From positions 97,690 to 161,689 of the forward strand of contig JAFTVE010000047.1 of assembly GCA_017465905.1 (NCBI GenBank): DNA of 64,000 nucleotides, written 5' to 3'. The notes beneath the pieces are model-generated. The model did no database searches. It worked only from the letters and a program-made list of their open reading frames with translations, and was not told the origin of the DNA. Positions 1 to 64,000 of the stretch are shown here, in pieces (the stretch's first letter is position 1; each line of letters starts with the position of its first letter). The DNA is from Bacteroidaceae bacterium. GTDB taxonomy: Bacteria; Bacteroidota; Bacteroidia; Bacteroidales; Bacteroidaceae. The translations under genes were made by a program, and so were the position numbers.

Positions 1-980
1 TTACGCCATGCGCCTACAGAAGCATAACCGTAGTTGAGTGAACCCATGTGAGAGGGCCAGTTACAGATACCTGATGTTACAGGACGGTCAGTCTCAGCAA
101 CTACAACACCCCACATCCATGAGTTGTCGGTAATCTCACTCATAGTAGGCTTGCTAACCTCTTCACGTGTGTAAGGAGTAGCATCTGTAAGGTTGAGAGC
201 CATCTGAGCATCTTCACGAGCGTCTTCCCAATTGTTCATTACCATATTTACACGGGCACGGAGAGCGTATGCTACCTCAAGGCTTACATAGCGTTTGTCG
301 GCACGCTTTACAGAGGTCTTCTCCAAGAGGGCGATAGCGCCATCAAGGTCGCTCATAATCTGAGCATAAGTCTCTGCTACAGTTGAACGGGGGCAACCCT
401 CAGAACCGGCAGCGTCCATGTTTGCCTCAGTGATGATGGGTACACAAGGCTTCTCCTCGTTGCCTACGTAAGTGTGCTGGTACATCTGAGCCAGTGCGAA
501 GTAGTCGAATGCACGGATAGCGTAAGCCTGAGCTAAGTAGAACTGAAGGTTCTCGTCTTCTGTTTCAGGATCAATCATAGCAGTCACTGCATTTACAGAG
601 TTGAGCTGCTTGTAATAGTTGGTCCAGTACATCTGAGTGAAGTAGTAGGTATAGTTGATATCCTCATAGGTCAAAGCCATAGAGAACCAGTTATAACCTA
701 TATCCTCAGACACGAGGTCGGTACCGCGAGTGTCGGTAATCAACATCATGGCAGCGTGTGAGAGGTCGTTGTGATAGCTCTCGTCGAAGTTCTTACCGAA
801 GCCATAGAACATAGATGTCATGGCATTCACACTCGCCTCGATACGTTCAGGATTGGCGTTGATAGTAGCCTCCTTCTGATCGGCTGTGATGGTAGAGCCC
901 AGAGGCTCGGTGTTCATGTCGTAGCAACCTACGAGCGCAACACATGCCAAAGCCGATGCGATATATTTAATCTTTTTCAT
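1..980 (-). CDS. SusD/RagB-family outer-membrane lipoprotein, cut by the window edge
   Basis: The frame opens at the ATG on 978-980 and stays open to the left edge (326 codons), so the C-terminal part lies outside the window. The product begins with a lipoprotein signal, MKKIKYIASALACVALVGC, with the lipobox Cys at residue 19. It continues with SusD-type helical sequence, including AYAIRAFDYFALAQMYQ from about residue 152. SusD proteins sit on the outer face of the outer membrane and act as a lid on the SusC channel, holding oligosaccharide or peptide ligands. The gene starts 23 bases after the SusC gene at 1004-4294 on the same strand, so both form one unit. The ligand cannot be told from sequence. 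Confidence 0.93.
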   Translation of the reverse strand, partial: MKKIKYIASALACVALVGCYDMNTEPLGSTITADQKEATINANPERIEASVNAMTSMFYGFGKNFDESYHNDLSHAAMMLITDTRGTDLVSEDIGYNWFSMALTYEDINYTYYFTQMYWTNYYKQLNSVNAVTAMIDPETEDENLQFYLAQAYAIRAFDYFALAQMYQHTYVGNEEKPCVPIITEANMDAAGSEGCPRSTVAETYAQIMSDLDGAIALLEKTSVKRADKRYVSLEVAYALRARVNMVMNNWEDAREDAQMALNLTDATPYTREEVSKPTMSEITDNSWMWGVVVAETDRPVTSGICNWPSHMGSLNYGYASVGAWR

Positions 981-1003
981 TTTCTTCTTTCGTTTTTAAT
1001 TGA

Positions 1004-4000
1004 TTAGAATGTCAATTTAACACCAGCTGAGAATGTACGCAATGCACCGTAGGTAGCTGTGGTAGACATGGTGAATGACTGACGGGGGTCCATACCCTTG
1101 CGAGCTGCAAAGAGAGCCAAGTTGTCAGCTACACCATAGATACGCAATGAGCTGATGCCCATACCGCGGAGCCATGCCTTCGGGAAGGTGTAACCAAGAG
1201 TGATGTTGTTCAGAGCAAGGTAGTTTGAAGATACCAACCAACGGTCAGAAGACTGGTTTGTGTAGGTATCCATCATGTTGAGGCGAGGAACGTCTGTGAT
1301 GCGGTTCTCGGGAGTCCATGCATTGGCAATATCCTTGTGCCAGTTCATACCAGCATTGTTACCGTCACCGTTGTGCATCAAATCCTGATAGGTGTAGTCC
1401 CAAATCTTACCACCGAGCTGGTAAGCGAACTGTACAGAGAGGTCGAAACCATGGAACTCAAGGCTGGTACCGAAACCACCATATACCTTAGGCAAGAGGT
1501 CACCAGTAGCCTGACGGTTGGTAGACTGAGCTGTCTGAGCATCAGCAGTCAGATACTCCTCAGCCTCATGCTCGTTGAAGTACTTGATACGGTCTTCAAT
1601 CTCTTGTGTTGTGGGTTCATAACCTTCTACACCAGCATTCTCTTTCTTCAATGCGGCTTTAGCCTGCTCCTGTGACATGGTAGTCTTTGCGTAGTAGAGC
1701 GCGTTACCTGTGTTGGGGTCAACACCTGCGTACTTAATCAAGTAGAGCTGGTACATAGACTTACCCTCTTCATAGATGGTAGAACCGCTGATGAACTTAC
1801 CTTCGAGTTCGGGGTGGAGCTTGATAATCTTGTTCTTCACCATGGTAGCGTTACCATAAACATCCCAACGGAACTTCTTGAACTCAACGGGAGTAGCGTT
1901 CAACTCAACTTCCCAACCGTAGTTAGACATAGAACCGATGTTCATGGGGATTGAGGTATAACCGTTAGAAATAGCCACGGGCTTGTTGTAAAGCATGTCG
2001 CTGGTTGTACGGTTGAAGTACTCAACGGTACCGCTCAGCTTGCTCTTCCAAAGTGAGAAGTCAATACCAGTGTTGAATGAGTTTGACTTTTCCCATGTGA
2101 TGTCCTTGTTACCCTTGTAGGTCAACTGACCGTCAGAGAATACACCGTCAGCACCTGTCATAGCATACTGGTCGATGTAAGCATAGTAGTTACCGATGTT
2201 ATCGTTACCCTGCTGACCGAAAGAGGCCTTTACCTTCAAGATGTCAACCCAGTCAACATCGTTCATGAAATACTCCTTGCTGAGTACCCAAGCTGCAGAT
2301 GCTGAGTAGAAGTCACCCCAACGGTTATCGGGATGGAAACGTGAAGAAGCATCGCGACGGTATGATACGCTACCGAAGTACTTCTCATCGTAGTTGTAGT
2401 TGAAACGGCCGAAAGCACCGCGAGTAGAGTACTCGTAAGCCGAGCCACCACCACGCTTCTGGTCGATAGTGTTGTTTACAGTGTAGTCACCATCCTTGTA
2501 GAGGTTCTGACCGCTTGCCCAGAAGTTCTCACCACGGAGGTCGTATGCCTCGTAACCGAGCAATACATCGTATGTGCTCTTACCGTAGGTCTTGGTGTAG
2601 GTAGCCAAATACTGCTGGTTGAAAGCGTATGTACGTGTGTAGTCCTGAGCAGCAGTACCACCGTAGCTTGCGCTCTGGCCATACTTGGCGTTACCGATGC
2701 TGTGGTAGCGAGTGTTATCGATGTATGTACCGATTGATGCAGTCAGCTTCAAGCCCTTGAGGGGAGTGATCTCAGCAAACCACTTGTTGTTCATGATGTC
2801 CATCAGGTACTCCTCTGTGTTGTAGTAGAGGTCGCTGACGGGGTTAGACATTGACATCCAGTTACGTGAGAAGGGAATAGCGTCGCCAAAAGCACCAGCA
2901 CCATTACCGTAGTCATATACGGGAAGGCCAGTGTTGGCATCGTGGATGATGTTGCCGTTAGCATCACGGAAGAACATAGGATAGATAGGAGCAATCTGGT
3001 TGGCAAGGTTAAATGCGTTAGCAGATGAGTTGGTAGTTGTCTGATCACCAGGGTAGCGGCTTGTGCTGTTGGTGTAAGCGATGTTAGCACCGAACTTCAA
3101 CCACTTCTTTGCCTGATAGTCAACGTTCAAACGAGTAGAGATACGATCGAAGCCTGAGTTCTCGATGATACCACCATCCTCGAGGTAACCAGCTGAGAAA
3201 TAGTAGCTGATGCGGTCTGTACCACCTGAAACACCGAGGTTGTACTCTTGACGCATCTGGCTGTTGATAGTACCAGCTGTCCAGTCATCGGGAGTATAGT
3301 AGTAGTCACCCTGCTGGTAGCCGAGAGTAGCCAAAGGATTAACCTTACCGTCGAGACCGATGAGGCCGTCAGCACCGTTCAAGGTGTACATCTGATAACC
3401 AACAGCATCGAAGAGGTTAGCGTTAGCGTAAGCGTGAGCAGCAGCGGGAGAGTAGCCAAGGTTGTAGTAACCAGCATTGCGGTATGCCTGGTACAGAGTC
3501 TCCATGTAAGAGTCTGCAGTCTCGAGCACATCGTACTTGCCAATCTGGCGCTCGTTCTTACCCCACTTAGCATCGAAAGAGATGCGTGCATCGTGAGTCT
3601 TACCCTTCTTTGTTGTTACCATGATAACACCGTTGGCACCACGTGCACCGTAAAGAGCTGCAGCAGCAGCGTCCTTCAGTACTGACATGCTCTCGATGTC
3701 GGCAGGGTTGATAGAAGAGATATCACCGTCGAAGGGGATACCGTCAACTACATACAACGGAGTGTTGCTTGCATAGAGTGAACCGATACCGCGGATACGA
3801 ACGGTAGAGCTTGTACCCGGCTGACCGTTAGAGCTCAATGTCTGAACACCAGCGATAGTACCAGAAAGCGCATTGGTGATGTTAGAAACCTGACGATCCT
3901 CCAGCTTCTCTGCGTCAACTACTGAAGCAGAACCGGTGAAGGCAGACTTCTTAACAGTACCGTAGGCAACCACCATCACGTCGTCAAGAGCTACACCGTC

Positions 4001-4294
4001 TTCAGTCAATGTAACCTTGATGGTCTTGCCACGCAAAATCTTTACTTCCTGAGTAGCCATACCCATGTACGACACGCGAAGTGTAGTAGCTGAAGCAGGC
4101 ACATCAGCAATCACGAACTTACCTTCAATATCAGTAGCTGTACCCTGATCGGTACCAACAACTAATACTGAGGCGCCAATTACAGGCTCACCGTCAGCTT
4201 CCGAGTAAACAACACCCGAAATCTGTGAGGTTTGCGCTGTTGCCAGACCGATACCACTGAGGATAAAGGTCAACAAAAATAGCACTTTTTTCAT
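1004..4294 (-). CDS. SusC/RagA-family TonB-dependent outer-membrane receptor
   Basis: The 1096-residue protein has the full SusC layout. A signal peptide covers residues 1-20 (ends LATAQ). A carboxypeptidase-regulatory-like domain follows at about 24-107 (DGEPVIGASVLVVGTDQGT). The plug domain is at about 115-235 (RIRGIGSLYASNTPLYVVDG and YGARGANGVIMVTTKKG), followed by a 22-strand-type barrel ending in Phe. The YGTVKKSAFTGSA start of the plug resembles RagA-type receptors, which can import peptides as well as glycans. It is the upstream partner of the truncated SusD gene. The leader is unusual: a perfect hairpin lies about 100 bases upstream, and 240-680 bases upstream is an inverted-repeat pair followed by a recombinase gene. 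It resembles the SusC at 6798 more than the one at 45580. Confidence 0.96.
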   Translation of the reverse strand: MKKVLFLLTFILSGIGLATAQTSQISGVVYSEADGEPVIGASVLVVGTDQGTATDIEGKFVIADVPASATTLRVSYMGMATQEVKILRGKTIKVTLTEDGVALDDVMVVAYGTVKKSAFTGSASVVDAEKLEDRQVSNITNALSGTIAGVQTLSSNGQPGTSSTVRIRGIGSLYASNTPLYVVDGIPFDGDISSINPADIESMSVLKDAAAAALYGARGANGVIMVTTKKGKTHDARISFDAKWGKNERQIGKYDVLETADSYMETLYQAYRNAGYYNLGYSPAAAHAYANANLFDAVGYQMYTLNGADGLIGLDGKVNPLATLGYQQGDYYYTPDDWTAGTINSQMRQEYNLGVSGGTDRISYYFSAGYLEDGGIIENSGFDRISTRLNVDYQAKKWLKFGANIAYTNSTSRYPGDQTTTNSSANAFNLANQIAPIYPMFFRDANGNIIHDANTGLPVYDYGNGAGAFGDAIPFSRNWMSMSNPVSDLYYNTEEYLMDIMNNKWFAEITPLKGLKLTASIGTYIDNTRYHSIGNAKYGQSASYGGTAAQDYTRTYAFNQQYLATYTKTYGKSTYDVLLGYEAYDLRGENFWASGQNLYKDGDYTVNNTIDQKRGGGSAYEYSTRGAFGRFNYNYDEKYFGSVSYRRDASSRFHPDNRWGDFYSASAAWVLSKEYFMNDVDWVDILKVKASFGQQGNDNIGNYYAYIDQYAMTGADGVFSDGQLTYKGNKDITWEKSNSFNTGIDFSLWKSKLSGTVEYFNRTTSDMLYNKPVAISNGYTSIPMNIGSMSNYGWEVELNATPVEFKKFRWDVYGNATMVKNKIIKLHPELEGKFISGSTIYEEGKSMYQLYLIKYAGVDPNTGNALYYAKTTMSQEQAKAALKKENAGVEGYEPTTQEIEDRIKYFNEHEAEEYLTADAQTAQSTNRQATGDLLPKVYGGFGTSLEFHGFDLSVQFAYQLGGKIWDYTYQDLMHNGDGNNAGMNWHKDIANAWTPENRITDVPRLNMMDTYTNQSSDRWLVSSNYLALNNITLGYTFPKAWLRGMGISSLRIYGVADNLALFAARKGMDPRQSFTMSTTATYGALRTFSAGVKLTF

Positions 4295-4393
4295 AAATAA
4301 TGAATTTAAGTAAATAGTAATTAAATAGTTAAATATTTATTCAAACTTCAAGAGTTTCCTAATACCTATACAAGAGAAAAGAGAGAAAAATCA

Positions 4394-4420
4394 GCGCAAA
4401 GTATTCGCGCTACTTTGCGC
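4394..4420 (-). terminator. Perfect 10-bp hairpin with following T-rich tract in the SusC leader
   Basis: GCGCAAAGTA (4394-4403) and TACTTTGCGC (4411-4420) are exact reverse complements around a 7-base loop. Read toward the SusC gene (minus strand), the hairpin is followed by a T-rich tract (TGATTTTTCTCTC), which is the form of an intrinsic terminator. It lies about 100 bases upstream of the SusC start, so it could be an attenuator or the end of a short upstream transcript. The symmetry also permits an operator role. Confidence 0.45.
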
Positions 4421-4531
4421 GGAGAAATGAACGGCTCGTCCGATAGCCGAATTCCTATAGGATTCTTCCGTTCAAACAACCCATTAGGGGGTATATTTAG
4501 CTGTTTATACATATAAATGTGTTTTAGCTTT

Positions 4532-4606
4532 TTTATCTGCCATCGTCCGCCACGATGCGTAACCACTTGTTAATATGGTTGGTATTGGCGGACACTGCGT
4601 ACGATT
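4532..4606 (+). repeat. Left copy of a 75-bp inverted unit near the tyrosine recombinase
   Basis: The outer block TTATCTGCCATCGTCCGCCA and the inner block TGGCGGACACTGCGTACGATT are separated by 33 bases. The reverse complement of 4899-4973 shows the same two blocks with one difference each and a 34-base spacer. Within each unit GTCCGCCA and TGGCGGAC are themselves inverted, as expected for paired recombinase or protein sites. Confidence 0.8.
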
Positions 4607-4715
4607 TTCAGTGTCAGCCATAACCCGCAAGAAAAGATACCGAGGATCGCTTTATAGCAAGGTCTTTCTCGACACCTTTTGTCTGTCGTTCTCTGTTTGT
4701 TACAAGCAATTTTAT

Positions 4716-4803
4716 TTACTGCTGCGCAAAGGCAAGGTTGCTGTTGCGCAAAGGTAACCTTGCTGTTGGGTAAGGGTAACGTTGCTGTTGCGCAGCGGTA
4801 AAT
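4716..4803. repeat. Tandem array 1: four copies of a 22-bp unit
   Basis: The copies start at 4716, 4738, 4760 and 4782, each exactly 22 bases. The second reads TTGCTGTTGCGCAAAGGTAA plus CC, and the centre TTGCGCAA is a palindrome. The others diverge by several bases. The second copy contains CAAAGGTA, which on the minus strand is a TACCTTTG minus-7-like box facing the SusC gene, but no minus-33 partner was found. The array lies at the centre of the inverted pair 4532-4606/4899-4973. Confidence 0.8.
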
Positions 4804-4898
4804 AAAAACACACGTCCGTTTCAGAGTGGAAGCATTATGAAATCGCTTTTAGAGATATCTTAACGGCATATAATGACTGCTGATAGGCCGATGTGGAC

Positions 4899-4973
4899 AA
4901 TCGTACGCAATGTCCGCCACTACAATATTCATATACAGAGGATTATCCTCTATTGGCGGACGGTGGCAGATAA
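4899..4973 (-). repeat. Right copy of the 75-bp inverted unit
   Basis: On the minus strand this reads TTATCTGCCACCGTCCGCCA, 34 bases, then TGGCGGACATTGCGTACGATT. It matches the copy at 4532-4606 in opposite orientation. The two copies bracket 292 bases that contain tandem array 1. The recombinase gene ends 285 bases to the right. Confidence 0.8.
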
Positions 4974-5257
4974 ATAACCTCCTTTATATATATACGCGTA
5001 CACGCGCACGCGAGATTACCTCTACTCACCATCATCAGTTCCAATTTTATAAATGTTTTGCATTTAAGAAGACTTGCTGGCTCGGCATAATCCCGCAAGC
5101 GGTTTCTGCACTCGCTACGCTGCGTCTTTCAATTCTCAATTGTCAATTATGATGCTCTGGCATCAAGATTCCTGGCTAACTCGGCAATGATTAAGCAAGC
5201 TTTCATTGCTCCTCGCAACGCTGCGGAATTGTCAATTAAACTTGTGTTATCCTTGTG

Positions 5258-6418
5258 CTACCGCTTTCGGCATTTTTTCAACTCCTTGATGATGGTTTGG
5301 TTGATGACCTCGCAGTAGTTCATCGTCGTCTTCACGTTCTTGTGCCCGAGCAGCCTCTGCACCGTAGTCACGTTTACCCCCTGCATGAGCAGCAGGGTAG
5401 CGTTGGTATGGCGGGCACTGTGGAAGGAGAAGTGCTTGCGTATGCCTGCATGTTGGGCGATGCTCTGCAGGCGCTTGTCGACGGTCGAGTTCGACGGTAG
5501 GCGAAAGAAAGCATCTACACCCTCAGCATATTTGTCGAGCAGCGCAAGCGCCTTGCCCTCAAACAGCAGGTCGATGGGCAGGCTGATGCTTGCGCCTGTC
5601 TTCTGACTTTCCGTGTTAATCCATGTATGATTGGCTCCACGCTGAATGTTGGCAGCGGTCAGCTGCACAAAATCGGAGTATCGCAACCCCGTGTAGCAGC
5701 AGAAGAGGAAGGCATCAAGTGCGTGTCGCAAATGCTGCTGCTTGGGTGGCACAGCGAGCCGCTCAAGTTTTTCCAGTTCAAATGGTGTCAGATGAGTATG
5801 AGCGAAAGGCCGATGACTGATGCGCCGTTTATGGAAGGGATTGTCCTCCTCGCTCATCAAGCCCCGCACGATGGCTGCGTTGATATAGATGCGTAGATGG
5901 GTAAGGTGTTTGCCCACGGTGTTCGTGTGATACCCACGTGATACCAGCCACGCTTCAAATTTGCTGATGAAACCAGGCGTCAGCTCATCGAAGGCCAGCT
6001 CCTCACAGAACTCTTTCAGCAGAAAATAAGTGGTATACCTGTTCTCCCGTGTACTCTCGCGTATACGCCCCTTCTCAATCTCACTGGCCATAAAGGGGAG
6101 GAACTGCGGTACGCTACCATTCTTGACCTCCTCTCGCAGTGCACGCAACGAAATGTTGCGTCCGCTTTTCCATAGCGCAATCTCCTTTCCTTCCAGTTCT
6201 GTCATGCGCTCGGCTATCATCCAATTCAGTTCTTCGGCGTGAGGATGACAGCAAATCTCGCGCTTCGCATCGTCCCATTGCGTGCTATATATATAAATAT
6301 GAGTAGACACATACATGCGGCAACGCTCCAGATATGCTTCTATCTGAACGAGTCCCTTGCCGTCTGATCTCAACTGCTTCTTGCGGTTAAATACCGCCCG
6401 ATACCTAATCTTTTTCAT
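5258..6418 (-). CDS. Tyrosine recombinase/integrase of the Bacteroidetes type
   Basis: The 386-residue protein has an arm-binding N-terminal domain (about 1-95), a SAM-like core-binding domain (about 100-195) and a catalytic domain. All catalytic residues are present: Arg246 in TGLRYSD, Lys273 in SQKTG, His333 and Arg336 in HSARH, His359 in LLGHK, and nucleophile Tyr368 in TTMNYCE. It should therefore be active. No tRNA, excision gene or phage gene accompanies it, so it is more like the stand-alone recombinases that invert nearby DNA in Bacteroides than the integrase of a full element. It lies between two diverging SusC/SusD loci and next to an inverted-repeat pair. That those repeats are its substrate is inference. 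Confidence 0.93.
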   Translation of the reverse strand: MKKIRYRAVFNRKKQLRSDGKGLVQIEAYLERCRMYVSTHIYIYSTQWDDAKREICCHPHAEELNWMIAERMTELEGKEIALWKSGRNISLRALREEVKNGSVPQFLPFMASEIEKGRIRESTRENRYTTYFLLKEFCEELAFDELTPGFISKFEAWLVSRGYHTNTVGKHLTHLRIYINAAIVRGLMSEEDNPFHKRRISHRPFAHTHLTPFELEKLERLAVPPKQQHLRHALDAFLFCCYTGLRYSDFVQLTAANIQRGANHTWINTESQKTGASISLPIDLLFEGKALALLDKYAEGVDAFFRLPSNSTVDKRLQSIAQHAGIRKHFSFHSARHTNATLLLMQGVNVTTVQRLLGHKNVKTTMNYCEVINQTIIKELKKCRKR

Positions 6419-6704
6419 GCTTATTCAATGTTAAATCCCTGTTAATAATATATTTTACAACATAGTTGTAGAAATTCCATCGCAACCCAACCTGTAGCAG
6501 AAAGAAACCGATTTACACTTTTGACTCGCAAAAAGGATGCCATTTTCACACCACCGATATCATTAAGACAATTCCTTTCCGAATCTTTGGACGTAACATA
6601 TTCATCAAAAAGGTTCACCGCGAATTGCTTTTTTACAACTTTTTTACCCTTTTCGATGTTAAAAAGCACTTTTTCGAAGCAAAAATGACGGTTTTTAAGA
6701 TTTT

Positions 6705-6738
6705 TTTGCGGTTTTCTCATGGAATTCTATTACTTTTG
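6705..6738 (+). promoter_or_regulatory. Bacteroidetes-type promoter for the second SusC/SusD operon
   Basis: TTTG at 6705-6708 and TACTTTTG at 6731-6738 fit the TTTG and TAnnTTTG elements with a 22-base spacer, slightly longer than usual. The SusC start codon lies 60 bases downstream, preceded by the A-rich stretch AAGAGAAAAATTT rather than a Shine-Dalgarno sequence. Confidence 0.6.
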
Positions 6739-6797
6739 CAGCTTCACAAGAGAGAATAGACAAATTAAACTATTGTTAAACTTTAAGAGAAAAATTT

Positions 6798-9700
6798 ATG
6801 AAAGGTAAATTGATGATGTTATTGGCCTGCCTCTTTATGGGTGCAAGCTTGGTAACTGCTCAAACCTCCAAGGTTACTGGCCTTGTGATTAGTGCCGAGG
6901 ATGGTGAGCCTGTGATTGGTGCCTCAGTCGCAGTAAAGGGCGTACCCACTTTGGGTGCCGTTACTGACCTTGATGGCAAGTTTGTAATTGAAAACCTTCC
7001 AAGTAGCGCGAAGACTTTGATTGTTTCTTATGTGGGTATGACCACACAGGAAGTGACCATTCATCCCTACGTAAAGGTGACCATGCAGTCTGATGACGAG
7101 GTATTGGAAGAGGTTGTGATTGCTGTGCCTTACGGTACTGTAAAGAAGGCAAACTTCTCGGGTTCTGCCGCTCAGGTAACTGGTGAGAAGTTGGCTGAGA
7201 TGCAGGTTGCCAACATTTCTAACGCACTGCAAGGATCTATCGCTGGTGTACAGACTACGTCTTCGTCTGGTACTCCGGGTTCAGGTTCAAGCATCTTGGT
7301 ACGTGGTATCGGTTCTATCAGCGCCGGTCAGAATCCCCTTATCGTTGTTGACGGTGTACCTTACGAGGGTTCATTGAACTCTATCCCTTCACAGGACATC
7401 GAGTCATTGACTGTATTGAAGGATGCTGCTGCCAACTCTATGTATGGTGCTCGTGGTGCCAACGGTGTAGTAATGGTAACAACTAAGAGTGGTGGCAACC
7501 GTCGTCCTCGCGTGAACTTCGATGCACGTTACGGTTTCAATACTCGTGGCGTAAAGCCCTACAACTCTGTGACAGATGCAGGTGAGTACTACGAGTTGCT
7601 GCACGAGTCTGTAACCAATCAGCTTGCTTCTGAGATGGGTTATATGGCCGCTTCGCAGTATGCCGCCGACAACTTGATTTCTGCTTATGCCAAGTATAAC
7701 ATTTTCAGAGGTGTTGCCAACAATGCTATTATCAATCCTTTGACAGGTAAGCTGACTGCTGAGGCTGCTGCCGCTGATCTCCTCTGGACTGACAATTGGA
7801 TGAACAACATGCAAGATGGTGTTCACCAAGAGTATAACGTAAGTGTATCGGGTGGTAATGACAGAACTTCTGCTTATATGTCTGCAGGTTATCTGTCTGA
7901 CGAGGGTATTGCTCCAGGTTCTGGATTCGACCGTATTTCTGTTCGTACAAAGATTGACCAGAAGATTTCTGACCGTATCAAGACTGGCATTAGCTTGTCA
8001 TACGCTCGCACCAATCGTAATTGGTTTGGTGATGAATCAAACAACTATTCAAATATCTTCATGTCATCTCAGATGATTGCCCCTATCTGTCCTGTATATC
8101 TGTACGATGAGAATGGTAACGTCATGATTGACGAGAAAACTGGTAACAAGATGTATGACTACGGTACAGAGCATGGCCGTGGCTATGCAGCACAATCTAA
8201 CCCCTATGCACAGGCTCAGGACGGTATCAATGATGATGTAACCGACAACATCAGTGCCCGTGGTTATTTCAACTGGGAGATTGTAAAGGATTTGACCGTG
8301 TCGGCCAACATGGCATATGACGTGTTCTCACAGAATCAGATTCAGTTCACAACTCCTATTGCTGGTGATGCTGCAGCTGTTAATGGCCGTGGTTACCGTT
8401 ATGCTACTCATACAGGCGTGTTCAATGTGAATGAATTGATTAACTGGACTCCTACATTCGGCCTCAGTGACTTGAACGTCATGTTGGGTCACGAGTCTAA
8501 CGAATACGACTATTCGTTGTTCTACGGTCACATGACCAACTTCGTGTCTCCCACCAACCCCGAATTCTCTAACGCTATTAACTATCAGGATATGAGTTCT
8601 TACTCATACGGCAAGCAGCGTGAGGGTTACTTCGGCAAGGTTGACTATGACTTCGACGACCGTTACTACTTGACCGCAAGCATTCGTCGCGATGCCTCTT
8701 CAATGTTCCATCCCGATGCACGTTGGGGTACCTTCTGGGCTGTTGGCGGTAGCTGGCGTATTTCTAAGGAGTCGTTTATGCGTGGCGCCTCTACTTGGTT
8801 GCAGGATGCTAAGGTAAAGGCTTCTTACGGTACACAGGGTAACGACAACCTATTGAACAGTTCTGGTTACGCATTGTACAAGACTTATACTGACCTCTAT
8901 TCTATCGCACGTGTTGACGGCAGTGCAGCTTTGTCTAAGTACCTTCGTGGAAACAAGGATCTCACATGGGAGAAGTCAAAAAACTTCAATGCTGGTGTCG
9001 AAGGTCGTCTATGGAATCGCGTAAACTTTGACGCTAACTTCTTCGTGAAGGAGACTACCGACATGTTGTTCTACAGTCCTCTGCCCGCATCACAGGGTAG
9101 TCCCTCAGGCATCTACAAGAATGAGATGGATATGAAGAACGTCGGTTTCGACTTCGAGTTGAGCGCTGACCTCTACCGTGCCGACAACGTATTGGTAACC
9201 ATGGCTGTTAATGGCCTTACCTATAAGAATGCGTTGACCAAGCTCCCCGACAGCAAGGGCACAGAGGGTTATCAGAATGGATACTACTTCCGAGAGCTCG
9301 GCAGTCCCCTCTACAACTGGTCGCTCTACGAATACGTTGGCGTAGATCCTCAGACTGGTCTTCCCCAATACAATGACTACTCTAATATCTACAAGCAGGT
9401 ACAGGCCGAGGATCCTGCTACTGGCGAACCCCTCTTCAATGAGGATGGTACTCCTGTGATGGTTGACACCGATGAAATTATTGGTGAGAAGGTAACCATA
9501 GTTAACTCTACTGAAGGCCTTAATGACCAAGACAAGCGTCACGATGGCAAGTCTTCTATCGCAGACTTCATCGGTGGTGTTTCACTCAGCGCTCAGGTTT
9601 ATGGCTTCGACGTAGCTGTTCAGACTGCATTCCAGCTCGGTGGTTATGTATACGATGGCACATACGCTTCATTGATGACCTCTGGTGCTAATGGTCAGAC

Positions 9701-10049
9701 ATTCCATACCGACATGGCCAACCGTTGGACCACTCCTGGTCAGGTAACTAATGTGCCCCGCCTCCACTACGAAGGTCCTATCGGTACCTATTCAAGCTCT
9801 ATGAGCGACCGTTGGTTGACCTCTGCCTCTTACTTCTCGCTGAAGAATGTATCGGTTGGTTACACATTGCCCAAGAATCTTACCAAGAAGGCAGGTATTG
9901 AGAAAGCACGTTTCTACCTCACTGGCGATAACATTTGGCTGAAGTCGGCTCGCAAGGGTCTTGATCCACGTCAGTATGTTGACGGTTCTACTGGCTATGG
10001 CTATTCAGCAATGAGCACATATTCAGTAGGTGCTAGCTTGGTATTCTAA
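6798..10049 (+). CDS. SusC/RagA-family TonB-dependent outer-membrane receptor
   Basis: The 1083-residue protein has a signal peptide (about 1-22, ending LVTAQ), a carboxypeptidase-regulatory-like domain (about 24-105), a plug domain (about 115-230; LVRGIGSISAGQNPLIVVDG and YGARGANGVVMVTTKSG) and a long barrel ending in SLVF. It forms the outer-membrane pore of a SusC/SusD pair, powered by TonB. The plug region GTVKKANFSGSA is close to that of the receptor at 1004-4294, so the two divergent loci are probably paralogues. It is first in an operon with SusD (28-base gap) and a third lipoprotein. Confidence 0.96.
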   Translation: MKGKLMMLLACLFMGASLVTAQTSKVTGLVISAEDGEPVIGASVAVKGVPTLGAVTDLDGKFVIENLPSSAKTLIVSYVGMTTQEVTIHPYVKVTMQSDDEVLEEVVIAVPYGTVKKANFSGSAAQVTGEKLAEMQVANISNALQGSIAGVQTTSSSGTPGSGSSILVRGIGSISAGQNPLIVVDGVPYEGSLNSIPSQDIESLTVLKDAAANSMYGARGANGVVMVTTKSGGNRRPRVNFDARYGFNTRGVKPYNSVTDAGEYYELLHESVTNQLASEMGYMAASQYAADNLISAYAKYNIFRGVANNAIINPLTGKLTAEAAAADLLWTDNWMNNMQDGVHQEYNVSVSGGNDRTSAYMSAGYLSDEGIAPGSGFDRISVRTKIDQKISDRIKTGISLSYARTNRNWFGDESNNYSNIFMSSQMIAPICPVYLYDENGNVMIDEKTGNKMYDYGTEHGRGYAAQSNPYAQAQDGINDDVTDNISARGYFNWEIVKDLTVSANMAYDVFSQNQIQFTTPIAGDAAAVNGRGYRYATHTGVFNVNELINWTPTFGLSDLNVMLGHESNEYDYSLFYGHMTNFVSPTNPEFSNAINYQDMSSYSYGKQREGYFGKVDYDFDDRYYLTASIRRDASSMFHPDARWGTFWAVGGSWRISKESFMRGASTWLQDAKVKASYGTQGNDNLLNSSGYALYKTYTDLYSIARVDGSAALSKYLRGNKDLTWEKSKNFNAGVEGRLWNRVNFDANFFVKETTDMLFYSPLPASQGSPSGIYKNEMDMKNVGFDFELSADLYRADNVLVTMAVNGLTYKNALTKLPDSKGTEGYQNGYYFRELGSPLYNWSLYEYVGVDPQTGLPQYNDYSNIYKQVQAEDPATGEPLFNEDGTPVMVDTDEIIGEKVTIVNSTEGLNDQDKRHDGKSSIADFIGGVSLSAQVYGFDVAVQTAFQLGGYVYDGTYASLMTSGANGQTFHTDMANRWTTPGQVTNVPRLHYEGPIGTYSSSMSDRWLTSASYFSLKNVSVGYTLPKNLTKKAGIEKARFYLTGDNIWLKSARKGLDPRQYVDGSTGYGYSAMSTYSVGASLVF

Positions 10050-10077
10050 TCAATTAACGTAAAAAGATAATAAGAAT

Positions 10078-11619
10078 ATGAAATTAAATAAATATTTATC
10101 ATTAGGCCTTATCGGTATTTCGTTGGGCTTTGCCTCTTGTGCAGATGACTTCTTGACTGCCGAGGACAAGCAATACGTAGACAAGGAGGTTATTACCGAA
10201 CTTTTGGAGAATGATCCTACATTCATTGACAGTTACGTAAGCGGTATCTGGTCATGGATGTCAACATATGGTACCACATCTACTTCGCACGATGACTTTT
10301 CTGTGATGTCTGTGCTTCACGGCTGCGACATGCAGACTGAGGACATGACTATGTATTACTTCTCATGGTTTGGCTACGACTATGGCTTCGAGAACCGCTC
10401 ACACGACTACCGCCGTACCAATGTGAACTGGACTACTTTCTACACCATGATTAATAAGGCAAACGAGATTATCGACTTTTTCCCCGAAGAGCCCGAAGAT
10501 CCCGCTTTGCGTGGTGCATTGGGTAATGCTTACGCTGTGCGTGCATACTCATACCTCTATCTGATTCAGTTGTTCCAAGACCCTACTGTGGGTGATGAGA
10601 ACAACCGCGTATTGGCAACAGACTCACTGGGTGTACCCATTGTGGCTTCGTCTTCTGATGGCTATACTACCGAAGAGGCTGACGAACTCCAGGGCCGCAA
10701 TACTGTAGCTAAGGTGTTTGAAGTAATCGAAAGCGACATCACTAAGGCTATCGGTCTTTTGGAAGGCTATGCACGTCCGTCAAAGAACTACATTGACAAG
10801 TCTGTAGCTCAAGGTATCGCTGCTCGCTATTACCTCTTGAAGCAGGATTGGACAAATGCTGCTGAAATGGCTAAGAATGCTCGCGCTGAGTATCCTATCA
10901 TGAGCGGTACTGCCGAGACCAACGGTATACGCGACGGTTTCATGGATGTAACCAACAGCGAGTGGATGTGGGGATTTGACCACAGCTCTGAAACTCAGAC
11001 CACTTACGCCTCATTCTTCTCACACATCTCTAACCTCGCACCCGGTTATTCAGGTATTGAATATACTGGTCGTGGTGTTGATGCACGTCTTTTCAGCAAG
11101 ATGTCTGTCAATGACTACCGCCGTGCTTATTGGTATCGTGATGGTGAAGGCAACACTCAATCCACTGCCGTAGGTGAGGCTACTGCTACAGCCCACCTGT
11201 TGCCTTGGGCAATGCTTAAGTTCGGTTGGAATGGTGATTGGACTATGGACTACCTTTACATGCGTGCAGCTGAAATGGTACTTATCGAGGCTGAAGCATA
11301 TGCTCAGCAGGGCAATACAGCTCAGGCTGCAACCGTACTTGGCGAGTTGATGGCACAGCGCGATCCCTCATGGTCTCAGGCTAATGCTACTGTTGAGGAT
11401 GTATACTTGCAGCGTCGTCTCGAACTCATCGGTGAAGGCTTCGGCTATTTCGACTTGAAGCGTCTGAACAAGGGCGTTGACCGCAACTACGAGGGTAGCA
11501 ACCACATGGCAGGTTATAAGTTCGTAGTTCCCCAAGACAGCGTTTGCTGGACCTACCAGATTCCGCAGAGAGAAATGCAGGAGAACTCACACATCGCTGC
11601 AGATCAGCAAAATCCGTAA
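10078..11619 (+). CDS. SusD/RagB-family outer-membrane lipoprotein
   Basis: The 513-residue protein has a lipoprotein signal ending GFASC (Cys21), then the SusD motif FLTAEDKQYVDKE close to the N-terminus and helical repeat segments such as GALGNAYAVRAYSYLYLIQL. The C-terminal QRRLELIGEGFGYFDLKRL is typical of SusD/RagB proteins. It should sit on the SusC barrel at 6798-10049 and capture substrate. It starts 28 bases after that gene and is followed after 27 bases by a small lipoprotein gene, giving a three-gene uptake operon. The substrate is unknown, and no glycoside hydrolase or peptidase is attached to the operon. Confidence 0.95.
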   Translation: MKLNKYLSLGLIGISLGFASCADDFLTAEDKQYVDKEVITELLENDPTFIDSYVSGIWSWMSTYGTTSTSHDDFSVMSVLHGCDMQTEDMTMYYFSWFGYDYGFENRSHDYRRTNVNWTTFYTMINKANEIIDFFPEEPEDPALRGALGNAYAVRAYSYLYLIQLFQDPTVGDENNRVLATDSLGVPIVASSSDGYTTEEADELQGRNTVAKVFEVIESDITKAIGLLEGYARPSKNYIDKSVAQGIAARYYLLKQDWTNAAEMAKNARAEYPIMSGTAETNGIRDGFMDVTNSEWMWGFDHSSETQTTYASFFSHISNLAPGYSGIEYTGRGVDARLFSKMSVNDYRRAYWYRDGEGNTQSTAVGEATATAHLLPWAMLKFGWNGDWTMDYLYMRAAEMVLIEAEAYAQQGNTAQAATVLGELMAQRDPSWSQANATVEDVYLQRRLELIGEGFGYFDLKRLNKGVDRNYEGSNHMAGYKFVVPQDSVCWTYQIPQREMQENSHIAADQQNP

Positions 11620-11646
11620 TCATTAATTACTCAATAAAAGAAGAAT

Positions 11647-12486
11647 ATGAAAAAGTTAAATATCAAATTCTTATCACTTCTCACTCTCACAGCAGGCCTT
11701 CTGGCCAGCTGTGCTGATGAGGTGGTTGTAAAGGATGAGGCAGATAAGAATATCTTCCCCACATCTACTGTTTCTGTTTCTGACATGAAACTGGTAGAGA
11801 ATGGAAACAAAAGTATTGTAGTTTCTGCTGTTGTCGCCAACAGTGACACACTTAATGTGATGGAGTATGGTTTCGTTTACTCAACTAACGAAGATATGTC
11901 GGACCCTGCTGCAGTGAAGGTTGCAGTTAAGGAGGATGGCGTGATGAGCGCAAAGATTTCTATTGCTCCCAGCACTACCTATTATATAGCAGCTTATGCA
12001 TATGTTCGTGGTGCTGCAGTGCAAAGTGATGCTATTGCTGTAACTACAAACGATCCCGATCCTATCACTGTAGCTTCACTGAATGGCTCAACATATTATG
12101 CTACTGGTGTAGCTGATGCATGGGGAGATTCTTGGAACATTGAGACAACATTGGTTGCAGGTGAAGGTGACTCTATTTTCGTATGCAACCTTGATCCCTA
12201 TTTTGCAACCAATGGATTCGTGGCAGCAAATGGTTACAATGTCCTTGGCGGTGTTCTGGCAGTTTCAGAAGATGGTTCTTCTGCGACTATTACATGCTCT
12301 CCTGGACAGGCTGTTGGCTATCAGGATGTCGTGTTCTATGGTTACGATATGGAAACAGGAAACATCCTTGACATCGTTATTGAGATCTATAACTATGGTC
12401 AGTCTGCAGCGCTTAAGAACTGGACTGGTACATACTCTGGTGGATGGTGGTCAATGATAAGTCCTTGTGCATTGACACTTAAGTAA
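11647..12486 (+). CDS. SusE-position surface lipoprotein with a fibronectin-like domain
   Basis: The 279-residue product starts with a lipoprotein signal, ending LLASC. Residues about 45-135 resemble an Ig/FN3-like domain (VMEYGFVYSTNEDMSDPA and TTYYIAAYAYVRG). The C-terminal half (about 145-279) is a beta-rich domain I do not recognise, ending in a Gly/Trp-rich stretch. Proteins in this third operon position (SusE/SusF-like) usually are surface lipoproteins that help bind the substrate. That role is inferred from position, not from sequence similarity. A strong terminator follows. Confidence 0.75.
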   Translation: MKKLNIKFLSLLTLTAGLLASCADEVVVKDEADKNIFPTSTVSVSDMKLVENGNKSIVVSAVVANSDTLNVMEYGFVYSTNEDMSDPAAVKVAVKEDGVMSAKISIAPSTTYYIAAYAYVRGAAVQSDAIAVTTNDPDPITVASLNGSTYYATGVADAWGDSWNIETTLVAGEGDSIFVCNLDPYFATNGFVAANGYNVLGGVLAVSEDGSSATITCSPGQAVGYQDVVFYGYDMETGNILDIVIEIYNYGQSAALKNWTGTYSGGWWSMISPCALTLK

Positions 12487-12509
12487 TTTATCATTACACC
12501 TATTATATA

Positions 12510-12539
12510 TTCAGGGCACCGACGCGTCGGTGCCCTGAA
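12510..12539 (+). terminator. 30-bp perfect palindrome terminating the SusC/SusD/lipoprotein operon
   Basis: TTCAGGGCACCGACG and its exact reverse complement CGTCGGTGCCCTGAA abut each other 23 bases after the stop codon. The following TTGTTTATT is only moderately T-rich. The gene to the right reads leftward, so the palindrome may work for both strands. Confidence 0.8.
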
Positions 12540-12573
12540 TTGTTTATTAAGCTTACGAATTCATAATCAGTTC

Positions 12574-12760
12574 CTAATATACCGTAGCCAGCCACTCGCT
12601 GAAGAAGTAGTCGTAGATGCGGTAGGCATCATCCTCTTGAGTTATCAAGTCGCTCTTCAACAAGCCCTTGATGGCCGACTGCACGGAGATGCCGAAGGCT
12701 GGGAGCTTTTCTTGATGAAGGCAGATGAAGTGATATGCCGTGCTATACGTCCCTTGGCCT
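12574..12760 (-). pseudogene. C-terminal remnant of an AAA-type ATP-binding protein
   Basis: On the minus strand a frame ending at the TAG on 12574-12576 encodes about 60 residues including QSAIKGLLKSDLITQEDD, then AYRIYDYFFSEWLATVY. This is the form of the winged-helix end of the archaeal-type ATPase family common in Bacteroidales (the 'YxVYDxFFxxWL' ending). The ATPase part with Walker motifs is absent and the frame runs into the end of the HAD gene, so this is a leftover. No start codon or promoter is evident. Confidence 0.55.
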
Positions 12761-13463
12761 ATAAAATCTCCTTCAACTCAAGCAATGAGGTGATGGTGAA
12801 GGTGGGCTGGGGATGCTCGGGGTTTAAGTCCTTTTTGCTGATGTTGTAGAAGACCTGGTCGATGCCGACACGCTGGGCGCCCTCGATGTCCACTTCATAG
12901 TTGTCGCCTATCATAAGTGACTCTTCTGCTGTGGATTCGGCAACTTGCAGGGCGTGGGTAAAGATGGCGGGGTTGGGCTTGTTAACTCCGATGTCTTCAG
13001 AGAGTATCATGCCGTCGAAGTAGTGGGCGATACCGGCACTCTGCATCTTGCGTGACTGCAGTTCGGTGAATCCGTTGGAGAGGATATACATTTTATATTT
13101 TGGACGCAGGTATGTCAGTATTTCCTTGGCATGTGGCATTAGGCGACTGCCTAATGGGAGGCGCTTCATGGCTTCGTCCCAGAACTGGGCTCCGATGGCT
13201 TCGGGGTCGGGGGCTCCTACGACACGTAGGGGGTGTGAGTAGCGCTCGGCATTGAGATGCTCCTTGGTAATCTTGCCTTCAGCGTACAGTGCCCATAAGC
13301 GCAGGTTGTACTCCTCGTATATTTCGTAGTAATGCTCAAAGCTGCGGAACCAACGGTCGTAGTCGAGCAGGTTGTATACGGCAATGTACGCTTCCCGGGA
13401 GTTGCCCGAGAAGTCGTACAGCGTATTGTCAAGATCGATGAATAGTGTCTTGTAGTGCTTCAC
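12759..13463 (-). CDS. HAD-superfamily hydrolase, YjjG-like nucleotidase family
   Basis: The 234-residue protein shows the four HAD motifs: DLDNTLYDF (catalytic Asp10, Asp12), the Ser in ILSNGFTELQ, Lys in GVNKPNPAIF, and GDNYEVDIEGA with the acidic pair. The helical cap between motifs I and II (about 20-100) matches the YjjG/haloacid dehalogenase subgroup, whose members dephosphorylate pyrimidine or non-canonical nucleotides. It starts 5 bases after the lipoprotein gene at 13469-14317, so the two are cotranscribed. Exact substrate is not predictable. Confidence 0.88.
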   Translation of the reverse strand: MKHYKTLFIDLDNTLYDFSGNSREAYIAVYNLLDYDRWFRSFEHYYEIYEEYNLRLWALYAEGKITKEHLNAERYSHPLRVVGAPDPEAIGAQFWDEAMKRLPLGSRLMPHAKEILTYLRPKYKMYILSNGFTELQSRKMQSAGIAHYFDGMILSEDIGVNKPNPAIFTHALQVAESTAEESLMIGDNYEVDIEGAQRVGIDQVFYNISKKDLNPEHPQPTFTITSLLELKEIL

Positions 13464-13468
13464 GAGAA

Positions 13469-14317
13469 TCAGCGTACTTGAATGACCATATAGCGCGATA
13501 CACTCCAGAAAGCCACGGGGTCAAGAATGCTGAGGGTCAGCTGCTTCTCCTCGTCTTTGGTGAACTCGTATGAGCCTGTGGGGTGGGTGGTGAGTAGCTT
13601 GGCACGCTTGGAGTAGAGTGGGAACACCTTGTCTTCACGGATGTCAATCTCGGTGAAGTAGTTCTTGTTGAACTCGGTAGAGGTCAGCACCTCTCCCTTG
13701 TTCAGGATGTTTTGTTCCTTGAGCTCTTTGGCCGTGCCGTACACATACCATGCGGCATTGAGCTGGGCGGTCTGCTGTTTTATCAGCTTTTCTTGCGATT
13801 CAGCAACTTCGTGTAGTGCATTCACGTCGCCTGTGAGCATTATAACAGCACTGTCGAGCTCTGCGATGCGGATGTTCTTCCTTGCCAACTCGTTTTGTAG
13901 CGCGGTGATGCTTGCGACCTTGTCGTTAAGCTCTTGTTGCAGGTTTGCGAGGACCTTACGCAGGTTTGCGGTCTCTGTACCGCCTGATTTCAGCTTCTTT
14001 TGTAGCTCCTCAATCTGCTTGCGATTGTCGGCCAGCTTCTGCTGTATGAAGAGGATGTCTTCTTTCATGCGCTCGGTATCGGTGATGCCTTCTCCGCCTT
14101 GGGATTGGATTGACACACGTCCTTCGGCCTCGTTGATGGCACGGAATCCTTCTTGTATGTCGGCAATGGCTTGCATGGCTTGGTCGAGAGCTGCATTCTT
14201 TTCGTTCAATGCAGCGGTGAGCGAATCGTTCTGAGCTGCAAGCTCTTTCTCACGCTTTGCATTCGTGCAACTTGCGAGAGCTGCAATGCAGAGGGTCAAA
14301 TAAAGAATCTTTTTCAT
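13469..14317 (-). CDS. Lipoprotein with a long coiled coil
   Basis: The 282-residue product has a lipoprotein signal ending AALASC (Cys17). From about residue 20 to 185 it is heptad-rich and strongly coiled coil (for example KQIEELQKKLKSGGTETANL). The C-terminal 90 residues form a compact domain (WYVYGTAKELKEQNILNKGE; NYFTEIDIREDKVFPLYSKR) seen in other Bacteroidetes envelope proteins of unknown function. Its place is probably the periplasm, anchored to a membrane. It is upstream of the HAD hydrolase gene in a two-gene unit and diverges from pta. Confidence 0.75.
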   Translation of the reverse strand: MKKILYLTLCIAALASCTNAKREKELAAQNDSLTAALNEKNAALDQAMQAIADIQEGFRAINEAEGRVSIQSQGGEGITDTERMKEDILFIQQKLADNRKQIEELQKKLKSGGTETANLRKVLANLQQELNDKVASITALQNELARKNIRIAELDSAVIMLTGDVNALHEVAESQEKLIKQQTAQLNAAWYVYGTAKELKEQNILNKGEVLTSTEFNKNYFTEIDIREDKVFPLYSKRAKLLTTHPTGSYEFTKDEEKQLTLSILDPVAFWSVSRYMVIQVR

Positions 14318-14453
14318 ACGTCTTTGCTTTAGTTGTTAGCACAGATTATCTGTACAAAATTAGATATTCTATTTTTATTCGCCAAACAAAAGGGCTGAAA
14401 ACCGTGGAATAAAGTTTTTTTAGTAAAAAGTCACATATGTAAATTAAAACTTG

Positions 14454-14461
14454 TATCTTTG
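14454..14461 (+). promoter_or_regulatory. Minus-7 box of the pta-ackA promoter
   Basis: TATCTTTG at 14454-14461 fits TAnnTTTG. No clean TTTG is at the expected distance, only a T-rich stretch near 14415-14423. The pta start lies 136 bases downstream, leaving a leader of about 130 bases with no obvious structure. Confidence 0.5.
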
Positions 14462-14596
14462 CAGCTAACCGTGGAGAAATACTGCATTCGCTGAGTAGAA
14501 ATATAACGCAAGCTTTATCTCTTCCCACTTGTTTATGACTATCTGATAAGGACATTCGAGACACAATAACTATATTATAACAAATAAAAAAGTACT

Positions 14597-15604
14597 ATGG
14601 ATTTGTTAAGCCAGATTATTGCGCGTGCCAAGAGTAACAAGCAGCGCATCGTACTCCCCGAAGGAACCGAGGAGCGTACACTGAAAGCCGCCGACCGCCT
14701 TCTTGCCGATGAGGTAGCCGACCTGATTATTATCGGTAACTCGGAAGAGATCAAGGGACTTGCAGCCCAGTGGGGACTCACCCATCTGGACAAGGCCACC
14801 ATCATCGACCCCGAGAATCATCCGAAGAAGGAGGAGTATGCCAACCTGCTCTTCGAGTTGCGTAAGAAGAAGGGCATGACACCCGAGGAGGCTCAGAAGC
14901 TGGTGACCAATCCGCTCTATCTGGGTTGCCTTATCATCAAGGCTGGCGATGCCGACGGTCAGCTCGCAGGTGCACAGAACACTACAGGTAACGTATTGCG
15001 CCCCGCATTGCAGATTATCAAGACCGCTCCGGGCATCAGCTGCGTGTCAGGTGCTTTCGTGATGATTACCCAGACTCCGCAGTATGGCGAGAATGGCGTG
15101 CTCATCATGGGCGACTGTGCCGTGACTCCCGTGCCCGATGCTGCTCAGCTCTCTCAGATTGCCGTATGCTGCGCCGACACTGCTCGCGCCGTAGCTGGCA
15201 TCGAGGATCCCCGCGTGGCTATGCTGAGCTTCTCTACCAAGGGTTCGGCCAAGCATGAGTGTGTAGACAAGGTGACTGAGGCTCTCCGCCTGGCTAAGGA
15301 GCTGGCTCCCGACCTCAAGATCGACGGTGAGCTCCAGGCCGACGCTGCTCTTGTGCCCTCTGTAGGTGCCAGCAAGGCTCCCGGCTCTGAGATTGCCGGC
15401 AAGGCCAACGTACTGGTATTCCCCACACTCGAGGTGGGCAACATTGGCTACAAGCTCGTGCAGCGCTTGGGTGGTGCCGAGGCTATCGGCCCCATCCTGC
15501 AGGGTATCGCACGCCCCGTGAACGACCTTTCACGCGGCTGCTCTATTGATGACGTATATAACATGGTAGCCATCACAGCTTGCCAGGCACAGGCGGCAAA
15601 GTAA
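14597..15604 (+). CDS. pta: Phosphate acetyltransferase
   Basis: The 335-residue protein is the short, single-domain form without the N-terminal regulatory domain found in enterobacterial Pta. Motifs include PEGTEERTLKAADRLL near the N-terminus, GAQNTTGNVLRPALQIIKT (substrate-binding region) and LVFPTLEVGNIGYKLVQRLG. The enzyme converts acetyl-CoA and phosphate to acetyl phosphate and CoA in the cytoplasm. It is 46 bases upstream of ackA, the next step of acetate fermentation, which makes the assignment firm. Confidence 0.97.
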   Translation: MDLLSQIIARAKSNKQRIVLPEGTEERTLKAADRLLADEVADLIIIGNSEEIKGLAAQWGLTHLDKATIIDPENHPKKEEYANLLFELRKKKGMTPEEAQKLVTNPLYLGCLIIKAGDADGQLAGAQNTTGNVLRPALQIIKTAPGISCVSGAFVMITQTPQYGENGVLIMGDCAVTPVPDAAQLSQIAVCCADTARAVAGIEDPRVAMLSFSTKGSAKHECVDKVTEALRLAKELAPDLKIDGELQADAALVPSVGASKAPGSEIAGKANVLVFPTLEVGNIGYKLVQRLGGAEAIGPILQGIARPVNDLSRGCSIDDVYNMVAITACQAQAAK

Positions 15605-15650
15605 TTATAATTTACAATTTGACAATTTACTATTTACGATAATAGAAGAG

Positions 15651-16844
15651 ATGAAAATCCTCGTATTAAACTGCGGTAGTTCATCCATCAAGTACAAACT
15701 CTTCGAGATGGACACCCAATCGGTACTCGCCCAGGGCGGTATCGAGAAGATCGGCCTTCCTGGCTCATTCCTTAAGTTGACCTTGCCCAATGGCGAGAAG
15801 GTAATACTCGAAAAAGACATCCAGGAGCACACCGCTGGTGTGGAGTTTATCCTGCAGACACTCACCGGTGCCGAGTATGGCGCACTGAAGTCGCTCGACG
15901 AGCTCGATGCCGTAGGTCACCGTATGGTACACGGTGGCGAGAAGTTCAGCCAGTCGGTACTCCTCAATGAGGAGGTGTTGGCTGCTTTCGAGGCTTGCAA
16001 CGACCTGGCTCCCCTGCACAATCCCGCCAACCTCAAGGGTGTGGCTGCCATCACCGCACTGCTCCCCGAGATTCCTCAGGTGGGCGTGTTCGACACCGCT
16101 TTCCATCAGACCATGCCCGACTATGCCTACATGTATGCCGTTCCCTACGAACTGTACGAGAAGTACGGCGTGCGTCGCTACGGCTTCCACGGTACCTCAC
16201 ACCGCTACGTATCGCAGCGCGTATGTGACTACCTCGGCATCAAGCCCGAAGGCACCAAGATCATCACCTGCCACATCGGCAACGGTGCGTCAATCTCGGC
16301 CGTTGTGGATGGCAAGTGTGTAGACACCAGCATGGGTCTCACCCCGCTCGAAGGTCTCATGATGGGTACCCGTAGCGGCGACATCGACGGTGGTGCCGTT
16401 ACCTTCATCATGGAGAAGGAGGGCTTGGACGCTACAGGTGTATCGAACCTGCTCAACAAGAAGTCGGGCGTTCAGGGCATCTCAGGCGTATCTTCAGACA
16501 TGCGCGAGATCTGCGCTGCTGTAGACGCAGGCCATCCTCGTGCAACACTCGCACTCAACATGTATGAGTACCGCATCCGCAAGTATATCGGCTCATACGC
16601 TGCCGCTATGGGTGGTGTCGACGTTATCCTCTTCACCGGTGGTGTAGGCGAGAACCAGGACAACACACGCGAAGCTGCATGCCGCGGCCTCGAGTTCATG
16701 GGCGTAAAGATTGACACGGAGAAGAACAAGACCGTCCGTGGCGAAGAGGCCATCATCTCTACTCCCGACTCTAAGGTTAAGGTAGTAGTCATCCCCACCG
16801 ACGAGGAGCTGATGATTGCTACTGATACGATGAACCTTCTTTAA
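15651..16844 (+). CDS. ackA: Acetate kinase
   Basis: The 397-residue protein carries the acetokinase signatures: LNCGSSSIKYKLF at the N-terminus, VGHRMVHGGEKF, FDTAFHQTMP, YGFHGTSHRYV and TCHIGNGASIS (phosphate-binding). The enzyme transfers the phosphoryl group of acetyl phosphate to ADP, giving acetate and ATP. Its length is normal for the family. It is cotranscribed with pta. The short spacer in between contains AT-rich AATTTACAATTTGACAATT repeats, and behind the gene lies an intercistronic GAATTC-type inverted repeat. Confidence 0.97.
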   Translation: MKILVLNCGSSSIKYKLFEMDTQSVLAQGGIEKIGLPGSFLKLTLPNGEKVILEKDIQEHTAGVEFILQTLTGAEYGALKSLDELDAVGHRMVHGGEKFSQSVLLNEEVLAAFEACNDLAPLHNPANLKGVAAITALLPEIPQVGVFDTAFHQTMPDYAYMYAVPYELYEKYGVRRYGFHGTSHRYVSQRVCDYLGIKPEGTKIITCHIGNGASISAVVDGKCVDTSMGLTPLEGLMMGTRSGDIDGGAVTFIMEKEGLDATGVSNLLNKKSGVQGISGVSSDMREICAAVDAGHPRATLALNMYEYRIRKYIGSYAAAMGGVDVILFTGGVGENQDNTREAACRGLEFMGVKIDTEKNKTVRGEEAIISTPDSKVKVVVIPTDEELMIATDTMNLL

Positions 16845-16847
16845 GTA

Positions 16848-16944
16848 AATTCTGAATTCTGAATTCTGAGTATCCTTCCTCGATGCTGTTTTTAGGGTCG
16901 CGGAGCTTATTTTAGAATTCATAATTCAGAATTCATAATTCTTG
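16848..16944. repeat. GAATTC-type intercistronic inverted repeat, copy 1
   Basis: The left arm is a 9-base-step repeat (AATTCTGAATTCTGAATTC, from 16849) and the right arm its approximate reverse complement (AATTCATAATTCAGAATTC, 16916-16934). About 45 bases of unique sequence lie between. It fills the gap between ackA and the BASS transporter gene, ending right at the start codon region. Related copies: 17919, 25122, 54920 and 56050. Confidence 0.75.
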
Positions 16945-16949
16945 AAACC

Positions 16950-17921
16950 ATGTACGAACAACTACTAAATCTCGACCCCATAAAAATCAATTTCAGCAAG
17001 TCCGGTATGGATATGCTGAATATCGCCTTGGCCGTCGTGATGTACGGTGTAGCCCTCGGCATCAAGCCGGGCACCTTTGCCAAGGTGTTCCGCGAGCCCA
17101 AGTCTATCCTCGTGGGGCTTATCGGTCAATGGATACTCATTCCCTCGCTCACCTTCCTCCTGATTATCATCTTCCACAAGCATATCACTCCGATGGTGGC
17201 TATGGGTATGATTCTGGTGGGCTCTTGTCCGGGAGGCAACGTGTCGAACTTCATCACCTCCATCTCAAGGGGCAACCGCGAGCTCTCGGTATCGATGTCG
17301 GCCGTGACCACTACGGCGGCCATCGTCACCACACCGGCCAACTTTGCCATTTGGGGCAGCCTCTACGTGCGCTACCTCAATCGCCACGCGGCCGATGCAC
17401 TACAGACGCTCACCATACCCATCTGGGATATCTTCGTCACGGTGTTCATCCTGCTCGGCGTGCCCTTGGCATTGGGCGTTCTCACCACACACTATGCCCC
17501 GAAGGTAGCCAAGGCGCTCAACAAGCCCTTGCAGTACCTCTCCATTGTGGTGTTCCTCGCTATGGTGCTGATCTCGTTCTGGAACAACTTCGACATCTTC
17601 GTCAAGTACCTCAAGTGGATTGTGCTTATCGTAGCCATCCACAACGGACTGATTCTCTTCATGGGCTATTGGCTCGGTGAGCTCTCGGGCCTGCCGCGCC
17701 CCGACCGCCGCGCCATCACCATCGAGATGGGCATCCAGAACTCGGGTCTCGGCCTCATCCTCCTGTTCAACCCCAACATCTTCCCGCCCGAACTGCAGAA
17801 TGGCGGTATGCTCATCATCACCGCATGGTGGGGCATCTGGCACATCATCGCAGGCCTCACCGCCGCAGGCATCTTCCGCCTCCGCGACAGGTATAAGTGG
17901 AAAGAGGGTAAAGTTGATTAA
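16950..17921 (+). CDS. Bile acid:sodium symporter (BASS/SBF) family transporter
   Basis: The 323-residue protein is strongly hydrophobic with about ten predicted membrane segments. It contains family signatures: GLIGQWILIPSLTFLL, LVGSCPGGNVSNFITSISRG (the conserved crossover region), and GIQNSGLGLILLFNPNIFPP near residue 260. Members carry organic anions such as bile acids, pantoate or pyruvate with sodium across the inner membrane. The substrate here is not predictable. It follows ackA after a hairpin-forming repeat, so it may be part of the same transcript. Confidence 0.92.
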   Translation: MYEQLLNLDPIKINFSKSGMDMLNIALAVVMYGVALGIKPGTFAKVFREPKSILVGLIGQWILIPSLTFLLIIIFHKHITPMVAMGMILVGSCPGGNVSNFITSISRGNRELSVSMSAVTTTAAIVTTPANFAIWGSLYVRYLNRHAADALQTLTIPIWDIFVTVFILLGVPLALGVLTTHYAPKVAKALNKPLQYLSIVVFLAMVLISFWNNFDIFVKYLKWIVLIVAIHNGLILFMGYWLGELSGLPRPDRRAITIEMGIQNSGLGLILLFNPNIFPPELQNGGMLIITAWWGIWHIIAGLTAAGIFRLRDRYKWKEGKVD

Positions 17922-18048
17922 TTCTGAATTCTGAATTTTGAATTGTGACACTCCTTGTGAGAGAAAACATCGTGTGCTTAATTGTGTCATGAGCGCAAAA
18001 AACATCGCGTACTTAATTCAGAATTCAGAATTCAACATTCAGAATTCT
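17919..18048. repeat. GAATTC-type intercistronic inverted repeat, copy 2
   Basis: The left arm AATTCTGAATTCTGAATTTT begins at 17920. The right arm AATTCAGAATTCAGAATTC is at 18015-18033, extended to about 18048. The 70-base middle contains a further direct repeat, AAAACATCGTGTGCTTAATT and AAAACATCGCGTACTTAATT, starting at 17964 and 17998. It ends directly at the start of the acyltransferase gene. Confidence 0.75.
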
Positions 18049-18052
18049 TATC

Positions 18053-19342
18053 GTGCAAGTATACAATAAAAACATCGGATATACGCTTCTGCGCAGCCTT
18101 TGGGTAAACCCCATCATCAGCCTGTCGCTGCGTCGCCTTGTCGTGCGAGGCAAGGAAAACCTGCCCAAGGACGGGGCCGTCATCATCGGTAGCAACCACA
18201 CCAATGCGTTGCTCGACCCCTTGGTGATACTCCGCTCGATGAACCGCGCCACCGTCTTTATGACACGTGCCGACATCTTCCGCCGTCCCCTCCTGCAGAA
18301 GGTATTCACCTTCCTCAAGATGCTGCCCATCTACCGCATCCGCGATGGCTATGCCGCCGTGAAGCAAAACGAGGAGATCATACGCAAGTGCGTCGATGTG
18401 CTCCGCCACCGCTACCCGCTGGCCCTCTTCCCCGAGGCCACACACCGCCCCAAGCACTCGCTCATGGGCCTGAGCAAAGGCATCTTCCACATCGCCCTCG
18501 AGGCCAACAAGCAGTTTGGCCATGAGAAGCCCGTCTACATCGTGCCCACCGGCATAGAGTATGGCCGCTACTTCCGCTACCGCTCCAACGCGGTGGTTAC
18601 CTATGGCGAGCCCATCAACGTCACCGAGTTTGTGCGCCAGCACGAGGGTGAGGTCACCCCAGCCCGTCTGCTGGCCATGCTGCGCGAGGAGCTGGCCCGT
18701 CGCATGAGCGAGCTCATTGCCTTCGTGCCCGACACCGAGGACTACGATGCCCGCTGGGAGCTCACCAAGCTATGTACCGCCCAGTCGGCCCCCCTGTCGC
18801 CTGCCGAGCGCCTCACTCTCAACCGTACTGCCATCGCCCACATCGTGGAGAAGACCGACAGCGACCCCGAGGCCGCCCAAGCCCTCTACGCCGATGCCTT
18901 GGCATTCAAGAAGGAGCGTCGCCTGCGCCGCATACACCCCTCGTCCACCGGGCATAAGCACCCCCTCATCGCCTCCATCGGCAACACCGTGGCCCTGCTC
19001 TGCGCCCTGCCCTACTATCTCTTCTGTGCACTGGTGACCCTCCCCTCATGGGTGACCTCCCACTGCATCGTGAGCAAGCTCAAGGACAAGGCCTTCAGCA
19101 ACACCGCCCGCTTGGGTGTGAACCTCGCCCTGTGGCCCCTGCTCATCATCATCTGGAGCATCGTGGCCCTGTGCACCCTGCCTCTGGTGCCCGCCCTGCT
19201 GGCCATCCTCCTGCTGTTGCCTGCCGTAGCCTTCTTCTACGACTACAACGCCTTCGCCCTCCACACCTGGAGCGACTGGCAATGGACACGGGCCAAGCAC
19301 CTGCACGCCCGCCTCAAGGAGCTGCTCCGTAGGTGCAAGTGA
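18053..19342 (+). CDS. Phospholipid/glycerol acyltransferase, PlsC-like (LPLAT superfamily)
   Basis: The 429-residue protein uses a GTG start at 18053; the N-terminus MQVYNKNIGYTLLRSLWV fits the family. The acyltransferase motifs are NHTNALLDPL (motif I, near residue 47), FPEATHRPK (motif III region) and IVPTGIEYG (motif IV). The C-terminal 100 residues contain two or three membrane segments. Proteins of this type acylate lysophosphatidic acid or glycerol phosphate at the inner membrane during phospholipid synthesis. GC is high, as in pta and ackA. It is followed by a bidirectional terminator. Confidence 0.88.
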   Translation: MQVYNKNIGYTLLRSLWVNPIISLSLRRLVVRGKENLPKDGAVIIGSNHTNALLDPLVILRSMNRATVFMTRADIFRRPLLQKVFTFLKMLPIYRIRDGYAAVKQNEEIIRKCVDVLRHRYPLALFPEATHRPKHSLMGLSKGIFHIALEANKQFGHEKPVYIVPTGIEYGRYFRYRSNAVVTYGEPINVTEFVRQHEGEVTPARLLAMLREELARRMSELIAFVPDTEDYDARWELTKLCTAQSAPLSPAERLTLNRTAIAHIVEKTDSDPEAAQALYADALAFKKERRLRRIHPSSTGHKHPLIASIGNTVALLCALPYYLFCALVTLPSWVTSHCIVSKLKDKAFSNTARLGVNLALWPLLIIIWSIVALCTLPLVPALLAILLLLPAVAFFYDYNAFALHTWSDWQWTRAKHLHARLKELLRRCK

Positions 19343-19360
19343 TGCCTTTCGGATACAAAC

Positions 19361-19403
19361 AATAAACTCCCGACTCTCATTCCTGTAAGGTCGGGAGCTT
19401 ATT
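19361..19403. terminator. Bidirectional terminator between convergent genes
   Basis: AATAAACTCCCGAC (19361-19374) pairs with GTCGGGAGCTTATT (19390-19403) with one mismatch around a 15-base loop. Each strand has a short A/T-rich tail. It separates the acyltransferase gene from the DUF262-HNH gene, whose stop codon (19399-19401) lies in the right arm. Confidence 0.75.
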
Positions 19404-20523
19404 TTGCTCCCTTGCGTCGGTTACAATCGCGACATAGCATTTGGCAATTTTCGATGACAGTACGGCCTCCTTCACGCCATGGGGTGATGTGGTCGCCTTC
19501 CATAAACTCGAGGTCGAACTCTTTGCCGCATATCGTGCAGCGATGGGCTTGCTGCTCCCATACGGCCAGTTTGATGTCGTCGGGGAAGGCACGCAAATCA
19601 AGATAGTGCTCATCGCCAGTCAGCACGTAGGGGATAATGCCCTGCTTGCGCTCCACCTCACTATCGCGTATCAACTCTGATATGCGCTTGCCAAGTGCAG
19701 CGGTGTCGAGTGCTTCGCTTCCAAACTTATCATATAGCTCTGCCCAGTCGAGTCCCTTCATTATCTTCTTGAACTTCCTCATATCGAAGTTGGTGATGGC
19801 CCAGTTGAGCACGGTTTGGAAATATGTCCATAGGTTATTGGCATTGGGGTCGTGCTGATGCTGTGCCATATAGCCGAGCAGTGTCTGTCGCTTGCCTTGA
19901 CGTGTCTCGTGGTCGGCCATCCATTGAAGGGCTGTCTTTAGATAGTCCTGACGTATGGGTGTGCCGTTCACCAAATCTTTGCCGAGGCGATAGGCTCCGC
20001 AGTTCGATTTGGAGAAATGGCGCTTGGCATCGCTCACGAAGGGACCCGCATAGATAGCATTGTTTATCTCCTGCTCGTTGAGCGGCTTGCCGGCTATATT
20101 GATGGTCTTGAACCATTCGAGCTTCTCCGATGCATCGCCCTCGCATACATATACGGTGAGTCGATAGTCGAGGATACGGCGTTGCACATCTTCGGGTTGG
20201 TTGAAGAAGTTCTTGAAGTCATACGAATACTTGCCTGCCACGTATTCACATAGTGAAAGCGTACGTTGCTGCCCATCCATTACTTCGTAGGGGCATTCGG
20301 CATCATCGCTTCGGCGTACCCAATACATCACGTTCAAGGGGTATCCACGCAGTACGGTGGTGATAACGGCTTGCTGCTCCTTCTCGCTATAGATAAACTC
20401 GCGTTGATAAGGCGGACGAATGTCGAGCAATCCATCATAGCCTCTTACGCCCTGTTCGTCGTTGTTCATATAGCCACGGGTAATCTCGCCCACGGTCACT
20501 TCTATTTGCTTAATCGTCATCAT
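19399..20523 (-). CDS. DUF262 (GmrS/ParB-like) domain protein fused to an HNH nuclease
   Basis: The start chosen is the ATG at 20521-20523, giving 374 residues (MMTIKQIEV), because it overlaps the TGA of the upstream methyltransferase as ATGA. An earlier in-frame start at 20592 would add an unlikely extension. The DUF262 part shows RPPYQREFIYSEKEQQ, DGQQR (residues 83-87) and FKTINIAGKPLNEQEI. The last 45 residues form an HNH domain with Cys-x2-Cys, GDHITPWREGG, and Cys-x2-CysN plus KG. DUF262-HNH proteins are known from GmrSD, SspE/BrxU-type and other phage-restriction systems that cut DNA. Next to a methyltransferase it probably is the nuclease of a two-gene defence system. Confidence 0.88.
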   Translation of the reverse strand: MMTIKQIEVTVGEITRGYMNNDEQGVRGYDGLLDIRPPYQREFIYSEKEQQAVITTVLRGYPLNVMYWVRRSDDAECPYEVMDGQQRTLSLCEYVAGKYSYDFKNFFNQPEDVQRRILDYRLTVYVCEGDASEKLEWFKTINIAGKPLNEQEINNAIYAGPFVSDAKRHFSKSNCGAYRLGKDLVNGTPIRQDYLKTALQWMADHETRQGKRQTLLGYMAQHQHDPNANNLWTYFQTVLNWAITNFDMRKFKKIMKGLDWAELYDKFGSEALDTAALGKRISELIRDSEVERKQGIIPYVLTGDEHYLDLRAFPDDIKLAVWEQQAHRCTICGKEFDLEFMEGDHITPWREGGRTVIENCQMLCRDCNRRKGAK

Positions 20524-21611
20524 AGCTTTCTTGGATGTTTGTTGCGGATTAAAATTCGTGCATATTGACGTTCTCCTTTGACTACTCCACAACCGCCTCT
20601 ATCTTGCGGGTGTGGAACATAATTTAGACTCTCCAATATTTCTTTCGGTGCAGATGCTCTTGTATTACCACAGGCTTGCCATATTATTTCAAACTGCTCC
20701 GGGTTATATTTATCTAAGAATGTAATAGGAACTCCCATTAGTTCAGTGTAGTTGAAAGGAATATCAGCTGTTTTTCCTACATTAATAGCATTATAATTAT
20801 CATAGCTTGGATATTCTTCAGGTGAATAATGACAAACTAAATCAAGTTCCTCGTGCCGTTTATAATGATCAAGGTTGGTGAACCATCTAATTCCCTTTAC
20901 ACGTATATATCGCTTCCCATCGTCATCTAGCCCACATCCTGCGGCATTCATCGGATAATCATCTGGAACATTAAATTTGCGGTCGCCGCTTGTAATGCTC
21001 GGTCCTAACCATACTTTATTATCTTTAATCAGTGGAAACACCTCTTTGTATGTAATAGCATTGACATTACCGATAATCAAAAATTTCTTCTCGTAGTCCA
21101 TCAACTGCGCAACATACTCCCTAAATAAAGAGAATGGAGGATTGGTGACCACAATGTCTGCTTGCTTCAACAATTCTATGCACTCAGGGTCACGGAAGTC
21201 ACCCGTCTTTAAGGTAGTGATTACGTTCTTCTCATTCTGCAATAGGTAGCGCACATCCGATAGGTCTACTGCGCCATCGCCATTCATATCGCGCACCTCA
21301 GTAATCTCTACCTTATAGGCAATCTTCTTGGGTTCGTCGGTAAAGTCGCCAAAGTCTATCATCAGTTCGTTTCCCTGCACGGGCGAACCATTATAGCAAG
21401 TGCAGATGAGCTTTTTCAACCCCAGCTGATTGAAGCGAAGCGCAAAGTATTTGAAGAAATTGCTTTCGTAGGGGTCGTCACAATTGCAGAGCACCACCTT
21501 GTCGCGGAAGTGTGGCCAGTAGTGTTGTAGTTCACGCTCAATGTCGGTTAACTGCGTATAGAATTCATCTTTACGCGCCAGTCGTGCAGCTGTTAGGTTT
21601 TCATTTGGCAT
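20520..21611 (-). CDS. EcoRI-family adenine-specific DNA methyltransferase
   Basis: The 363-residue protein belongs to the EcoRI methylase family. It has ARKDEFYTQLTDIERELQHY near the N-terminus, DIVVTNPPFSLFREY (the NPPF catalytic motif, N6-adenine type) and DKVVLCNCDDPYESNFFKYF. Between them lies VRDMNGDGAVDLSDVRYLL, a calcium-loop/dockerin-like stretch. Such enzymes methylate adenine in a DNA recognition site. It is translationally coupled to the DUF262-HNH gene. The middle of the gene (about 20600-21150) looks more AT-rich than its ends and the neighbours, which hints at transfer or mosaic origin. No EcoRI-type endonuclease gene is present. Confidence 0.9.
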   Translation of the reverse strand: MPNENLTAARLARKDEFYTQLTDIERELQHYWPHFRDKVVLCNCDDPYESNFFKYFALRFNQLGLKKLICTCYNGSPVQGNELMIDFGDFTDEPKKIAYKVEITEVRDMNGDGAVDLSDVRYLLQNEKNVITTLKTGDFRDPECIELLKQADIVVTNPPFSLFREYVAQLMDYEKKFLIIGNVNAITYKEVFPLIKDNKVWLGPSITSGDRKFNVPDDYPMNAAGCGLDDDGKRYIRVKGIRWFTNLDHYKRHEELDLVCHYSPEEYPSYDNYNAINVGKTADIPFNYTELMGVPITFLDKYNPEQFEIIWQACGNTRASAPKEILESLNYVPHPQDRGGCGVVKGERQYARILIRNKHPRKL

Positions 21612-21658
21612 AATGATCGATAGTCGTTATCGCACCCAACTATCAATCACGCCATGAC

Positions 21659-21883
21659 GCAATAGGGGCATAAAGAGAGCGTGATGCTCCTTATTGCGTA
21701 TAGCAAGAGGCGGCGTCGGATGGAGCCTCTGTCAATCATAAGAATGCATCACGCTGAACGTGATTGCATTGCTAAAATTGATTGAACAGAAGCAAACCCA
21801 TACGGTTCGCCTGTCACATATTATTTCGTGCTTGTTATACCTTTTTAGAGTTTCCGACGCTCTTGGCTATACGCGAAATAATA
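21659..21883 (-). ncRNA. Stem-rich structured RNA or long leader upstream of the methyltransferase
   Basis: Within 225 bases at least six helices can be drawn: 21659-21671 with 21684-21697; 21706-21711 with 21725-21730; 21744-21753 with 21759-21769 (5-base loop); 21792-21798 with 21804-21810; 21847-21850 with 21860-21863; and a closing helix 21819-21828 with 21874-21883 (10 perfect pairs). No gene fits this stretch. A minus-7-like box lies just upstream at 21960-21967 on the minus strand. The transcript would run into the methyltransferase gene, as there is no T-tract after the last hairpin. I do not recognise it as a named RNA family. Confidence 0.5.
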
Positions 21884-21959
21884 GCGAATGCTTAAATTTT
21901 CCAATATGTCTTGTAGTCCACTTCGCCAACCTTTGGGAAGGGTGAAGGGGACAACGATG

Positions 21960-21967
21960 CGAAGGTA
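21960..21967 (-). promoter_or_regulatory. Minus-7-like box for the methyltransferase/leader transcript
   Basis: The minus strand reads TACCTTCG, a common variant of TAnnTTTG in Bacteroidetes. The start codon of the methyltransferase is about 350 bases away, which implies a long structured leader. No clear minus-33 element was found. Confidence 0.4.
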
Positions 21968-22041
21968 CTACATTTTTCTGAGATTTGAGGTATGGATACC
22001 GCTTTTTCTCTCGGCAAGTCTTGTGGTTATAAAATATTACC

Positions 22042-22153
22042 TATGTTTGCATAAATAACCTACTATCATGGAAAAGTACAAGTGCAGCAAGCGCGATATG
22101 AGGAGACATTGCAAACCATCCGCGCCATCGGTCAGGAGCTGATGGCTGTATGA
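22042..22153 (+). pseudogene. Short frameshifted gene remnant with its own promoter-like box
   Basis: TATGTTTG (22042-22049) fits a minus-7 box. An ATG at 22068 opens a 24-codon frame (MEKYKCSKRDMRR...). A second frame from 22082, ending at the TGA on 22151-22153, encodes QQARYEETLQTIRAIGQELM, which looks like genuine helical protein, so a frameshift near 22080 is likely. A terminator follows at 22191. It could alternatively be a small RNA gene. The parent protein is not recognised. Confidence 0.35.
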
Positions 22154-22190
22154 CGGAAGAGCGATTACTGGTTTAGCACATTCAGGCTTA

Positions 22191-22221
22191 AATCCCTACC
22201 CTCAATGCGAGAGTAGGGATT
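22191..22221 (+). terminator. Hairpin terminator after the short remnant
   Basis: AATCCCTAC (22191-22199) pairs with GTAGGGATT (22213-22221), extended by CTC/GAG across a small bulge. A moderately T-rich tail (GTTATTTAT) follows on the plus strand. Confidence 0.65.
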
Positions 22222-22241
22222 GTTATTTATGAAATGCGCAA

Positions 22242-22323
22242 CATTTACGCAAAAGTTTACGCAAAAGTTGCACTTGTAACTATTATGTAAATCAGTGCGT
22301 AATGCACCAACTTGCGCAAATCT
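22242..22323 (+). repeat. Left copy of an 82-bp inverted unit
   Basis: Its outer 39 bases (from 22243) match the reverse complement of 22821-22859 with one difference. They contain two direct TTTACGCAAAAG iterons followed by GTTGCACTTG. The remaining part of the unit matches the other copy at roughly 60-80 per cent with no length change, ending in CTTGCGCAAATCT. Confidence 0.85.
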
Positions 22324-22495
22324 TTGTTTGGCTACTGTTTTTTGTTTATGGTTATGATGGATGAAACTCACAACTCATAACTCCTCTCTCCCGAAGTTTC
22401 CCCTCGTGGGACGGTAGTAGCCCCTGTCATGATGCACATGCTTCGATTTCTTGATTTTCATAGGCGATAGGGATTTTTCTAAGGTTTCAATTAAT

Positions 22496-22583
22496 TTTCT
22501 ATCTGCAGGCAGAATACTTTCTACTTGCAGATAGAATAGTTTCTATTTGCAATTAGAAACATTTCTATTCGCGAATAGAAACA
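22496..22583. repeat. Tandem array 2: four 22-bp palindromic copies
   Basis: Copies start at 22496, 22518, 22540 and 22562. The fourth contains the perfect palindrome TTTCTATTCGCGAATAGAAA. The third reads TTTCTATTTGCAATTAGAAA and the other two are looser. All keep TTTCTA at the left, a GC-containing centre and AGAA at the right. The array lies at the centre of the 82-bp inverted pair 22242-22323/22779-22860. Confidence 0.88.
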
Positions 22584-22639
22584 TTTTTCTCTTTGCCCAA
22601 CAAAGATGATCTTTTGTTCCATTTTTTTTTGCAAGCTAA

Positions 22640-22780
22640 TCTTGTTTAATAATCTGCAAGCGTACGGTCTGTTATCACCTGCGCACGCTCTGCGGCAAAG
22701 GCTACATCGAGCGCATCCGTCAAGGTGTATATCGCAAGGTGGTGAAGCGTGTGAACAGAAAAAACAGACCTGCAGCATAG
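22640..22780 (+). pseudogene. C-terminal fragment of a winged-helix type protein
   Basis: After an in-frame TAA at 22637-22639, a frame of 46 codons ending at the TAG on 22778-22780 encodes KRTVCYHLRTLCGKGYIER followed by IRQGVYRKVVKRVNRKNRP. This resembles the recognition helix and wing of a winged-helix DNA-binding domain with a basic tail. There is no N-terminal part and no start codon. It lies inside the inverted-repeat frame, its stop overlapping the right unit. The family is not recognised. Confidence 0.45.
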
Positions 22781-22860
22781 ATTTGCGCAAATTGTTGCGT
22801 TATACGCTGAAAATCATCGGAGTTGCAAGTGCAACTTTTGCGTAAACTTTTGCGTAAATA
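22779..22860 (-). repeat. Right copy of the 82-bp inverted unit
   Basis: Reads AGATTTGCGCAAATTGTTGC at its inner end and GTGCAACTTTTGCGTAAAC at its outer end, the inverse of 22242-22323. A third TTGCGTAAA iteron follows just outside at 22862-22870. Confidence 0.85.
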
Positions 22861-22909
22861 CTTGCGTAAATGATGCGAGTACAATAGGGTATAGGCGATA
22901 GTAAACAGA

Positions 22910-22942
22910 GAACTCCCTCTCGGATGGCCTGAGAAGGAGTTC
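22910..22942 (+). terminator. Hairpin terminator closing the accessory spacer
   Basis: GAACTCCCTCTC (22910-22921) pairs with GAGAAGGAGTTC (22931-22942) with one mismatch, followed by TTTTCTTT on the plus strand. It would stop rightward transcripts before the convergent Omp85-like gene. Confidence 0.65.
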
Positions 22943-22971
22943 TTTTCTTTATGATTTGTATCTCTCCGAGT

Positions 22972-24285
22972 TTAGAAGAGGTAGTTGAAGCCGATGTTGT
23001 TCCATAGCTTCTGGCCATCGCGACCATCGAGGGCGCGGGCCATCTCGAAGGAGATGACGAAGTTGCGGTTCATCACTATCTTCACACCGCATCCTGCGGT
23101 GGCGTGGAGCTTCTCTTCGTTGCCCGAGTAGAAGGGGTTGAGTGGGTTGAGCTCACCGCCTGCAGCCTTGTACGCTGCCTTCTGCTCTTCGAGGCGGTAG
23201 GGCTGGATGACCTGACCCATGTCGAAGAAGGGGTTGAGGGCGATGTGCCAGTTCTGGTTGATGAAGCGGAAGTTGACGATGCGCCAGCGGAACTCGGTGT
23301 TGAGCCATGCTATGCCGTTGCCCACTACGCCGTTGCGGTTGATGCCGCGCACGGAGGCGTTGCCGCCCAAGCCCTCGGTGTAGACCTTGCGGAAGAAGAG
23401 GGTGTTGAGGTTGTTGATGAAGTAGTAGGGTATCTCGCCGGCGAGCTTGGTCTGTATGCCCAGGCGGTAGGCGAAGGTGAGGCGGTCTTTCCATACGGGT
23501 ACGTAGTGGCTGCCCACGAAGGTGAAGCCGAGGTTGCTGTAGCCTGCGCGGTCGATGATGTCGGGGGCGCCCACGAGGGTGGCTTCGATGTTGACACCGC
23601 GGGTGGGGTCGCTATCGTGGTCGCGGGTGTCGTAGACGAGGCCTGCCTTGAGTTGGAGCACGTTGCCGCCGTGGGCTTCGTTGTCGCGGATGAGGCCTGC
23701 GGTGCGGTAGAGGTCGTAGAGCGATACTTGGTCCTTGTACTTGTCCATGGTGACATCGCTCGTCACTATATTATAGTATCCTATACCGGCAGCCCAGTGG
23801 AGGTTGCCCGTGATGCGGCGTTGCAGGCTGGTGACAAAGCGGAACTGATTGCGGCGCATCCAGTAGAATGCCGACTTCTCTCCATCGGCCACGCCAAAGT
23901 CCGTACCGAAGTAGGGCGATGCGTAGCCGTTGAAGCCGTAGAAGTCGAACTTCTTGGCGTTGAAGTAGGTGCAGTCGAAGAAGAGCTTGCCGTCGGGGAT
24001 GAGGGTCTTGAAATCGCCGTAGCAGCGGAGGAGAGATGAGCCGCCCGTGTAGGTGGAGGCCTCGAGGTTCACCTTGTAGTTGTAGGAGGGGTAGTTGGTG
24101 CCGTCGCCGTAGTTGAAGATGTCGACACAGGCGCCGTACTGGAAGCCGAGGTCGCTGTCCCAGCCCACTACGGGCAGGGGACCGAAGTTCCAACCCTTCT
24201 TGATAATCTCTTTACTGTCGTTCTCTTGTGCTGTGAGGCCGAGTGTGGCGGCGCCAATCAGCAGGATGGATAAGATGCGTTTCAT
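22972..24285 (-). CDS. Omp85/BamA-TamA-like outer-membrane beta-barrel protein without POTRA domains
   Basis: The 437-residue product has a signal peptide (about 1-19, ends LTAQ) and then only a surface-antigen (D15) barrel. Features include alternating aromatic strands, GNASVRGINRNG (the VRGF/Y-like lid-lock motif near residue 310) and a C-terminal strand ending NYLF. BamA-type barrels insert proteins into the outer membrane using POTRA domains, which are lacking here. This fits the short patatin-associated or single-barrel branch whose role is not settled. It follows lpxH on the same strand, 72 bases downstream, so cotranscription is possible. Confidence 0.85.
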   Translation of the reverse strand: MKRILSILLIGAATLGLTAQENDSKEIIKKGWNFGPLPVVGWDSDLGFQYGACVDIFNYGDGTNYPSYNYKVNLEASTYTGGSSLLRCYGDFKTLIPDGKLFFDCTYFNAKKFDFYGFNGYASPYFGTDFGVADGEKSAFYWMRRNQFRFVTSLQRRITGNLHWAAGIGYYNIVTSDVTMDKYKDQVSLYDLYRTAGLIRDNEAHGGNVLQLKAGLVYDTRDHDSDPTRGVNIEATLVGAPDIIDRAGYSNLGFTFVGSHYVPVWKDRLTFAYRLGIQTKLAGEIPYYFINNLNTLFFRKVYTEGLGGNASVRGINRNGVVGNGIAWLNTEFRWRIVNFRFINQNWHIALNPFFDMGQVIQPYRLEEQKAAYKAAGGELNPLNPFYSGNEEKLHATAGCGVKIVMNRNFVISFEMARALDGRDGQKLWNNIGFNYLF

Positions 24286-24357
24286 AGGTTATGCGTTTTT
24301 TAGTTATGAGTCGTGAGTTGTGAGTCGTGAGTCAACTCTTCCCTCTTTTCTCTTCTC

Positions 24358-25116
24358 TTAAAAAGTTGTCTCTCCTTCGATGAAGTTCTCCATCCGCAGT
24401 TGCTCGCCGTCGAACACGGCATAGGTGCAGAGGTCGGTCCACTCGCCGAGGATGAGCAGGCGTGTGTCGCGCGAGAGCATCAGGTCGAGCTCTATGTGGC
24501 GGTGGCCGTAGATGAAGAAGTTGATGTCGGGGTGCTGCTTCAGGTATTCCTTGGAGTAGAGGATGAGGGGTTCGTTTTGCTCGCCCATGTAGCGGGGCGC
24601 TCCCTCGCGCTCGTGCTTGAGGCGGCTGTGCTTGGCCCATTCAAGGCCGAAGTGTACGCTCCAGCGGGGATGTATGCCGGCAAAGAGCCATTGCAGTATG
24701 GGGTTGTGAAACATGCCGCGCAGGAAACGGAACTTACGGTCGGGATCTCCCAGCCCGTCGCCGTGGGCGAGATAGAAGAGCTTGCCGCCAATATCCACCG
24801 TCATGGGCTCGTAGTGCATGATTGCACCGCACTCTTCGGTGAGGTAATTCTTGCACCAGATGTCGTGGTTGCCGATGAAGAAGTGTACCTCTACGCCACG
24901 GTCGGTGAGCTCGCTCACCTTGCCGAGGAAGCGCGTGTAGCCCTTGGGCACCACGTTGCGGTATTCAAACCAGAAGTCAAACATGTCGCCCAGCATATAC
25001 ACTGCTGTGGCTTTCTCCTTTATCTTGTCGAGAAAGTTTACCAGCCGCCTCTCGCGGGTACGCATCGAGGTGAGTGCGCGGCTGCCCAGATGTGCGTCGG
25101 AGATGAAGTAAACCAT
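24358..25116 (-). CDS. lpxH: UDP-2,3-diacylglucosamine diphosphatase, calcineurin-like (LpxH-type)
   Basis: The start at 25114-25116 gives 252 residues (MVYFISDAHLGSRAL). Metallophosphatase motifs are in order: DAHLG, GDMFDFWFEY, GNHDIW, HGDGLG and GHRHIE. LpxH cleaves UDP-2,3-diacylglucosamine to lipid X and UMP in lipid A synthesis at the inner membrane. A longer frame start ten codons upstream lies inside the repeat element and is unlikely. An LpxG-type or other calcineurin-like hydrolase remains possible but the DFWFEY motif favours LpxH. Confidence 0.9.
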   Translation of the reverse strand: MVYFISDAHLGSRALTSMRTRERRLVNFLDKIKEKATAVYMLGDMFDFWFEYRNVVPKGYTRFLGKVSELTDRGVEVHFFIGNHDIWCKNYLTEECGAIMHYEPMTVDIGGKLFYLAHGDGLGDPDRKFRFLRGMFHNPILQWLFAGIHPRWSVHFGLEWAKHSRLKHEREGAPRYMGEQNEPLILYSKEYLKQHPDINFFIYGHRHIELDLMLSRDTRLLILGEWTDLCTYAVFDGEQLRMENFIEGETTF

Positions 25117-25121
25117 GATTG

Positions 25122-25230
25122 TTAATTCTGAATGCTGAATTCTCAATTATGAATTGCGTAGCCTATAGCGAGGGCTTATAGCGGCCTGGGCGCTTTGTTT
25201 TTTAGAATTCATAATTCAAAATTCAGAATT
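25122..25230. repeat. GAATTC-type intercistronic inverted repeat, copy 3
   Basis: Left arm TAATTCTGAATGCTGAATTC from 25123, right arm AGAATTCATAATTCAAAATT from 25204, with about 60 bases between. It separates the MIP18-like gene from the lpxH gene. Same architecture as the copies at 16848, 17919, 54920 and 56050. Confidence 0.7.
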
Positions 25231-25236
25231 GTGCTT

Positions 25237-25560
25237 TTACATAAATCCCAACTCTAATTTTGCCTCCTCGCTCATCATATCCTTGTCCCACTCGGGCTCG
25301 AATACGAGGTTGATGGTTGCCGATGTGATGCCCGTGATGCCCTCTACGCGCATGCGTACATCTTCCATTATGAAGTCCGCCGCAGGGCAGTTGGGGGCGG
25401 TGAGTGTCATGTCTACCTCGGCACGTCCGTCGTCCATCAGTTCGATACGGTAGATTAGTCCCAGGTCATATATGTTGACAGGGATCTCAGGGTCGTACAC
25501 TGTTTTCAGTGCTTCGATGATGCGTTCTTGCAACGCCAATTTTTCATTTTCGTTCATCAT
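25237..25560 (-). CDS. MIP18/DUF59 family protein, probable iron-sulfur cluster assembly factor
   Basis: Starting at the ATG on 25558-25560 the product has 107 residues (MMNENEKLALQERIIEALKT). It shows the DUF59 signature: VYDPEIPVNIYDLGLIYRIE and LTAPNCPAADFIMEDVRMRV, with the conserved Cys in APNCP. SufT/PaaD-like members help mature iron-sulfur proteins in the cytoplasm. The longer open frame to 25647 runs into a repeat element and is rejected. A TACCTTTG box ends about 8 bases before the start codon, so the mRNA may be nearly leaderless. The lpxH gene follows. Confidence 0.88.
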   Translation of the reverse strand: MMNENEKLALQERIIEALKTVYDPEIPVNIYDLGLIYRIELMDDGRAEVDMTLTAPNCPAADFIMEDVRMRVEGITGITSATINLVFEPEWDKDMMSEEAKLELGFM

Positions 25561-25568
25561 ATTGGGAC

Positions 25569-25640
25569 AAAGGTACGAATAAGCGAGCGAAATACAAAGT
25601 TTACTTTGTAATTTTTCAGCGAGCGCGAGTACCTTCTTGG
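25569..25640. repeat. 72-bp promoter-bearing hairpin repeat, copy R1
   Basis: Starts AAAGGTACGAATAAGCGAGC, has a central palindrome ACAAAGTTTACTTTGT and ends GAGTACCTTCTTGG, so inner and outer arms can pair. On the minus strand the left end gives TACCTTTG, a minus-7 box pointing at the MIP18-like gene. It is repeated with one difference at 25648-25719. Confidence 0.8.
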
Positions 25641-25647
25641 TTTTCAT

Positions 25648-25719
25648 AAAGGTACGAATAAGCGAGCGAAATACAAAGTTTACTTTGTAATTTTTCAGCG
25701 AGCACGAGTACCTTCTTGG
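25648..25719. repeat. 72-bp promoter-bearing hairpin repeat, copy R2
   Basis: A direct tandem copy of 25569-25640 (71 of 72 bases identical), separated by 7 bases. The near identity suggests a recent duplication. Confidence 0.8.
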
Positions 25720-25835
25720 TAAGGCATAATGCGAATCTGGTCGCTAATGTTGCCGTATTCACAAAGAAACTGCATTATCTATAAGATTTTTGTTGCAAAA
25801 TCCGTCAAAACGTCGCGTATATGAGGAAAAAACTG

Positions 25836-25843
25836 TAATTTTG
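25836..25843 (+). promoter_or_regulatory. Minus-7 box of leuB
   Basis: TAATTTTG fits TAnnTTTG. The leuB start is 46 bases downstream. No TTTG was found at the usual distance upstream. Confidence 0.45.
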
Positions 25844-25889
25844 CCGCTTCAAGATGGAATATTGATAACAATAGGAAACGATTATAGGT

Positions 25890-26951
25890 ATGGATTTTAA
25901 GATTGCTGTGTTGGCCGGTGACGGTATCGGCCCCGAAATATCCGCCGTGGGTGTGGATGTAATGACCGCCGTATGTGAGAAGTTTGGACATAAAGTAAGC
26001 TACAAATATGCCTTGTGTGGCGCTCACGCCATCGATGAGGTGGGCGACCCCTTCCCCGAAGAGACCTTCCAGGTGTGCGAGGAGGCCGATGCCGTGCTCT
26101 TCTCTGCCGTGGGTGACCCCAAGTTTGACAACGACCCCACCGCCAAGGTGCGTCCCGAGCAGGGCTTGCTGGCTATGCGCAAGAAGTTGGGCCTCTTTGC
26201 CAACATCCGCCCCGTGCAGACCTTCAAGTGCTTGGTGCACAAGTCGCCCCTGCGTGCCGAGTTGGTGGAGAATGCCGACTTCATCTGCATTCGTGAGCTT
26301 ACCGGCGGTATGTACTTCGGCGAGAAGTATCAGGACAATGACAAGGCGTATGACACCAACTACTACACCCGTCCCGAGATTGAGCGTATCCTTCGCGTAG
26401 GTTTCGAGTATGCCATGAAGCGTAACAAGCACCTCACCGTGGTGGACAAGGCCAATGTGCTGGCATCGTCACGCCTGTGGCGCCAGATTGCGCAGGAGAT
26501 GGCTCCGCAGTACCCCGAGGTGAACACCGACTATATGTATGTGGACAATGCTGCCATGCGCATGATTCAGGAGCCCACCTTCTTCGACGTGATGGTGACC
26601 GAGAATACCTTTGGCGATATCCTCACCGATGAGGGTTCGGTCATCAGCGGCTCTATGGGTCTGCTCCCCTCGGCCTCTACGGGCGAGAGCACACCGGTAT
26701 TCGAACCCATTCATGGCTCATGGCCCCAGGCAAAGGGCCTGAACATTGCCAACCCCTTGGCGCAGGTGCTCTCTGTAGCTATGCTCTTCGAGTACTTTGG
26801 CCTCAAGGAGGAGGGCGCTCTGGTGCGCAAGGCCGTAGATGCTTCGCTCGATGCTAATGTGCGTACTCCTGAGATTCAGGTCGAGGGCGGTGCCAAGTAT
26901 GGTACGAAAGAGGTAGGCGAGTGGCTCGTCGATTATATCCGTAAAGCGTGA
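25890..26951 (+). CDS. leuB: 3-isopropylmalate dehydrogenase
   Basis: The 353-residue protein starts [17 protein letters not shown] and carries the isocitrate/isopropylmalate dehydrogenase signature: [20 protein letters not shown] with the metal-binding Asp residues, and [11 protein letters not shown]. The enzyme oxidises and decarboxylates 3-isopropylmalate with NAD in leucine synthesis. Other leu genes are not within the window directly behind it, because a strong terminator follows at 26973. They would have to lie elsewhere. Confidence 0.95.
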
Positions 26952-26972
26952 TAAATAATCTTAATAAATGAG

Positions 26973-27000
26973 GTGCATCGGGCCGAATGGCTTGATGCAC
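26973..27000 (+). terminator. Terminator of leuB
   Basis: GTGCATCGGGCC pairs with GGCTTGATGCAC (two G-T pairs) around a GAAT tetraloop, followed by TTTTTTTATT. A textbook intrinsic terminator. Confidence 0.88.
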
Positions 27001-27023
27001 TTTTTTTATTCGGCCGATTTGTG

Positions 27024-27031
27024 TATCTTCG
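27024..27031 (+). promoter_or_regulatory. Minus-7-like box directly before the TPR protein gene
   Basis: TATCTTCG ends 4 bases before the ATG at 27036. If used, transcription would begin at or just after the start codon, that is, a leaderless mRNA or a start further down. Confidence 0.4.
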
Positions 27032-27035
27032 CACC

Positions 27036-27857
27036 ATGAAAAGATGGATTCTTGTAGCCGTGATATTGCCGCTAACGATGCTGGCATGGGCTCAGTCGCA
27101 GGGCGAGTGGGCAAGCCGTGCCTATGCCTATATGGAGCAGGACAGCTTGGCGCAGGCCGAGGAGTGCTTCCGACATGCCGTGGAGGCCGCCCCCGCCAGC
27201 AAGCAGAATGTGATGCTGCTCACCAATCTGGGCACCGTGCAGCGCCGTCGGGGCAAGGTGCACGAGGCCATCGACTCGTATACCAAGGCATTGGGTTACT
27301 CTCCCCTCGATGTCTCTGTCCTCATGAATCGTGCCTTGGCCTACATGACCTTGGGCAACGACGACAAGGCATATACCGACCTCTGCAACGTGCTCGATAA
27401 GCGTACCGACCATGCCGAAGCACTCTACTACCGCGCCTTCATCTACACGGGTCGCCGCGAGTATACTGCTGCCCGAGCCGACTACAAGCGTCTGCTGGCC
27501 CTGCAACCCGATCATGAGAACGGACTCCTCGGACTTGCCTTGCTCGACCAGCGTGAGGGACGCTTGCAAGCTGCCGAACTACAGCTGACGGCTCTTGTGG
27601 AGCGCCACCCCGACAATGCCACCTACCTGCAGGCAAGGGCCAACGTGCTCATTGAGCGTCACCTCTACGACCTTGCCTTGATTGACCTTGAGGGTGCCAT
27701 TGCCCTGCAGCCTACCGATGCCTACCTCTATGTAGCCCGTGCCGAGCTCTATCTGAAGATGAAGCGCCGCACAGCAGCCAAGGCCGACCTCGACAGGGCC
27801 GTGGCGTTGGGCCTGCCCCGCATCTCGCTCGGCGAGCTATACAAGCAGTGCGAGTAG
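27036..27857 (+). CDS. Secreted tetratricopeptide repeat protein
   Basis: Start chosen at 27036 (MKRWILVAVILPLTMLAWAQ), giving a signal peptide and 273 residues in total. An open frame beginning at 26973 lies in the leuB terminator and is discarded. The mature part is six to seven TPR units from about residue 25 to 265, for example QNVMLLTNLGTVQRRRGKVH and AEALYYRAFIYTGRREYTAA. TPR proteins of this sort serve as periplasmic scaffolds; partners are unknown. It is probably a single-gene unit. Confidence 0.8.
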   Translation: MKRWILVAVILPLTMLAWAQSQGEWASRAYAYMEQDSLAQAEECFRHAVEAAPASKQNVMLLTNLGTVQRRRGKVHEAIDSYTKALGYSPLDVSVLMNRALAYMTLGNDDKAYTDLCNVLDKRTDHAEALYYRAFIYTGRREYTAARADYKRLLALQPDHENGLLGLALLDQREGRLQAAELQLTALVERHPDNATYLQARANVLIERHLYDLALIDLEGAIALQPTDAYLYVARAELYLKMKRRTAAKADLDRAVALGLPRISLGELYKQCE

Positions 27858-27920
27858 GGCAGGGGATTTGGCGTTTTGCACTTTTATTTATATATTCGCA
27901 GTCGATTAGAACCTGTTTTT

Positions 27921-28163
27921 ATGAATAGATATGAATTTGAGGCCATCAAGGCCGAGCTTGCCCGCAACATTCTCAACTCCGACGATGAAGCTCTGATAGA
28001 GCACTTGCGCCACTGCTATGCCGAGTCGCAGGGACAAAGTGCCCCCTGCCGCTATACGCTGAACGAGGTGAAAGCCCGTCTTCGCAGTACCGAGGCCGAT
28101 GCCATTGCTGGGCGTGGATTGAGTGAAGCTGAGGTAGATAGACTAATGGAGGCGATGATATGA
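27921..28163 (+). CDS. Probable antitoxin of a RelE/ParE-type toxin-antitoxin pair
   Basis: The 80-residue product starts MNRYEFEAIKAELARNIL and ends EVDRLMEAMI. It is acidic and helical and is followed with a 4-base overlap (ATGA at 28160) by a RelE/ParE-like toxin gene, the usual order for such pairs. A HTH or Phd/RelB motif is not clearly visible, so the antitoxin role rests mainly on position. An alternative start 15 codons upstream (27876) is possible. Confidence 0.65.
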   Translation: MNRYEFEAIKAELARNILNSDDEALIEHLRHCYAESQGQSAPCRYTLNEVKARLRSTEADAIAGRGLSEAEVDRLMEAMI

Positions 28164-28555
28164 AACTGAAGTGGCATCCTGAGGCTATCGAAGATGTTCG
28201 GAAGATAGTCGACTATGTAAAGGAAAATTTCACGGCCGACGTAGCCTTGAGAGTGAAGGACAAGATTAACAGTTCGGCCAAACTGCTCAAACTTCATCCC
28301 TTCCTTGGCCCCATCGAGCCGCTCCTCGAAGGCTGCACCACGCTTGAATACCGTTCATTGGTTGCAGACACTTACACGAAAATCATATACACCGTGCATG
28401 CCGACTACATCTACATCCATCTGCTATGGGATGTGAGGCAGGACGAGGAGCGTATGAGCAAGGTCGCTACAGACCGCTACGCCCTTTTTGAGCATCACAA
28501 TCGCTACTCCGTCAATGAACCTGCCGTGCCTTATGGCAGTGCTGAGGAGGGATAG
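28160..28555 (+). CDS. RelE/ParE-family toxin
   Basis: The 131-residue protein begins LKWHPEAIEDVRKIVDYVKE, then has LLKLHPFLGPIEPLLEG and YRSLVADTYTKIIYTVHADY and IHLLWDVRQD. This is the alternating beta/alpha pattern of the RelE/ParE (plasmid stabilisation) fold; ParE members poison gyrase, RelE members cleave mRNA on ribosomes. The length is about 30 residues greater than usual because of a tail after WDVRQDEERM, of unknown meaning. It overlaps the upstream antitoxin by 4 bases, giving tight coupling. Confidence 0.85.
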   Translation: MKLKWHPEAIEDVRKIVDYVKENFTADVALRVKDKINSSAKLLKLHPFLGPIEPLLEGCTTLEYRSLVADTYTKIIYTVHADYIYIHLLWDVRQDEERMSKVATDRYALFEHHNRYSVNEPAVPYGSAEEG

Positions 28556-28579
28556 AAGTTAATTTATGCATATATTGAG

Positions 28580-28729
28580 GAGGGTGTACCGAAATACATA
28601 TATACTATCATTTTGTCATTTCGACAGAGCGCAGCGACGAGAAATCTCATTGCAATACCGAGATCCCTCACCCATGGTTTCGGGATGACACAATAGCTTG
28701 GTAGTTGACTTGTGTTTTGATACACCCTC
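28580..28729. mobile_element. 150-bp MITE-like element, copy 1
   Basis: Ends GAGGGTGTACCGAAA and TTTTGATACACCCTC are imperfect inverted repeats. The interior CATTTCGACAGAGCGCAGCG and GAGATCCCTC is shared with 51201-51350, also exactly 150 bp with no gap needed. No transposase and no obvious target duplication are visible. It fills the space between the toxin gene and the methyltransferase gene. Confidence 0.75.
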
Positions 28730-28736
28730 CTTCCCA

Positions 28737-29519
28737 TTACACAACCTTTTGGGCTATGAAGAATACATAGCCGTAATGTGCTTTGTATTTGCTGTATAGC
28801 TCAGCTTCGTGGCGTTGGTTGGCCACGAGGTTGGCGGCAACTTCATTGTTGGGATATTTGTTCAGAAACATCTCCTGTGCTTGCCGTTGCGGAATGTAGT
28901 AATTGGTAATCCAGCAATCATCAGGTAAGACAAATGCTGCTACAGGTCGATAGCCACAGCGCTGAATCTGTGCTACCTTGTTGCTGATGGTGCCGATTTC
29001 TGCATAAGCATCTTGCCAAAACTGCTCAATCTCGTCGGGGCGTTCGTCTGTGAGCCACACCACCTCGCTGATAGCTACGTATCCTCCAGGTTTGATGTAC
29101 TTGTGCCATTCGCGCAAACCGTGCTCAAAACCGATGTTGTAGATGGCCCCTTCTGACCAGATGACGTCGAAACTCTCCTTCTCAAAGGGCAAAGCATCCA
29201 TTGAGCCTACGATGGGATGTATCTTGTTGGCAACTCCCTCCTTGGCGGCTCTGTGGGTGAGCTTGTCTAGGAAGTCGGGGAAGAGGTCTAGTGCAGTAAC
29301 CTCTGCATCGGTTACTTTGGCAAGAAGGATGGCCGAGGAGCCTGTGCCGCATCCCAAGTCGGCAATCCGGGCTTTTGGTTTCAATGGATCTATGAAACTG
29401 AGTGCCTGCAGTGTGGAGGCATCGCTTCCAGGTCCTTGACGGTCGATACTGGAGAAATATTCGCAGATGAGTGAGTAGTCAAACTCGTGAATTGAATGAT
29501 TGTTTTCGTTATTATTCAT
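28737..29519 (-). CDS. Class I SAM-dependent methyltransferase
   Basis: The 260-residue protein has a Rossmann methyltransferase core with motif I IADLGCGTGSSAILLAK (about 55-71), an acidic motif II ALDLFPDFLDKL, and DVIWSEGAIYNIGFEHGLRE with the conserved motif IV position. It resembles the UbiE/COQ5-like family that methylates small molecules. The substrate cannot be told. Upstream are hairpin repeats R3 and R4, of which R3 contains a TATCTTTG box in the right direction about 150 bases before the start. Confidence 0.85.
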   Translation of the reverse strand: MNNNENNHSIHEFDYSLICEYFSSIDRQGPGSDASTLQALSFIDPLKPKARIADLGCGTGSSAILLAKVTDAEVTALDLFPDFLDKLTHRAAKEGVANKIHPIVGSMDALPFEKESFDVIWSEGAIYNIGFEHGLREWHKYIKPGGYVAISEVVWLTDERPDEIEQFWQDAYAEIGTISNKVAQIQRCGYRPVAAFVLPDDCWITNYYIPQRQAQEMFLNKYPNNEVAANLVANQRHEAELYSKYKAHYGYVFFIAQKVV

Positions 29520-29667
29520 ATTTGTTTTTGTTGATATTGTGATACATAAACTTATAAGGGCAGCAAGATTGCTGTCCTATAGTACAGAGTCTTTCCAGCC
29601 GATGGAGGCGGTGCCTCCCACCGACTGTCATGCTACAATATCCGAAAACATATTAGTCATCCGATGC

Positions 29668-29742
29668 AAAGATACGCATAAGCGAGCGAAATAATATCAA
29701 GCTTGCTTGATTTTTTTTGCAGCGAGCGGTAGTGTCTTCTTG
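29668..29742. repeat. Promoter-bearing hairpin repeat, copy R3
   Basis: Starts AAAGATACGCATAAGCGAGC and keeps the flanks of R1/R2, but the central stem is ATCAAGCTTGCTTGAT, in place of ACAAAGTTTACTTTGT. Both halves have changed together, so the pairing is preserved. TATCTTTG lies on the minus strand at its left end. Confidence 0.7.
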
Positions 29743-29751
29743 ATTTATCAT

Positions 29752-29820
29752 AAAGATACGCACAATCGAGCGAAAAGCCAAGTTTACTTGGACTTTTTGC
29801 AGCGCCGACGCGAAAAGCGC
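29752..29820. repeat. Promoter-bearing hairpin repeat, copy R4
   Basis: Starts AAAGATACGCACAATCGAGC, central stem CCAAGTTTACTTGG, again with compensating changes. The right flank has diverged (GCAGCGCCGACGCG). Confidence 0.65.
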
Positions 29821-29829
29821 AGTGTATAG

Positions 29830-29957
29830 AATTTTTATTTTTGGCCTGGCAGAGTGCAGAGCTACATGGATTTTTGTACACCGGCTTGGCGCGAAGCCTG
29901 TACGATTTTACACTCCGAACAACTTCAATGCACTCTGCCAGGCCAAAAATGAAAATT
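29830..29957. repeat. 128-bp element with 29-bp inverted ends and an inner hairpin
   Basis: 29830-29858 and 29929-29957 are reverse complements with one difference (core TTTTTGGCCTGGCAGAGTGC). The 70-base middle contains a second hairpin, TGTACACCGGCTT against AAGCCTGTAC. Could be a MITE, a strong bidirectional terminator or a structured RNA. Confidence 0.75.
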
Positions 29958-30206
29958 CCTATATATAGGGTTTTCGAGCTTCTGACGTTTCGGATTTCGC
30001 CCCTGAGGATGCTGGGACGTGTTGAATTTCAGAGAATAACGGTTTCCTTTTTCAATTTCCAATTCTCAATTTTCAATATTCTTGCCAAGGGGTTGCCAAG
30101 GGGGGGTGGCAGAAAACTCGCAGATAGTACTAAGCACTATTTTGTTCGTACTAAGCACAAAATATTTTATACTTTATAGAAAATCTATTTACATGCATGC
30201 GTCGCT

Positions 30207-30294
30207 TGCGGTACATGTATGTACCGAACTTGGTACAACTGCACAAATCTTGCAACGCACCTGCAGAAAAAGTGCTATGCGCCTACAGAAAATA
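30207..30294. repeat. Tandem array 3: four diverged 22-bp copies
   Basis: Copies start at 30207, 30229, 30251 and 30273. Neighbouring copies share in-register blocks: GGTACA between the first two, CTGCA.AAA between the second and third, and CCT.CAGAAAA between the third and fourth. The gradual drift suggests an old array. Just before it, GTACTAAGCAC occurs twice 21 bases apart (30127 and 30148). Confidence 0.6.
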
Positions 30295-30375
30295 TTTGTT
30301 AGGCTTACGAGACAAACGCATAGCCCTTTTTCAGAGAAGGTAAATGCGTTTCTTTACATTAGTACGCTTGCTTCA

Positions 30376-30463
30376 AATCAGAGCTGTCCGTTAGTTTTAT
30401 TGGATGGCTCCGATTTTTTTAACGGACGGCTCTGTCGGATTTATTGCAAGGCTCTGATTTTCT
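30376..30463. repeat. Tandem array 4: four 22-bp copies
   Basis: Copies start at 30376, 30398, 30420 and 30442. The last three keep GGCTCYG in the same register (GGCTC at 30406, 30428 and 30450, exactly 22 apart). The second and third have partial dyad symmetry around the GGCTC centre. It lies 81 bases after array 3. Confidence 0.7.
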
Positions 30464-30593
30464 GAACATATGAACACTCTTTGCGTTCTAAAACCTAGGA
30501 TTGATTGACAGAAGAGCGCCTTGTTCCTATCTTGAGTTGACGGTTTATTCACTTCTTGTTCATAAGATGCTTCTTGCTTTTATAGTAGGCATC

Positions 30594-31376
30594 TTAAGGT
30601 GCCCTCTGTATTTCTTCTGCAGTGAGCGGTATGTTGTAGTCGATGCGCCGACATTCGATGTGAGTTAGGAAGCCGTCATTGTCGGTGACGTAGCCATTGA
30701 ATGATTTTATCAATCCATCAGTTTTGGAGAAAGCCAGTTCGTAGTAGTATTGGTATTTATATGCGTGGTGCATAAGGCGTAGAGTCACCTCGTCGCCTTC
30801 TTCTTTGAGACTGAGCCTGTCTTTGTCATTCTCAATTCTTTCCATCAACATGTCCAAGGTCAATGATTGATGCTGGTTGGGTTTGGTTGCAGGAAGGGCA
30901 TATTCCAGTTTGCCGTCGCTCCATATTTTTGTGCTGTCGGGCGTGTAGAGAAATACGGTTGCGTGGTCGTATTTAGACTCGTATGTCTCCGTGCGGGTGA
31001 TGTCGCCACGGTCGGTGCGTAGTATGTAATAGGTGACCTCGCCATGCACATCTGTTGTCTTGTCGCTCGACTCTGGAGTGAAGGAAAGTTCCATACGGCA
31101 GCTACGCACGTCGCGCAATTTCTCTCGGGCTTTGTCGATGACTAGTTGAGGGGTCATAGCAGCGTATGCTTTGCCGGGTGTCAGCACCTTGATGCCGACA
31201 AAGATGCCTATTAGCAGCACGGCAACCATTCCGGCTGTGCGGATATAGCGCCAGGGGTTGATGCGGCGCGGTGCTTGGGGGGCGCGGAACGAGGCTTTGC
31301 ACTCGGGGCTATGCCGCGGTGTGAGGAGGTCGACGACTCTCTCTTCGCTCATGCAGGTCTTTTTCTCTTCTTTCAT
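30594..31376 (-). CDS. Membrane-anchored protein encoded with an ECF sigma factor, possible anti-sigma factor
   Basis: The 260-residue protein has a cytoplasmic N-terminus of about 40 residues, one membrane segment (about 45-65, TAGMVAVLLIGIFVGIKVL) and a beta-rich periplasmic domain (about 75-255) with a LolA/outer-membrane-lipoprotein-sorting-like pattern (MTPQLVIDKAREKLRDVRSC; YYYELAFSKTDGLIKSFNGY). It starts 21 bases after the ECF sigma gene, which suggests it restrains or senses for that sigma factor. The short cytoplasmic part lacks a recognisable zinc-binding anti-sigma motif, so the role is inference. Confidence 0.65.
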   Translation of the reverse strand: MKEEKKTCMSEERVVDLLTPRHSPECKASFRAPQAPRRINPWRYIRTAGMVAVLLIGIFVGIKVLTPGKAYAAMTPQLVIDKAREKLRDVRSCRMELSFTPESSDKTTDVHGEVTYYILRTDRGDITRTETYESKYDHATVFLYTPDSTKIWSDGKLEYALPATKPNQHQSLTLDMLMERIENDKDRLSLKEEGDEVTLRLMHHAYKYQYYYELAFSKTDGLIKSFNGYVTDNDGFLTHIECRRIDYNIPLTAEEIQRAP

Positions 31377-31397
31377 AGCAGTATATATAATAGGTGG

Positions 31398-31910
31398 TTA
31401 GTCAAGGTGGTGTTTGTGCAGTCCGTCGCGTAGCTTGTCGATTCCGTAGCGGTAGCGTGCTTTTACGGTGGGCAGGGGCGCGTCGAGGATGGCAGCAATG
31501 TCGGCAAAGGTGCGACCTCCGTGGATATGGAGGCGTATCACTTCGCTCTGCTCCGTGGGGATTTCTGATAACAGGCGATTGATGAGGCGAAACTCCTGCT
31601 CGAAACTTTCTGGGATGAACTCCTCCAGTTGTAGCTGCTCCAGATTCTCTACGCTAACCTCTGGCCTCTTTTGTCTTTCGCGGAGTAGCATACCGCATTG
31701 GTTGGCCAGTGTGCGGTAGAGGTAATTGCGCATATTGTCTACTTTGGCCAAGAGGTGGGATTTGCTGCAGAGCCTCAAGAACATCTCTTGCAGTATATCA
31801 TCGGCTTCGTCGGCATCGCCAATCTTGTAGCAGGCATAGCGGTGGAGGTGATGCTTCTCTTCCTCCATCAGGCAGGCCAGCTGCTCCATGTATTTTCTTT
31901 TCTTATTCAT
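31398..31910 (-). CDS. ECF-type RNA polymerase sigma factor
   Basis: The 170-residue protein shows region 2 (HRYACYKIGDADEADDILQE, then MFLRLCSK) and region 4 with its helix-turn-helix (LPTVKARYRYGIDKLRDGL). The region-4 sequence EQSEVIRLHIHGGRTFADIA is typical. It would direct RNA polymerase to a small regulon. The downstream gene is a membrane protein probably controlling it. Unlike FecI-type sigmas it is not followed by a FecR/SusC pair here, so its signal is not evident. Confidence 0.9.
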   Translation of the reverse strand: MNKKRKYMEQLACLMEEEKHHLHRYACYKIGDADEADDILQEMFLRLCSKSHLLAKVDNMRNYLYRTLANQCGMLLRERQKRPEVSVENLEQLQLEEFIPESFEQEFRLINRLLSEIPTEQSEVIRLHIHGGRTFADIAAILDAPLPTVKARYRYGIDKLRDGLHKHHLD

Positions 31911-32041
31911 TCTTCAAAGTGTCGTTCTACCTTAATGATGCAAAGTTGGATAAAAAGATGTATTTTTACAAACTTTTTTTGAATAGTAATGTGTGCATCA
32001 TCCCTCAAACATAGCCCCTACGACGAAAACATGGGCAAAAG

Positions 32042-32073
32042 TTTGTGTAATAGCGGATTTTTAGCGAATTTTG
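32042..32073 (+). promoter_or_regulatory. Probable promoter of the DPP III gene
   Basis: TTTG at 32042-32045 and GAATTTTG at 32066-32073 with a 20-base spacer fit the Bacteroidetes consensus except for one base in the minus-7 box. The start codon is 63 bases further on. Confidence 0.5.
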
Positions 32074-32135
32074 CCGTTTGAAAATCGCATCGACGGCGAT
32101 GCTCCGCGTAAACAAACTACTAAATATATAGATTA

Positions 32136-34178
32136 ATGAAAAGACAATTGACAATGTTAGCTATGGCAACAGCACTATGCGTATCTTGCAACAATGGCAA
32201 GCAGGCCGAAGCTGAGGCGAAATTTGACTACACCAACGAATCATTTGCCGATATCCAGATGCTTCGTTACGAGGTGAAGGGATTCGACGAACTGACCCTC
32301 GACCAGAAGAAACTCGTGTATTACCTCCAAGAGGCTGCCCTGCAGGGACGCGACATCCTGTTCGACCAGAACGGACGCCACAACCTCGTCATCCGCAAGA
32401 TGCTGGAGACAGTATATACCGACTATCAGGGTGATAAGACAACTGAGGATTGGAAAAACTTCGTGACCTATGTGAAGCGTGTATGGTTTTCCAACGGCAT
32501 ACATCACCACTATAGCGCCGACAAATTTGTGCCGGGCTTCTCACCCGAATTCTTCAAGCAGGCCCTGCTCGCAGTGGATGCAGCCAAGCTGCCCTTGGCT
32601 GAGGGACAAACCGTAGAGGCCCTCTGCGATGAGGTGTTCCCCGCTATCTTTGACCCCGCAGTGATGGCCAAGCGTGTAAACCAGGCCGATGGTGAGGACC
32701 TCGTGCTGACCTCGGCAAGCTACTACTACGACGGTGTGACTCAGGCCGAGGCCGAGGCCTTCTACAACAACCTGAAGGACCCCAAGGACGAGACGCCCGT
32801 GATGTATGGCATGAACAGCCGCCTCGTGAAGGAGAACGGCAAGGTGGTGGAGAAGGTATGGCACACCGAGGGACTCTATGGCGAGGCTCTCTCGAAGGTG
32901 GTATACTGGCTGGAAAAGGCCCTCACCGTGGCTGAGAACGACGAGCAGAAGGCAGTCATCGAGAAACTCATCAAGTATTACCGCTCGGGCAGCCTGGAGG
33001 ACTTTGACGACTACTGCATCGCTTGGGTGGGCGACCTCGACTCACGCATCGATTTTGTCAACGGTTTCACCGAGAGCTATGGCGACCCGCTCGGCATGAA
33101 GGCTTCGTGGGAGTCAATCGTCAACTTCAAGGATCTGGAGGCTACCAAGCGCACCGAGACCATCAGCAGCAATGCGCAGTGGTTTGAGGACAACTCACCC
33201 GTAGACAGCCGCTTCAAGAAGGAGAAGGTGAAGGGCGTGACCGCTAAGGTTATCACCGCAGCCATCCTCGCCGGTGACCTCTATCCCTCGACAGCTATCG
33301 GTATCAACCTACCCAACTCAAACTGGATACGCAGCGCACACGGCTCCAAGTCGGTGACCATCGGTAACCTCACCGAGGCATACAACATGGCAGCACTGGG
33401 CAACGGTTTCAATGAAGAATTTGTATACAGCGACGTGGAGCGCAAGCTGCTCGAAGAGTACGACGCTCTCACCGGCGACCTCCATACCGACCTGCACGAG
33501 TGCTTGGGCCACGGCTCGGGCAAACTGCTCCCCGGTGTAGACCCCGACGCGCTGAAGGCTCACGGCTCGACCATCGAGGAGACCCGTGCCGACCTCTTCG
33601 GACTCTACTACCTGGGCGACCCCAAGATGGTGGAACTGGGACTGCTCCCCAATGCCGAGGCATACAAGGCTGAGTACTACGGACAGATGATGAACGGACT
33701 GATGACACAGCTCGTGCGCATCGAGCCGGGTGCTACCGTGGAGGAGGCCCACATGCGTAACCGCCAGCTCATCGCCCGCTGGGCCTATGAGCACGGCAAG
33801 GCCGACAACGTAATCGAACTGGTGAAGCGCGATGGCAAGACCTTCGTGAAGATCAATGACTATGAAAAGCTGCGCGGCCTCTTTGGCGAGCTGCTTGCCG
33901 AGATTCAGCGCATCAAGTCGGAGGGTGACTACGAGGCTGGCCGTCAGCTCGTGGAGCAGTATGCCGTACAGGTAGACCAAGAGCTGCACAAGGAGATCCT
34001 TGCCCGCTACGAGGCACTGAACCTCGCTCCCTACAAGGGCTTCATCAACCCCGTATACACAGCCGTGACCGATGCTGAAGGCAACATCACCGACGTTACC
34101 ATCTCATATGACGAGAGCTACGACGACCAGATGCTGCGCTACAGCCGCGACTATGCTACGTTGCCGTACCGTAATTAA
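32136..34178 (+). CDS. Dipeptidyl peptidase III family metallopeptidase (M49)
   Basis: The 680-residue protein has a lipoprotein-like signal ending LCVSC (Cys18), so it is probably exported and membrane-attached. The zinc site is HECLGHGSGK near residue 453 (the M49 HExxGH motif; the same HECLGH variant is known from Bacteroides DPP III) with EETRADLFGLYYLGD about 30 residues on as the second motif. DPP III removes dipeptides from the N-terminus of peptides. A single-gene unit preceded by a plausible promoter. Confidence 0.93.
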   Translation: MKRQLTMLAMATALCVSCNNGKQAEAEAKFDYTNESFADIQMLRYEVKGFDELTLDQKKLVYYLQEAALQGRDILFDQNGRHNLVIRKMLETVYTDYQGDKTTEDWKNFVTYVKRVWFSNGIHHHYSADKFVPGFSPEFFKQALLAVDAAKLPLAEGQTVEALCDEVFPAIFDPAVMAKRVNQADGEDLVLTSASYYYDGVTQAEAEAFYNNLKDPKDETPVMYGMNSRLVKENGKVVEKVWHTEGLYGEALSKVVYWLEKALTVAENDEQKAVIEKLIKYYRSGSLEDFDDYCIAWVGDLDSRIDFVNGFTESYGDPLGMKASWESIVNFKDLEATKRTETISSNAQWFEDNSPVDSRFKKEKVKGVTAKVITAAILAGDLYPSTAIGINLPNSNWIRSAHGSKSVTIGNLTEAYNMAALGNGFNEEFVYSDVERKLLEEYDALTGDLHTDLHECLGHGSGKLLPGVDPDALKAHGSTIEETRADLFGLYYLGDPKMVELGLLPNAEAYKAEYYGQMMNGLMTQLVRIEPGATVEEAHMRNRQLIARWAYEHGKADNVIELVKRDGKTFVKINDYEKLRGLFGELLAEIQRIKSEGDYEAGRQLVEQYAVQVDQELHKEILARYEALNLAPYKGFINPVYTAVTDAEGNITDVTISYDESYDDQMLRYSRDYATLPYRN

Positions 34179-34200
34179 TTAGAAAAAACAAGTGAAATCT

Positions 34201-34331
34201 TTGTCATCCTGAGTGAAGCGAACCTTTAGGTCGACGCCCGAGGCGTCAGCCTTGCTGTAAAACCGAAGGGGCTGAAGTCAAGGATCTCGCAATGTACTGC
34301 GCGGGATTCTTCGTTTCACTCAGAATGACAA
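34201..34331. mobile_element. 131-bp palindromic element with 22-bp inverted ends
   Basis: TTGTCATCCTGAGTGAAGCG (34201 on) and its inverse ending at 34331 match in 20 of 22 positions. Inside, AAGGATCTCGC and GCGCGGGATTCTT form another helix. Sequences of the GTCATyCTGAGtGAAgCGAA kind are widespread repeat/MITE ends in several bacterial phyla. It sits between the DPP III gene and the AlkD-like gene. Confidence 0.7.
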
Positions 34332-34352
34332 GGTTGTCCTTCCCCTATTGAT

Positions 34353-34958
34353 ATGGAGATTAACGAAGTCATCCGCGAAATAAAGTCCAAGTTCCGTCTC
34401 TTCATGAACGGCGTCATCTCGCAGAGCTTGCGAGAGAAGGGTTTGCAGTACCGTCTCATCTTCGGCATAGAGTTGCCGCGTATCAAGGAGATAGCAGCCC
34501 AGTATGAACCCAACCACGAGCTGGCGCAAGCCCTGTGGAAGGAGGATATCCGTGAGTGCAAGATACTCGCTGCCTACCTGCAGCCAGTAGAGAGCTTCTA
34601 TCCCGAGATTGCCGACATCTGGATGGAGCAGATTCACAATACCGAGTTGGCCGACTACGTCTGCATGGCTCTCTTTCGCCGCTTGCCCTATGCCTCGCAG
34701 AAGGCCTTCCAGTGGATGGCCTCGGAGAACCGCATGGAGGTGTACATGGGTTTTCGGCTGATGTCGCATCTGTTTGCCCTGCTGGGCGCTACGATGAATG
34801 AGCGTAGCCGTGATGAGTTTATCGATCAAGCAACAGCAGCCATGCGCTCCGATGACCTGATTGTCAAGCAAGCTGCTCTTTCGGCCTTGGAACGCTATGC
34901 CTCTTGCGGTGAGGGACAAAGCGCTGAGGTGCAGCACTTGTTGGACGCAGGTGCTTGA
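34353..34958 (+). CDS. DNA alkylation repair (AlkD-like) HEAT-repeat protein
   Basis: The 201-residue all-helical protein fits the DNA alkylation repair family (HEAT-like repeats): GVISQSLREKGLQYRLIFG, LPRIKEIAAQYEPNHELAQA, LWKEDIRECKILAAYLQP and LADYVCMALFRRLP. AlkD-type glycosylases remove N3- or N7-alkylated purines, though many short relatives may bind DNA without catalysis. The aromatic and acidic active-site residues cannot be confirmed without an alignment. It lies upstream of the fur gene with about 95 bases between. Confidence 0.8.
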   Translation: MEINEVIREIKSKFRLFMNGVISQSLREKGLQYRLIFGIELPRIKEIAAQYEPNHELAQALWKEDIRECKILAAYLQPVESFYPEIADIWMEQIHNTELADYVCMALFRRLPYASQKAFQWMASENRMEVYMGFRLMSHLFALLGATMNERSRDEFIDQATAAMRSDDLIVKQAALSALERYASCGEGQSAEVQHLLDAGA

Positions 34959-34977
34959 TACATACTAAATCTCAATA

Positions 34978-35034
34978 AAATGCAATAAAATATTGGCGTA
35001 TATTGCATTTTCCCAATAAATTTATTTATCTTTG
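34978..35034 (+). promoter_or_regulatory. Promoter of fur-purA with an overlapping inverted repeat
   Basis: TTGC (35003-35006) and TATCTTTG (35027-35034) with 20 bases between fit the Bacteroidetes promoter. AAATGCAATA (34978-34987) and TATTGCATTT (35001-35010) are a perfect 10-bp inverted repeat, 13 bases apart, and the right half overlaps the minus-33 element. This is a good place for autoregulation by the Fur-family product of the next gene. Confidence 0.6.
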
Positions 35035-35054
35035 CTTGCTACTTTACGTGTGAT

Positions 35055-35549
35055 ATGGACAATAGCATCAAAGAAACCGTTCGTGGGACCTTTGAGCAGT
35101 ATTTGCAGAACAAAGGTTTGCGCAAGACGCAGGAGCGTTTTGCCATCCTCGATGCTATCTATTCCATAGAAGGGCACTTCACTATGGAGGAATTGGCCGA
35201 CATTATGGCAGCCAACAAATTTCACGTAAGTCGAGCTACCCTGTATAATACAATGGAACTGCTCACCGATGCTCGTCTGGTTGTCCGTCATAAATTCGAC
35301 AACAGCTCACAGTACGAGAAATCATACAATATGAGTACTCACTTCCATCGTATATGTATGGCGTGTGGCACAGTGGCCGAGGTTCATGACGATAAGTTGC
35401 GCGAGGTGATAGAGAATACGCACAGCCGTGGATTTACCATAGCGCACACCTCTTTATATATATATGGCGTGTGCTCGAAATGTGCAGCAGCACGCCGTCG
35501 TAGAGAAAAGAAATTGAAAGAACAGAAAAAAAATACTAGTAAATCATGA
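35055..35549 (+). CDS. Fur-family metal/peroxide-responsive transcription regulator
   Basis: The 164-residue protein has a winged-helix N-terminal half (LRKTQERFAILDAIYSIEGH, then FHVSRATLYNTMELL as recognition helix) and a C-terminal dimerisation domain with metal ligands: FHRICMACGTVAEV and YGVCSKC form the structural Cys-x2-Cys pairs, with His-rich MSTHFHR nearby. Sub-type (Fur, PerR or Zur) cannot be assigned. It overlaps the purA start by 4 bases. The linkage of a Fur-type regulator to purA recurs in Bacteroidetes. Confidence 0.92.
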   Translation: MDNSIKETVRGTFEQYLQNKGLRKTQERFAILDAIYSIEGHFTMEELADIMAANKFHVSRATLYNTMELLTDARLVVRHKFDNSSQYEKSYNMSTHFHRICMACGTVAEVHDDKLREVIENTHSRGFTIAHTSLYIYGVCSKCAAARRRREKKLKEQKKNTSKS

Positions 35550-36814
35550 AAGTAGATGTATTGTTAGGTCTCCAATGGGGCGATGAGGGAAAAGGAAAAG
35601 TAGTAGACGTACTGACTCCGCGTTATGACGTGGTGGCACGCTTTCAGGGCGGTCCGAATGCAGGTCATACACTCGAGTTTGAGGGTCAGAAGTATGTGCT
35701 CCGTTCCATCCCATCGGGTATCTTCCAGGGCGACAAGGTAAACATTATAGGCAATGGCGTGGTGCTCGACCCCGCATTGTTCAAGGCTGAGGCCGAGGCC
35801 CTTGAGGCATCTGGCCATCCGCTCAAGGAGCGTCTCCATATCTCCAAGAAGGCGCACCTCATCATGCCTACCCACCGTGTGCTCGATGCGGCTTACGAGG
35901 CTGCCAAGGGCGATGCCAAGGTTGGTACCACAGGTAAGGGCATTGGCCCCACCTATACCGACAAGATCAGCCGCAACGGTATTCGCGTAGGCGATATCCT
36001 TGGCGACTTTGACACTATCTATGCCAAGGCAAAGGAACGCCACGAGGAGATTCTCAAGAGCATGAACTTCGAGTACGACATCACCGAGATTGAGAAGGAG
36101 TGGATGGCCGGTATCGAATACCTCCGTCAGTTCCCCTTGGTGGACAGCGAGCACGAAATCAATGCCCTGCTCAAGGCTGACAAGAGCGTGCTCTGCGAGG
36201 GCGCTCAGGGTACGATGCTCGATATAGACTTTGGCTCATACCCCTTTGTGACCTCCTCGAACACCGTTTGTGCCGGTGCTTGCTCGGGTCTCGGCGTAGC
36301 CCCCAACAAGATTGGCAACGTATATGGCATCATGAAAGCCTACTGCACTCGTGTAGGTAGTGGTCCCTTCCCTACAGAGCTCTTTGACGAGACAGGCGAT
36401 AAGCTCTGCACCCTCGGTCATGAGTTCGGTTCGGTTACAGGTCGTAAGCGTCGTTGCGGATGGATCGACCTCGTAGCGTTGAAGTATTCAATCATGATTA
36501 ACGGTGTTACCCACCTCATCATGATGAAGAGCGACGTGCTCGATACCTTTGAGACCATCAAGGCTTGCGTGGCTTACCGTATCAATGGTGTAGAGACCGA
36601 GAACTTCCCCTACTCAATCGAAGGCGAGGTAGAGCCCATCTATGCCGAACTTCCCGGTTGGCAGTGCGACATGACCAAGATGACCTCTGAGGACGAGTTC
36701 CCCGAGGAGTTCAACAACTACATCTCGTTCCTCGAAGAGGAGCTTGAGGTGCCCATCAAGATTGTGTCTGTAGGCCCCGACCGCGACCAGACGATTGAGA
36801 GATATATGGAATAA
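35546..36814 (+). CDS. purA: Adenylosuccinate synthetase
   Basis: The 422-residue protein has the family motifs: GLQWGDEGKGKVVDVL (GTP-binding loop at the N-terminus), FQGGPNAGHTLEF, GTTGKGIGPTYTDK and VGSGPFPTEL. It joins IMP and aspartate using GTP to form adenylosuccinate, the first committed step toward AMP. Translationally coupled to the Fur-family gene (ATGA overlap). purH, which makes IMP, is at 53395 in the same window but separately transcribed. Confidence 0.97.
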   Translation: MKVDVLLGLQWGDEGKGKVVDVLTPRYDVVARFQGGPNAGHTLEFEGQKYVLRSIPSGIFQGDKVNIIGNGVVLDPALFKAEAEALEASGHPLKERLHISKKAHLIMPTHRVLDAAYEAAKGDAKVGTTGKGIGPTYTDKISRNGIRVGDILGDFDTIYAKAKERHEEILKSMNFEYDITEIEKEWMAGIEYLRQFPLVDSEHEINALLKADKSVLCEGAQGTMLDIDFGSYPFVTSSNTVCAGACSGLGVAPNKIGNVYGIMKAYCTRVGSGPFPTELFDETGDKLCTLGHEFGSVTGRKRRCGWIDLVALKYSIMINGVTHLIMMKSDVLDTFETIKACVAYRINGVETENFPYSIEGEVEPIYAELPGWQCDMTKMTSEDEFPEEFNNYISFLEEELEVPIKIVSVGPDRDQTIERYME

Positions 36815-36846
36815 TATGGAGATGAAGTAGTTAAGAGGAGGTAGGT

Positions 36847-36901
36847 GGAGATAAATGCCAATTGTTATACGCGTGTATGTTAAGTATTGGCTTTTATCTC
36901 C
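36847..36901. repeat. 16-bp inverted repeat in the purA-peptidase spacer
   Basis: GGAGATAAATGCCAAT (36847-36862) and ATTGGCTTTTATCTCC (36886-36901) pair at 15 of 16 positions. Further out, AGTTAAGAGGAGGTAGGT (from 36828) and ACCTATTACTCCTTAACT (ending 36948) also pair imperfectly, so the whole spacer folds into one long helix. Could slow or end transcription behind purA. Confidence 0.65.
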
Positions 36902-36964
36902 CTAAAACGAAGCAAAGCGAAGTATAACTACCTATTACTCCTTAACTCCAAAGAAATAGAAACT

Positions 36965-37645
36965 ATGAGCCTTATCTGGATAATCTTTATTGGAATTTCC
37001 CTGCTCAGCTACATTGTGCAGGCCAACTTGAACCGCAAGTTCAAGAAGTTCTCCAAGATACCGTTGGCCAACGGCATGACAGGCCGTGACGTGGCAGAGA
37101 AGATGCTGCGCGACAATGGTATCTACGACGTGCAGGTGACCTGTGTGAGAGGTCATCTTACCGACCATTACAACCCTGCTAACCATACCGTGAACCTCAG
37201 TAGCGATGTCTACTCATCATGTAGCGTGGCTGCAGCGGCCGTAGCTGCCCACGAATGTGGCCATGCCGTACAGCATGCAGCTGCCTATGCTCCACTGAAG
37301 ATGCGCTCGGCCTTGGTGCCCGTGGTGTCCTTCTCCTCACAGTGGGTGACGTGGATACTGCTCATTGGTATTGCAGTCATCGAGCGTTTCCCTGTCGTGA
37401 TGCTGGCCGGTATCGCCCTGTTCGCACTCAGCACCCTGTTCAGCTTCATCACGCTTCCCGTGGAAATCAATGCTAGCCAGCGTGCACTTGCTTGGCTCAG
37501 CCGCTCGGGCATCACCAACTCGTATAATCATCGTGAAGCCGAGAGTGCCCTGCGCTCTGCTGCCTATACGTATGTAATAGCAGCCCTCAGCTCACTCGCC
37601 ACATTGGTATATTATATAATGATATATTTGGGACGCAGAGACTAG
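36965..37645 (+). CDS. Membrane zinc metallopeptidase, YugP family
   Basis: The start at 36965 (MSLIWIIFIGISLLSYIVQA) gives 226 residues. An earlier in-frame ATG at 36887 lies within the hairpin repeat. The zinc motif is AAHECGHAVQHA (about residue 97), and at least three membrane segments are present: the N-terminus, around 120-165 (WVTWILLIGIAVIERFPVVM) and the C-terminus. YugP-type peptidases are inner-membrane proteins of unsettled role. Confidence 0.88.
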   Translation: MSLIWIIFIGISLLSYIVQANLNRKFKKFSKIPLANGMTGRDVAEKMLRDNGIYDVQVTCVRGHLTDHYNPANHTVNLSSDVYSSCSVAAAAVAAHECGHAVQHAAAYAPLKMRSALVPVVSFSSQWVTWILLIGIAVIERFPVVMLAGIALFALSTLFSFITLPVEINASQRALAWLSRSGITNSYNHREAESALRSAAYTYVIAALSSLATLVYYIMIYLGRRD

Positions 37646-37707
37646 TCCCGTAGATTGAATGAACTATTTTTTTATTAACTATAATTATTAACTAAATTAC
37701 ACAAACC

Positions 37708-40700
37708 ATGAAGAAAATTACTTTATTGGCGATGAGTCTTATGATGACTCTGTTTGTGAAAGCTCAGTATGGCGTTGACATTACAAGTCAGCTGACCAAT
37801 TCTGACTTTGAGGACGGCTCTACCGGTTGGTCTATTACTGGTGGATTTGCAACAATTGCTACCGCTGAGACGAATGGGTATCACGGTACAAGTTTTATGG
37901 AGGATTGGACTGCAGCTCCTGGTACTCTTGCAGACCTTGACTGTTCGCAGACAATCTCTGTAGAGAACGGTCTGTATGTAGTGACAGCGTTGGCTCATGC
38001 TATTCAGCAGGACAACTCATCACTTGACATCGTTGGTATTGATATCTATGCCAACAAGGACGCTGTTCCTGTAAAGACAATCTCTGCTACAGAGTACAAG
38101 GTGTCTACCGTTGTTGAGGATGGTAAGCTTAGAGTGGGATTCCGTGGCGTTGGTACCAATGCAAACTGGATTGCTTGGGACTATGTACGTATCACTCAGT
38201 ACACAGCTGAAACAATAGAGGCCGCTCAGGTGATGTATGCTAAAGACGAGATGAATGCTCTTGCTGCTATTGCCGATGAACTCGCTGCTGGTAAGATTCA
38301 GGCTTCTTTGGCACAGGCTATGGCTGAGTCTGCCGCTGCTGTTGAGACCGTGACAACTTGGGAGGCTGCAAAGGCTCTTTGGGACACTTTCAAGGCACAG
38401 GTAGAAGAGGCAAAGGCAAGCACTGAGGCTTACATCGCTTTGCAGGCAAAGATTGAACAGGCTTACGAGTGGCAGGAGAAGGGTCTCTCTGACGGTGTAG
38501 ATGAGTTTGAAGCAGCTCTTTCTGCTGCTGAGGCAAGCTACGAAGAGGCTACACTTAATGTAGAGGAAGCCCATGCTGCTGCAGTTACACTGGACAACGC
38601 TATCTATGATTTCTTCTTGCTCAATGCAGATGGTGAGATTGAGTATGATATGACCGACCTCCGCGTGACTAATCCTACAGTTCGCACTACCAATGCGGGT
38701 TGGACATATAATCCAGAAGATGCAAAGGCTACAACAAGCTATAATATTGCGGAGTTCTATAATAAGGACTTTGATATGTCACAGACTATCGAGGACCTTC
38801 CCAACGGTATGTATGTGGTGTATATGACTGGTTACTATCGTGCTACAGGTAACGATAATAATGTAGGTTTCAATGCTCACGAGGATGGCTCTGAGATTAT
38901 CTCAGCAGAACTCTATGCTAACGAGAAGTCTGTTAAACTGCAGTGCTTGTATGAGAACGACATAAATGTTATCAATGCTGCAGATCCTTCTGATAGAACT
39001 ATTGCTGGCTACAACAACTTTGCTAATAGCATGGCCGAGGCTGAGATTTGCTTTGATAAGGGCTTCTATACTAACAATAAGGTTGCTGTTATTGTAACAG
39101 ATGGTAAACTTACTTTCGGTATCCGCGACAAGAATCATGGCGGTGGCAGTTGGACTGCATTCCGTGACTTCCGATTGGGTTATCTTGGAAACTTCCCAAG
39201 TGTAGTTCTTGCAAACACTTTGGCTGAAGCTGAGACCTGGCTCGATGAACATATTGACATCCTTCCTGAAGTTGCATACGCTCAATTGTCTGACGCTATT
39301 ATGTATGCAGAGGATTATACTGCTCTCGGATCAGACGAAGCAGAGGTTTTGGCTGCAATGGCAGAGTTTGAGGCTCAGTATGCTAGCGTGAAGAATGTGG
39401 TTGCTTTGATTAACGAACTCACTGGACTTGTAGGACAGGCAGCGGAGTTGGTGGCGCTTGAATATCCTGGTGTAGCTGCTTTCTCAGTAGCATACGAGGC
39501 TGCTGCCGCTATTATTGATGCAGGCACAGGTCTTGAAATTCCTGAAGATCAGACTGCAGAGGCTTATTTGCAAGAGGCTATTGCTGCCTTCAATGCTGCA
39601 ATCCTTGCTTACTATGAGTCTCAGGTAGCTTCTCCCGAGAATCCTGCTGACTATACTTATCGTATAGCTTTGCCGAACTTTGCTCCCATCAAGAACTATA
39701 CTATCCCTGCACCTTGGGTTGTTGCTAACGTTCAGGCTTCTGGTGACGTTTGGGTAGGTACAGGTCAGCCCGACGCTGCTGGCGACGGAACAACAGGTCT
39801 TTCATGCCTTAACTCTTGGTCAAATAACTTTACATCTATGGATGTTCACCAAGACATTGAAGGTCTGCCCAATGGCGTTTACTCTGTTTCTGCCCGTGCT
39901 ATCACACAGGGTCTTGGACAGCAGCACGCATATGCTACAAGCTCTGTAGGTACTGTTGTATCTGAGGATATGACCATCGTTGGTTGGGATTCTTATGAGT
40001 GGGAGACCTTGACAACTGCTAAGGTTGTTGTTATCGATGGTAAGTTGCGTATTGGTTTCGCATCAGTAAGTGCAGGTGACGTTAACGGTTGGTATCAGGT
40101 AACTGACTTCCAGTTGAAGTATTACGGTGAGGCATCTGAAGATGACTTGAAGGCTGCTTGGGAGACTTCTTTGGAGCGTGCCGAGGAGATGGCTAACCTC
40201 TTGCTTAAGGGCGACTCTAAGGACGTTTTGGCTGCTATTGACGCCGCTAAGCCTTTGGCCGCTGAGGGTAAGTATGTTGACGCTTGTCAGGCTTTGAATC
40301 CCTCTGTTGCTGCTTGCGACAGCGTATTCAATGCTGTTCAGAAATTCTATGATGGCAACTTCAAGGCTATCCAGGATCTTGCAGCAAGTTTGGACTATGC
40401 AGTGAATGGCGCTTCAGCTCAGGTTCTTGGCTTTGCTTCTATTACAGCAGGTCAGCTCCTTGCTGCAGAGGATGCTACTCACACAATTCTTGATCCGTTG
40501 AACGAGAAGTTGGGCGGCTACCTCGCATACGCAACTTACTTGGTTGAGGCTGAGAATACCTTGGCTACTATCAAGGGCGTGAAGGATGAGCACAAGACTT
40601 TCGTTAAGGATGAAGTGATTACTCCTCAGGTGGCTGATTTGATAGCTCAGCTCCGTACAGCTGATGATTGCAACGATCTGCTGGCTAAGCTGCAGAAGGC

Positions 40701-41502
40701 TATGAAGGCTCTCGAGGGTACTACCTATGTGAACCTCCCTGTAGGTGACTTGACTGAAGACTTGGTAGCTAACCCCACAATTGACGATAGCAATGCTACC
40801 GGTTGGACTGTAGTGAAGGGTACTGGTAATGGTCCTACAATCACAGGACAGCACTATGATGGTACAACAAGCAATAGATATCTTGATTCTTGGAATGGTG
40901 CAGCTGGCTCGTTGAACTTTACTGCATATCAGGAAATCGTTGGCTTGCCCGACGGTACATATCAGTTGACCGTAGCTGCTCGTACTGATGGTGACAATGC
41001 TTGGATCTTTGCTGCTCCCGAGGCTTTGGCTGCTGATACAGCTAAGTGGGCTGCTAGCACAGAGTGGGCTATGATTAAGAACAACGGTGCTATCTATGGC
41101 GAAATCTGGTATGAGGATAGCCTTGCATGGGTAGCTGCTAATGGTGCTATTGAGGCTCCTTACTTCAATGCAAACAATGGTACAGGTTGGGGATGGTCAT
41201 ACGACACCATCAATGTTGTGGTTACTAACCACTATTTGGCTATCGGTATCACTGCAAACTCTGCTCTCACATGCAAGGATGCATTTACAGGTACATGGAT
41301 GGGTGCTGACGACTGGAAGCTTGTTCTCGTAGAGAAGGCAGCTACTCAGAGCGACTATAATCCGTTTGCTGGCATTGAAAACGTTGAGGCTATTGTTCCT
41401 GCTCAGTTGGGTATCTATGACCTCTTCGGCCGTCGTGTTGAGACACCTACTGCTACTGGTATCTATATCGTAAATGGCAAAAAGACATTTATTAAGAAGT
41501 AA
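37708..41502 (+). CDS. Large secreted multidomain protein with repeated carbohydrate-binding-like domains and a sorting-type tail
   Basis: The 1264-residue protein starts with a signal peptide (ends LFVKAQ). Four related beta-rich domains are recognisable at about 22-170, 315-495, 650-830 and 1025-1235 by NGxYxVxAxA-type motifs (VENGLYVVTALAHA, DLPNGMYVVYMTGYYRA, GLPNGVYSVSARAITQG, GLPDGTYQLTVAARTDG). They are joined by long Ala-rich helical segments resembling FIVAR/coiled linkers. The last 30 residues (IYDLFGRRVETPTATGIYIV, NGKKTFIKK) match the type A C-terminal sorting form of type IX secretion. No catalytic domain is recognised; surface adhesion or glycan binding is likely. Neighbours are unrelated. 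Confidence 0.8.
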   Translation: MKKITLLAMSLMMTLFVKAQYGVDITSQLTNSDFEDGSTGWSITGGFATIATAETNGYHGTSFMEDWTAAPGTLADLDCSQTISVENGLYVVTALAHAIQQDNSSLDIVGIDIYANKDAVPVKTISATEYKVSTVVEDGKLRVGFRGVGTNANWIAWDYVRITQYTAETIEAAQVMYAKDEMNALAAIADELAAGKIQASLAQAMAESAAAVETVTTWEAAKALWDTFKAQVEEAKASTEAYIALQAKIEQAYEWQEKGLSDGVDEFEAALSAAEASYEEATLNVEEAHAAAVTLDNAIYDFFLLNADGEIEYDMTDLRVTNPTVRTTNAGWTYNPEDAKATTSYNIAEFYNKDFDMSQTIEDLPNGMYVVYMTGYYRATGNDNNVGFNAHEDGSEIISAELYANEKSVKLQCLYENDINVINAADPSDRTIAGYNNFANSMAEAEICFDKGFYTNNKVAVIVTDGKLTFGIRDKNHGGGSWTAFRDFRLGYLGNFPSVVLANTLAEAETWLDEHIDILPEVAYAQLSDAIMYAEDYTALGSDEAEVLAAMAEFEAQYASVKNVVALINELTGLVGQAAELVALEYPGVAAFSVAYEAAAAIIDAGTGLEIPEDQTAEAYLQEAIAAFNAAILAYYESQVASPENPADYTYRIALPNFAPIKNYTIPAPWVVANVQASGDVWVGTGQPDAAGDGTTGLSCLNSWSNNFTSMDVHQDIEGLPNGVYSVSARAITQGLGQQHAYATSSVGTVVSEDMTIVGWDSYEWETLTTAKVVVIDGKLRIGFASVSAGDVNGWYQVTDFQLKYYGEASEDDLKAAWETSLERAEEMANLLLKGDSKDVLAAIDAAKPLAAEGKYVDACQALNPSVAACDSVFNAVQKFYDGNFKAIQDLAASLDYAVNGASAQVLGFASITAGQLLAAEDATHTILDPLNEKLGGYLAYATYLVEAENTLATIKGVKDEHKTFVKDEVITPQVADLIAQLRTADDCNDLLAKLQKAMKALEGTTYVNLPVGDLTEDLVANPTIDDSNATGWTVVKGTGNGPTITGQHYDGTTSNRYLDSWNGAAGSLNFTAYQEIVGLPDGTYQLTVAARTDGDNAWIFAAPEALAADTAKWAASTEWAMIKNNGAIYGEIWYEDSLAWVAANGAIEAPYFNANNGTGWGWSYDTINVVVTNHYLAIGITANSALTCKDAFTGTWMGADDWKLVLVEKAATQSDYNPFAGIENVEAIVPAQLGIYDLFGRRVETPTATGIYIVNGKKTFIKK

Positions 41503-41520
41503 TTCCTTGTAAGGTATAAA

Positions 41521-41559
41521 CAAAAGAGTTGCGTCCGCTTGTCGGGCGCGACTCTTTTG
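41521..41559 (+). terminator. Terminator of the large secreted-protein gene
   Basis: CAAAAGAGTTGCGTCCG pairs with CGGGCGCGACTCTTTTG with only G-T substitutions around a short loop. It follows the stop codon by 18 bases and is itself followed by TATTTTG. Confidence 0.88.
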
Positions 41560-41670
41560 TATTTTGTAGACTTGTACATTTAATTGTCAATTGTCAGTTA
41601 ATTTGGTTGAAGTTTGCTGCGCTCACTGAGTAATGGCAAGTGTTCTTGCATTACGTTCGCTTTCGTAAAC

Positions 41671-41701
41671 TTTGTCAATTGTCATTTTTTTTCTAATTTT
41701 G
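41671..41701 (+). promoter_or_regulatory. Consensus promoter of hisS
   Basis: TTTG (41671-41674), 19 bases, TAATTTTG (41694-41701): a perfect match to the Bacteroidetes consensus. The hisS start is 28 bases downstream. Confidence 0.8.
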
Positions 41702-41728
41702 CAGCTAAATGCAAAATTAGAAAAACGT

Positions 41729-43096
41729 ATGGCAACAAAACCCGGTATACCAAAGGGAACGCGCGACTTCTCTCCTGCCGAAATGGCGAAGCGCAACTAT
41801 ATATTCGATACTATCCGCGAGGTGTTCTACACCTTTGGCTTCCAACCCATTGAAACCCCTGCTATGGAGAACTTCTCCACGCTGATGGGCAAGTATGGCG
41901 AGGAGGGCGACAAGCTGCTGTTCAAGATTCTCAATTCGGGCGACTGCCTCAACAAGATTGACGACGATGAACTGCTTGAGCGCAATGCGCTGAAGTTTGC
42001 AGCCAAGGTGTGCGAGAAGGGTCTCCGCTACGACCTCACCGTGCCCTTTGCCCGCTACGTGGTGGCTCACCGCGACGAGTTGTCATTCCCCTTCAAGCGT
42101 TTCCAGATACAGCCCGTGTGGCGTGCCGACCGTCCGCAGAAGGGCCGCTACCGCGAGTTCTACCAGTGCGATGCCGACGTGGTGGGCAGCGACTCACTGC
42201 TCAATGAGGTGGACCTCGTGCAGATGATTGATGCCGTGTACCAGAAGTTTGGCATCCGCGTGAGCATCAAGATGAACAACCGCAAGATCCTCACCGGTAT
42301 TGCCGAGATTATCGGTCAGGCCGACAAGATTGTAGATATCACCGTAGCCATCGACAAGCTCGACAAGATAGGGCTCGACAACGTCAATGCTGAGCTGGCC
42401 GAGAAGGGCATCCCTGCCGAGGCCATCGAGACCCTGCAGCCCTTCATCCAGCTCAGTGGCGACAACCGCTCCAAGCTGGCCACCCTGCGCACCGTGCTCG
42501 CCACCAGCGAGATTGGTCTCAAGGGAGTCGACGAGATGGAATTTGTGCTCAACAGCCTTGAACATCTCGACATCAAGAACGAGGTGGAGGTAGACCTCAC
42601 CCTCGCTCGCGGACTCAACTATTACACCGGTACCATCTTCGAGGTCAAGGCACTCGACGTGCAGATTGGCAGTATCTCGGGTGGTGGCCGTTACGATAAC
42701 CTGACGGGTATCTTCGGCATGCCCGGCGTGTCGGGCGTGGGCATCTCCTTCGGTGCCGACCGCATCTATGATGTGCTCAACCAGCTTGACCTCTATCCTA
42801 AGAGCGCAGCCCGCGGCACCCAGGTGATGTTTGTCAACTTCGGCGCTGCCGAGGCCGCCTACTGCCTTCCCCTCGTGGCCAAGCTCCGCGCTGCAGGCAT
42901 CGCTGCCGAGCTCTACCCCGATAGCGTGAAGATGAAGAAGCAGATGTCCTTTGCCAACGACCACGCCATCCCCTACGTAGTGATGGTGGGCGAGAGCGAG
43001 ATGCAGAGCGGCCAGCTCTCCGTAAAGAATATGGTTACGGGCGAGCAGGGCGCAATGACGATTGAGGAGCTTGTCGCTCTTGTGGCGAAGGCTTGA
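41729..43096 (+). CDS. hisS: Histidyl-tRNA synthetase
   Basis: Starting at 41729 ([20 protein letters not shown]) the protein has 455 residues; the longer frame starts inside the promoter. Class II motifs are present: motif 1 region around [20 protein letters not shown], motif 2 [20 protein letters not shown], then the His-specific [17 protein letters not shown] (HisA-type) and motif 3 [15 protein letters not shown]. It charges tRNA-His in the cytoplasm. It is a single-gene unit followed by tandem array 5. Confidence 0.97.
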
Positions 43097-43124
43097 ATGA
43101 AAGATTAGCCTATTATTTGCAAAC

Positions 43125-43212
43125 TTTTTCATAGGCGTGAAAAAATATCTTCACAGGTGCGAAAAACTTTTTTCATGCCTGTGAAAATTTATTTTCAAGC
43201 CTTCGAAAAATC
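43125..43212. repeat. Tandem array 5: four 22-bp palindromic copies
   Basis: Copies start at 43125, 43147, 43169 and 43191. The first has TTTTTCATAGGCGTGAAAAA and the third TTTTCATGCCTGTGAAAA: inverted TTTTCA/TGAAAA arms around a GC-rich 6-base centre. The second and fourth are looser (CTTCACAGGTGCGAAAA; TTTTCAAGCCTTCGAAAA). Lies between hisS and tex, 28 bases after the hisS stop codon. Confidence 0.88.
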
Positions 43213-43263
43213 AGCGTTGACAAAGCCGACGATTCGGATCTTAGTAGAAATTTATTGAATACG

Positions 43264-45384
43264 ATGAATAAATATATCTCCCAAACCCTTAACCTCTCTG
43301 AGCAGGCAGTGGCCAATACGCTGAAGCTGCTCTCAGAGGGCGCTACCATTCCTTTTATCAGTCGCTACCGCAAGGAGGCGACGGGCGGCCTTGATGAGGT
43401 GCAGATTGCTGCCATTGACACGGCACACAAGAAGTTGGTAGAGTTGGATAAGCGCAAAGAGACTATCCTCGCCACCATCGAGGAGCAGGGTAAGCTCTCC
43501 GATGAATTGCGCTCACGCATCACACGTTGCATGGATGCTACAGAGCTGGAGGACATCTACTTGCCCTATAAACCCAAGCGCCGCACCCGTGCCGAGGTGG
43601 CACGTAGCAAAGGACTGGAGCCCCTGGCCAAGATGCTGATGGCGCAGAACTCCAACGGTGTGGAGTCCATGGCCATGCGCTTCGTCAAGGGTGAGGTGAA
43701 GGATGTGGATGAGGCGCTGCAGGGTGCCCGCGACATCATCGCCGAGTGGGTGAATGAGAGCGAACGCTCAAGGAACACCGTGCGCAACATCTTTGCCCGC
43801 GAGGCTCGCATCACCTCCAAGGTGATAGCCGGCAAGGAGACCGAGGGCGACAAGTACCGCGACTATTTTGACTGGAGCGAACCGCTCTCGCGCTGCTCGT
43901 CGCACCGCATGCTGGCCATACGCCGTGGCGAGAATGAGGGTTTCCTGCGTGTGAGCATTGCTCTGGCCGATGATACTGTGGCTGTGGAACGCCTTGAACG
44001 CCAGTTTGTGCGCTCGCAAGGCGAGTGCGCCGAGCAGATTGCTGTGGCCGTGCGCGACGGATACAAGCGCCTGCTGCGCCCCTCCATCGAGACCGAGTTT
44101 GCCAACGGTTCCAAGGAGAAGGCCGATGAGGAGGCCATCCGCGTATTTGCCGCCAACCTCAAACAGTTGCTCCTGGCACCGCCCCTCGGACAGAAGCGCG
44201 TGCTGGCCATCGACCCCGGCTATCGCACAGGGTGCAAGGTGGTATGCCTCGATGCGCAGGGTAATTTGCTTCACAATGGGACCATCTTTCCTCATCCTCC
44301 CAAGTCGGACTATACCGGTGCAAGTCGCAAGCTGACACGCTTGGTGGAGCAATACAAGATAGAGGCCATATCGATAGGCAACGGTACGGCCAGCCGCGAG
44401 ACGGAGCAGTTTGTCACCTCGCAGCGATACGACCGCCCCCTGCAGGTGTTCGTAGTGAGCGAGGACGGGGCCTCCATCTACTCGGCCTCGAAGGTGGCCC
44501 GAGATGAGTTTCCCGACTATGATGTCACCGTGCGCGGAGCCGTCTCCATCGGTCGCCGACTGATGGACCCCTTGGCTGAACTCGTAAAGATTGATCCCAA
44601 ATCCATCGGGGTGGGGCAGTACCAGTACGATGTGAACCAGAATGAACTGAAATCGTCGCTCGACCGCACCGTGGAGCACTGCGTCAACTCGGTGGGGGTG
44701 AACGTCAACACCGCCAGCAAGCACCTGCTCACCTATGTGTCGGGGCTCAATGCCACGCTGGCACAGAATATCGTCGACTATCGTGCTGAGCATGGGGCCT
44801 TTGCCTCGCGCAGCGAGCTGAAGCGCGTGCCGCGCATGGGCGAGAAGAGCTTCGAGCAGTCGGCAGGCTTCCTCCGCATCCCCGATGCCAAGACCCCGCT
44901 CGATAACTCTGCCGTGCATCCCGAGCGCTACCGCCTTGTGGAGCAGATGGCCAAAGACCTGGGCTGCTCGGTGGGCGAACTGATTGCCAAGGCGGAACAG
45001 CGTGCCAAGATTGACATAAACCGCTATGTGAGTGGCGATGTGGGTCTGCCCACGCTACACGATATCATGAGCGAACTGGAGAAGCCCGGCCGTGATCCAC
45101 GCCAAGCTATCAAGGTGTGGAGCTTCGATGAGCGCATCCGCACGATAGATGATGTGAAAGCAGGGATGGTGCTCCCCGGCATCGTCACCAACGTCACCAA
45201 CTTTGGCTGCTTCGTGGATATAGGCATCAAGGAGAACGGCTTGGTGCATGTGTCGCAACTGGCCGACCGCTATATTAGTGACCCAACTACTATTGTCTCG
45301 GTGCACCAGCATGTTACCGTGCGTGTGCTGGAGGTGGACTATTCACGCAAACGTATCAGCTTGTCGATGAAAGATGTTTTATAA
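43264..45384 (+). CDS. tex: Tex-family RNA-binding transcription accessory protein
   Basis: The ATG at 43264 gives 706 residues (MNKYISQTLNLSEQAVANTL); an in-frame TTG at 43255 is less likely. Domains in order: N-terminal helical Tex domain (about 1-190), YqgF/RNase H-like domain (VLAIDPGYRTGCKVVCLDAQ near 320), helix-hairpin-helix region (VNTASKHLLTYVSGLNATLA to VPRMGEKSFEQSAGFLRI, about 480-545) and C-terminal S1 domain (PGIVTNVTNFGCFVDIGIKE). Tex binds RNA and affects transcription. Length is about 70 residues below the usual 770-780 but all domains are seen. Confidence 0.95.
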   Translation: MNKYISQTLNLSEQAVANTLKLLSEGATIPFISRYRKEATGGLDEVQIAAIDTAHKKLVELDKRKETILATIEEQGKLSDELRSRITRCMDATELEDIYLPYKPKRRTRAEVARSKGLEPLAKMLMAQNSNGVESMAMRFVKGEVKDVDEALQGARDIIAEWVNESERSRNTVRNIFAREARITSKVIAGKETEGDKYRDYFDWSEPLSRCSSHRMLAIRRGENEGFLRVSIALADDTVAVERLERQFVRSQGECAEQIAVAVRDGYKRLLRPSIETEFANGSKEKADEEAIRVFAANLKQLLLAPPLGQKRVLAIDPGYRTGCKVVCLDAQGNLLHNGTIFPHPPKSDYTGASRKLTRLVEQYKIEAISIGNGTASRETEQFVTSQRYDRPLQVFVVSEDGASIYSASKVARDEFPDYDVTVRGAVSIGRRLMDPLAELVKIDPKSIGVGQYQYDVNQNELKSSLDRTVEHCVNSVGVNVNTASKHLLTYVSGLNATLAQNIVDYRAEHGAFASRSELKRVPRMGEKSFEQSAGFLRIPDAKTPLDNSAVHPERYRLVEQMAKDLGCSVGELIAKAEQRAKIDINRYVSGDVGLPTLHDIMSELEKPGRDPRQAIKVWSFDERIRTIDDVKAGMVLPGIVTNVTNFGCFVDIGIKENGLVHVSQLADRYISDPTTIVSVHQHVTVRVLEVDYSRKRISLSMKDVL

Positions 45385-45475
45385 CATGTTTTTCGGCGGT
45401 TCTGAAATCGGTGATTCTGTTTTTTCTTTGTAAAGAAGAAAAAAAAACGATTTTTTATTTTCGTTCCACGATTTT

Positions 45476-45499
45476 TGTATACCTTTACGCTCGTATACA
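45476..45499. promoter_or_regulatory. GTATAC inverted repeat upstream of the third SusC operon
   Basis: TGTATAC (45476-45482) and GTATACA (45493-45499), 10 bases apart, form a perfect inverted repeat in the promoter region, about 80 bases before the SusC start. TACCTTTA at 45479-45486 resembles a minus-7 box lying within the repeat, so a bound regulator could block or guide transcription. Confidence 0.45.
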
Positions 45500-45579
45500 T
45501 CTTTTTAGTGAAATGGGCATTGTAACGTTTCTATTAAAATGATGTGTGGCGTGAAAAACGAACTTTATTAACTTTAAAA

Positions 45580-48500
45580 ATGTATACAAGTATGGAATTA
45601 AAACGAATCCTTCAAAGGGCAAGCATGCTGCTTATGTTTGGCATGGTTGGCCTTTTTGCGTATGCTCAGAAGTCATTCACTTGTACCGTTGTCGATGAGT
45701 TTGGCGAACCGATGATTGGTGTGAGTGCGTTGGTTAAAGGCACTACGAGTGGCGAGATTAGTGATATGGACGGAATCATCCGTTTCCAGAGTCTCAAGTC
45801 AACGGATGTGCTGGAGATTTCGTACGTAGGCTTTGCTACACAGGAGGTTAAGGTTGGCAACAGAACCACAGTTAAGGTGGTGATGAAGGAAGACTCTGAA
45901 GCTCTGGACGAAGTGGTAGTAGTAGGTTATGGTACGATGAAGAAGAACGACCTTACTGGTTCTGTGGCCTCAATTGGAACAGACAAGCTGGTTGCTAAAG
46001 GTGCTCCTTCGGTGATGGAGAATCTTCAGGGAGCTGTTGCAGGTGTAAGTATTACACAGTCTTCGGGTCGTATCAATGATGATTTCAACATTGAGATTCG
46101 TGGTAAGTCCTCTCATAATCCTAATATGCAACCTTTGTATGTTGTGGACGGTGTTATCTGTGATGATATTGCTTTCTTGAATCAGCAGGACATTGAGCGC
46201 ATCGACATCTTGAAGGATGCATCTTCTACTGCAATCTACGGTTCACGTGCTACGGCAGGTGTTGTAATGGTGACAACCAAGAGTGGTGCACTTGTAGGTG
46301 AGAAGGTGAAGGGTACGAAATCAAATATCTCTTACGATGGCTACTATGGTGTGACCAATACAGCCCGTATGCCGGACTTTATGGATGGTCAGGAATTCTA
46401 TAACTATCGTTTCCTGAAGTTCCTCTCCTATGCAGAAGGTGGTGCTGCTACTGCACAGAGCGGCCGTCCCGCATATCAGATGGGTGCATATAACCAGATG
46501 GCTTTGCTGAACTCTACTACAGGCAACTATCGCTTGAAAGAGTTGTTGGCCAACAATGACACCTATGATTGGCCCTCTTTGGTAACACAATCGGGTAGAC
46601 AGCAGAACCATTATCTTGCCGTAAGCGGAAACTCAGAGAAGATGAAGTATCACATGGGCTTAGGCTTCGAAGATAACGTTGGTATCTACGAAGGTGATAG
46701 TCAGACGAAGGTGAGCTTCAAGGGTAGCGTCGAGGCTAATATCAATAAGTATGTGACTGGTGGTTTCTCTTTCAATCTGGCGAAGATGGACCGTAGCTAT
46801 GCCAATGACGTAGCCGTACAGAACGCTTATCGTATGAACCCCTTCATGCAACCTTACGATGCTGACGGTAATATTAACCGCAAGCCTGGTAACTATGAAG
46901 CTATGGGTTCGGACAATGGCTATCAGTTCTCTGATCAGCCCAGCCCTTTCCTTTATATCGACAACCAGACTCGTATGCGTGAGAGATGGCGTATGTTGGG
47001 TAATGCTTATATCCAAATCAAGCCGGTGAAGGGCTTGAATATCAAGAGTACCTTCTCGCCCAACTTCTCTTATACTCGTTTGGGACAGTTCGATGGTATT
47101 TTGCCAGAGGATGATGACTTCACCACCAACAAAGCACAGAAGACCGACTCACGTGCCTTTGACTGGACATGGGACAATATTATCAACTACAACACTACGA
47201 TTGCCGAAAAGCATGCTATTGACTTGATGGGATTGGCTTCGTTGACAGCTTCTAACTCGGAGAGAGATTATTTGCTTTATAATGGTGTACTTGATGGTAC
47301 TGATTGGTGGAACATGGGAACAGGCACCTATAATGCTGAGGAATCGACCAACAGCTATAGCGAGAAGAGTATGATATCATACGCATTGCGTGCCAACTAC
47401 TCGTATGCTGGCAAGTACATGTTGACTGGAACAATTCGCTGGGACGGCTCTTCAAAGTTCGCCGATGGTTATCGTTGGGGTAGCTTCCCCTCATTGGCTG
47501 CTGCATGGCGTATCTCTGAGGAGTCTTGGATGAAGCGCGAATGGCTCAGTAACTTGAAGTTGCGTGTAAGCTATGGTATGACTGGTAACAATACTCCGAT
47601 TGGCAACTATGACACTCAGCAGACTGTAGGTGGCCCTATCTATTATCCGTTCGGCTCGGTATATGCATCGGGCTTCTTCCCCAGTGGTGTGGTTGATACG
47701 GAGTTGAGTTGGGAGTCTTCTCGTGAGGTCAACTTGGGTCTTGACTTTGGCTTCTTCAATAACCGTATTACGGGTAATGTCGAATTGTACAACAAGAATT
47801 CATACGACTTGTTGTTTGATGTGGAGTTGCCGTTGGAGGCTGGTACAGACTCTAAAGGAAACTTGAAGACCATGTCTACAAACGTGGGCAAGGTGAATAA
47901 TAAGGGTCTTGAAATTCAGTTGACCACCGTGAATGTGGCTACCAAGGATTGGTATTGGGAAACTAGCTTCTCATTCTCTCGCAATATTAACACCTTGCTT
48001 GAGATTAATGGCTTGGGTGAGGACCTCCCAAGTTCAAGTCTCTTCATCAATAAACCCATCAACAATATCTACAACTATGATTGGGTAGGTATCGTAAGTG
48101 ACAAGGATATGGTAGTGCCTGACAATGAAATCGCGAAACTGAAGGGCTTGACTCCTGGTACAACCATGAAGGAGTATGAATACTACTATACCTGCTATGG
48201 CTGGACAGAGGGTCAGGTTATCATTGATGATGTGGACGGAAACGGTTCTATCGATGATAATGACAAGAAAGTGTTCGGTGCCGACCCGAAGTGGGTGGCC
48301 AGCTTCAATACTTCGTTAGGCTACAAGGGCTGGGACTTCTCGGCTTCACTCTATGCTAAGGTAGGTTATCATGTAAACTCGACCTTCTATCAAGAGTATA
48401 CGAACTTTAGCGACCGTGGTCGTTCTAAACTGAATGTCGACTACTACATTCCTGCAGGAACATTGATTGATTGCGATGGGGTTAATGCCGATGGTACCTA

Positions 48501-48843
48501 TATCAACCCCGTATATCAAGCAACCACACACTATGGTAACTATCCTTTCCCCAATAATGGTGGTGCCAATGCTGGTGTGGGCGACAGCCATTGGACTGGC
48601 GCAGCCAACAAGTTGGCCAATGTTTCTTACCTGAAGGTGAAGAATATGACCTTGGGTTATACACTTCCTAAGAATGCTTTGAAGAAGATTGGCGCAGAGC
48701 GAGTTCGTCTCTACTTGACCGTAACCAATCCGTTCGTATTTACCAATTACCGTGGTTTCGACCCCGAATGGGCTGCTGCCTCAGGCAAGTATGATGGCCC
48801 CAGCACAATCTCTTGGCAGTTGGGCGCAAACCTTAAGTTCTAA
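45580..48843 (+). CDS. SusC/RagA-family TonB-dependent outer-membrane receptor
   Basis: The start is set at the ATG on 45580 (MYTSMELKRILQRASMLLMF); the ATG at 45592 is equally possible and the GTG at 45544 is unlikely. The protein of 1087 residues has a signal peptide, a carboxypeptidase-regulatory-like domain (DEFGEPMIGVSALVKGTTSG), the TonB-box-like EALDEVVVVGYGTMKK, a plug with NMQPLYVVDGVICDD and YGSRATAGVVMVTTKSG, and a barrel ending GANLKF. It is more like glycan-type SusC proteins than the two receptors in the first 10 kb. SusD follows after 20 bases. Confidence 0.96.
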   Translation: MYTSMELKRILQRASMLLMFGMVGLFAYAQKSFTCTVVDEFGEPMIGVSALVKGTTSGEISDMDGIIRFQSLKSTDVLEISYVGFATQEVKVGNRTTVKVVMKEDSEALDEVVVVGYGTMKKNDLTGSVASIGTDKLVAKGAPSVMENLQGAVAGVSITQSSGRINDDFNIEIRGKSSHNPNMQPLYVVDGVICDDIAFLNQQDIERIDILKDASSTAIYGSRATAGVVMVTTKSGALVGEKVKGTKSNISYDGYYGVTNTARMPDFMDGQEFYNYRFLKFLSYAEGGAATAQSGRPAYQMGAYNQMALLNSTTGNYRLKELLANNDTYDWPSLVTQSGRQQNHYLAVSGNSEKMKYHMGLGFEDNVGIYEGDSQTKVSFKGSVEANINKYVTGGFSFNLAKMDRSYANDVAVQNAYRMNPFMQPYDADGNINRKPGNYEAMGSDNGYQFSDQPSPFLYIDNQTRMRERWRMLGNAYIQIKPVKGLNIKSTFSPNFSYTRLGQFDGILPEDDDFTTNKAQKTDSRAFDWTWDNIINYNTTIAEKHAIDLMGLASLTASNSERDYLLYNGVLDGTDWWNMGTGTYNAEESTNSYSEKSMISYALRANYSYAGKYMLTGTIRWDGSSKFADGYRWGSFPSLAAAWRISEESWMKREWLSNLKLRVSYGMTGNNTPIGNYDTQQTVGGPIYYPFGSVYASGFFPSGVVDTELSWESSREVNLGLDFGFFNNRITGNVELYNKNSYDLLFDVELPLEAGTDSKGNLKTMSTNVGKVNNKGLEIQLTTVNVATKDWYWETSFSFSRNINTLLEINGLGEDLPSSSLFINKPINNIYNYDWVGIVSDKDMVVPDNEIAKLKGLTPGTTMKEYEYYYTCYGWTEGQVIIDDVDGNGSIDDNDKKVFGADPKWVASFNTSLGYKGWDFSASLYAKVGYHVNSTFYQEYTNFSDRGRSKLNVDYYIPAGTLIDCDGVNADGTYINPVYQATTHYGNYPFPNNGGANAGVGDSHWTGAANKLANVSYLKVKNMTLGYTLPKNALKKIGAERVRLYLTVTNPFVFTNYRGFDPEWAAASGKYDGPSTISWQLGANLKF

Positions 48844-48863
48844 TCATTTAATACTATACGACA

Positions 48864-50687
48864 ATGAAAAAGACAATCTATATATCCGCATTGATGCTGA
48901 TGGCTGTATGCCTTTTCAGTAGTTGTGAAGATTTTCTGGAGGCTGACAACAAGAGTGCTGGTGGTCAGACTGCCGCTGATTATTTCAAGACCGAAGAGGG
49001 CTTGGCAGCATTTAGAGTGAATGCTTACTATTCATTGCAGAACATGTCAACATGGACAGACATCTATACAGATGGTACGGACCTCTATGTTCCTAGCCGT
49101 GGTAAAACCCCAACTGCATTCCAATATCAGACTGTTACTGCTGAAACTGGTGACGTGAAGAATTTGTTTGCAGCTTGCTTCCAGGTTATCAATAATGCCA
49201 ATGGCTTGCTTTTCTATGGAGGTGATAAGTATGCTGCTGATGCCAAGTTCTTGCGTGCTTATGGCTACTACATGTTGACTCAACACTTCGGCTCTGTGTA
49301 TTATTCAACTGAATACATCAACAACGCTAATCGTGAGTACCCTCGTACCGACTTGAAGACGATTTATGACAATACAATTGCTGACTTGCAATCTATTGTT
49401 GATGATGCTAATGTTGCTGAGATTACTCATGATGGCACCGTCAATCGTCGCGCAGCTGCCGCTTTGTTGGCCAAGGTTGCTTTGGCTGCAGGCTGGGATT
49501 TGCAGACCACATTGGGTGATGAGGCTAAAGGTACATTTACGAAGGGTGATGACTTGAGCTATTTTACATTGGCTGCAAGTGCGGCTGAGACTGCTATTAA
49601 GGATATTGCTTTGACTCAGAGCTTCGAGGAGAAGTGGTCTGCAGCCAATGAAGACACCAATCCCGAAACATTCTTTGCAGTGCAATATGACCGTGCTGGC
49701 TATCCTGGCGATGTGAATACTGGTGGTCATGGCCTTCAGAATGATTGGGGCTCTTACTACGGTGCTCAAGATGCCAATGGTTTGAAGGTAAGTAGCTCAG
49801 TGAAGGTGCCTTCATATAAGTCTTTGTTCCTTTGGGGCAAAGGTGATGAACGTTATGCTGCTACTTATATGACAACTTTCTATAACTATGATGGCAAGAG
49901 TGAGAATTGGCCTGCAACAGGATACTATGCTTACTATAGCAGCAGCAACCGTGATGCGCTCCCCATTGCACTTTATTATGCACCTTATTATGTAACAAAG
50001 TCAGAGTTTGAATCATATCTTAAGGCTAATAAAGAACGTTTTGCTCAGGGTGAGTATACGAATGCTCCCAAGGCATACTTGATGGCCGGTACCGTATTGA
50101 AGTATGAGTTCAATGCTGATGGCTCTTACAAGTCACCCTCATCACTTGCCTATACTGACTTGACATTGGCTAACGAGCTTAACTTCACTCCTTGTGTGAA
50201 GAAGTGGGATGACCCGCAGACAATCTTCTCACCGGGTAACGTTTCTAACTGTTATCGCGACATTGTGTTGCTCCATGCTAGTGATATCTATCTCGTAGCT
50301 GCGGAGGCTTATTATATGGCTGGTGACAAGACCAATTTCTGGAATAAGCTCAATGCGGTACGTACTCGTGCCAAGGCTCCGGCTTTGAATGCGATCGGTG
50401 ACTATGATGTAGACTACACAGCGGCTTCTGCTGCCAATGAGGATGTCCAGTACATCGACCTTATTCTGGATGAGCGCGCTCGCGAGCTCTATGCTGAGAA
50501 TCAGCGTTGGGCCGACCTTCGTCGTACTCGTCAGCTGATTCGTTACAACATCGCATACAACTCTTATATTGATGCGTTGGAGAATATGCAGAATGCACGC
50601 GGCGAAACTCGTTGGTATCGCCCCATACCTTCTGCAGAGATGGGCTCTAATACCGCTGAAGGTCTGGTACAGAACCCTGGTTATTAA
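48864..50687 (+). CDS. SusD/RagB-family outer-membrane lipoprotein
   Basis: The 607-residue protein has a lipoprotein signal ending LFSSC (Cys20) followed by EDFLEADNKSAGGQ, the usual SusD N-terminus. The middle has TPR-like helices (KFLRAYGYYMLTQHFGSVYY) and the C-terminus the typical IDLILDERARELYAENQRWA, then DLRRTRQLI. It should pair with the SusC at 45580-48843. It is longer than average for the family (500-550), with extra loops likely forming the ligand pocket. A small lipoprotein gene follows 30 bases on. Confidence 0.95.
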   Translation: MKKTIYISALMLMAVCLFSSCEDFLEADNKSAGGQTAADYFKTEEGLAAFRVNAYYSLQNMSTWTDIYTDGTDLYVPSRGKTPTAFQYQTVTAETGDVKNLFAACFQVINNANGLLFYGGDKYAADAKFLRAYGYYMLTQHFGSVYYSTEYINNANREYPRTDLKTIYDNTIADLQSIVDDANVAEITHDGTVNRRAAAALLAKVALAAGWDLQTTLGDEAKGTFTKGDDLSYFTLAASAAETAIKDIALTQSFEEKWSAANEDTNPETFFAVQYDRAGYPGDVNTGGHGLQNDWGSYYGAQDANGLKVSSSVKVPSYKSLFLWGKGDERYAATYMTTFYNYDGKSENWPATGYYAYYSSSNRDALPIALYYAPYYVTKSEFESYLKANKERFAQGEYTNAPKAYLMAGTVLKYEFNADGSYKSPSSLAYTDLTLANELNFTPCVKKWDDPQTIFSPGNVSNCYRDIVLLHASDIYLVAAEAYYMAGDKTNFWNKLNAVRTRAKAPALNAIGDYDVDYTAASAANEDVQYIDLILDERARELYAENQRWADLRRTRQLIRYNIAYNSYIDALENMQNARGETRWYRPIPSAEMGSNTAEGLVQNPGY

Positions 50688-50717
50688 TATATGTATAATA
50701 TATAAAGGTATATGACA

Positions 50718-51185
50718 ATGAAAAAGATTTTATATAGCGCATGTATGATACTTGCTGTATGTGCAGCTTTTGTATCATGCCAGAAAGATGTGGTAACAGG
50801 TCATAATCCAGCAGATAACCTTTATCCTCAGAAGGATGTGGTAGGTGTTTATGAAGGACAATGGTGTAGAACTTTAGATGGCGTGACTGACACGATTGAT
50901 GGTTCTTTGACGTTGGTGGCTGTTGATACTGCTGCTTTCCAAGTTGAAGTTTCTGTCTTGTGTGAAAGTATTTCCTTGACTGGAACTAGTGTGGCAAATA
51001 TAGCTCAAGAAGGATCGCATGGTTATGTTTTCTACAACATGTCTTCCTCCAATGGTCTGGGTGCCGATAATTTCCGTGGCCGTGTGCAAGATGATGTGGC
51101 AACCATTGATTTTAAGAAGTCTATGCGAGCTGGTCGCTTTGAGAAGATATTTTCTTTCCACTTTTCGGGCATAAAGGCTGAATGA
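50718..51185 (+). CDS. Small lipoprotein of the third SusC/SusD operon
   Basis: The 155-residue product (start at the ATG on 50718; one at 50712 is possible) has a lipoprotein signal ending AAFVSC, then about 130 residues of beta-rich sequence (VVGVYEGQWCRTLDGVTDTI; FQVEVSVLCESISLTGTSVA). It looks like a small calycin-like or lipocalin-like barrel as seen in other Bacteroidales lipoproteins, but I do not recognise a named family. Position behind susD suggests help in substrate binding. A MITE-like element follows directly. Confidence 0.7.
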   Translation: MKKILYSACMILAVCAAFVSCQKDVVTGHNPADNLYPQKDVVGVYEGQWCRTLDGVTDTIDGSLTLVAVDTAAFQVEVSVLCESISLTGTSVANIAQEGSHGYVFYNMSSSNGLGADNFRGRVQDDVATIDFKKSMRAGRFEKIFSFHFSGIKAE

Positions 51186-51200
51186 TTTTGTAAGTATAGT

Positions 51201-51350
51201 GAGGGCGTGTCAAAGTAGATTTATTCTATCATTTTGTCATTTCGACAGAGCGAGGCGACGAGAAATCTCTAATGCTGAGGCCGAGATCCCTCCCTTTGGC
51301 TCGGGATGACATTACACTTTGACAATTGGCTTCTATTTTGACACACCCTC
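51201..51350. mobile_element. 150-bp MITE-like element, copy 2
   Basis: Ends GAGGGCGTGTCAAAGTA and TATTTTGACACACCCTC are imperfect inverted repeats. It aligns end to end without gaps to 28580-28729, with identical interior blocks (ATTTTGTCATTTCGACAGAG; CGACGAGAAATCTC). It separates the small lipoprotein gene from the next secreted-protein gene. Confidence 0.78.
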
Positions 51351-51404
51351 TTAAAAAGAGTTTTTTATTATAATTTTTAGTATTAACAATTTAAATGTAA
51401 TGTT

Positions 51405-52316
51405 ATGAAGAAACAATTACTTTTCGTTGCTGCTATTGCAGCTGGTATGTGTGCTACAGCACAGGATTACGTAAAGGTTGATGCAGCTGGCTTGGGCGTT
51501 GGCGGTGATGAAGCCGTAGCTCTTGCTGCAGGAACTGAAGTTGGTCGTACCGAGAGCTTTATCATGAGAACTGCTTTTGATGATACTTATAAGGTACAGG
51601 ATGTTAAGGCTAATGACTGCAACTTGTGGGTATTTGACGGTACCGAAATTACTACAGACAATGGCTTTCAGGGCCAGACCAACCCCAAGGATGCAAATGG
51701 CGATAATCCTGCAATCCAAACTCCTCCTACTGCTCCCGTTTCAGGTGCTGTGATTGAGATTGAAGCTCTTAAGGATGGCTATGTGTATGTTTGGGGAAAG
51801 CTCTCTTCACACAAGAATTACATGGTGTCTGAGAATAACCAACCTATGGGTTACCAGTTGGTGATGCAGACTGCTACTTTGGGTAAGTTGGATATCACAG
51901 TTAAGGGCTCTGATGAGTACAATTATGTATATGAACCTATTGCATGGCCTGAGGTGATCTTTACAGGCAATCCTGAGAGCGCTGTAAAGGAGAATGGTAT
52001 GGGTGTTATCAAGTTCCCCGTATTCACAGGCTGCAAGTATTTGGTAAACGCTACAGGTTCTAAGATTACTGCTGGTGGTGCATGGTTTGATGCAGAAGGT
52101 GATGTTAATATCGGAATTAAGAGCACTGAAACGGGTGTTAGCTATGCTCTCTATGGCGCTGGTGTAGGCATCCAGAATGCTGAGGTTGCTAATGTGGTTG
52201 CTGAGGAGTTCTTCACCGTTGCTGGCCAGAAGGCTTCTGCTGCTGCAACTGGTATCGTTCTCGTGAAGAAGACCTTCGCTGACGGTTCAGTTAAGACTGT
52301 TAAGGTTATCCGCTAA
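51405..52316 (+). CDS. Secreted protein with a sorting-domain-like C-terminus
   Basis: The 303-residue protein has a signal peptide (about 1-19, ends CATAQ) and a beta-rich middle with no recognised domain (VIEIEALKDGYVYVWGKLSS; VIFTGNPESAVKENGMGVIK). The last 40 residues (EFFTVAGQKASAAATGIVLV, KKTFADGSVKTVKVIR) resemble the Bacteroidetes C-terminal sorting form, also seen in the protein at 37708-41502. It may be secreted to the surface by type IX secretion. A terminator follows. It is probably linked to the SusC/SusD operon by position only. Confidence 0.7.
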   Translation: MKKQLLFVAAIAAGMCATAQDYVKVDAAGLGVGGDEAVALAAGTEVGRTESFIMRTAFDDTYKVQDVKANDCNLWVFDGTEITTDNGFQGQTNPKDANGDNPAIQTPPTAPVSGAVIEIEALKDGYVYVWGKLSSHKNYMVSENNQPMGYQLVMQTATLGKLDITVKGSDEYNYVYEPIAWPEVIFTGNPESAVKENGMGVIKFPVFTGCKYLVNATGSKITAGGAWFDAEGDVNIGIKSTETGVSYALYGAGVGIQNAEVANVVAEEFFTVAGQKASAAATGIVLVKKTFADGSVKTVKVIR

Positions 52317-52346
52317 TAATTAGGAACAATCCTTGTGATTGATACA

Positions 52347-52372
52347 GGGGATGCGTCGTTGGGCGCATCCCC
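52347..52372 (+). terminator. Terminator of the secreted-protein gene
   Basis: GGGGATGCG and CGCATCCCC pair perfectly around an 8-base loop, followed by TTTCTTTTTTTT. Confidence 0.88.
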
Positions 52373-52382
52373 TTTCTTTTTT

Positions 52383-52535
52383 TTGTAGGCGTTCGGTAAG
52401 TTTTTTGTAGACGGAAGCTGCTGCAATTACAAAATGCTCTTCGTAAAACTAAAACAAAAGCACTGATTTGCTATTCAAAGCTTATGAATATTAAATCAAA
52501 GGCACTGAATATTAAAACAGAGCTTATGATTTAAG
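52383..52535. repeat. Tandem array 6: quasi-periodic 21-22-bp copies
   Basis: TTGTAG repeats at 52383 and 52405 (22 apart) start a run continuing at 52427 and 52449. From 52452 four 21-bp copies are clear (52452, 52473, 52494 and 52515), alternating AAAAGCACTGAT and AAAGCTTATGAAT type centres. The second has dyad symmetry around AAGCTT. It lies between a terminator and the end of the next leftward gene. Confidence 0.65.
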
Positions 52536-52617
52536 AATTTGGTTTGTGGGGATGGAAAAACAGGCAGTGCTTTCAGAAAAAATAGCACTGCTTGTATTCT
52601 CTTGTTATTATATTCCT

Positions 52618-53220
52618 TTAGCGAACTCGCTTGCTCTTCTTGCGTCCGAAATAGATGAAAATGAGGCCTGTGAGTACAAATACGGCGGTGAGGGCAATGA
52701 TCCATCCGAGGGCGCCTTGCCAGCCGATGCGGTTGATGTCGAGGAAGAAGTAGGGGAACCAGTTGTCTTCGGTGATGAAGTGGCGTACGTAGATAAAAGC
52801 GATGTAGAGATAGGGGAGGAGAATGCTGTACTGTATGCCGCCTGCAGTGACCTTACGTACGGGGCGCGTAGCAAAGAAATAGAGGGCGTAGAGGATGGGC
52901 GTGAGGAGGTGCAGACATACGCTGGGCCAATTGGTCCAATAGGCTTTTGATGTGGGGTCGCCCAGCAGGAGATTGTATACGGCACCGATGACGAGGATGG
53001 AGATGAGTCCGCCAAACTCCCACTGCATCAGAGGAATGGAGATGGGACGGCGGTGAATGAGGCGAACCAATTCGTTTGTCATCAGCCCAAGGCAGTAGAG
53101 ATTGCCCAGGTTAGTGAAGTAGAGGAAGAAACGGGTTCCGTGAACCCATGAACCATAGCAGCCATAAGCAGCTATGACTATATATGTGATGACGAAGATG
53201 AGCCTAATTGTTCTTTTCAT
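52618..53220 (-). CDS. Pr6Pr/FAR-17a-like integral membrane protein
   Basis: The 200-residue protein has six membrane segments (for example LIFVITYIVIAAYGCYGSWV, LISILVIGAVYNLLL, LGWIIALTAVFVLTGLIFIY) and the family sequence RFFLYFTNLGNLYCLGLMTN, with conserved WPSVCLHLLTPILYALYFFA. Proteins of this group (Pr6Pr, related to eukaryotic FAR-17a/AIG1) are of unknown function in bacteria. It ends in a basic tail (FGRKKSKRVR). It is monocistronic, diverging from purH. Confidence 0.82.
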   Translation of the reverse strand: MKRTIRLIFVITYIVIAAYGCYGSWVHGTRFFLYFTNLGNLYCLGLMTNELVRLIHRRPISIPLMQWEFGGLISILVIGAVYNLLLGDPTSKAYWTNWPSVCLHLLTPILYALYFFATRPVRKVTAGGIQYSILLPYLYIAFIYVRHFITEDNWFPYFFLDINRIGWQGALGWIIALTAVFVLTGLIFIYFGRKKSKRVR

Positions 53221-53341
53221 TCGGCAAAAATAGCGCTTTTTGTTTAACTGAGGCGAAGAGATAACAAAAATTAACAGGAAGGGTTGGGTGATTCTGTTTT
53301 TTTTGTTGCCTCTTTATAGGGAAAATGTTGCATATAATTCG

Positions 53342-53349
53342 TAACTTTG
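53342..53349 (+). promoter_or_regulatory. Minus-7 box of purH
   Basis: TAACTTTG fits TAnnTTTG, 46 bases before the start codon. No TTTG is seen at the usual spacing. Confidence 0.5.
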
Positions 53350-53394
53350 CATTTTGCAAAGTATTTCTTGAAATATAACTAAAAATACAGAATA

Positions 53395-54915
53395 ATGTCA
53401 GAAAAGAGAATCAAAACTGCCCTTGTTTCGGTATTCCACAAGGACGGATTGGACGAGATCATCACTACGCTCCATAAGGAGGGCGTGCAGTTGCTTTCCA
53501 CGGGTGGTACCCAAGAGTTCATTGAATCGCTGGGTGTTCCCTGTCAGCGTGTAGAGGATTTGACAGGCTATCCTTCAATCCTTGGCGGCCGTGTGAAGAC
53601 CCTTCACCCCAAGGTGTTTGGTGGTATTCTTGGCCGTCGCGACAATGAGGGCGATCAGGTGCAGATGGTCAACTACGAGATTCCTGAGATTGACCTCGTT
53701 ATCGTAGACCTCTATCCCTTTGAGGCCACAGTGGCATCGGGCGCTTCACACGAGGCTATCATCGAGAAGATTGACATAGGCGGCATCTCACTCATCCGTG
53801 CAGCCGCCAAGAACCACAAGGATGTGGTCATCGTAGCCAGCAAGGACCAGTATGCAGCGCTTGCTGATATCCTCCGCAATAAGGGTGCGCAGACCACACT
53901 CGAGGAGCGCGTATGGTTTGCCAAGGAGGCGTTCGGCGTATCTTCACTGTACGACTCGGCTATCTTCAACTACTTCGATGGGGAGAACGGCTCGATGTTC
54001 CGTAAGGCCATCAATCATCCCAAGTCGCTTCGCTATGGCGAGAATCCTCACCAGAAGGGTTATTTCTATGGCAACTTCGAAGCTATGTTCGACCAGATTC
54101 ACGGTAAGGAAATCTCTTACAACAATCTGCTCGACATCAATGCAGCCGTAGACCTTATTGACGAGTTTGAGGATACAACATTCGCTATCCTTAAGCATAA
54201 CAATGCCTGCGGTCTTGCTTCACGTGATACTTTGCTTGAGGCTTGGACAGATGCATTGGCTGGTGACCCCGTATCGGCTTTCGGTGGTGTGCTCATCACC
54301 AACCGTGCTATCGACAAGGCTACAGCTGAAGAAATAAACAAGATTTTCTTTGAGGTAATCATTGCGCCTGACTACGATGTGAACGCGCTCGAAATCCTCA
54401 CACAGAAGAAGAATCGTATCATCCTCGTACGTAAGGAGACTGAGATGCCCCGTCAGCAATACCGTTCGGTGCTCAACGGTGTGCTCGTACAGGACCGTGA
54501 CCTCAAGACCGAGACTCCCGAGGATTGCAAGCCTGTAACCAACAAGGTGGCTACCGCTGAAGAAATCGAGGATATGCTTTTTGCCAACAAGATTGTGAAG
54601 AATAGCAAGAGCAATGCTATCGTATTGGCCAAGAACAAGCAGTTGCTTGCCAGCGGTGTAGGTCAGACCTCTCGTGTGGATGCCCTGAAGCATGCCATCG
54701 AGAAGGCTCACGGCTTTGGCTTTGACCTCAATGGCGCGGTGATGGCCAGTGATGCTTTCTTCCCCTTCCCCGACTGTGTGGAGATTGCCCACGAGGCAGG
54801 CGTTACTGCTGTTATCCAGCCCGGTGGCTCTGTGCGTGATGCAGAGTCGGTACAATACTGCAACGACCACGATGTGGCTATGGTAGTAACTGGTTTCCGT
54901 CACTTCAAGCACTAG
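53395..54915 (+). CDS. purH: Bifunctional AICAR transformylase / IMP cyclohydrolase
   Basis: The 506-residue protein has an N-terminal IMP cyclohydrolase domain (ALVSVFHKDGLDEIITTLHK; GGRVKTLHPKVFGGILGRR) and a C-terminal AICAR formyltransferase domain (LRYGENPHQKGYFYG; LKHNNACGLASRDTLLEAW with the conserved KHNNxCG). It carries out the last two steps of IMP synthesis. Downstream comes a GAATTC-type repeat and then mreB on the same strand. Whether the mre genes share its promoter is unclear. Confidence 0.97.
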   Translation: MSEKRIKTALVSVFHKDGLDEIITTLHKEGVQLLSTGGTQEFIESLGVPCQRVEDLTGYPSILGGRVKTLHPKVFGGILGRRDNEGDQVQMVNYEIPEIDLVIVDLYPFEATVASGASHEAIIEKIDIGGISLIRAAAKNHKDVVIVASKDQYAALADILRNKGAQTTLEERVWFAKEAFGVSSLYDSAIFNYFDGENGSMFRKAINHPKSLRYGENPHQKGYFYGNFEAMFDQIHGKEISYNNLLDINAAVDLIDEFEDTTFAILKHNNACGLASRDTLLEAWTDALAGDPVSAFGGVLITNRAIDKATAEEINKIFFEVIIAPDYDVNALEILTQKKNRIILVRKETEMPRQQYRSVLNGVLVQDRDLKTETPEDCKPVTNKVATAEEIEDMLFANKIVKNSKSNAIVLAKNKQLLASGVGQTSRVDALKHAIEKAHGFGFDLNGAVMASDAFFPFPDCVEIAHEAGVTAVIQPGGSVRDAESVQYCNDHDVAMVVTGFRHFKH

Positions 54916-54919
54916 TTTT

Positions 54920-55005
54920 TTTAATTCTGGATTCTGAATTTTGAATTCTCTCCTTTGATGCGTATTCTGCGAGATAATTCAGAATTCAGGATTCAAAATT
55001 CTTAA
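54920..55005. repeat. GAATTC-type intercistronic inverted repeat, copy 4
   Basis: The left arm AATTCTGGATTCTGAATTTT is at about 54923-54942 and the right arm AATTCAGGATTCAAAATTC at about 54983-55001, with roughly 40 bases between. Fills the purH-mreB spacer. Confidence 0.72.
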
Positions 55006-55015
55006 TTATCAAATC

Positions 55016-56038
55016 ATGGGACTTTTCTCTTTTACACAAGAAATAGCAATGGACCTCGGCACGGCCAACACCATCATCCTGCATAATGGCAAGATCGTGG
55101 TAGATGAGCCTTCCGTGGTTGCTCTCGACCGCCGTACAGACAAGATGGTTGCGGTAGGCGGACGTGCCAAGTTGATGCACGAAAAAACCTCTCCGGACAT
55201 CAAGACTATTCGCCCTTTGCGTGATGGTGTGATTGCGGACTTTAACGCTTGTGAGCAGATGATGCGTGGCCTCATCAAAATGGTGAACACGCGTGCCCAT
55301 CTGTTTACTCCTTCATTGCGTATGGTGATTGGTGTGCCATCGGGAAGTACTGAGGTTGAGCTTCGTGCTGTTCGCGACTCTGCTGAACATGCTGGAGGGC
55401 GTGATATTTATCTCATATACGAGCCTATGGCAGCTGCTGTAGGTATAGGGCTTGACGTGGAAGCTCCTGAAGGTAACATGGTCGTGGATATAGGTGGCGG
55501 CTCTACAGAGATTGCAGTTATCTCACTGGGTGGTATTGTGAAGAACAATTCTATCCGTGTTGCCGGTGACGATTTTACGGCCGATATTCAGGAGTATATG
55601 AGCCGTCAGCATAACGTGAAGGTCAGTGAACGTATGGCCGAGCGTATCAAGATTCATGTGGGCTCTGCTTTGACAGACCTTGAGGAAGATGCTCCTGAGG
55701 AGTATATCGTTCATGGCCCCAATCGTATTACGGCATTGCCTATGGAGGTGCCTGTATGCTATCAGGAAATTGCGCATTGCTTGGATAAGTCAATCGCGAA
55801 GATTGAAACAGCTGTGTTGAGCGCTCTTGAGGATACTCCACCTGAAATCTATGCCGATATCATTCACAATGGTATATACTTGGCTGGTGGTGGAGCCTTG
55901 TTGCGTGGCTTGGCTAAGCGTTTGCAGGATAAGATTAACATTCCTTTCCACGTGGCAGAGGATCCCTTGCATTGTGTAGCTCGCGGTACCGGTATTGCTT
56001 TGAAGAATGTTGATAAATTCTCTTTCTTGATGCGATAA
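55016..56038 (+). CDS. mreB: Rod-shape determining protein MreB
   Basis: The 340-residue actin homologue shows MDLGTANTIILHNGKIVVDE (phosphate 1), then VVDIGGGSTEIAVISLGGIV (phosphate 2), YEPMAAAVGIGLDVEAPEGN (connect) and IYLAGGGALLRGLAKRL (adenosine). It polymerises under the inner membrane and guides cell-wall elongation. First gene of a cluster with mreC, mreD, mrdA and rodA, which together build the rod elongasome. Confidence 0.97.
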   Translation: MGLFSFTQEIAMDLGTANTIILHNGKIVVDEPSVVALDRRTDKMVAVGGRAKLMHEKTSPDIKTIRPLRDGVIADFNACEQMMRGLIKMVNTRAHLFTPSLRMVIGVPSGSTEVELRAVRDSAEHAGGRDIYLIYEPMAAAVGIGLDVEAPEGNMVVDIGGGSTEIAVISLGGIVKNNSIRVAGDDFTADIQEYMSRQHNVKVSERMAERIKIHVGSALTDLEEDAPEEYIVHGPNRITALPMEVPVCYQEIAHCLDKSIAKIETAVLSALEDTPPEIYADIIHNGIYLAGGGALLRGLAKRLQDKINIPFHVAEDPLHCVARGTGIALKNVDKFSFLMR

Positions 56039-56049
56039 CGCTTTATAGT

Positions 56050-56127
56050 TTCTGAATTCTGAATTTTGAATCCGGCATTGTCGCCATGTGTGGCAATAGG
56101 GATTTGGAATTCAGAATTCAAAATTTT
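56050..56127. repeat. GAATTC-type intercistronic inverted repeat, copy 5
   Basis: TCTGAATTCTGAATTTTGAA (56051 on) pairs with GGAATTCAGAATTCAAAATT (56107 on), with about 35 bases between. Sits between mreB and mreC, inside the operon, so readthrough must be possible. Confidence 0.75.
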
Positions 56128-56133
56128 GCATTC

Positions 56134-56997
56134 ATGAGCACCATCTTTCAGTTCTTTTATAAGCATCTCCATTGGTTGGTTTTCATTGTGTTGGAGATTA
56201 TCTGCTTTGTGCTCTTGTTCTCATACAATAGCTATCAAGGCAGTATATACTTGTCTACAGCCAATAGCGTCACGGCTCGCTTGTTGTCGGGAAAGAGTCG
56301 GGTGAACTCATATTTTGCCTTGGCCGATGATAATGCCGTGCTGGTGGAGCAGAATGCACGGTTGAAAGAGCGGGTATTTGAGCTTGAGCAGATGCTTTCC
56401 GCTCAGTTGCAAGATAGCATGGCGAATGCTATCTCCTCGGAGTGGATAAGCAGGGCTGGCTATCATGTGACTGGTGCGAAGGTGGTGGATAACTCAATCA
56501 ACAAAACGAACAATTTCATAACGATTGACAAAGGAACGGCAGAGGGGCTTGCTCCCGATATGGGTGTGATAGGAACCGATGGTGCGGTTGGAGTCGTGTA
56601 TAAGTGCTCTGAGCATTATTCATTGGTGCTTCCTTTGCTTAATGGCAAGAGTAATCTTAGCTGCAAGGTCCTTAACAGCGATTATTTCGGCTTCTTGCGG
56701 TGGGAAGGTGGTGATGCGCGTTATGCCATATTACACGATATGCCTCGCTATGCGGTCGTGAATGTAGGTGATACTATTGTGACTAGCGGACACTCTTCGT
56801 TTTTCCCTGATGGCATTGTTGTAGGTAGAGTAGAGGAGTTGCATCCCTCGGCAGATGGGCTATATGTTACATTGCGAGTGGCATTAAGCACTGATTTTGC
56901 CCGTTTGCATCATGCTTTTGTGTTGCGAAAGATGGATGCTGCTGAGTTGGCGGCACTCAAAGAGACGTTGAATCCTAAAAAGGCCAAGAGAAAATAA
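56134..56997 (+). CDS. mreC: Rod-shape determining protein MreC
   Basis: The start at 56134 (MSTIFQFFYKHLHWLVFIVL) gives 287 residues; the longer frame from 56086 lies in the repeat. One N-terminal membrane segment (about 13-33) is followed by a coiled coil (DDNAVLVEQNARLKERVFEL) and two periplasmic beta domains (about 110-270; NNFITIDKGTAEGLAPDMGV). MreC links the MreB filament to the periplasmic wall enzymes. Its stop codon overlaps the mreD start by one base (TAATG). Confidence 0.95.
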   Translation: MSTIFQFFYKHLHWLVFIVLEIICFVLLFSYNSYQGSIYLSTANSVTARLLSGKSRVNSYFALADDNAVLVEQNARLKERVFELEQMLSAQLQDSMANAISSEWISRAGYHVTGAKVVDNSINKTNNFITIDKGTAEGLAPDMGVIGTDGAVGVVYKCSEHYSLVLPLLNGKSNLSCKVLNSDYFGFLRWEGGDARYAILHDMPRYAVVNVGDTIVTSGHSSFFPDGIVVGRVEELHPSADGLYVTLRVALSTDFARLHHAFVLRKMDAAELAALKETLNPKKAKRK

Positions 56998-57497
56998 TGG
57001 AAAAGTTACTGACACGCATAGCTTGGTTCGTAGGTTTAGTGCTTGTACAGGTGCTATTCCTTAATCATATCTGTTGGTTTGGTGTGGCAACGCCATTCTT
57101 GTATATCTATCTTCTTTTAATCATTGATAGAGACATCGACCGTAACGTCCTGATGTTGCTTGCCTTTGCTATGGGATTGTCTGTCGATGTGTTCTGTAAT
57201 ACCTTCGGTGTGAATGCGGCTGCATGTGTGCTATTGGCTTTCTTGCGTCCTTGGCTCATTCGTATATGTGCTCCTCGTGATGAGTTTGAGAACTTTGAGC
57301 CAGGTATCCAGACATTAGGCATTTGGTCCTTCTTCCGTTATGCCCTTCTGGCAACGCTGATTCATCATACGGCCCTGTTTTTCTTGGAGTCTTTTTCTGT
57401 AAGACACATCGGTTTTGTCTTTTTGCGTATTGTATTTAGTGCATTGCTTACGTTGATGATGGTGATGGCCGTAGATTTCGTTCGTAATCGTCGTTAA
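56997..57497 (+). CDS. mreD: Rod-shape determining protein MreD
   Basis: The 166-residue protein is almost entirely hydrophobic, with five to six membrane segments (IAWFVGLVLVQVLFLNHICW; PFLYIYLLLIIDRDIDRNVL; MLLAFAMGLSVDVFCNTFG). This is the poorly conserved MreD type; identity is supported mainly by place between mreC and mrdA. It is an inner-membrane partner of MreC. Confidence 0.93.
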   Translation: MEKLLTRIAWFVGLVLVQVLFLNHICWFGVATPFLYIYLLLIIDRDIDRNVLMLLAFAMGLSVDVFCNTFGVNAAACVLLAFLRPWLIRICAPRDEFENFEPGIQTLGIWSFFRYALLATLIHHTALFFLESFSVRHIGFVFLRIVFSALLTLMMVMAVDFVRNRR

Positions 57498-57516
57498 TCT
57501 GTTACCTTTTCGGCTT

Positions 57517-59364
57517 ATGAACAATGATTATAGGTTTGAGAACCGTAAGTTTGTAGTTGCGGGCATTGTCGTGGGCATTGTGCTATTGTTCATCGCTCGT
57601 CTTTTCTATCTGCAGATAATGAACGATGAGTATAAGAAGCATGCCGATTCTAATGCTTTCCTTAACAAGACGGTATATCCTTCGCGCGGAATAATGTATG
57701 ACCGCAATGGTAAGCTACTTGTGTCCAATCAGCCTGCTTACGATGTGCTGGTGTGTATGCGCAATATGAAGGACCTTGATACCCTTTCCCTGTGCGAATC
57801 TTTAGGGATAACCCGAGAATTCTTTGAGAAGCGCATCAAGGATATAAAGAACAAGAGTCTCAATCCTGGATACTCCTTTTATACCGACCAGTTGTTTATG
57901 GGGCAATTGCGTACGGAGGACTTTGCCAAATTTCAGGAGCAATTGTACAAGTTCAATGGTTTCTCTATTCGCCGTCGAACGGTGCGCCAATATGAGTACT
58001 CGGTGGGTGGTGCTTTGTTTGGTGATTTGGGTGAAGTGTCCAAGAAGGAGATGGAGGCCGATGATTACTATGTGCGGGGCGACTATATCGGCAAACAGGG
58101 TGTTGAAAGCTATTATGAGAAGCAGCTTCGTGGCGAAAAAGGTACAGAGGTGCTGCTGCGGGATGCTTACGGACGTATTAAGGGACGTTACATGGATGGT
58201 GCGATGGATGTAGCTCCAGTGCCGGGAAAGAACCTTACATTGAGTTTGGATATTGAGTTGCAACTCTTGGCCGAACGCCTGTTGCAAAACAAGATAGGTA
58301 GTGTGGTGGCTATCGAGCCCGAGACGGGCGAAGTGCTTTGCATGGCTTCGTCGCCCTCCTTTGACCCGCAGATATTGGTAGGCCGCCAGCGTGGTGATAA
58401 CCACCGTCTGCTCTCCAAAGACAAGCAGAAGCCATTGCTCAATCGTGCCATTATGGGTACATATCCGCCTGGCTCTACCTTCAAGACGGCTCAGGCGCTG
58501 ACATTCTTGCAAGAGGGCGCCATAGAGCCCGAGACATCGTTTCCTTGCTCTCTTGGATTCCGATATAAGGGGCTCCATGTCGGGTGTCATGCTCATGGCT
58601 CACCGCTTCCCTTGGTGCCCGCATTGGCTACCTCCTGCAATAGCTATTTCTGCTGGGGACTGTATCGCATGATTGGCTCTTCCCGATTTGGCTCTTCGCA
58701 AGAGGCGCTGACGCGATGGAAGGATCACATGGTGGCTATGGGCTTTGGCTATCGTCTCGGCATTGATCTCCCGGGCGAGGCGCGTGGCTTTATTCCCAAT
58801 TCAGCCTTTTATGACAAGTGGTATGGCGGACGTTGGAATGGCCTGACCATTATTTCTATCTCTATTGGGCAGGGCGAGGTGACGCTGACCCCCTTGCAGA
58901 TTGCCAACTTGGGTGCTACGATAGCCAATCGTGGCAAGTATATCGCTCCGCATGTTGTCAAGGAGGTGCAGGGCGAAGAGCTTGATAGCCTCTATCGCTT
59001 CCCGAAGTATACGATGGTCGACAAGGAGCATTACGAGACCGTGGTTGAGGGTATGCGTGAGGCCGTCCTTAATGGAACTTGCCGTGCGGCAAACCTTCCT
59101 GGCATCGAGGTATGCGGAAAGACGGGTACTGCCCAAAATCGCGGTAAGGACCACTCTGCATTCATGGGGTTTGCCCCAATGGACAATCCTAAGATTGCCG
59201 TGGCCGTGTACGTCGAGAATGGTGGCTTCGGTGCCGTGTATGGCGTGCCTATCGGTGCGCTTATCATGGAGAAATACTTGACGGGTACGTTGAGTGAGGC
59301 GAGTGAACAGAAAGCAAATGATATTCAACAACGGGTAATCTATTATGGCAATCAGGAACGTTAG
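57517..59364 (+). CDS. mrdA: Penicillin-binding protein 2, elongation transpeptidase
   Basis: The 615-residue class B PBP has an N-terminal membrane anchor (FVVAGIVVGIVLLFIARLFY), a dimerisation domain (about 50-220) and a transpeptidase domain with the three active-site motifs: Ser320-Thr-Phe-Lys in YPPGSTFKT, Ser373-Cys-Asn in ATSCNSYF, and Lys535-Thr-Gly in CGKTGTAQ. It cross-links peptidoglycan during elongation together with RodA. Its end overlaps the rodA start by 20 bases. Confidence 0.96.
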   Translation: MNNDYRFENRKFVVAGIVVGIVLLFIARLFYLQIMNDEYKKHADSNAFLNKTVYPSRGIMYDRNGKLLVSNQPAYDVLVCMRNMKDLDTLSLCESLGITREFFEKRIKDIKNKSLNPGYSFYTDQLFMGQLRTEDFAKFQEQLYKFNGFSIRRRTVRQYEYSVGGALFGDLGEVSKKEMEADDYYVRGDYIGKQGVESYYEKQLRGEKGTEVLLRDAYGRIKGRYMDGAMDVAPVPGKNLTLSLDIELQLLAERLLQNKIGSVVAIEPETGEVLCMASSPSFDPQILVGRQRGDNHRLLSKDKQKPLLNRAIMGTYPPGSTFKTAQALTFLQEGAIEPETSFPCSLGFRYKGLHVGCHAHGSPLPLVPALATSCNSYFCWGLYRMIGSSRFGSSQEALTRWKDHMVAMGFGYRLGIDLPGEARGFIPNSAFYDKWYGGRWNGLTIISISIGQGEVTLTPLQIANLGATIANRGKYIAPHVVKEVQGEELDSLYRFPKYTMVDKEHYETVVEGMREAVLNGTCRAANLPGIEVCGKTGTAQNRGKDHSAFMGFAPMDNPKIAVAVYVENGGFGAVYGVPIGALIMEKYLTGTLSEASEQKANDIQQRVIYYGNQER

Positions 59365-60802
59365 TTTGTGGCGGTCGGTCGACTGGTTCACCATCATTCT
59401 ATATCTCGTGTTGGTGACGTGTGGATGGCTCAGTATCTGTGGTGCCAGCTACGACTTTGGTGATACCAACTTTTTCAGTTTTGCATCCAATCCTGGCAAG
59501 CAGCTGGTGTGGGCCGGATGTGCTATTGTGATAGGCATAGTGTTGCTCAATATTGAGAAGAAGTACTATGAGATGATTGCCTATCCTCTCTATCTTGCTT
59601 TTGTGCTATTGTTGGCGGCTACCATCTTTATAGCCCCTGACATCAAGGGTTCTCACTCATGGCTTGTGCTGGGCCCCATCAGAATACAGCCGGCCGAGTT
59701 CTCCAAATTTGCTACAGCATTGGCCTTGGCCCGTTTGCTCAGTACCTATGGCTTCTCTATGGCCAAGCGGAGCGATATGGTGAAGATGATTGCTATTGTC
59801 GTGGTGCCTATGTTGCTCATCGTGTTGCAGAATGAGACGGGTTCGGCGCTTGTGTATCTTTCCTTCTTTCTCGTCCTTTATCGTGAGGGAATGACGGGCT
59901 CGCTTCTGGCGGTCGGTGTGTGTGCAGTGCTCTATTTCGTCATTGGTGTGGGGCAGCGGGAAAATATGTTCCAAAATATGCCTGTCAATGTGGGGCAATT
60001 TGTTGTGTTTCTGCTTATCCCGCTCTTTACGGCTTTGATGACGGGTGTGTACTCTAAGCGTATGAGGCGTGCTTGGGGTATTGTACTGGTAAATTTGGTA
60101 GGAACGCTTGCGGCCTATCTCTTTTCCCGCTTTGTCATTCCTTTTGACATATGTGTCGTTCAGCTGGTGTTTTGTATCTGCACGGCCCTGTACCTGTTGT
60201 TCGTATACCTGCGTGAGCGCTATGCCTTCTATCTGCTGATAGCTCTCTTCGCCTTGGGCTCAATAGGCTTCTATTACTCATGCAATATGCTCATTGGGAA
60301 GTTGCAGCCTCATCAACGGATGCGTATCGAGGTGTTGCTGGGCTTGAAGGACGACCCTGCTGGTGTGGGCTACAATATCAACCAGTCGAAGATTGCTATC
60401 GGCTCGGGTGGCTTGTGGGGCAAAGGCTTCTTGAACGGCACGCAAACCAAGCTGAATTATGTGCCTGAGCAGCATACCGACTTTATCTTCTGTACTATTG
60501 GTGAGGAGCAGGGATTCCTTGGTTGTACCTTTATCCTGATACTCTATGCACTATTCATCATCCGCATCATCTTCTTGGCCGAACGGCAAGGAAGCAATAA
60601 GTTTACCCGTGTCTATGGCTACTCGCTGGCCTCTATCTTGACCTTCCACCTCTTCATTAACGTGGGTATGGTGATAGGCCTGGCTCCTGTGATTGGTATT
60701 CCGCTCCCCTTCTTCAGCTACGGTGGTTCTTCTCTCTGGGGCTTCACCATTCTACTTGCCATACTACTTCGCCTGGATGCCGAACGGGAGACCCGATTCT
60801 GA
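59345..60802 (+). CDS. rodA: RodA peptidoglycan glycosyltransferase (SEDS family)
   Basis: The 485-residue protein has about ten to twelve membrane segments and SEDS motifs: HSWLVLGPIRIQPAEFSKFA, GSALVYLSFFLVLYREG, NYVPEQHTDFIFCTIGEEQG and VIGIPLPFFSYGGSSLWGF. RodA polymerises glycan strands from lipid II with PBP2 as partner. It is longer than Escherichia coli RodA (370) because of an insertion in the middle (about 215-310), which is usual in Bacteroidetes. The last 59 bases run opposite to the end of gldH. Confidence 0.95.
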   Translation: MAIRNVSLWRSVDWFTIILYLVLVTCGWLSICGASYDFGDTNFFSFASNPGKQLVWAGCAIVIGIVLLNIEKKYYEMIAYPLYLAFVLLLAATIFIAPDIKGSHSWLVLGPIRIQPAEFSKFATALALARLLSTYGFSMAKRSDMVKMIAIVVVPMLLIVLQNETGSALVYLSFFLVLYREGMTGSLLAVGVCAVLYFVIGVGQRENMFQNMPVNVGQFVVFLLIPLFTALMTGVYSKRMRRAWGIVLVNLVGTLAAYLFSRFVIPFDICVVQLVFCICTALYLLFVYLRERYAFYLLIALFALGSIGFYYSCNMLIGKLQPHQRMRIEVLLGLKDDPAGVGYNINQSKIAIGSGGLWGKGFLNGTQTKLNYVPEQHTDFIFCTIGEEQGFLGCTFILILYALFIIRIIFLAERQGSNKFTRVYGYSLASILTFHLFINVGMVIGLAPVIGIPLPFFSYGGSSLWGFTILLAILLRLDAERETRF

Positions 60803-61250
60803 TACCCACTTCCCTGATACCCATCAATAACGTGTCGCTCATCATTTGAGCAATCTCTATGGTCGTGTGCGTGGTGTCGCTCAGTGTGAGATTCGTGATG
60901 GGGATGCTATAGTCGGCCCTCTTGCCGATACCCTCCACTGGGGAGTTTTCTCTGAGCTCGGCATTGATGGTCTCGTCATGCAGGACGGTTGTTCCCTGCG
61001 ATATTCTTATGTGTGCGGCAAGGTTTGCGTAGTCATACCCTTCGGTGCGGAGCAGTAGCTCTATGCCACTTTTCCGCTTTGTCTTCTCCAATGTGTCTGT
61101 AATGACAACGAGTGTGTCCTCCATGCTCCATCCGTCACCGGTGGGGATGAACGACATGTAGCGTGTGTCCCTCATGCAGCTGCATAGGGTAACTGTTATG
61201 AACGCTATTTGAACCGACCTGTAGAACAGTCGTTTACTGTGGGGCTTCAT
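60744..61250 (-). CDS. gldH: Gliding-motility-type lipoprotein GldH
   Basis: The start at 61248-61250 (MKPHSKRLFYRSVQIAFITV) gives 168 residues with lipobox LCSC (Cys25). The GldH features are RYMSFIPTGDGWSMEDTLVV and VEGIGKRADYSIPITNLTLS, with GIREVGIRIG near the end. GldH is needed for gliding in flavobacteria but is also found in non-gliding Bacteroidales, where it is tied to type IX secretion or envelope function. It starts inside the last codons of ricT (17-base overlap) and its 3' end overlaps rodA on the other strand by 59 bases. Confidence 0.9.
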   Translation of the reverse strand: MKPHSKRLFYRSVQIAFITVTLCSCMRDTRYMSFIPTGDGWSMEDTLVVITDTLEKTKRKSGIELLLRTEGYDYANLAAHIRISQGTTVLHDETINAELRENSPVEGIGKRADYSIPITNLTLSDTTHTTIEIAQMMSDTLLMGIREVGIRIGSPVRHPGEVVWQVEW

Positions 61251-62391
61251 TCTTCTTGGGAGGACGTTTCTGCTCTTTGCTGGCATTGTTGCCTGCAGGG
61301 GCATTGCCCGTTTTCTTTTTCTTCTTTTTCTTCTTCTTGGCACTATCGAAGCGGCTTACACTATCTTGATCCAGCAGGTCGGTACGTTGTGGCTCGCTGC
61401 TCGCGCCATCCTCCAATAGCGACTCGGGCTTCATGCCCTTCTTGTTCATGTTGATGACGTCGAAGGCTCGGCGTGTGCTGATGGTGACGAGGTTGGCAGC
61501 AAAGCTCTTGTCGGTAGAGTAGGTAATCTCGCGTTTGAGGATGTCGCACTTGAAGAAGTAGTAGGTGCTTTCCAATGTCTCCAGCGTGATGTCGCGGGCG
61601 GGGAAGCGCTTCATGGCCTCCACGTAGGTGTCTACTTCGTAGTTCATGCAGCATTTCAGCTTGGCGCATTGTCCGGCAAGCTTCTGTGGATTCATGGAGA
61701 TGTCTTGGAAACGGGCTGCGCTGGTCGATACGGAGGTGAAACTGGTGAGCCAGGTAGCGCAGCAGAGTTCGCGGCCACACGGGCCGATGCCGCCGATGCG
61801 TCCTGCCTCTTGGCGGGCGCCAATCTGCTTCATCTCGATGCGTACTCTGAACACTTCGGCCAGCACCTTGATGAGTTGGCGGAAGTCGACGCGCCCATCG
61901 GCAATGTAGTAGAAGATGGCTTTGTTGCCGTCGCCCTGATACTCCACGTCGCCTATCTTCATGTTCAGGCCGAGGTCCTTGGCTATCTGGCGCGAACGTA
62001 TCATGGTGTCCTGTTCCTTGGCCTTGGCTTCGTAGTACTTCTCCATGTCTACCTCGCGGGCTTTGCGGTATACGCGGCGCACCTCGGCATCGCTCTTGAG
62101 GCGTGCCTTCTTCATCTGTAGCAACACGAGGCTACCGGTGAGGGTGACGGTGCCTATGTCGTGACCCGGGCTGGCCTCTACGGCTACGATATCGTCCTTC
62201 TGCAAGGGTATCTTGTTGCTGTTCAGATAGTAGCCTTTGCGTGTGTTCTTGAACTGCACCTCCACATAGTCGGTGGCATCAATGTTGCCGGGCACATCGA
62301 CAAGCCAGTCGAATACGTTGAGTTGCTTATCTTGTCGGCCACATCCTTGGCAGCATATGCCGTCGCAGCCGTTGGTCTTATAGTCGTTCAT
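61234..62391 (-). CDS. PSP1-domain protein of the RicT/YaaT family
   Basis: The 385-residue protein has cysteines at the N-terminus (GCDGICCQGCGRQDKQLNVF), then the PSP1 C-terminal domain (about 90-290) with IGGIGPCGRELCCATWLTSF and AGQCAKLKCCMNYEVDTYVE. In Bacillus, RicT (YaaT) is part of a complex with iron-sulfur clusters that affects RNA maturation. Here the cysteine groups are kept. A tail of about nine lysines in a row plus a Lys/Asn/Pro-rich end lies after residue 345. It stands between holB and gldH, a common Bacteroidetes order. Confidence 0.92.
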   Translation of the reverse strand: MNDYKTNGCDGICCQGCGRQDKQLNVFDWLVDVPGNIDATDYVEVQFKNTRKGYYLNSNKIPLQKDDIVAVEASPGHDIGTVTLTGSLVLLQMKKARLKSDAEVRRVYRKAREVDMEKYYEAKAKEQDTMIRSRQIAKDLGLNMKIGDVEYQGDGNKAIFYYIADGRVDFRQLIKVLAEVFRVRIEMKQIGARQEAGRIGGIGPCGRELCCATWLTSFTSVSTSAARFQDISMNPQKLAGQCAKLKCCMNYEVDTYVEAMKRFPARDITLETLESTYYFFKCDILKREITYSTDKSFAANLVTISTRRAFDVINMNKKGMKPESLLEDGASSEPQRTDLLDQDSVSRFDSAKKKKKKKKKTGNAPAGNNASKEQKRPPKKNEAPQ

Positions 62392-62503
62392 ATTGAGTTT
62401 TTTAGTTTTTTAGTTTCTGAGTTTTCTGTTCATTCAATTCTTGAGTTATTGTCCTAAAGGCTACTTGTAAACAAATAAACTCAAAAACTCACAAACTTGC
62501 AAT

Positions 62504-63628
62504 TTATTGTTTCAGTAGCATAATCATTTTTAGTGCGAGGTCAAAGAACACCATCTTGGCATTCACATTCTGTTCAATGTGCCGTTGTGCCTCGCTCAGT
62601 TCCTCCATGATGCCGAAGATGTTCTTCTCGTTCACGAATGGGGCGAAGCGTGAGGTAAAGTTGGCCTCGTCCGTGTTCATGTAGTTTATCTCTGGGCGGT
62701 GGAAGTTGCAGATGAAGCTCTCGCGTATCATGCGCTGGCAGTAGATGAGGAAGTTCTTCTGCGGCTCGCGTCCCATGCCGGCCACCGTGTCGGCCCATTG
62801 ACGCATGCCTTTGAGGTCACGGGCATAGGATCGGCGCATAAGCGTCATGAATAGTTCGATGTACTCTTTCGTGCGGTTGCCCAGATGGATGGTCTCTACC
62901 GCTTGTAGCCAGTTCCCTGCCGAGGCATGGGCTATCTGTCGGGCATCGGCCTCGGTCAGCCCATACCTTCCGATGAGGGCTTCGCTGATGATGCTCTCTT
63001 CGATGGGGCGTAGCGTGAGCCGCTGCACTCGACTCTGTATGGTGGGCAATAGCAGGTCGGGGTTCTCTGCCACGAGCAGGAATACCGTCTGGGCTGGCGG
63101 CTCCTCTATCATCTTCAGCAGTTTGTTCGAGCACTCCGTGTTCATCTTCTCGGCCATCCAGATGATCATCACCTTGTAGCCGCCCTCGCTCGACTTGAGT
63201 GTGAGCTTGCGGATTATCTCCTCGCTTTGCGAGGCATAGATGAGTCCCTGCTGGTTCTCCGTGCCTATGTGGTCCATCCACTGGTTGAGGTTCATGTAGG
63301 GATTCTCCAGTGCAGCCTGCCGCCATTTGTCGATGAAGTCGTCGCTACGTGGCGTCTTGTTGGAGTCCTTCTTGTAGATGGGGAAGGCGAAGTGCAGGTC
63401 GGGGTGTACGAGCTTGTCGAACTTCTTGCACGAGGGACATTCGCCGCAGGCATCCACGCCATTGCGGTGTGAGCAGCACAGGTAGCGTGCGTAGGCGATG
63501 GCCACGGCCAGCTTGCCCGTACCCTCGGGGCCGCAGATGAGCTGCGCATGCGGTATGCGCCCCTCGGCGACTGCCGAGCGTAGCATCTGTAGCGCGTTGT
63601 CCTGTCCTATGATATCCTTGAAGTACAC
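62504..63628 (-). CDS. holB: DNA polymerase III, delta-prime subunit
   Basis: The 374-residue protein has an AAA+ clamp-loader start (MYFKDIIGQDNALQMLRSAV), a P-loop (CGPEGTGKLAVAIAYARYLC), the four-cysteine zinc module (CCSHRNGVDACGECPSCKKF) and the Walker B-like/sensor region (VMIIWMAEKMNTECSNKLLK; MIEEPPAQTVFLLVAENPDL). It is part of the clamp loader in the cytoplasm. First gene of the leftward holB-ricT-gldH cluster. Confidence 0.95.
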   Translation of the reverse strand: MYFKDIIGQDNALQMLRSAVAEGRIPHAQLICGPEGTGKLAVAIAYARYLCCSHRNGVDACGECPSCKKFDKLVHPDLHFAFPIYKKDSNKTPRSDDFIDKWRQAALENPYMNLNQWMDHIGTENQQGLIYASQSEEIIRKLTLKSSEGGYKVMIIWMAEKMNTECSNKLLKMIEEPPAQTVFLLVAENPDLLLPTIQSRVQRLTLRPIEESIISEALIGRYGLTEADARQIAHASAGNWLQAVETIHLGNRTKEYIELFMTLMRRSYARDLKGMRQWADTVAGMGREPQKNFLIYCQRMIRESFICNFHRPEINYMNTDEANFTSRFAPFVNEKNIFGIMEELSEAQRHIEQNVNAKMVFFDLALKMIMLLKQ

Positions 63629-64000
63629 TATCTGTCCTTATTATCCATGCTAACACAAAGGTATGGCTTTTTCTTGAATCCCGCAAATAATGTGCCGTAA
63701 ATCGTGTAAAACTGGTTGGGGTTATGGGTGCAATCATTCTTAAGGCATGACAAAATTACAAAAATCTTTTTGGTATTCAGGGATAATGCAACAGACTGCA
63801 ACAGACTGCAAAGTCAGTGGAAAGAAGGATGCAAATGCAAACGGTCAACAGTAAACAGTCAACAGTTAATTTGCGCACACACATCAGGGCATGAAATGTT
63901 CATATATAAAAACTCTTATTTTTGTATTAGATATACTACGTATATATAATACTTAAATAAGCCCTATTATTATAGGCGGCGACGAAAACGAAAAAAGGGG
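63629..64000. other. Gene-free right end of the window
   Basis: No gene is supported. Present are a direct repeat AACAGACTGC (two tandem copies from 63790), AGTAAACAGTCAACAGTTAA near 63850, and an AT-rich stretch with TATATATAA near 63940. A promoter for a gene beyond the edge is possible. Confidence 0.5.

Follow-up and report, generated by a model that had tools for sequence, protein, structure and literature searches.

In Porphyromonas gingivalis, the MITE BrickBuilt consists of one 23-nt repeat sequence in 1 to 22.8 copies with 12-nt terminal repeats, and 22-nt repeats are mentioned for strain W83 with no location given (PMC4596501). Like BrickBuilt as outlined there, the arrays described here are intergenic tandem repeats of similar length found within inverted-repeat-bounded elements without a transposase, but unlike it they comprise many sequences, are built of four dyad-symmetric copies and come with a linked gene (PMC4596501). 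REP/BIME elements with their RAYT transposases also show palindromic intergenic units, regular spacing and both orientations; these, however, are high-copy palindromes tied to RAYT, whereas the arrays here form many low-copy families tied to HU-HIG genes. Autoregulated multi-dimer operators are known from ArgR boxes and toxin-antitoxin systems, which likewise display palindromic sites about two helical turns apart at the regulator's own promoter; the present arrays differ in the HU-type protein, the four sites and the private sequence of each paralog.

Neither ordinary HU nor IHF is known to bind palindromes of this kind. Burroughs et al. (2017, Cell Cycle) are reported to have found HU-HIG-type proteins expanded in Bacteroidetes and to have predicted that they act against invading elements, and we know of neither a cis site for this family nor a function of its members. 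Within the HU/IHF superfamily, Pfam describes HU-HIG (PF18291) as HU fused to a wHTH, an Ig or a glycine-rich motif. The partner proteins of this study are members above the curated cut-off, and what this study adds for the family is the four-site array and the way in which it co-varies with the protein.

Tandem arrays in the window and across the genome

The window is a 64-kb stretch of a Bacteroidaceae genome (G000), for which the first-pass annotation had listed six spacers with arrays of period 21–22, the first five each spanning 88 bp as four 22-bp units. Matches at lag 22 were scored over 66 columns and at lag 21 over 63, with 100 dinucleotide shuffles of the window as control, resulting in shuffle maxima of 37/66 and 34/63, respectively. 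The arrays, given without strand, are as follows:

Array 1, 4716..4803: 4 x 22 bp, dyad TTGCGCAA, family F9; lag-22 match 51/66
Array 2, 22496..22583: 4 x 22 bp, unit TTCTA-N8-TAGAA, family F10; lag-22 match 52/66
Claimed array 3, 30207..30294: one good palindrome GGTACATGTATGTACC, weak repeat, not established; lag-22 match 37/66
Array 4, 30376..30463: family F2 (GGACGGCTCTGAT), first unit inverted; lag-22 match 38/66
Array 5, 43121..43211 (43125 below): 4 x 22 bp, unit TTTTCAYAGGYGTGAAAA, family F1; lag-22 match 46/66
Array 6, 52449..52532: 4 x 21 bp, family F13; lag-21 match 36/63

Arrays 1, 2 and 5 lie far above the shuffle maximum, and only for these three does the description as 88 bp in four 22-bp units hold. 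Array 4 exceeds the maximum by a modest margin and is backed by a sister array with the same unit (L098:4008). Since the score of 30207 ties the shuffle maximum, its repeat alone is not above chance. The region 52383–52535 showed no signal at lag 22 (only 28/66), but contains the period-21 array at about 52449–52532, again with a modest margin. Altogether, the class of four-copy, 21–22-bp arrays is largely real, and the original observation is confirmed in part.

An autocorrelation scan of 798 kb of G000 (periods 16–30, low-complexity filter applied), part of which was picked because one array family had matches there, was dominated by 29 arrays of period 22 and six of period 21, all other periods together accounting for three. 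The first 414 kb, including the window, displayed 14 lag-22 peaks before filtering, three of them in the window, compared to none in two shuffles. That many units are dyad-symmetric was borne out by 23 of the 29 period-22 arrays, which scored above 0.56, the maximum of 400 random positions (six did not); the two-turn period noted at first pass, combined with the dyad symmetry of the units, is consistent with dimers that all lie on the same helix face. Based on a crude gene call, all 31 listed arrays (30207 counted) were intergenic, and the 25 with both neighbours lay in 18 tandem, four divergent and three convergent spacers.

HU-HIG genes and their upstream arrays

The search for a linked protein family, proposed along with the first description of the arrays, led to HU-HIG. 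Of 20 HU-HIG rows in G000, 17 exceeded the curated Pfam cut-off, as did all four typed G000 proteins, and the partner proteins revealed an HU fold with a C-terminal wHTH. HU-HIG matches at E<=1e-8, short forms included, occurred in 19 of 19 genomes of the genus, with 5 to 28 per genome among the matches listed. Strong matches were limited to nine of the 60 genomes sampled from the order, a count that includes G000.

For the upstream array test, 78 long HU-HIG genes from 23 genomes were scored, each encoding an HU domain and a winged helix in about 200–225 aa; loci outside G000 were the best-scoring matches plus 40 hand-picked among the matches listed, mostly by open-frame length, and seven G000 rows (L221, L224–L229) were set aside because they sat at contig ends, were partial, contained stops or did not belong to the long type for another reason. 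An array was found upstream of 69 of the 78 genes, with period 22 in 58 cases, 21 in 11 and no other, compared to 1 of 40 downstream regions with enough DNA and 1 of 390 block-shuffled sequences. All nine intact long genes of G000 passed the cut; among 506 regions upstream of G000 genes, 29 did so, a count that may include arrays already listed. Nine of the 78 genes stayed below it, L283, L324 and L325 showing no visible array. Short HU genes (<185 aa) gave a signal upstream in 6/28 and downstream in 6/26; one of the six upstream positives (L222) is in fact of the long type, its start having been miscalled.

Copy number clusters at four, as had been claimed: leave-one-out identity was 0.67–0.70 in units 1 to 4 and 0.31–0.32 at the positions immediately before and after. 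The more alike the proteins, the more alike their arrays (Mantel r 0.74, compared to at most 0.12 in 1000 permutations), with median array scores of 7–8, near the shuffled baseline of 7, below 35% protein identity, and the period was equal in 65 of 69 comparisons with the nearest neighbour under 85% identity. Dyad scores exceeded 0.56 in 33 of 39 non-redundant arrays. Substitutions were lower in dyad cores (69/810) than in linkers (112/673) and flanks (277/1905), though in 4 of 17 gene pairs the cores had changed more than the flanks. Of the 69 HU-linked arrays, 39 are preceded by a TAnnTTTG box at a distance of up to 60 bp, 28 of them at 10–20 bp, and 30 are not; random windows revealed it in 44/1380.

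We consider it quite probable that the arrays are four-site DNA addresses of HU-HIG proteins, with a private sequence for each paralog and autorepression as the simplest mechanism. Each palindromic unit would be the site for one HU-HIG dimer, and the 21–22-bp spacing would place four dimers on one helix face, upstream of the protein's own gene and often beginning 10–20 bp beyond a TAnnTTTG promoter box. Sufficient protein would then occupy the four sites and block early transcription. Array and protein specificity would shift together, so that the layout would be kept while the sequence drifts.

In the window, array 1 showed 79–80% identity over 109–112 bp to arrays upstream of the HU-HIG genes L252 (G001), L253 (G011) and L264 (G004), and 52428–52544, covering array 6, 81–82% to arrays upstream of HU-HIG genes L234 and L315. 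Judged by such similarities, HU-HIG is the predicted partner family of arrays 4716, 22496 and 52449.

Orphan families and inverted-repeat units

Of the two options offered at first pass, a partner protein for each array or local manufacture by copying, the former is supported for the class and, as to the partner family, for these three arrays; for 43125, 30376 and 30207, we know of no HU-HIG partner. Furthermore, unit sequences do not differ completely between arrays, as had been stated, but group into families with several loci, family F1 of array 5 comprising 12 in G000. Its unit had 36 strand-wise matches at <=3 mismatches there, compared to three for a reversed-pattern control. The neighbours of array 5 are hisS and an S1-domain gene, which we take to be tex.

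Among 107 upstream regions compared, families F1–F5 and F11 had no convincing HU-HIG partner. Short matches of some F1 arrays (21–52 bp) in these regions were discounted. No listed HU-HIG place adjoined a listed F1 place in G001 and G013, the closest on one contig being 5.8 kb apart. HU-CCDC81 (PF18174), tried as an F1 partner, had no match in G000, and HU-DNA_bdg (PF14848) had three, one of them above the cut-off and all overlapping HU-HIG rows. Comparison with the two nearest named relatives showed no conservation of the spacer upstream of tex. Transposition of F1 was rejected: the tolC-acrA spacer has the array in G000, G002 and G013 but lacks it in G007, G004 and others, and no clean empty site was found because the spacers differ widely (comparison excluding six minus-strand loci, L105, L107, L110 and L112–L114, and the partial L108). 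A regulon defined by position was likewise rejected, with no bias to divergent spacers (4/25) and no promoter box at dispersed arrays; as TAnnTTTG was found at only 2 of 58 sides of the latter, these do not represent operators built to the same plan.

It is possible, if only as a tentative reading, that the orphan families (F1 and others) serve different dimeric regulators sharing the four-site layout, since these families display the period and the dyads yet have no HU-HIG partner, and F1 arrays stand upstream of unrelated genes, among them tex, one for efflux and one resembling fabG, all identified by eye. However, G000 is about 80% complete, so that a partner may be missing from it, and the comparison covered part of the HU-HIG genes of the genus. 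Some array families also occur at loci without an HU-HIG gene; F6 and F13 arrays at such loci, with the partner in the same genome, are probably further sites used in trans. Arrays of period 21–22 were also seen in loci where HU-HIG genes were not sought.

Arrays 1 and 2 sit between inverted repeats in gene-depleted units, which had been missed at first pass. Their parts, without strand except for the gene remnant, are:

4503..4609: left inverted repeat at array 1; arm 4503–4552 pairs with 4954–5003, arm 4582–4609 with 4896–4923
4893..5003: right inverted repeat at array 1, pairing with the left one
22235..22351: left inverted repeat of the array-2 unit; 101-nt repeat 22243–22343/22759–22859, 78%
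22377..22461, minus strand: HU-HIG gene remnant, first and last codons kept, middle gone
22673..22870: 3' remnant of a DUF3987 partner gene and right inverted repeat of the array-2 unit, 90% to L237:7259–7456

Because array 1 lies between inverted repeats, a BrickBuilt-type MITE was first considered. BrickBuilt or another known MITE was rejected, the period being 21–22 instead of 23 nt and the inverted repeats differing from the GAGACC-type 12-nt terminal repeats given in the BrickBuilt description; the idea of a MITE-like remnant survives this rejection. Segments of the array-2 unit are 88–93% identical to L237/L235 with shared inverted repeats: the left repeat matches one adjoining HU-HIG in L237 (93%), 22417–22627 the array and 5' end of HU-HIG L235 (89%), and 22494–22627 L237 (90%), where the DUF3987 gene lies at 5762–7366. 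An intact 220-aa HU-HIG gene occupies the same locus in G001:C21 (L341). Array 2 can be read as a MITE, with terminal inverted repeats common with a larger unit and internal genes lost, and decay of inverted-repeat-bounded HU-HIG units can leave inverted repeats and array behind, as at 22496. Array 1 is probably a likewise decayed unit. The segment 4583–4605 in its left repeat also matches the HU-HIG-bearing locus L252, and 4893–4969 matches L252 and L264 just beyond their HU-HIG gene (77–78%).

Several long HU-HIG genes of G000 have a divergent VapE-like or DUF3987 gene. An inverted-repeat pair encloses seven of nine HU-HIG genes in G000 (control 1/89), and closely similar HU-HIG units occur at separate places (L232/L233 94–95%, L235/L237 87%). 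The enclosing repeats, the similar units and the gene-poor units of arrays 1 and 2 would suit arrays that are assembly sites of a mobile element for a recombinase or HU-type helper complex, HU-HIG being an architectural transposition helper and not a repressor. We regard this as unlikely: the array adjoins the HU-HIG start, often with a promoter box, and not the element ends; the 52200–52700 spacer has no inverted repeat and 43125 only one of 23 nt overlapping the array; no transposase was found in four partner genes scanned, nor by eye in other neighbours; and no target site duplication was seen by eye around 22235–22870.

DNA or RNA sites and wider meaning

An array starting shortly after the TAnnTTTG box, as in the 39 genes above, would be transcribed, which could make it a 5' leader of HU-HIG transcripts with four hairpins. 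This is very improbable, as dyad mismatches on the transcript strand were strand-symmetric without wobble excess (G-T 77 and A-C 86 among 1092 pairs), which argues for a DNA site and against an RNA hairpin; moreover, many units form loopless perfect palindromes, and an Rfam scan of the window gave no match at gathering score, nor did a tRNA scan of the window find any. Partnerless minisatellites arising from local slippage have the least claim of all, since slippage alone leaves the dyads, the fixed four copies, the fixed 21–22 period and the link to one gene family unexplained, so that this origin is disfavoured for HU-linked arrays, although spacers of the genus are plastic (e.g., tolC-acrA) and it is possible for weak cases such as 30207.

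If the arrays are indeed four-site addresses of HU-HIG proteins, one could speculate, with considerable doubt, that some Bacteroidales lineages diversify HU-type proteins with private four-site self-marks, as an address system specific to each lineage, new paralog-array pairs arising, spreading as inverted-repeat units and acting in the competition between genome and mobile elements, comparable to vertebrate KRAB zinc fingers. The array upstream of a long HU-HIG gene provides a handle, as the sequence preceding each paralog directly gives its predicted site. A conspicuous class of intergenic repeats would thereby be explained, and the HU fold, usually held to be nearly sequence-blind, would have given rise to a family of sequence-specific regulators.

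Tandem arrays in the window and in its genome

The source genome (G000) is about 80% complete, and the window lies within its contig C30. The nearest named relatives are the sheep-rectum Bacteroidaceae MAGs RGIG6166 and RGIG6335 (96% and 93% identity, respectively, to the tex protein of the window). The first-pass annotation had proposed six tandem arrays of a 21–22-bp unit in the window. Scored as matching columns among 66 at lag 22, with 100 dinucleotide shuffles of the window as control (maximum 37), the arrays at 4716 (51/66), 22496 (52/66), 43125 (46/66) and 30376 (38/66) exceeded the shuffles, the last being backed by a sister array at another genomic site (L098:4008), while the array at 30207 (37/66) equalled the shuffle maximum and is not established. 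The region 52383-52535 harbors an array of period 21, not 22.

Lag-22 similarity extended beyond the window. A first sample of G000 revealed 11 lag-22 peaks within 350 kb outside the window, and a period scan of about 798 kb, part of which had been selected for hits of one array family, resulted in 29 arrays of period 22, six of period 21 and three for the remaining periods of 16–30 together. In 23 of the 29 period-22 arrays, the dyad score exceeded the maximum obtained from 400 random positions. Arrays of like period and other sequences were also detected in related genera and in a handful of named Bacteroidales loci that had been retrieved for a different question. In a species of the genus (G005, loci L206–L209), eight lag-21 peaks were seen in 80 kb and none of period 22; most consisted of GAAGAAGGAA-type units, for which dyad scores were 0.31–0.50.

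Further repeats were observed in the window:

29829-29958, dispersed repeat containing an inverted repeat of 30 bp at 97% (GGCCTGGCAGAGTGCA); similar words recur in L096, L099, L100, L130 and L148, with GGGTGGCAGTGGCAG in others, close to array clusters
30127-30168, another period-21 family (AGTACTTTGTACGAGCAGAAT), also at L099:19127 and L100:747, close to array families F3 and F11
16848-16941, 17920-18047, 25124-25230, 54923-55001 and 56050-56125, arrays of a 7-bp unit (AATTCTG/AATTCAG), which forms short arrays in many spacers, separate from the 22-bp class
25569-25720, 79-bp tandem unit with 98% matches, overlapping ORF 25237-25647

HU-HIG genes and their upstream arrays

Since two arrays stood immediately before HU-type genes, we searched for HU-HIG proteins (PF18291), an already known clade, the key paper on which is Burroughs et al. 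(2017). The search yielded 20 rows in G000, 17 of them above the cut-off, and all nine intact long genes (207–217 aa) had an upstream array, of period 22 in eight cases and 21 in one. Altogether, 106 HU-HIG genes were scored, 78 of them long; they came from G000, from the rest of its genus and family, and from further families of the order. An array (z>=5 within 400 bp upstream) preceded 69 of the 78 (period 22 in 58, period 21 in 11), compared to 1/40 downstream regions with enough DNA and 1/390 block-shuffled upstream regions; HU-HIG proteins are thereby a partner family of the arrays. Among the nine misses, the array was visible but weak in L266, L270 and L282, the start was miscalled in L272, L302 and L303, and no array was visible upstream of L283, L324 and L325. 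Long gene L264, with upstream DNA too short for this scoring, passed with z 7.5 in a separate upstream scoring. Short HU genes revealed an upstream signal in 6/28, one of these (L222) being in truth long; a downstream period-21/22 signal was seen in 6/26.

Because matches at E<=1e-12 occurred in just 9/60 genomes (G000 included) of a spread sample of the order, the distribution of the family is patchy. The protein model of L219 (pLDDT 89) displayed an HU domain and a C-terminal winged helix; its N-terminal part matched 4fmr, a putative DNA-binding protein of Bacteroides vulgatus, first in both structure comparisons, level with 6n2l in one. Several HU-HIG genes adjoin a divergent gene, which in the four scanned encodes DUF3987 (L237) or a VapE-like protein (PF05272; L231, L232, L236). 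An inverted-repeat pair (20–127 bp) surrounded the HU-HIG gene in 7/9 cases vs 1/89 control genes.

That each window array has its own partner was borne out in part, with HU-HIG matches for three arrays:

22235-22351, 22417-22627 and 22673-22870, unit of the array at 22496, 88–93% to HU-HIG/DUF3987 units
array at 4716, 79–80% to the arrays of HU-HIG genes L252, L253 and L264; its right inverted repeat matches DNA just beyond the HU-HIG gene in L252 and L264
52428-52544, period-21 array, 81–82% to the L234 and L315 arrays, likewise of period 21

In the first of these, the HU-HIG and DUF3987 genes are both cut down to their ends; at the same locus in genome G001, HU-HIG is intact (220 aa) and the flanking DNA is 90–92% identical. 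For the arrays at 30207, 30376 and 43125, comparison with HU-HIG upstream regions revealed no partner. An EcoRI-type adenine methyltransferase gene (20520-21611, PF13651) lies close to the 22496 unit, and a tyrosine recombinase gene (5258-6418) adjoins the 4716 unit.

Constant layout, private sequence and dispersed arrays

Leave-one-out identity of 15-bp unit cores was 0.67–0.70 in units 1 to 4 of HU-linked arrays and fell to 0.31–0.32 immediately outside; thus, these arrays comprise four copies, as proposed. By direct count, four units were found in 60/69 HU-linked and 15/26 dispersed arrays, the others having five or six; the detector itself partly favors this number, which affects the leave-one-out test less. 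Array similarity correlated with protein identity over 69 arrays (Mantel r 0.74, vs a maximum of 0.12 in 1000 permutations); for proteins less than 35% identical, array scores had a median of 7–8, the shuffled median being 7. The period was common to nearest neighbors by protein in 65/69. Array form is constant, and sequence is private to each paralog. The dyad units probably act as DNA rather than RNA, since G-T mismatches on the transcript strand (77) were not above A-C (86), while an RNA hairpin would favor G-T. Of 18 hand-picked pairs of similar HU-HIG genes, one had no array columns; in the other 17 together, the pooled substitution rate was 8.5% for dyad cores, compared to 16.6% for linkers and 14.5% for flanks. 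Cores were more changed than flanks in 4/17.

The arrays are not all unrelated in sequence, as had been claimed, but group into recurring families. F1 (unit TTTTCAYAGGYGTGAAAA, array at 43125) occurs at 12 loci in G000, with 36 strand-wise matches at up to three mismatches vs 3 with the reversed pattern, and across the genus; an F5 array adjoins it at several loci. For F6 and F13 (the family of the array at 52449), arrays without an HU-HIG gene (79–89% similar, 84–103 bp) were found in the genome also carrying the HU-HIG gene of that family. A promoter box was near dispersed arrays on only 2/58 sides. Dispersed arrays may serve in trans as sites or act as sinks, or they may be remnants.

Promoter position and proposed autorepression

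A TAnnTTTG box, the Bacteroidetes -7 element, preceded the array by no more than 60 bp in 39/69 HU-HIG genes, by 10–20 bp in 28 of these, compared to 44/1380 random windows; L234 and L238 have their array on the opposite side of the box. An array after the box would overlie the start of the transcribed region, which would be a natural place for autorepression by the HU-HIG protein, and we infer such autorepression of HU-HIG genes through the arrays. No description of the arrays was found in the open-access literature searched, in part with other questions and without the 2017 HU-HIG paper. Autoregulatory operators are of a known kind; we rate the arrays as putative operators of this kind that belong to an HU-type family, each paralog having a private address of four sites.
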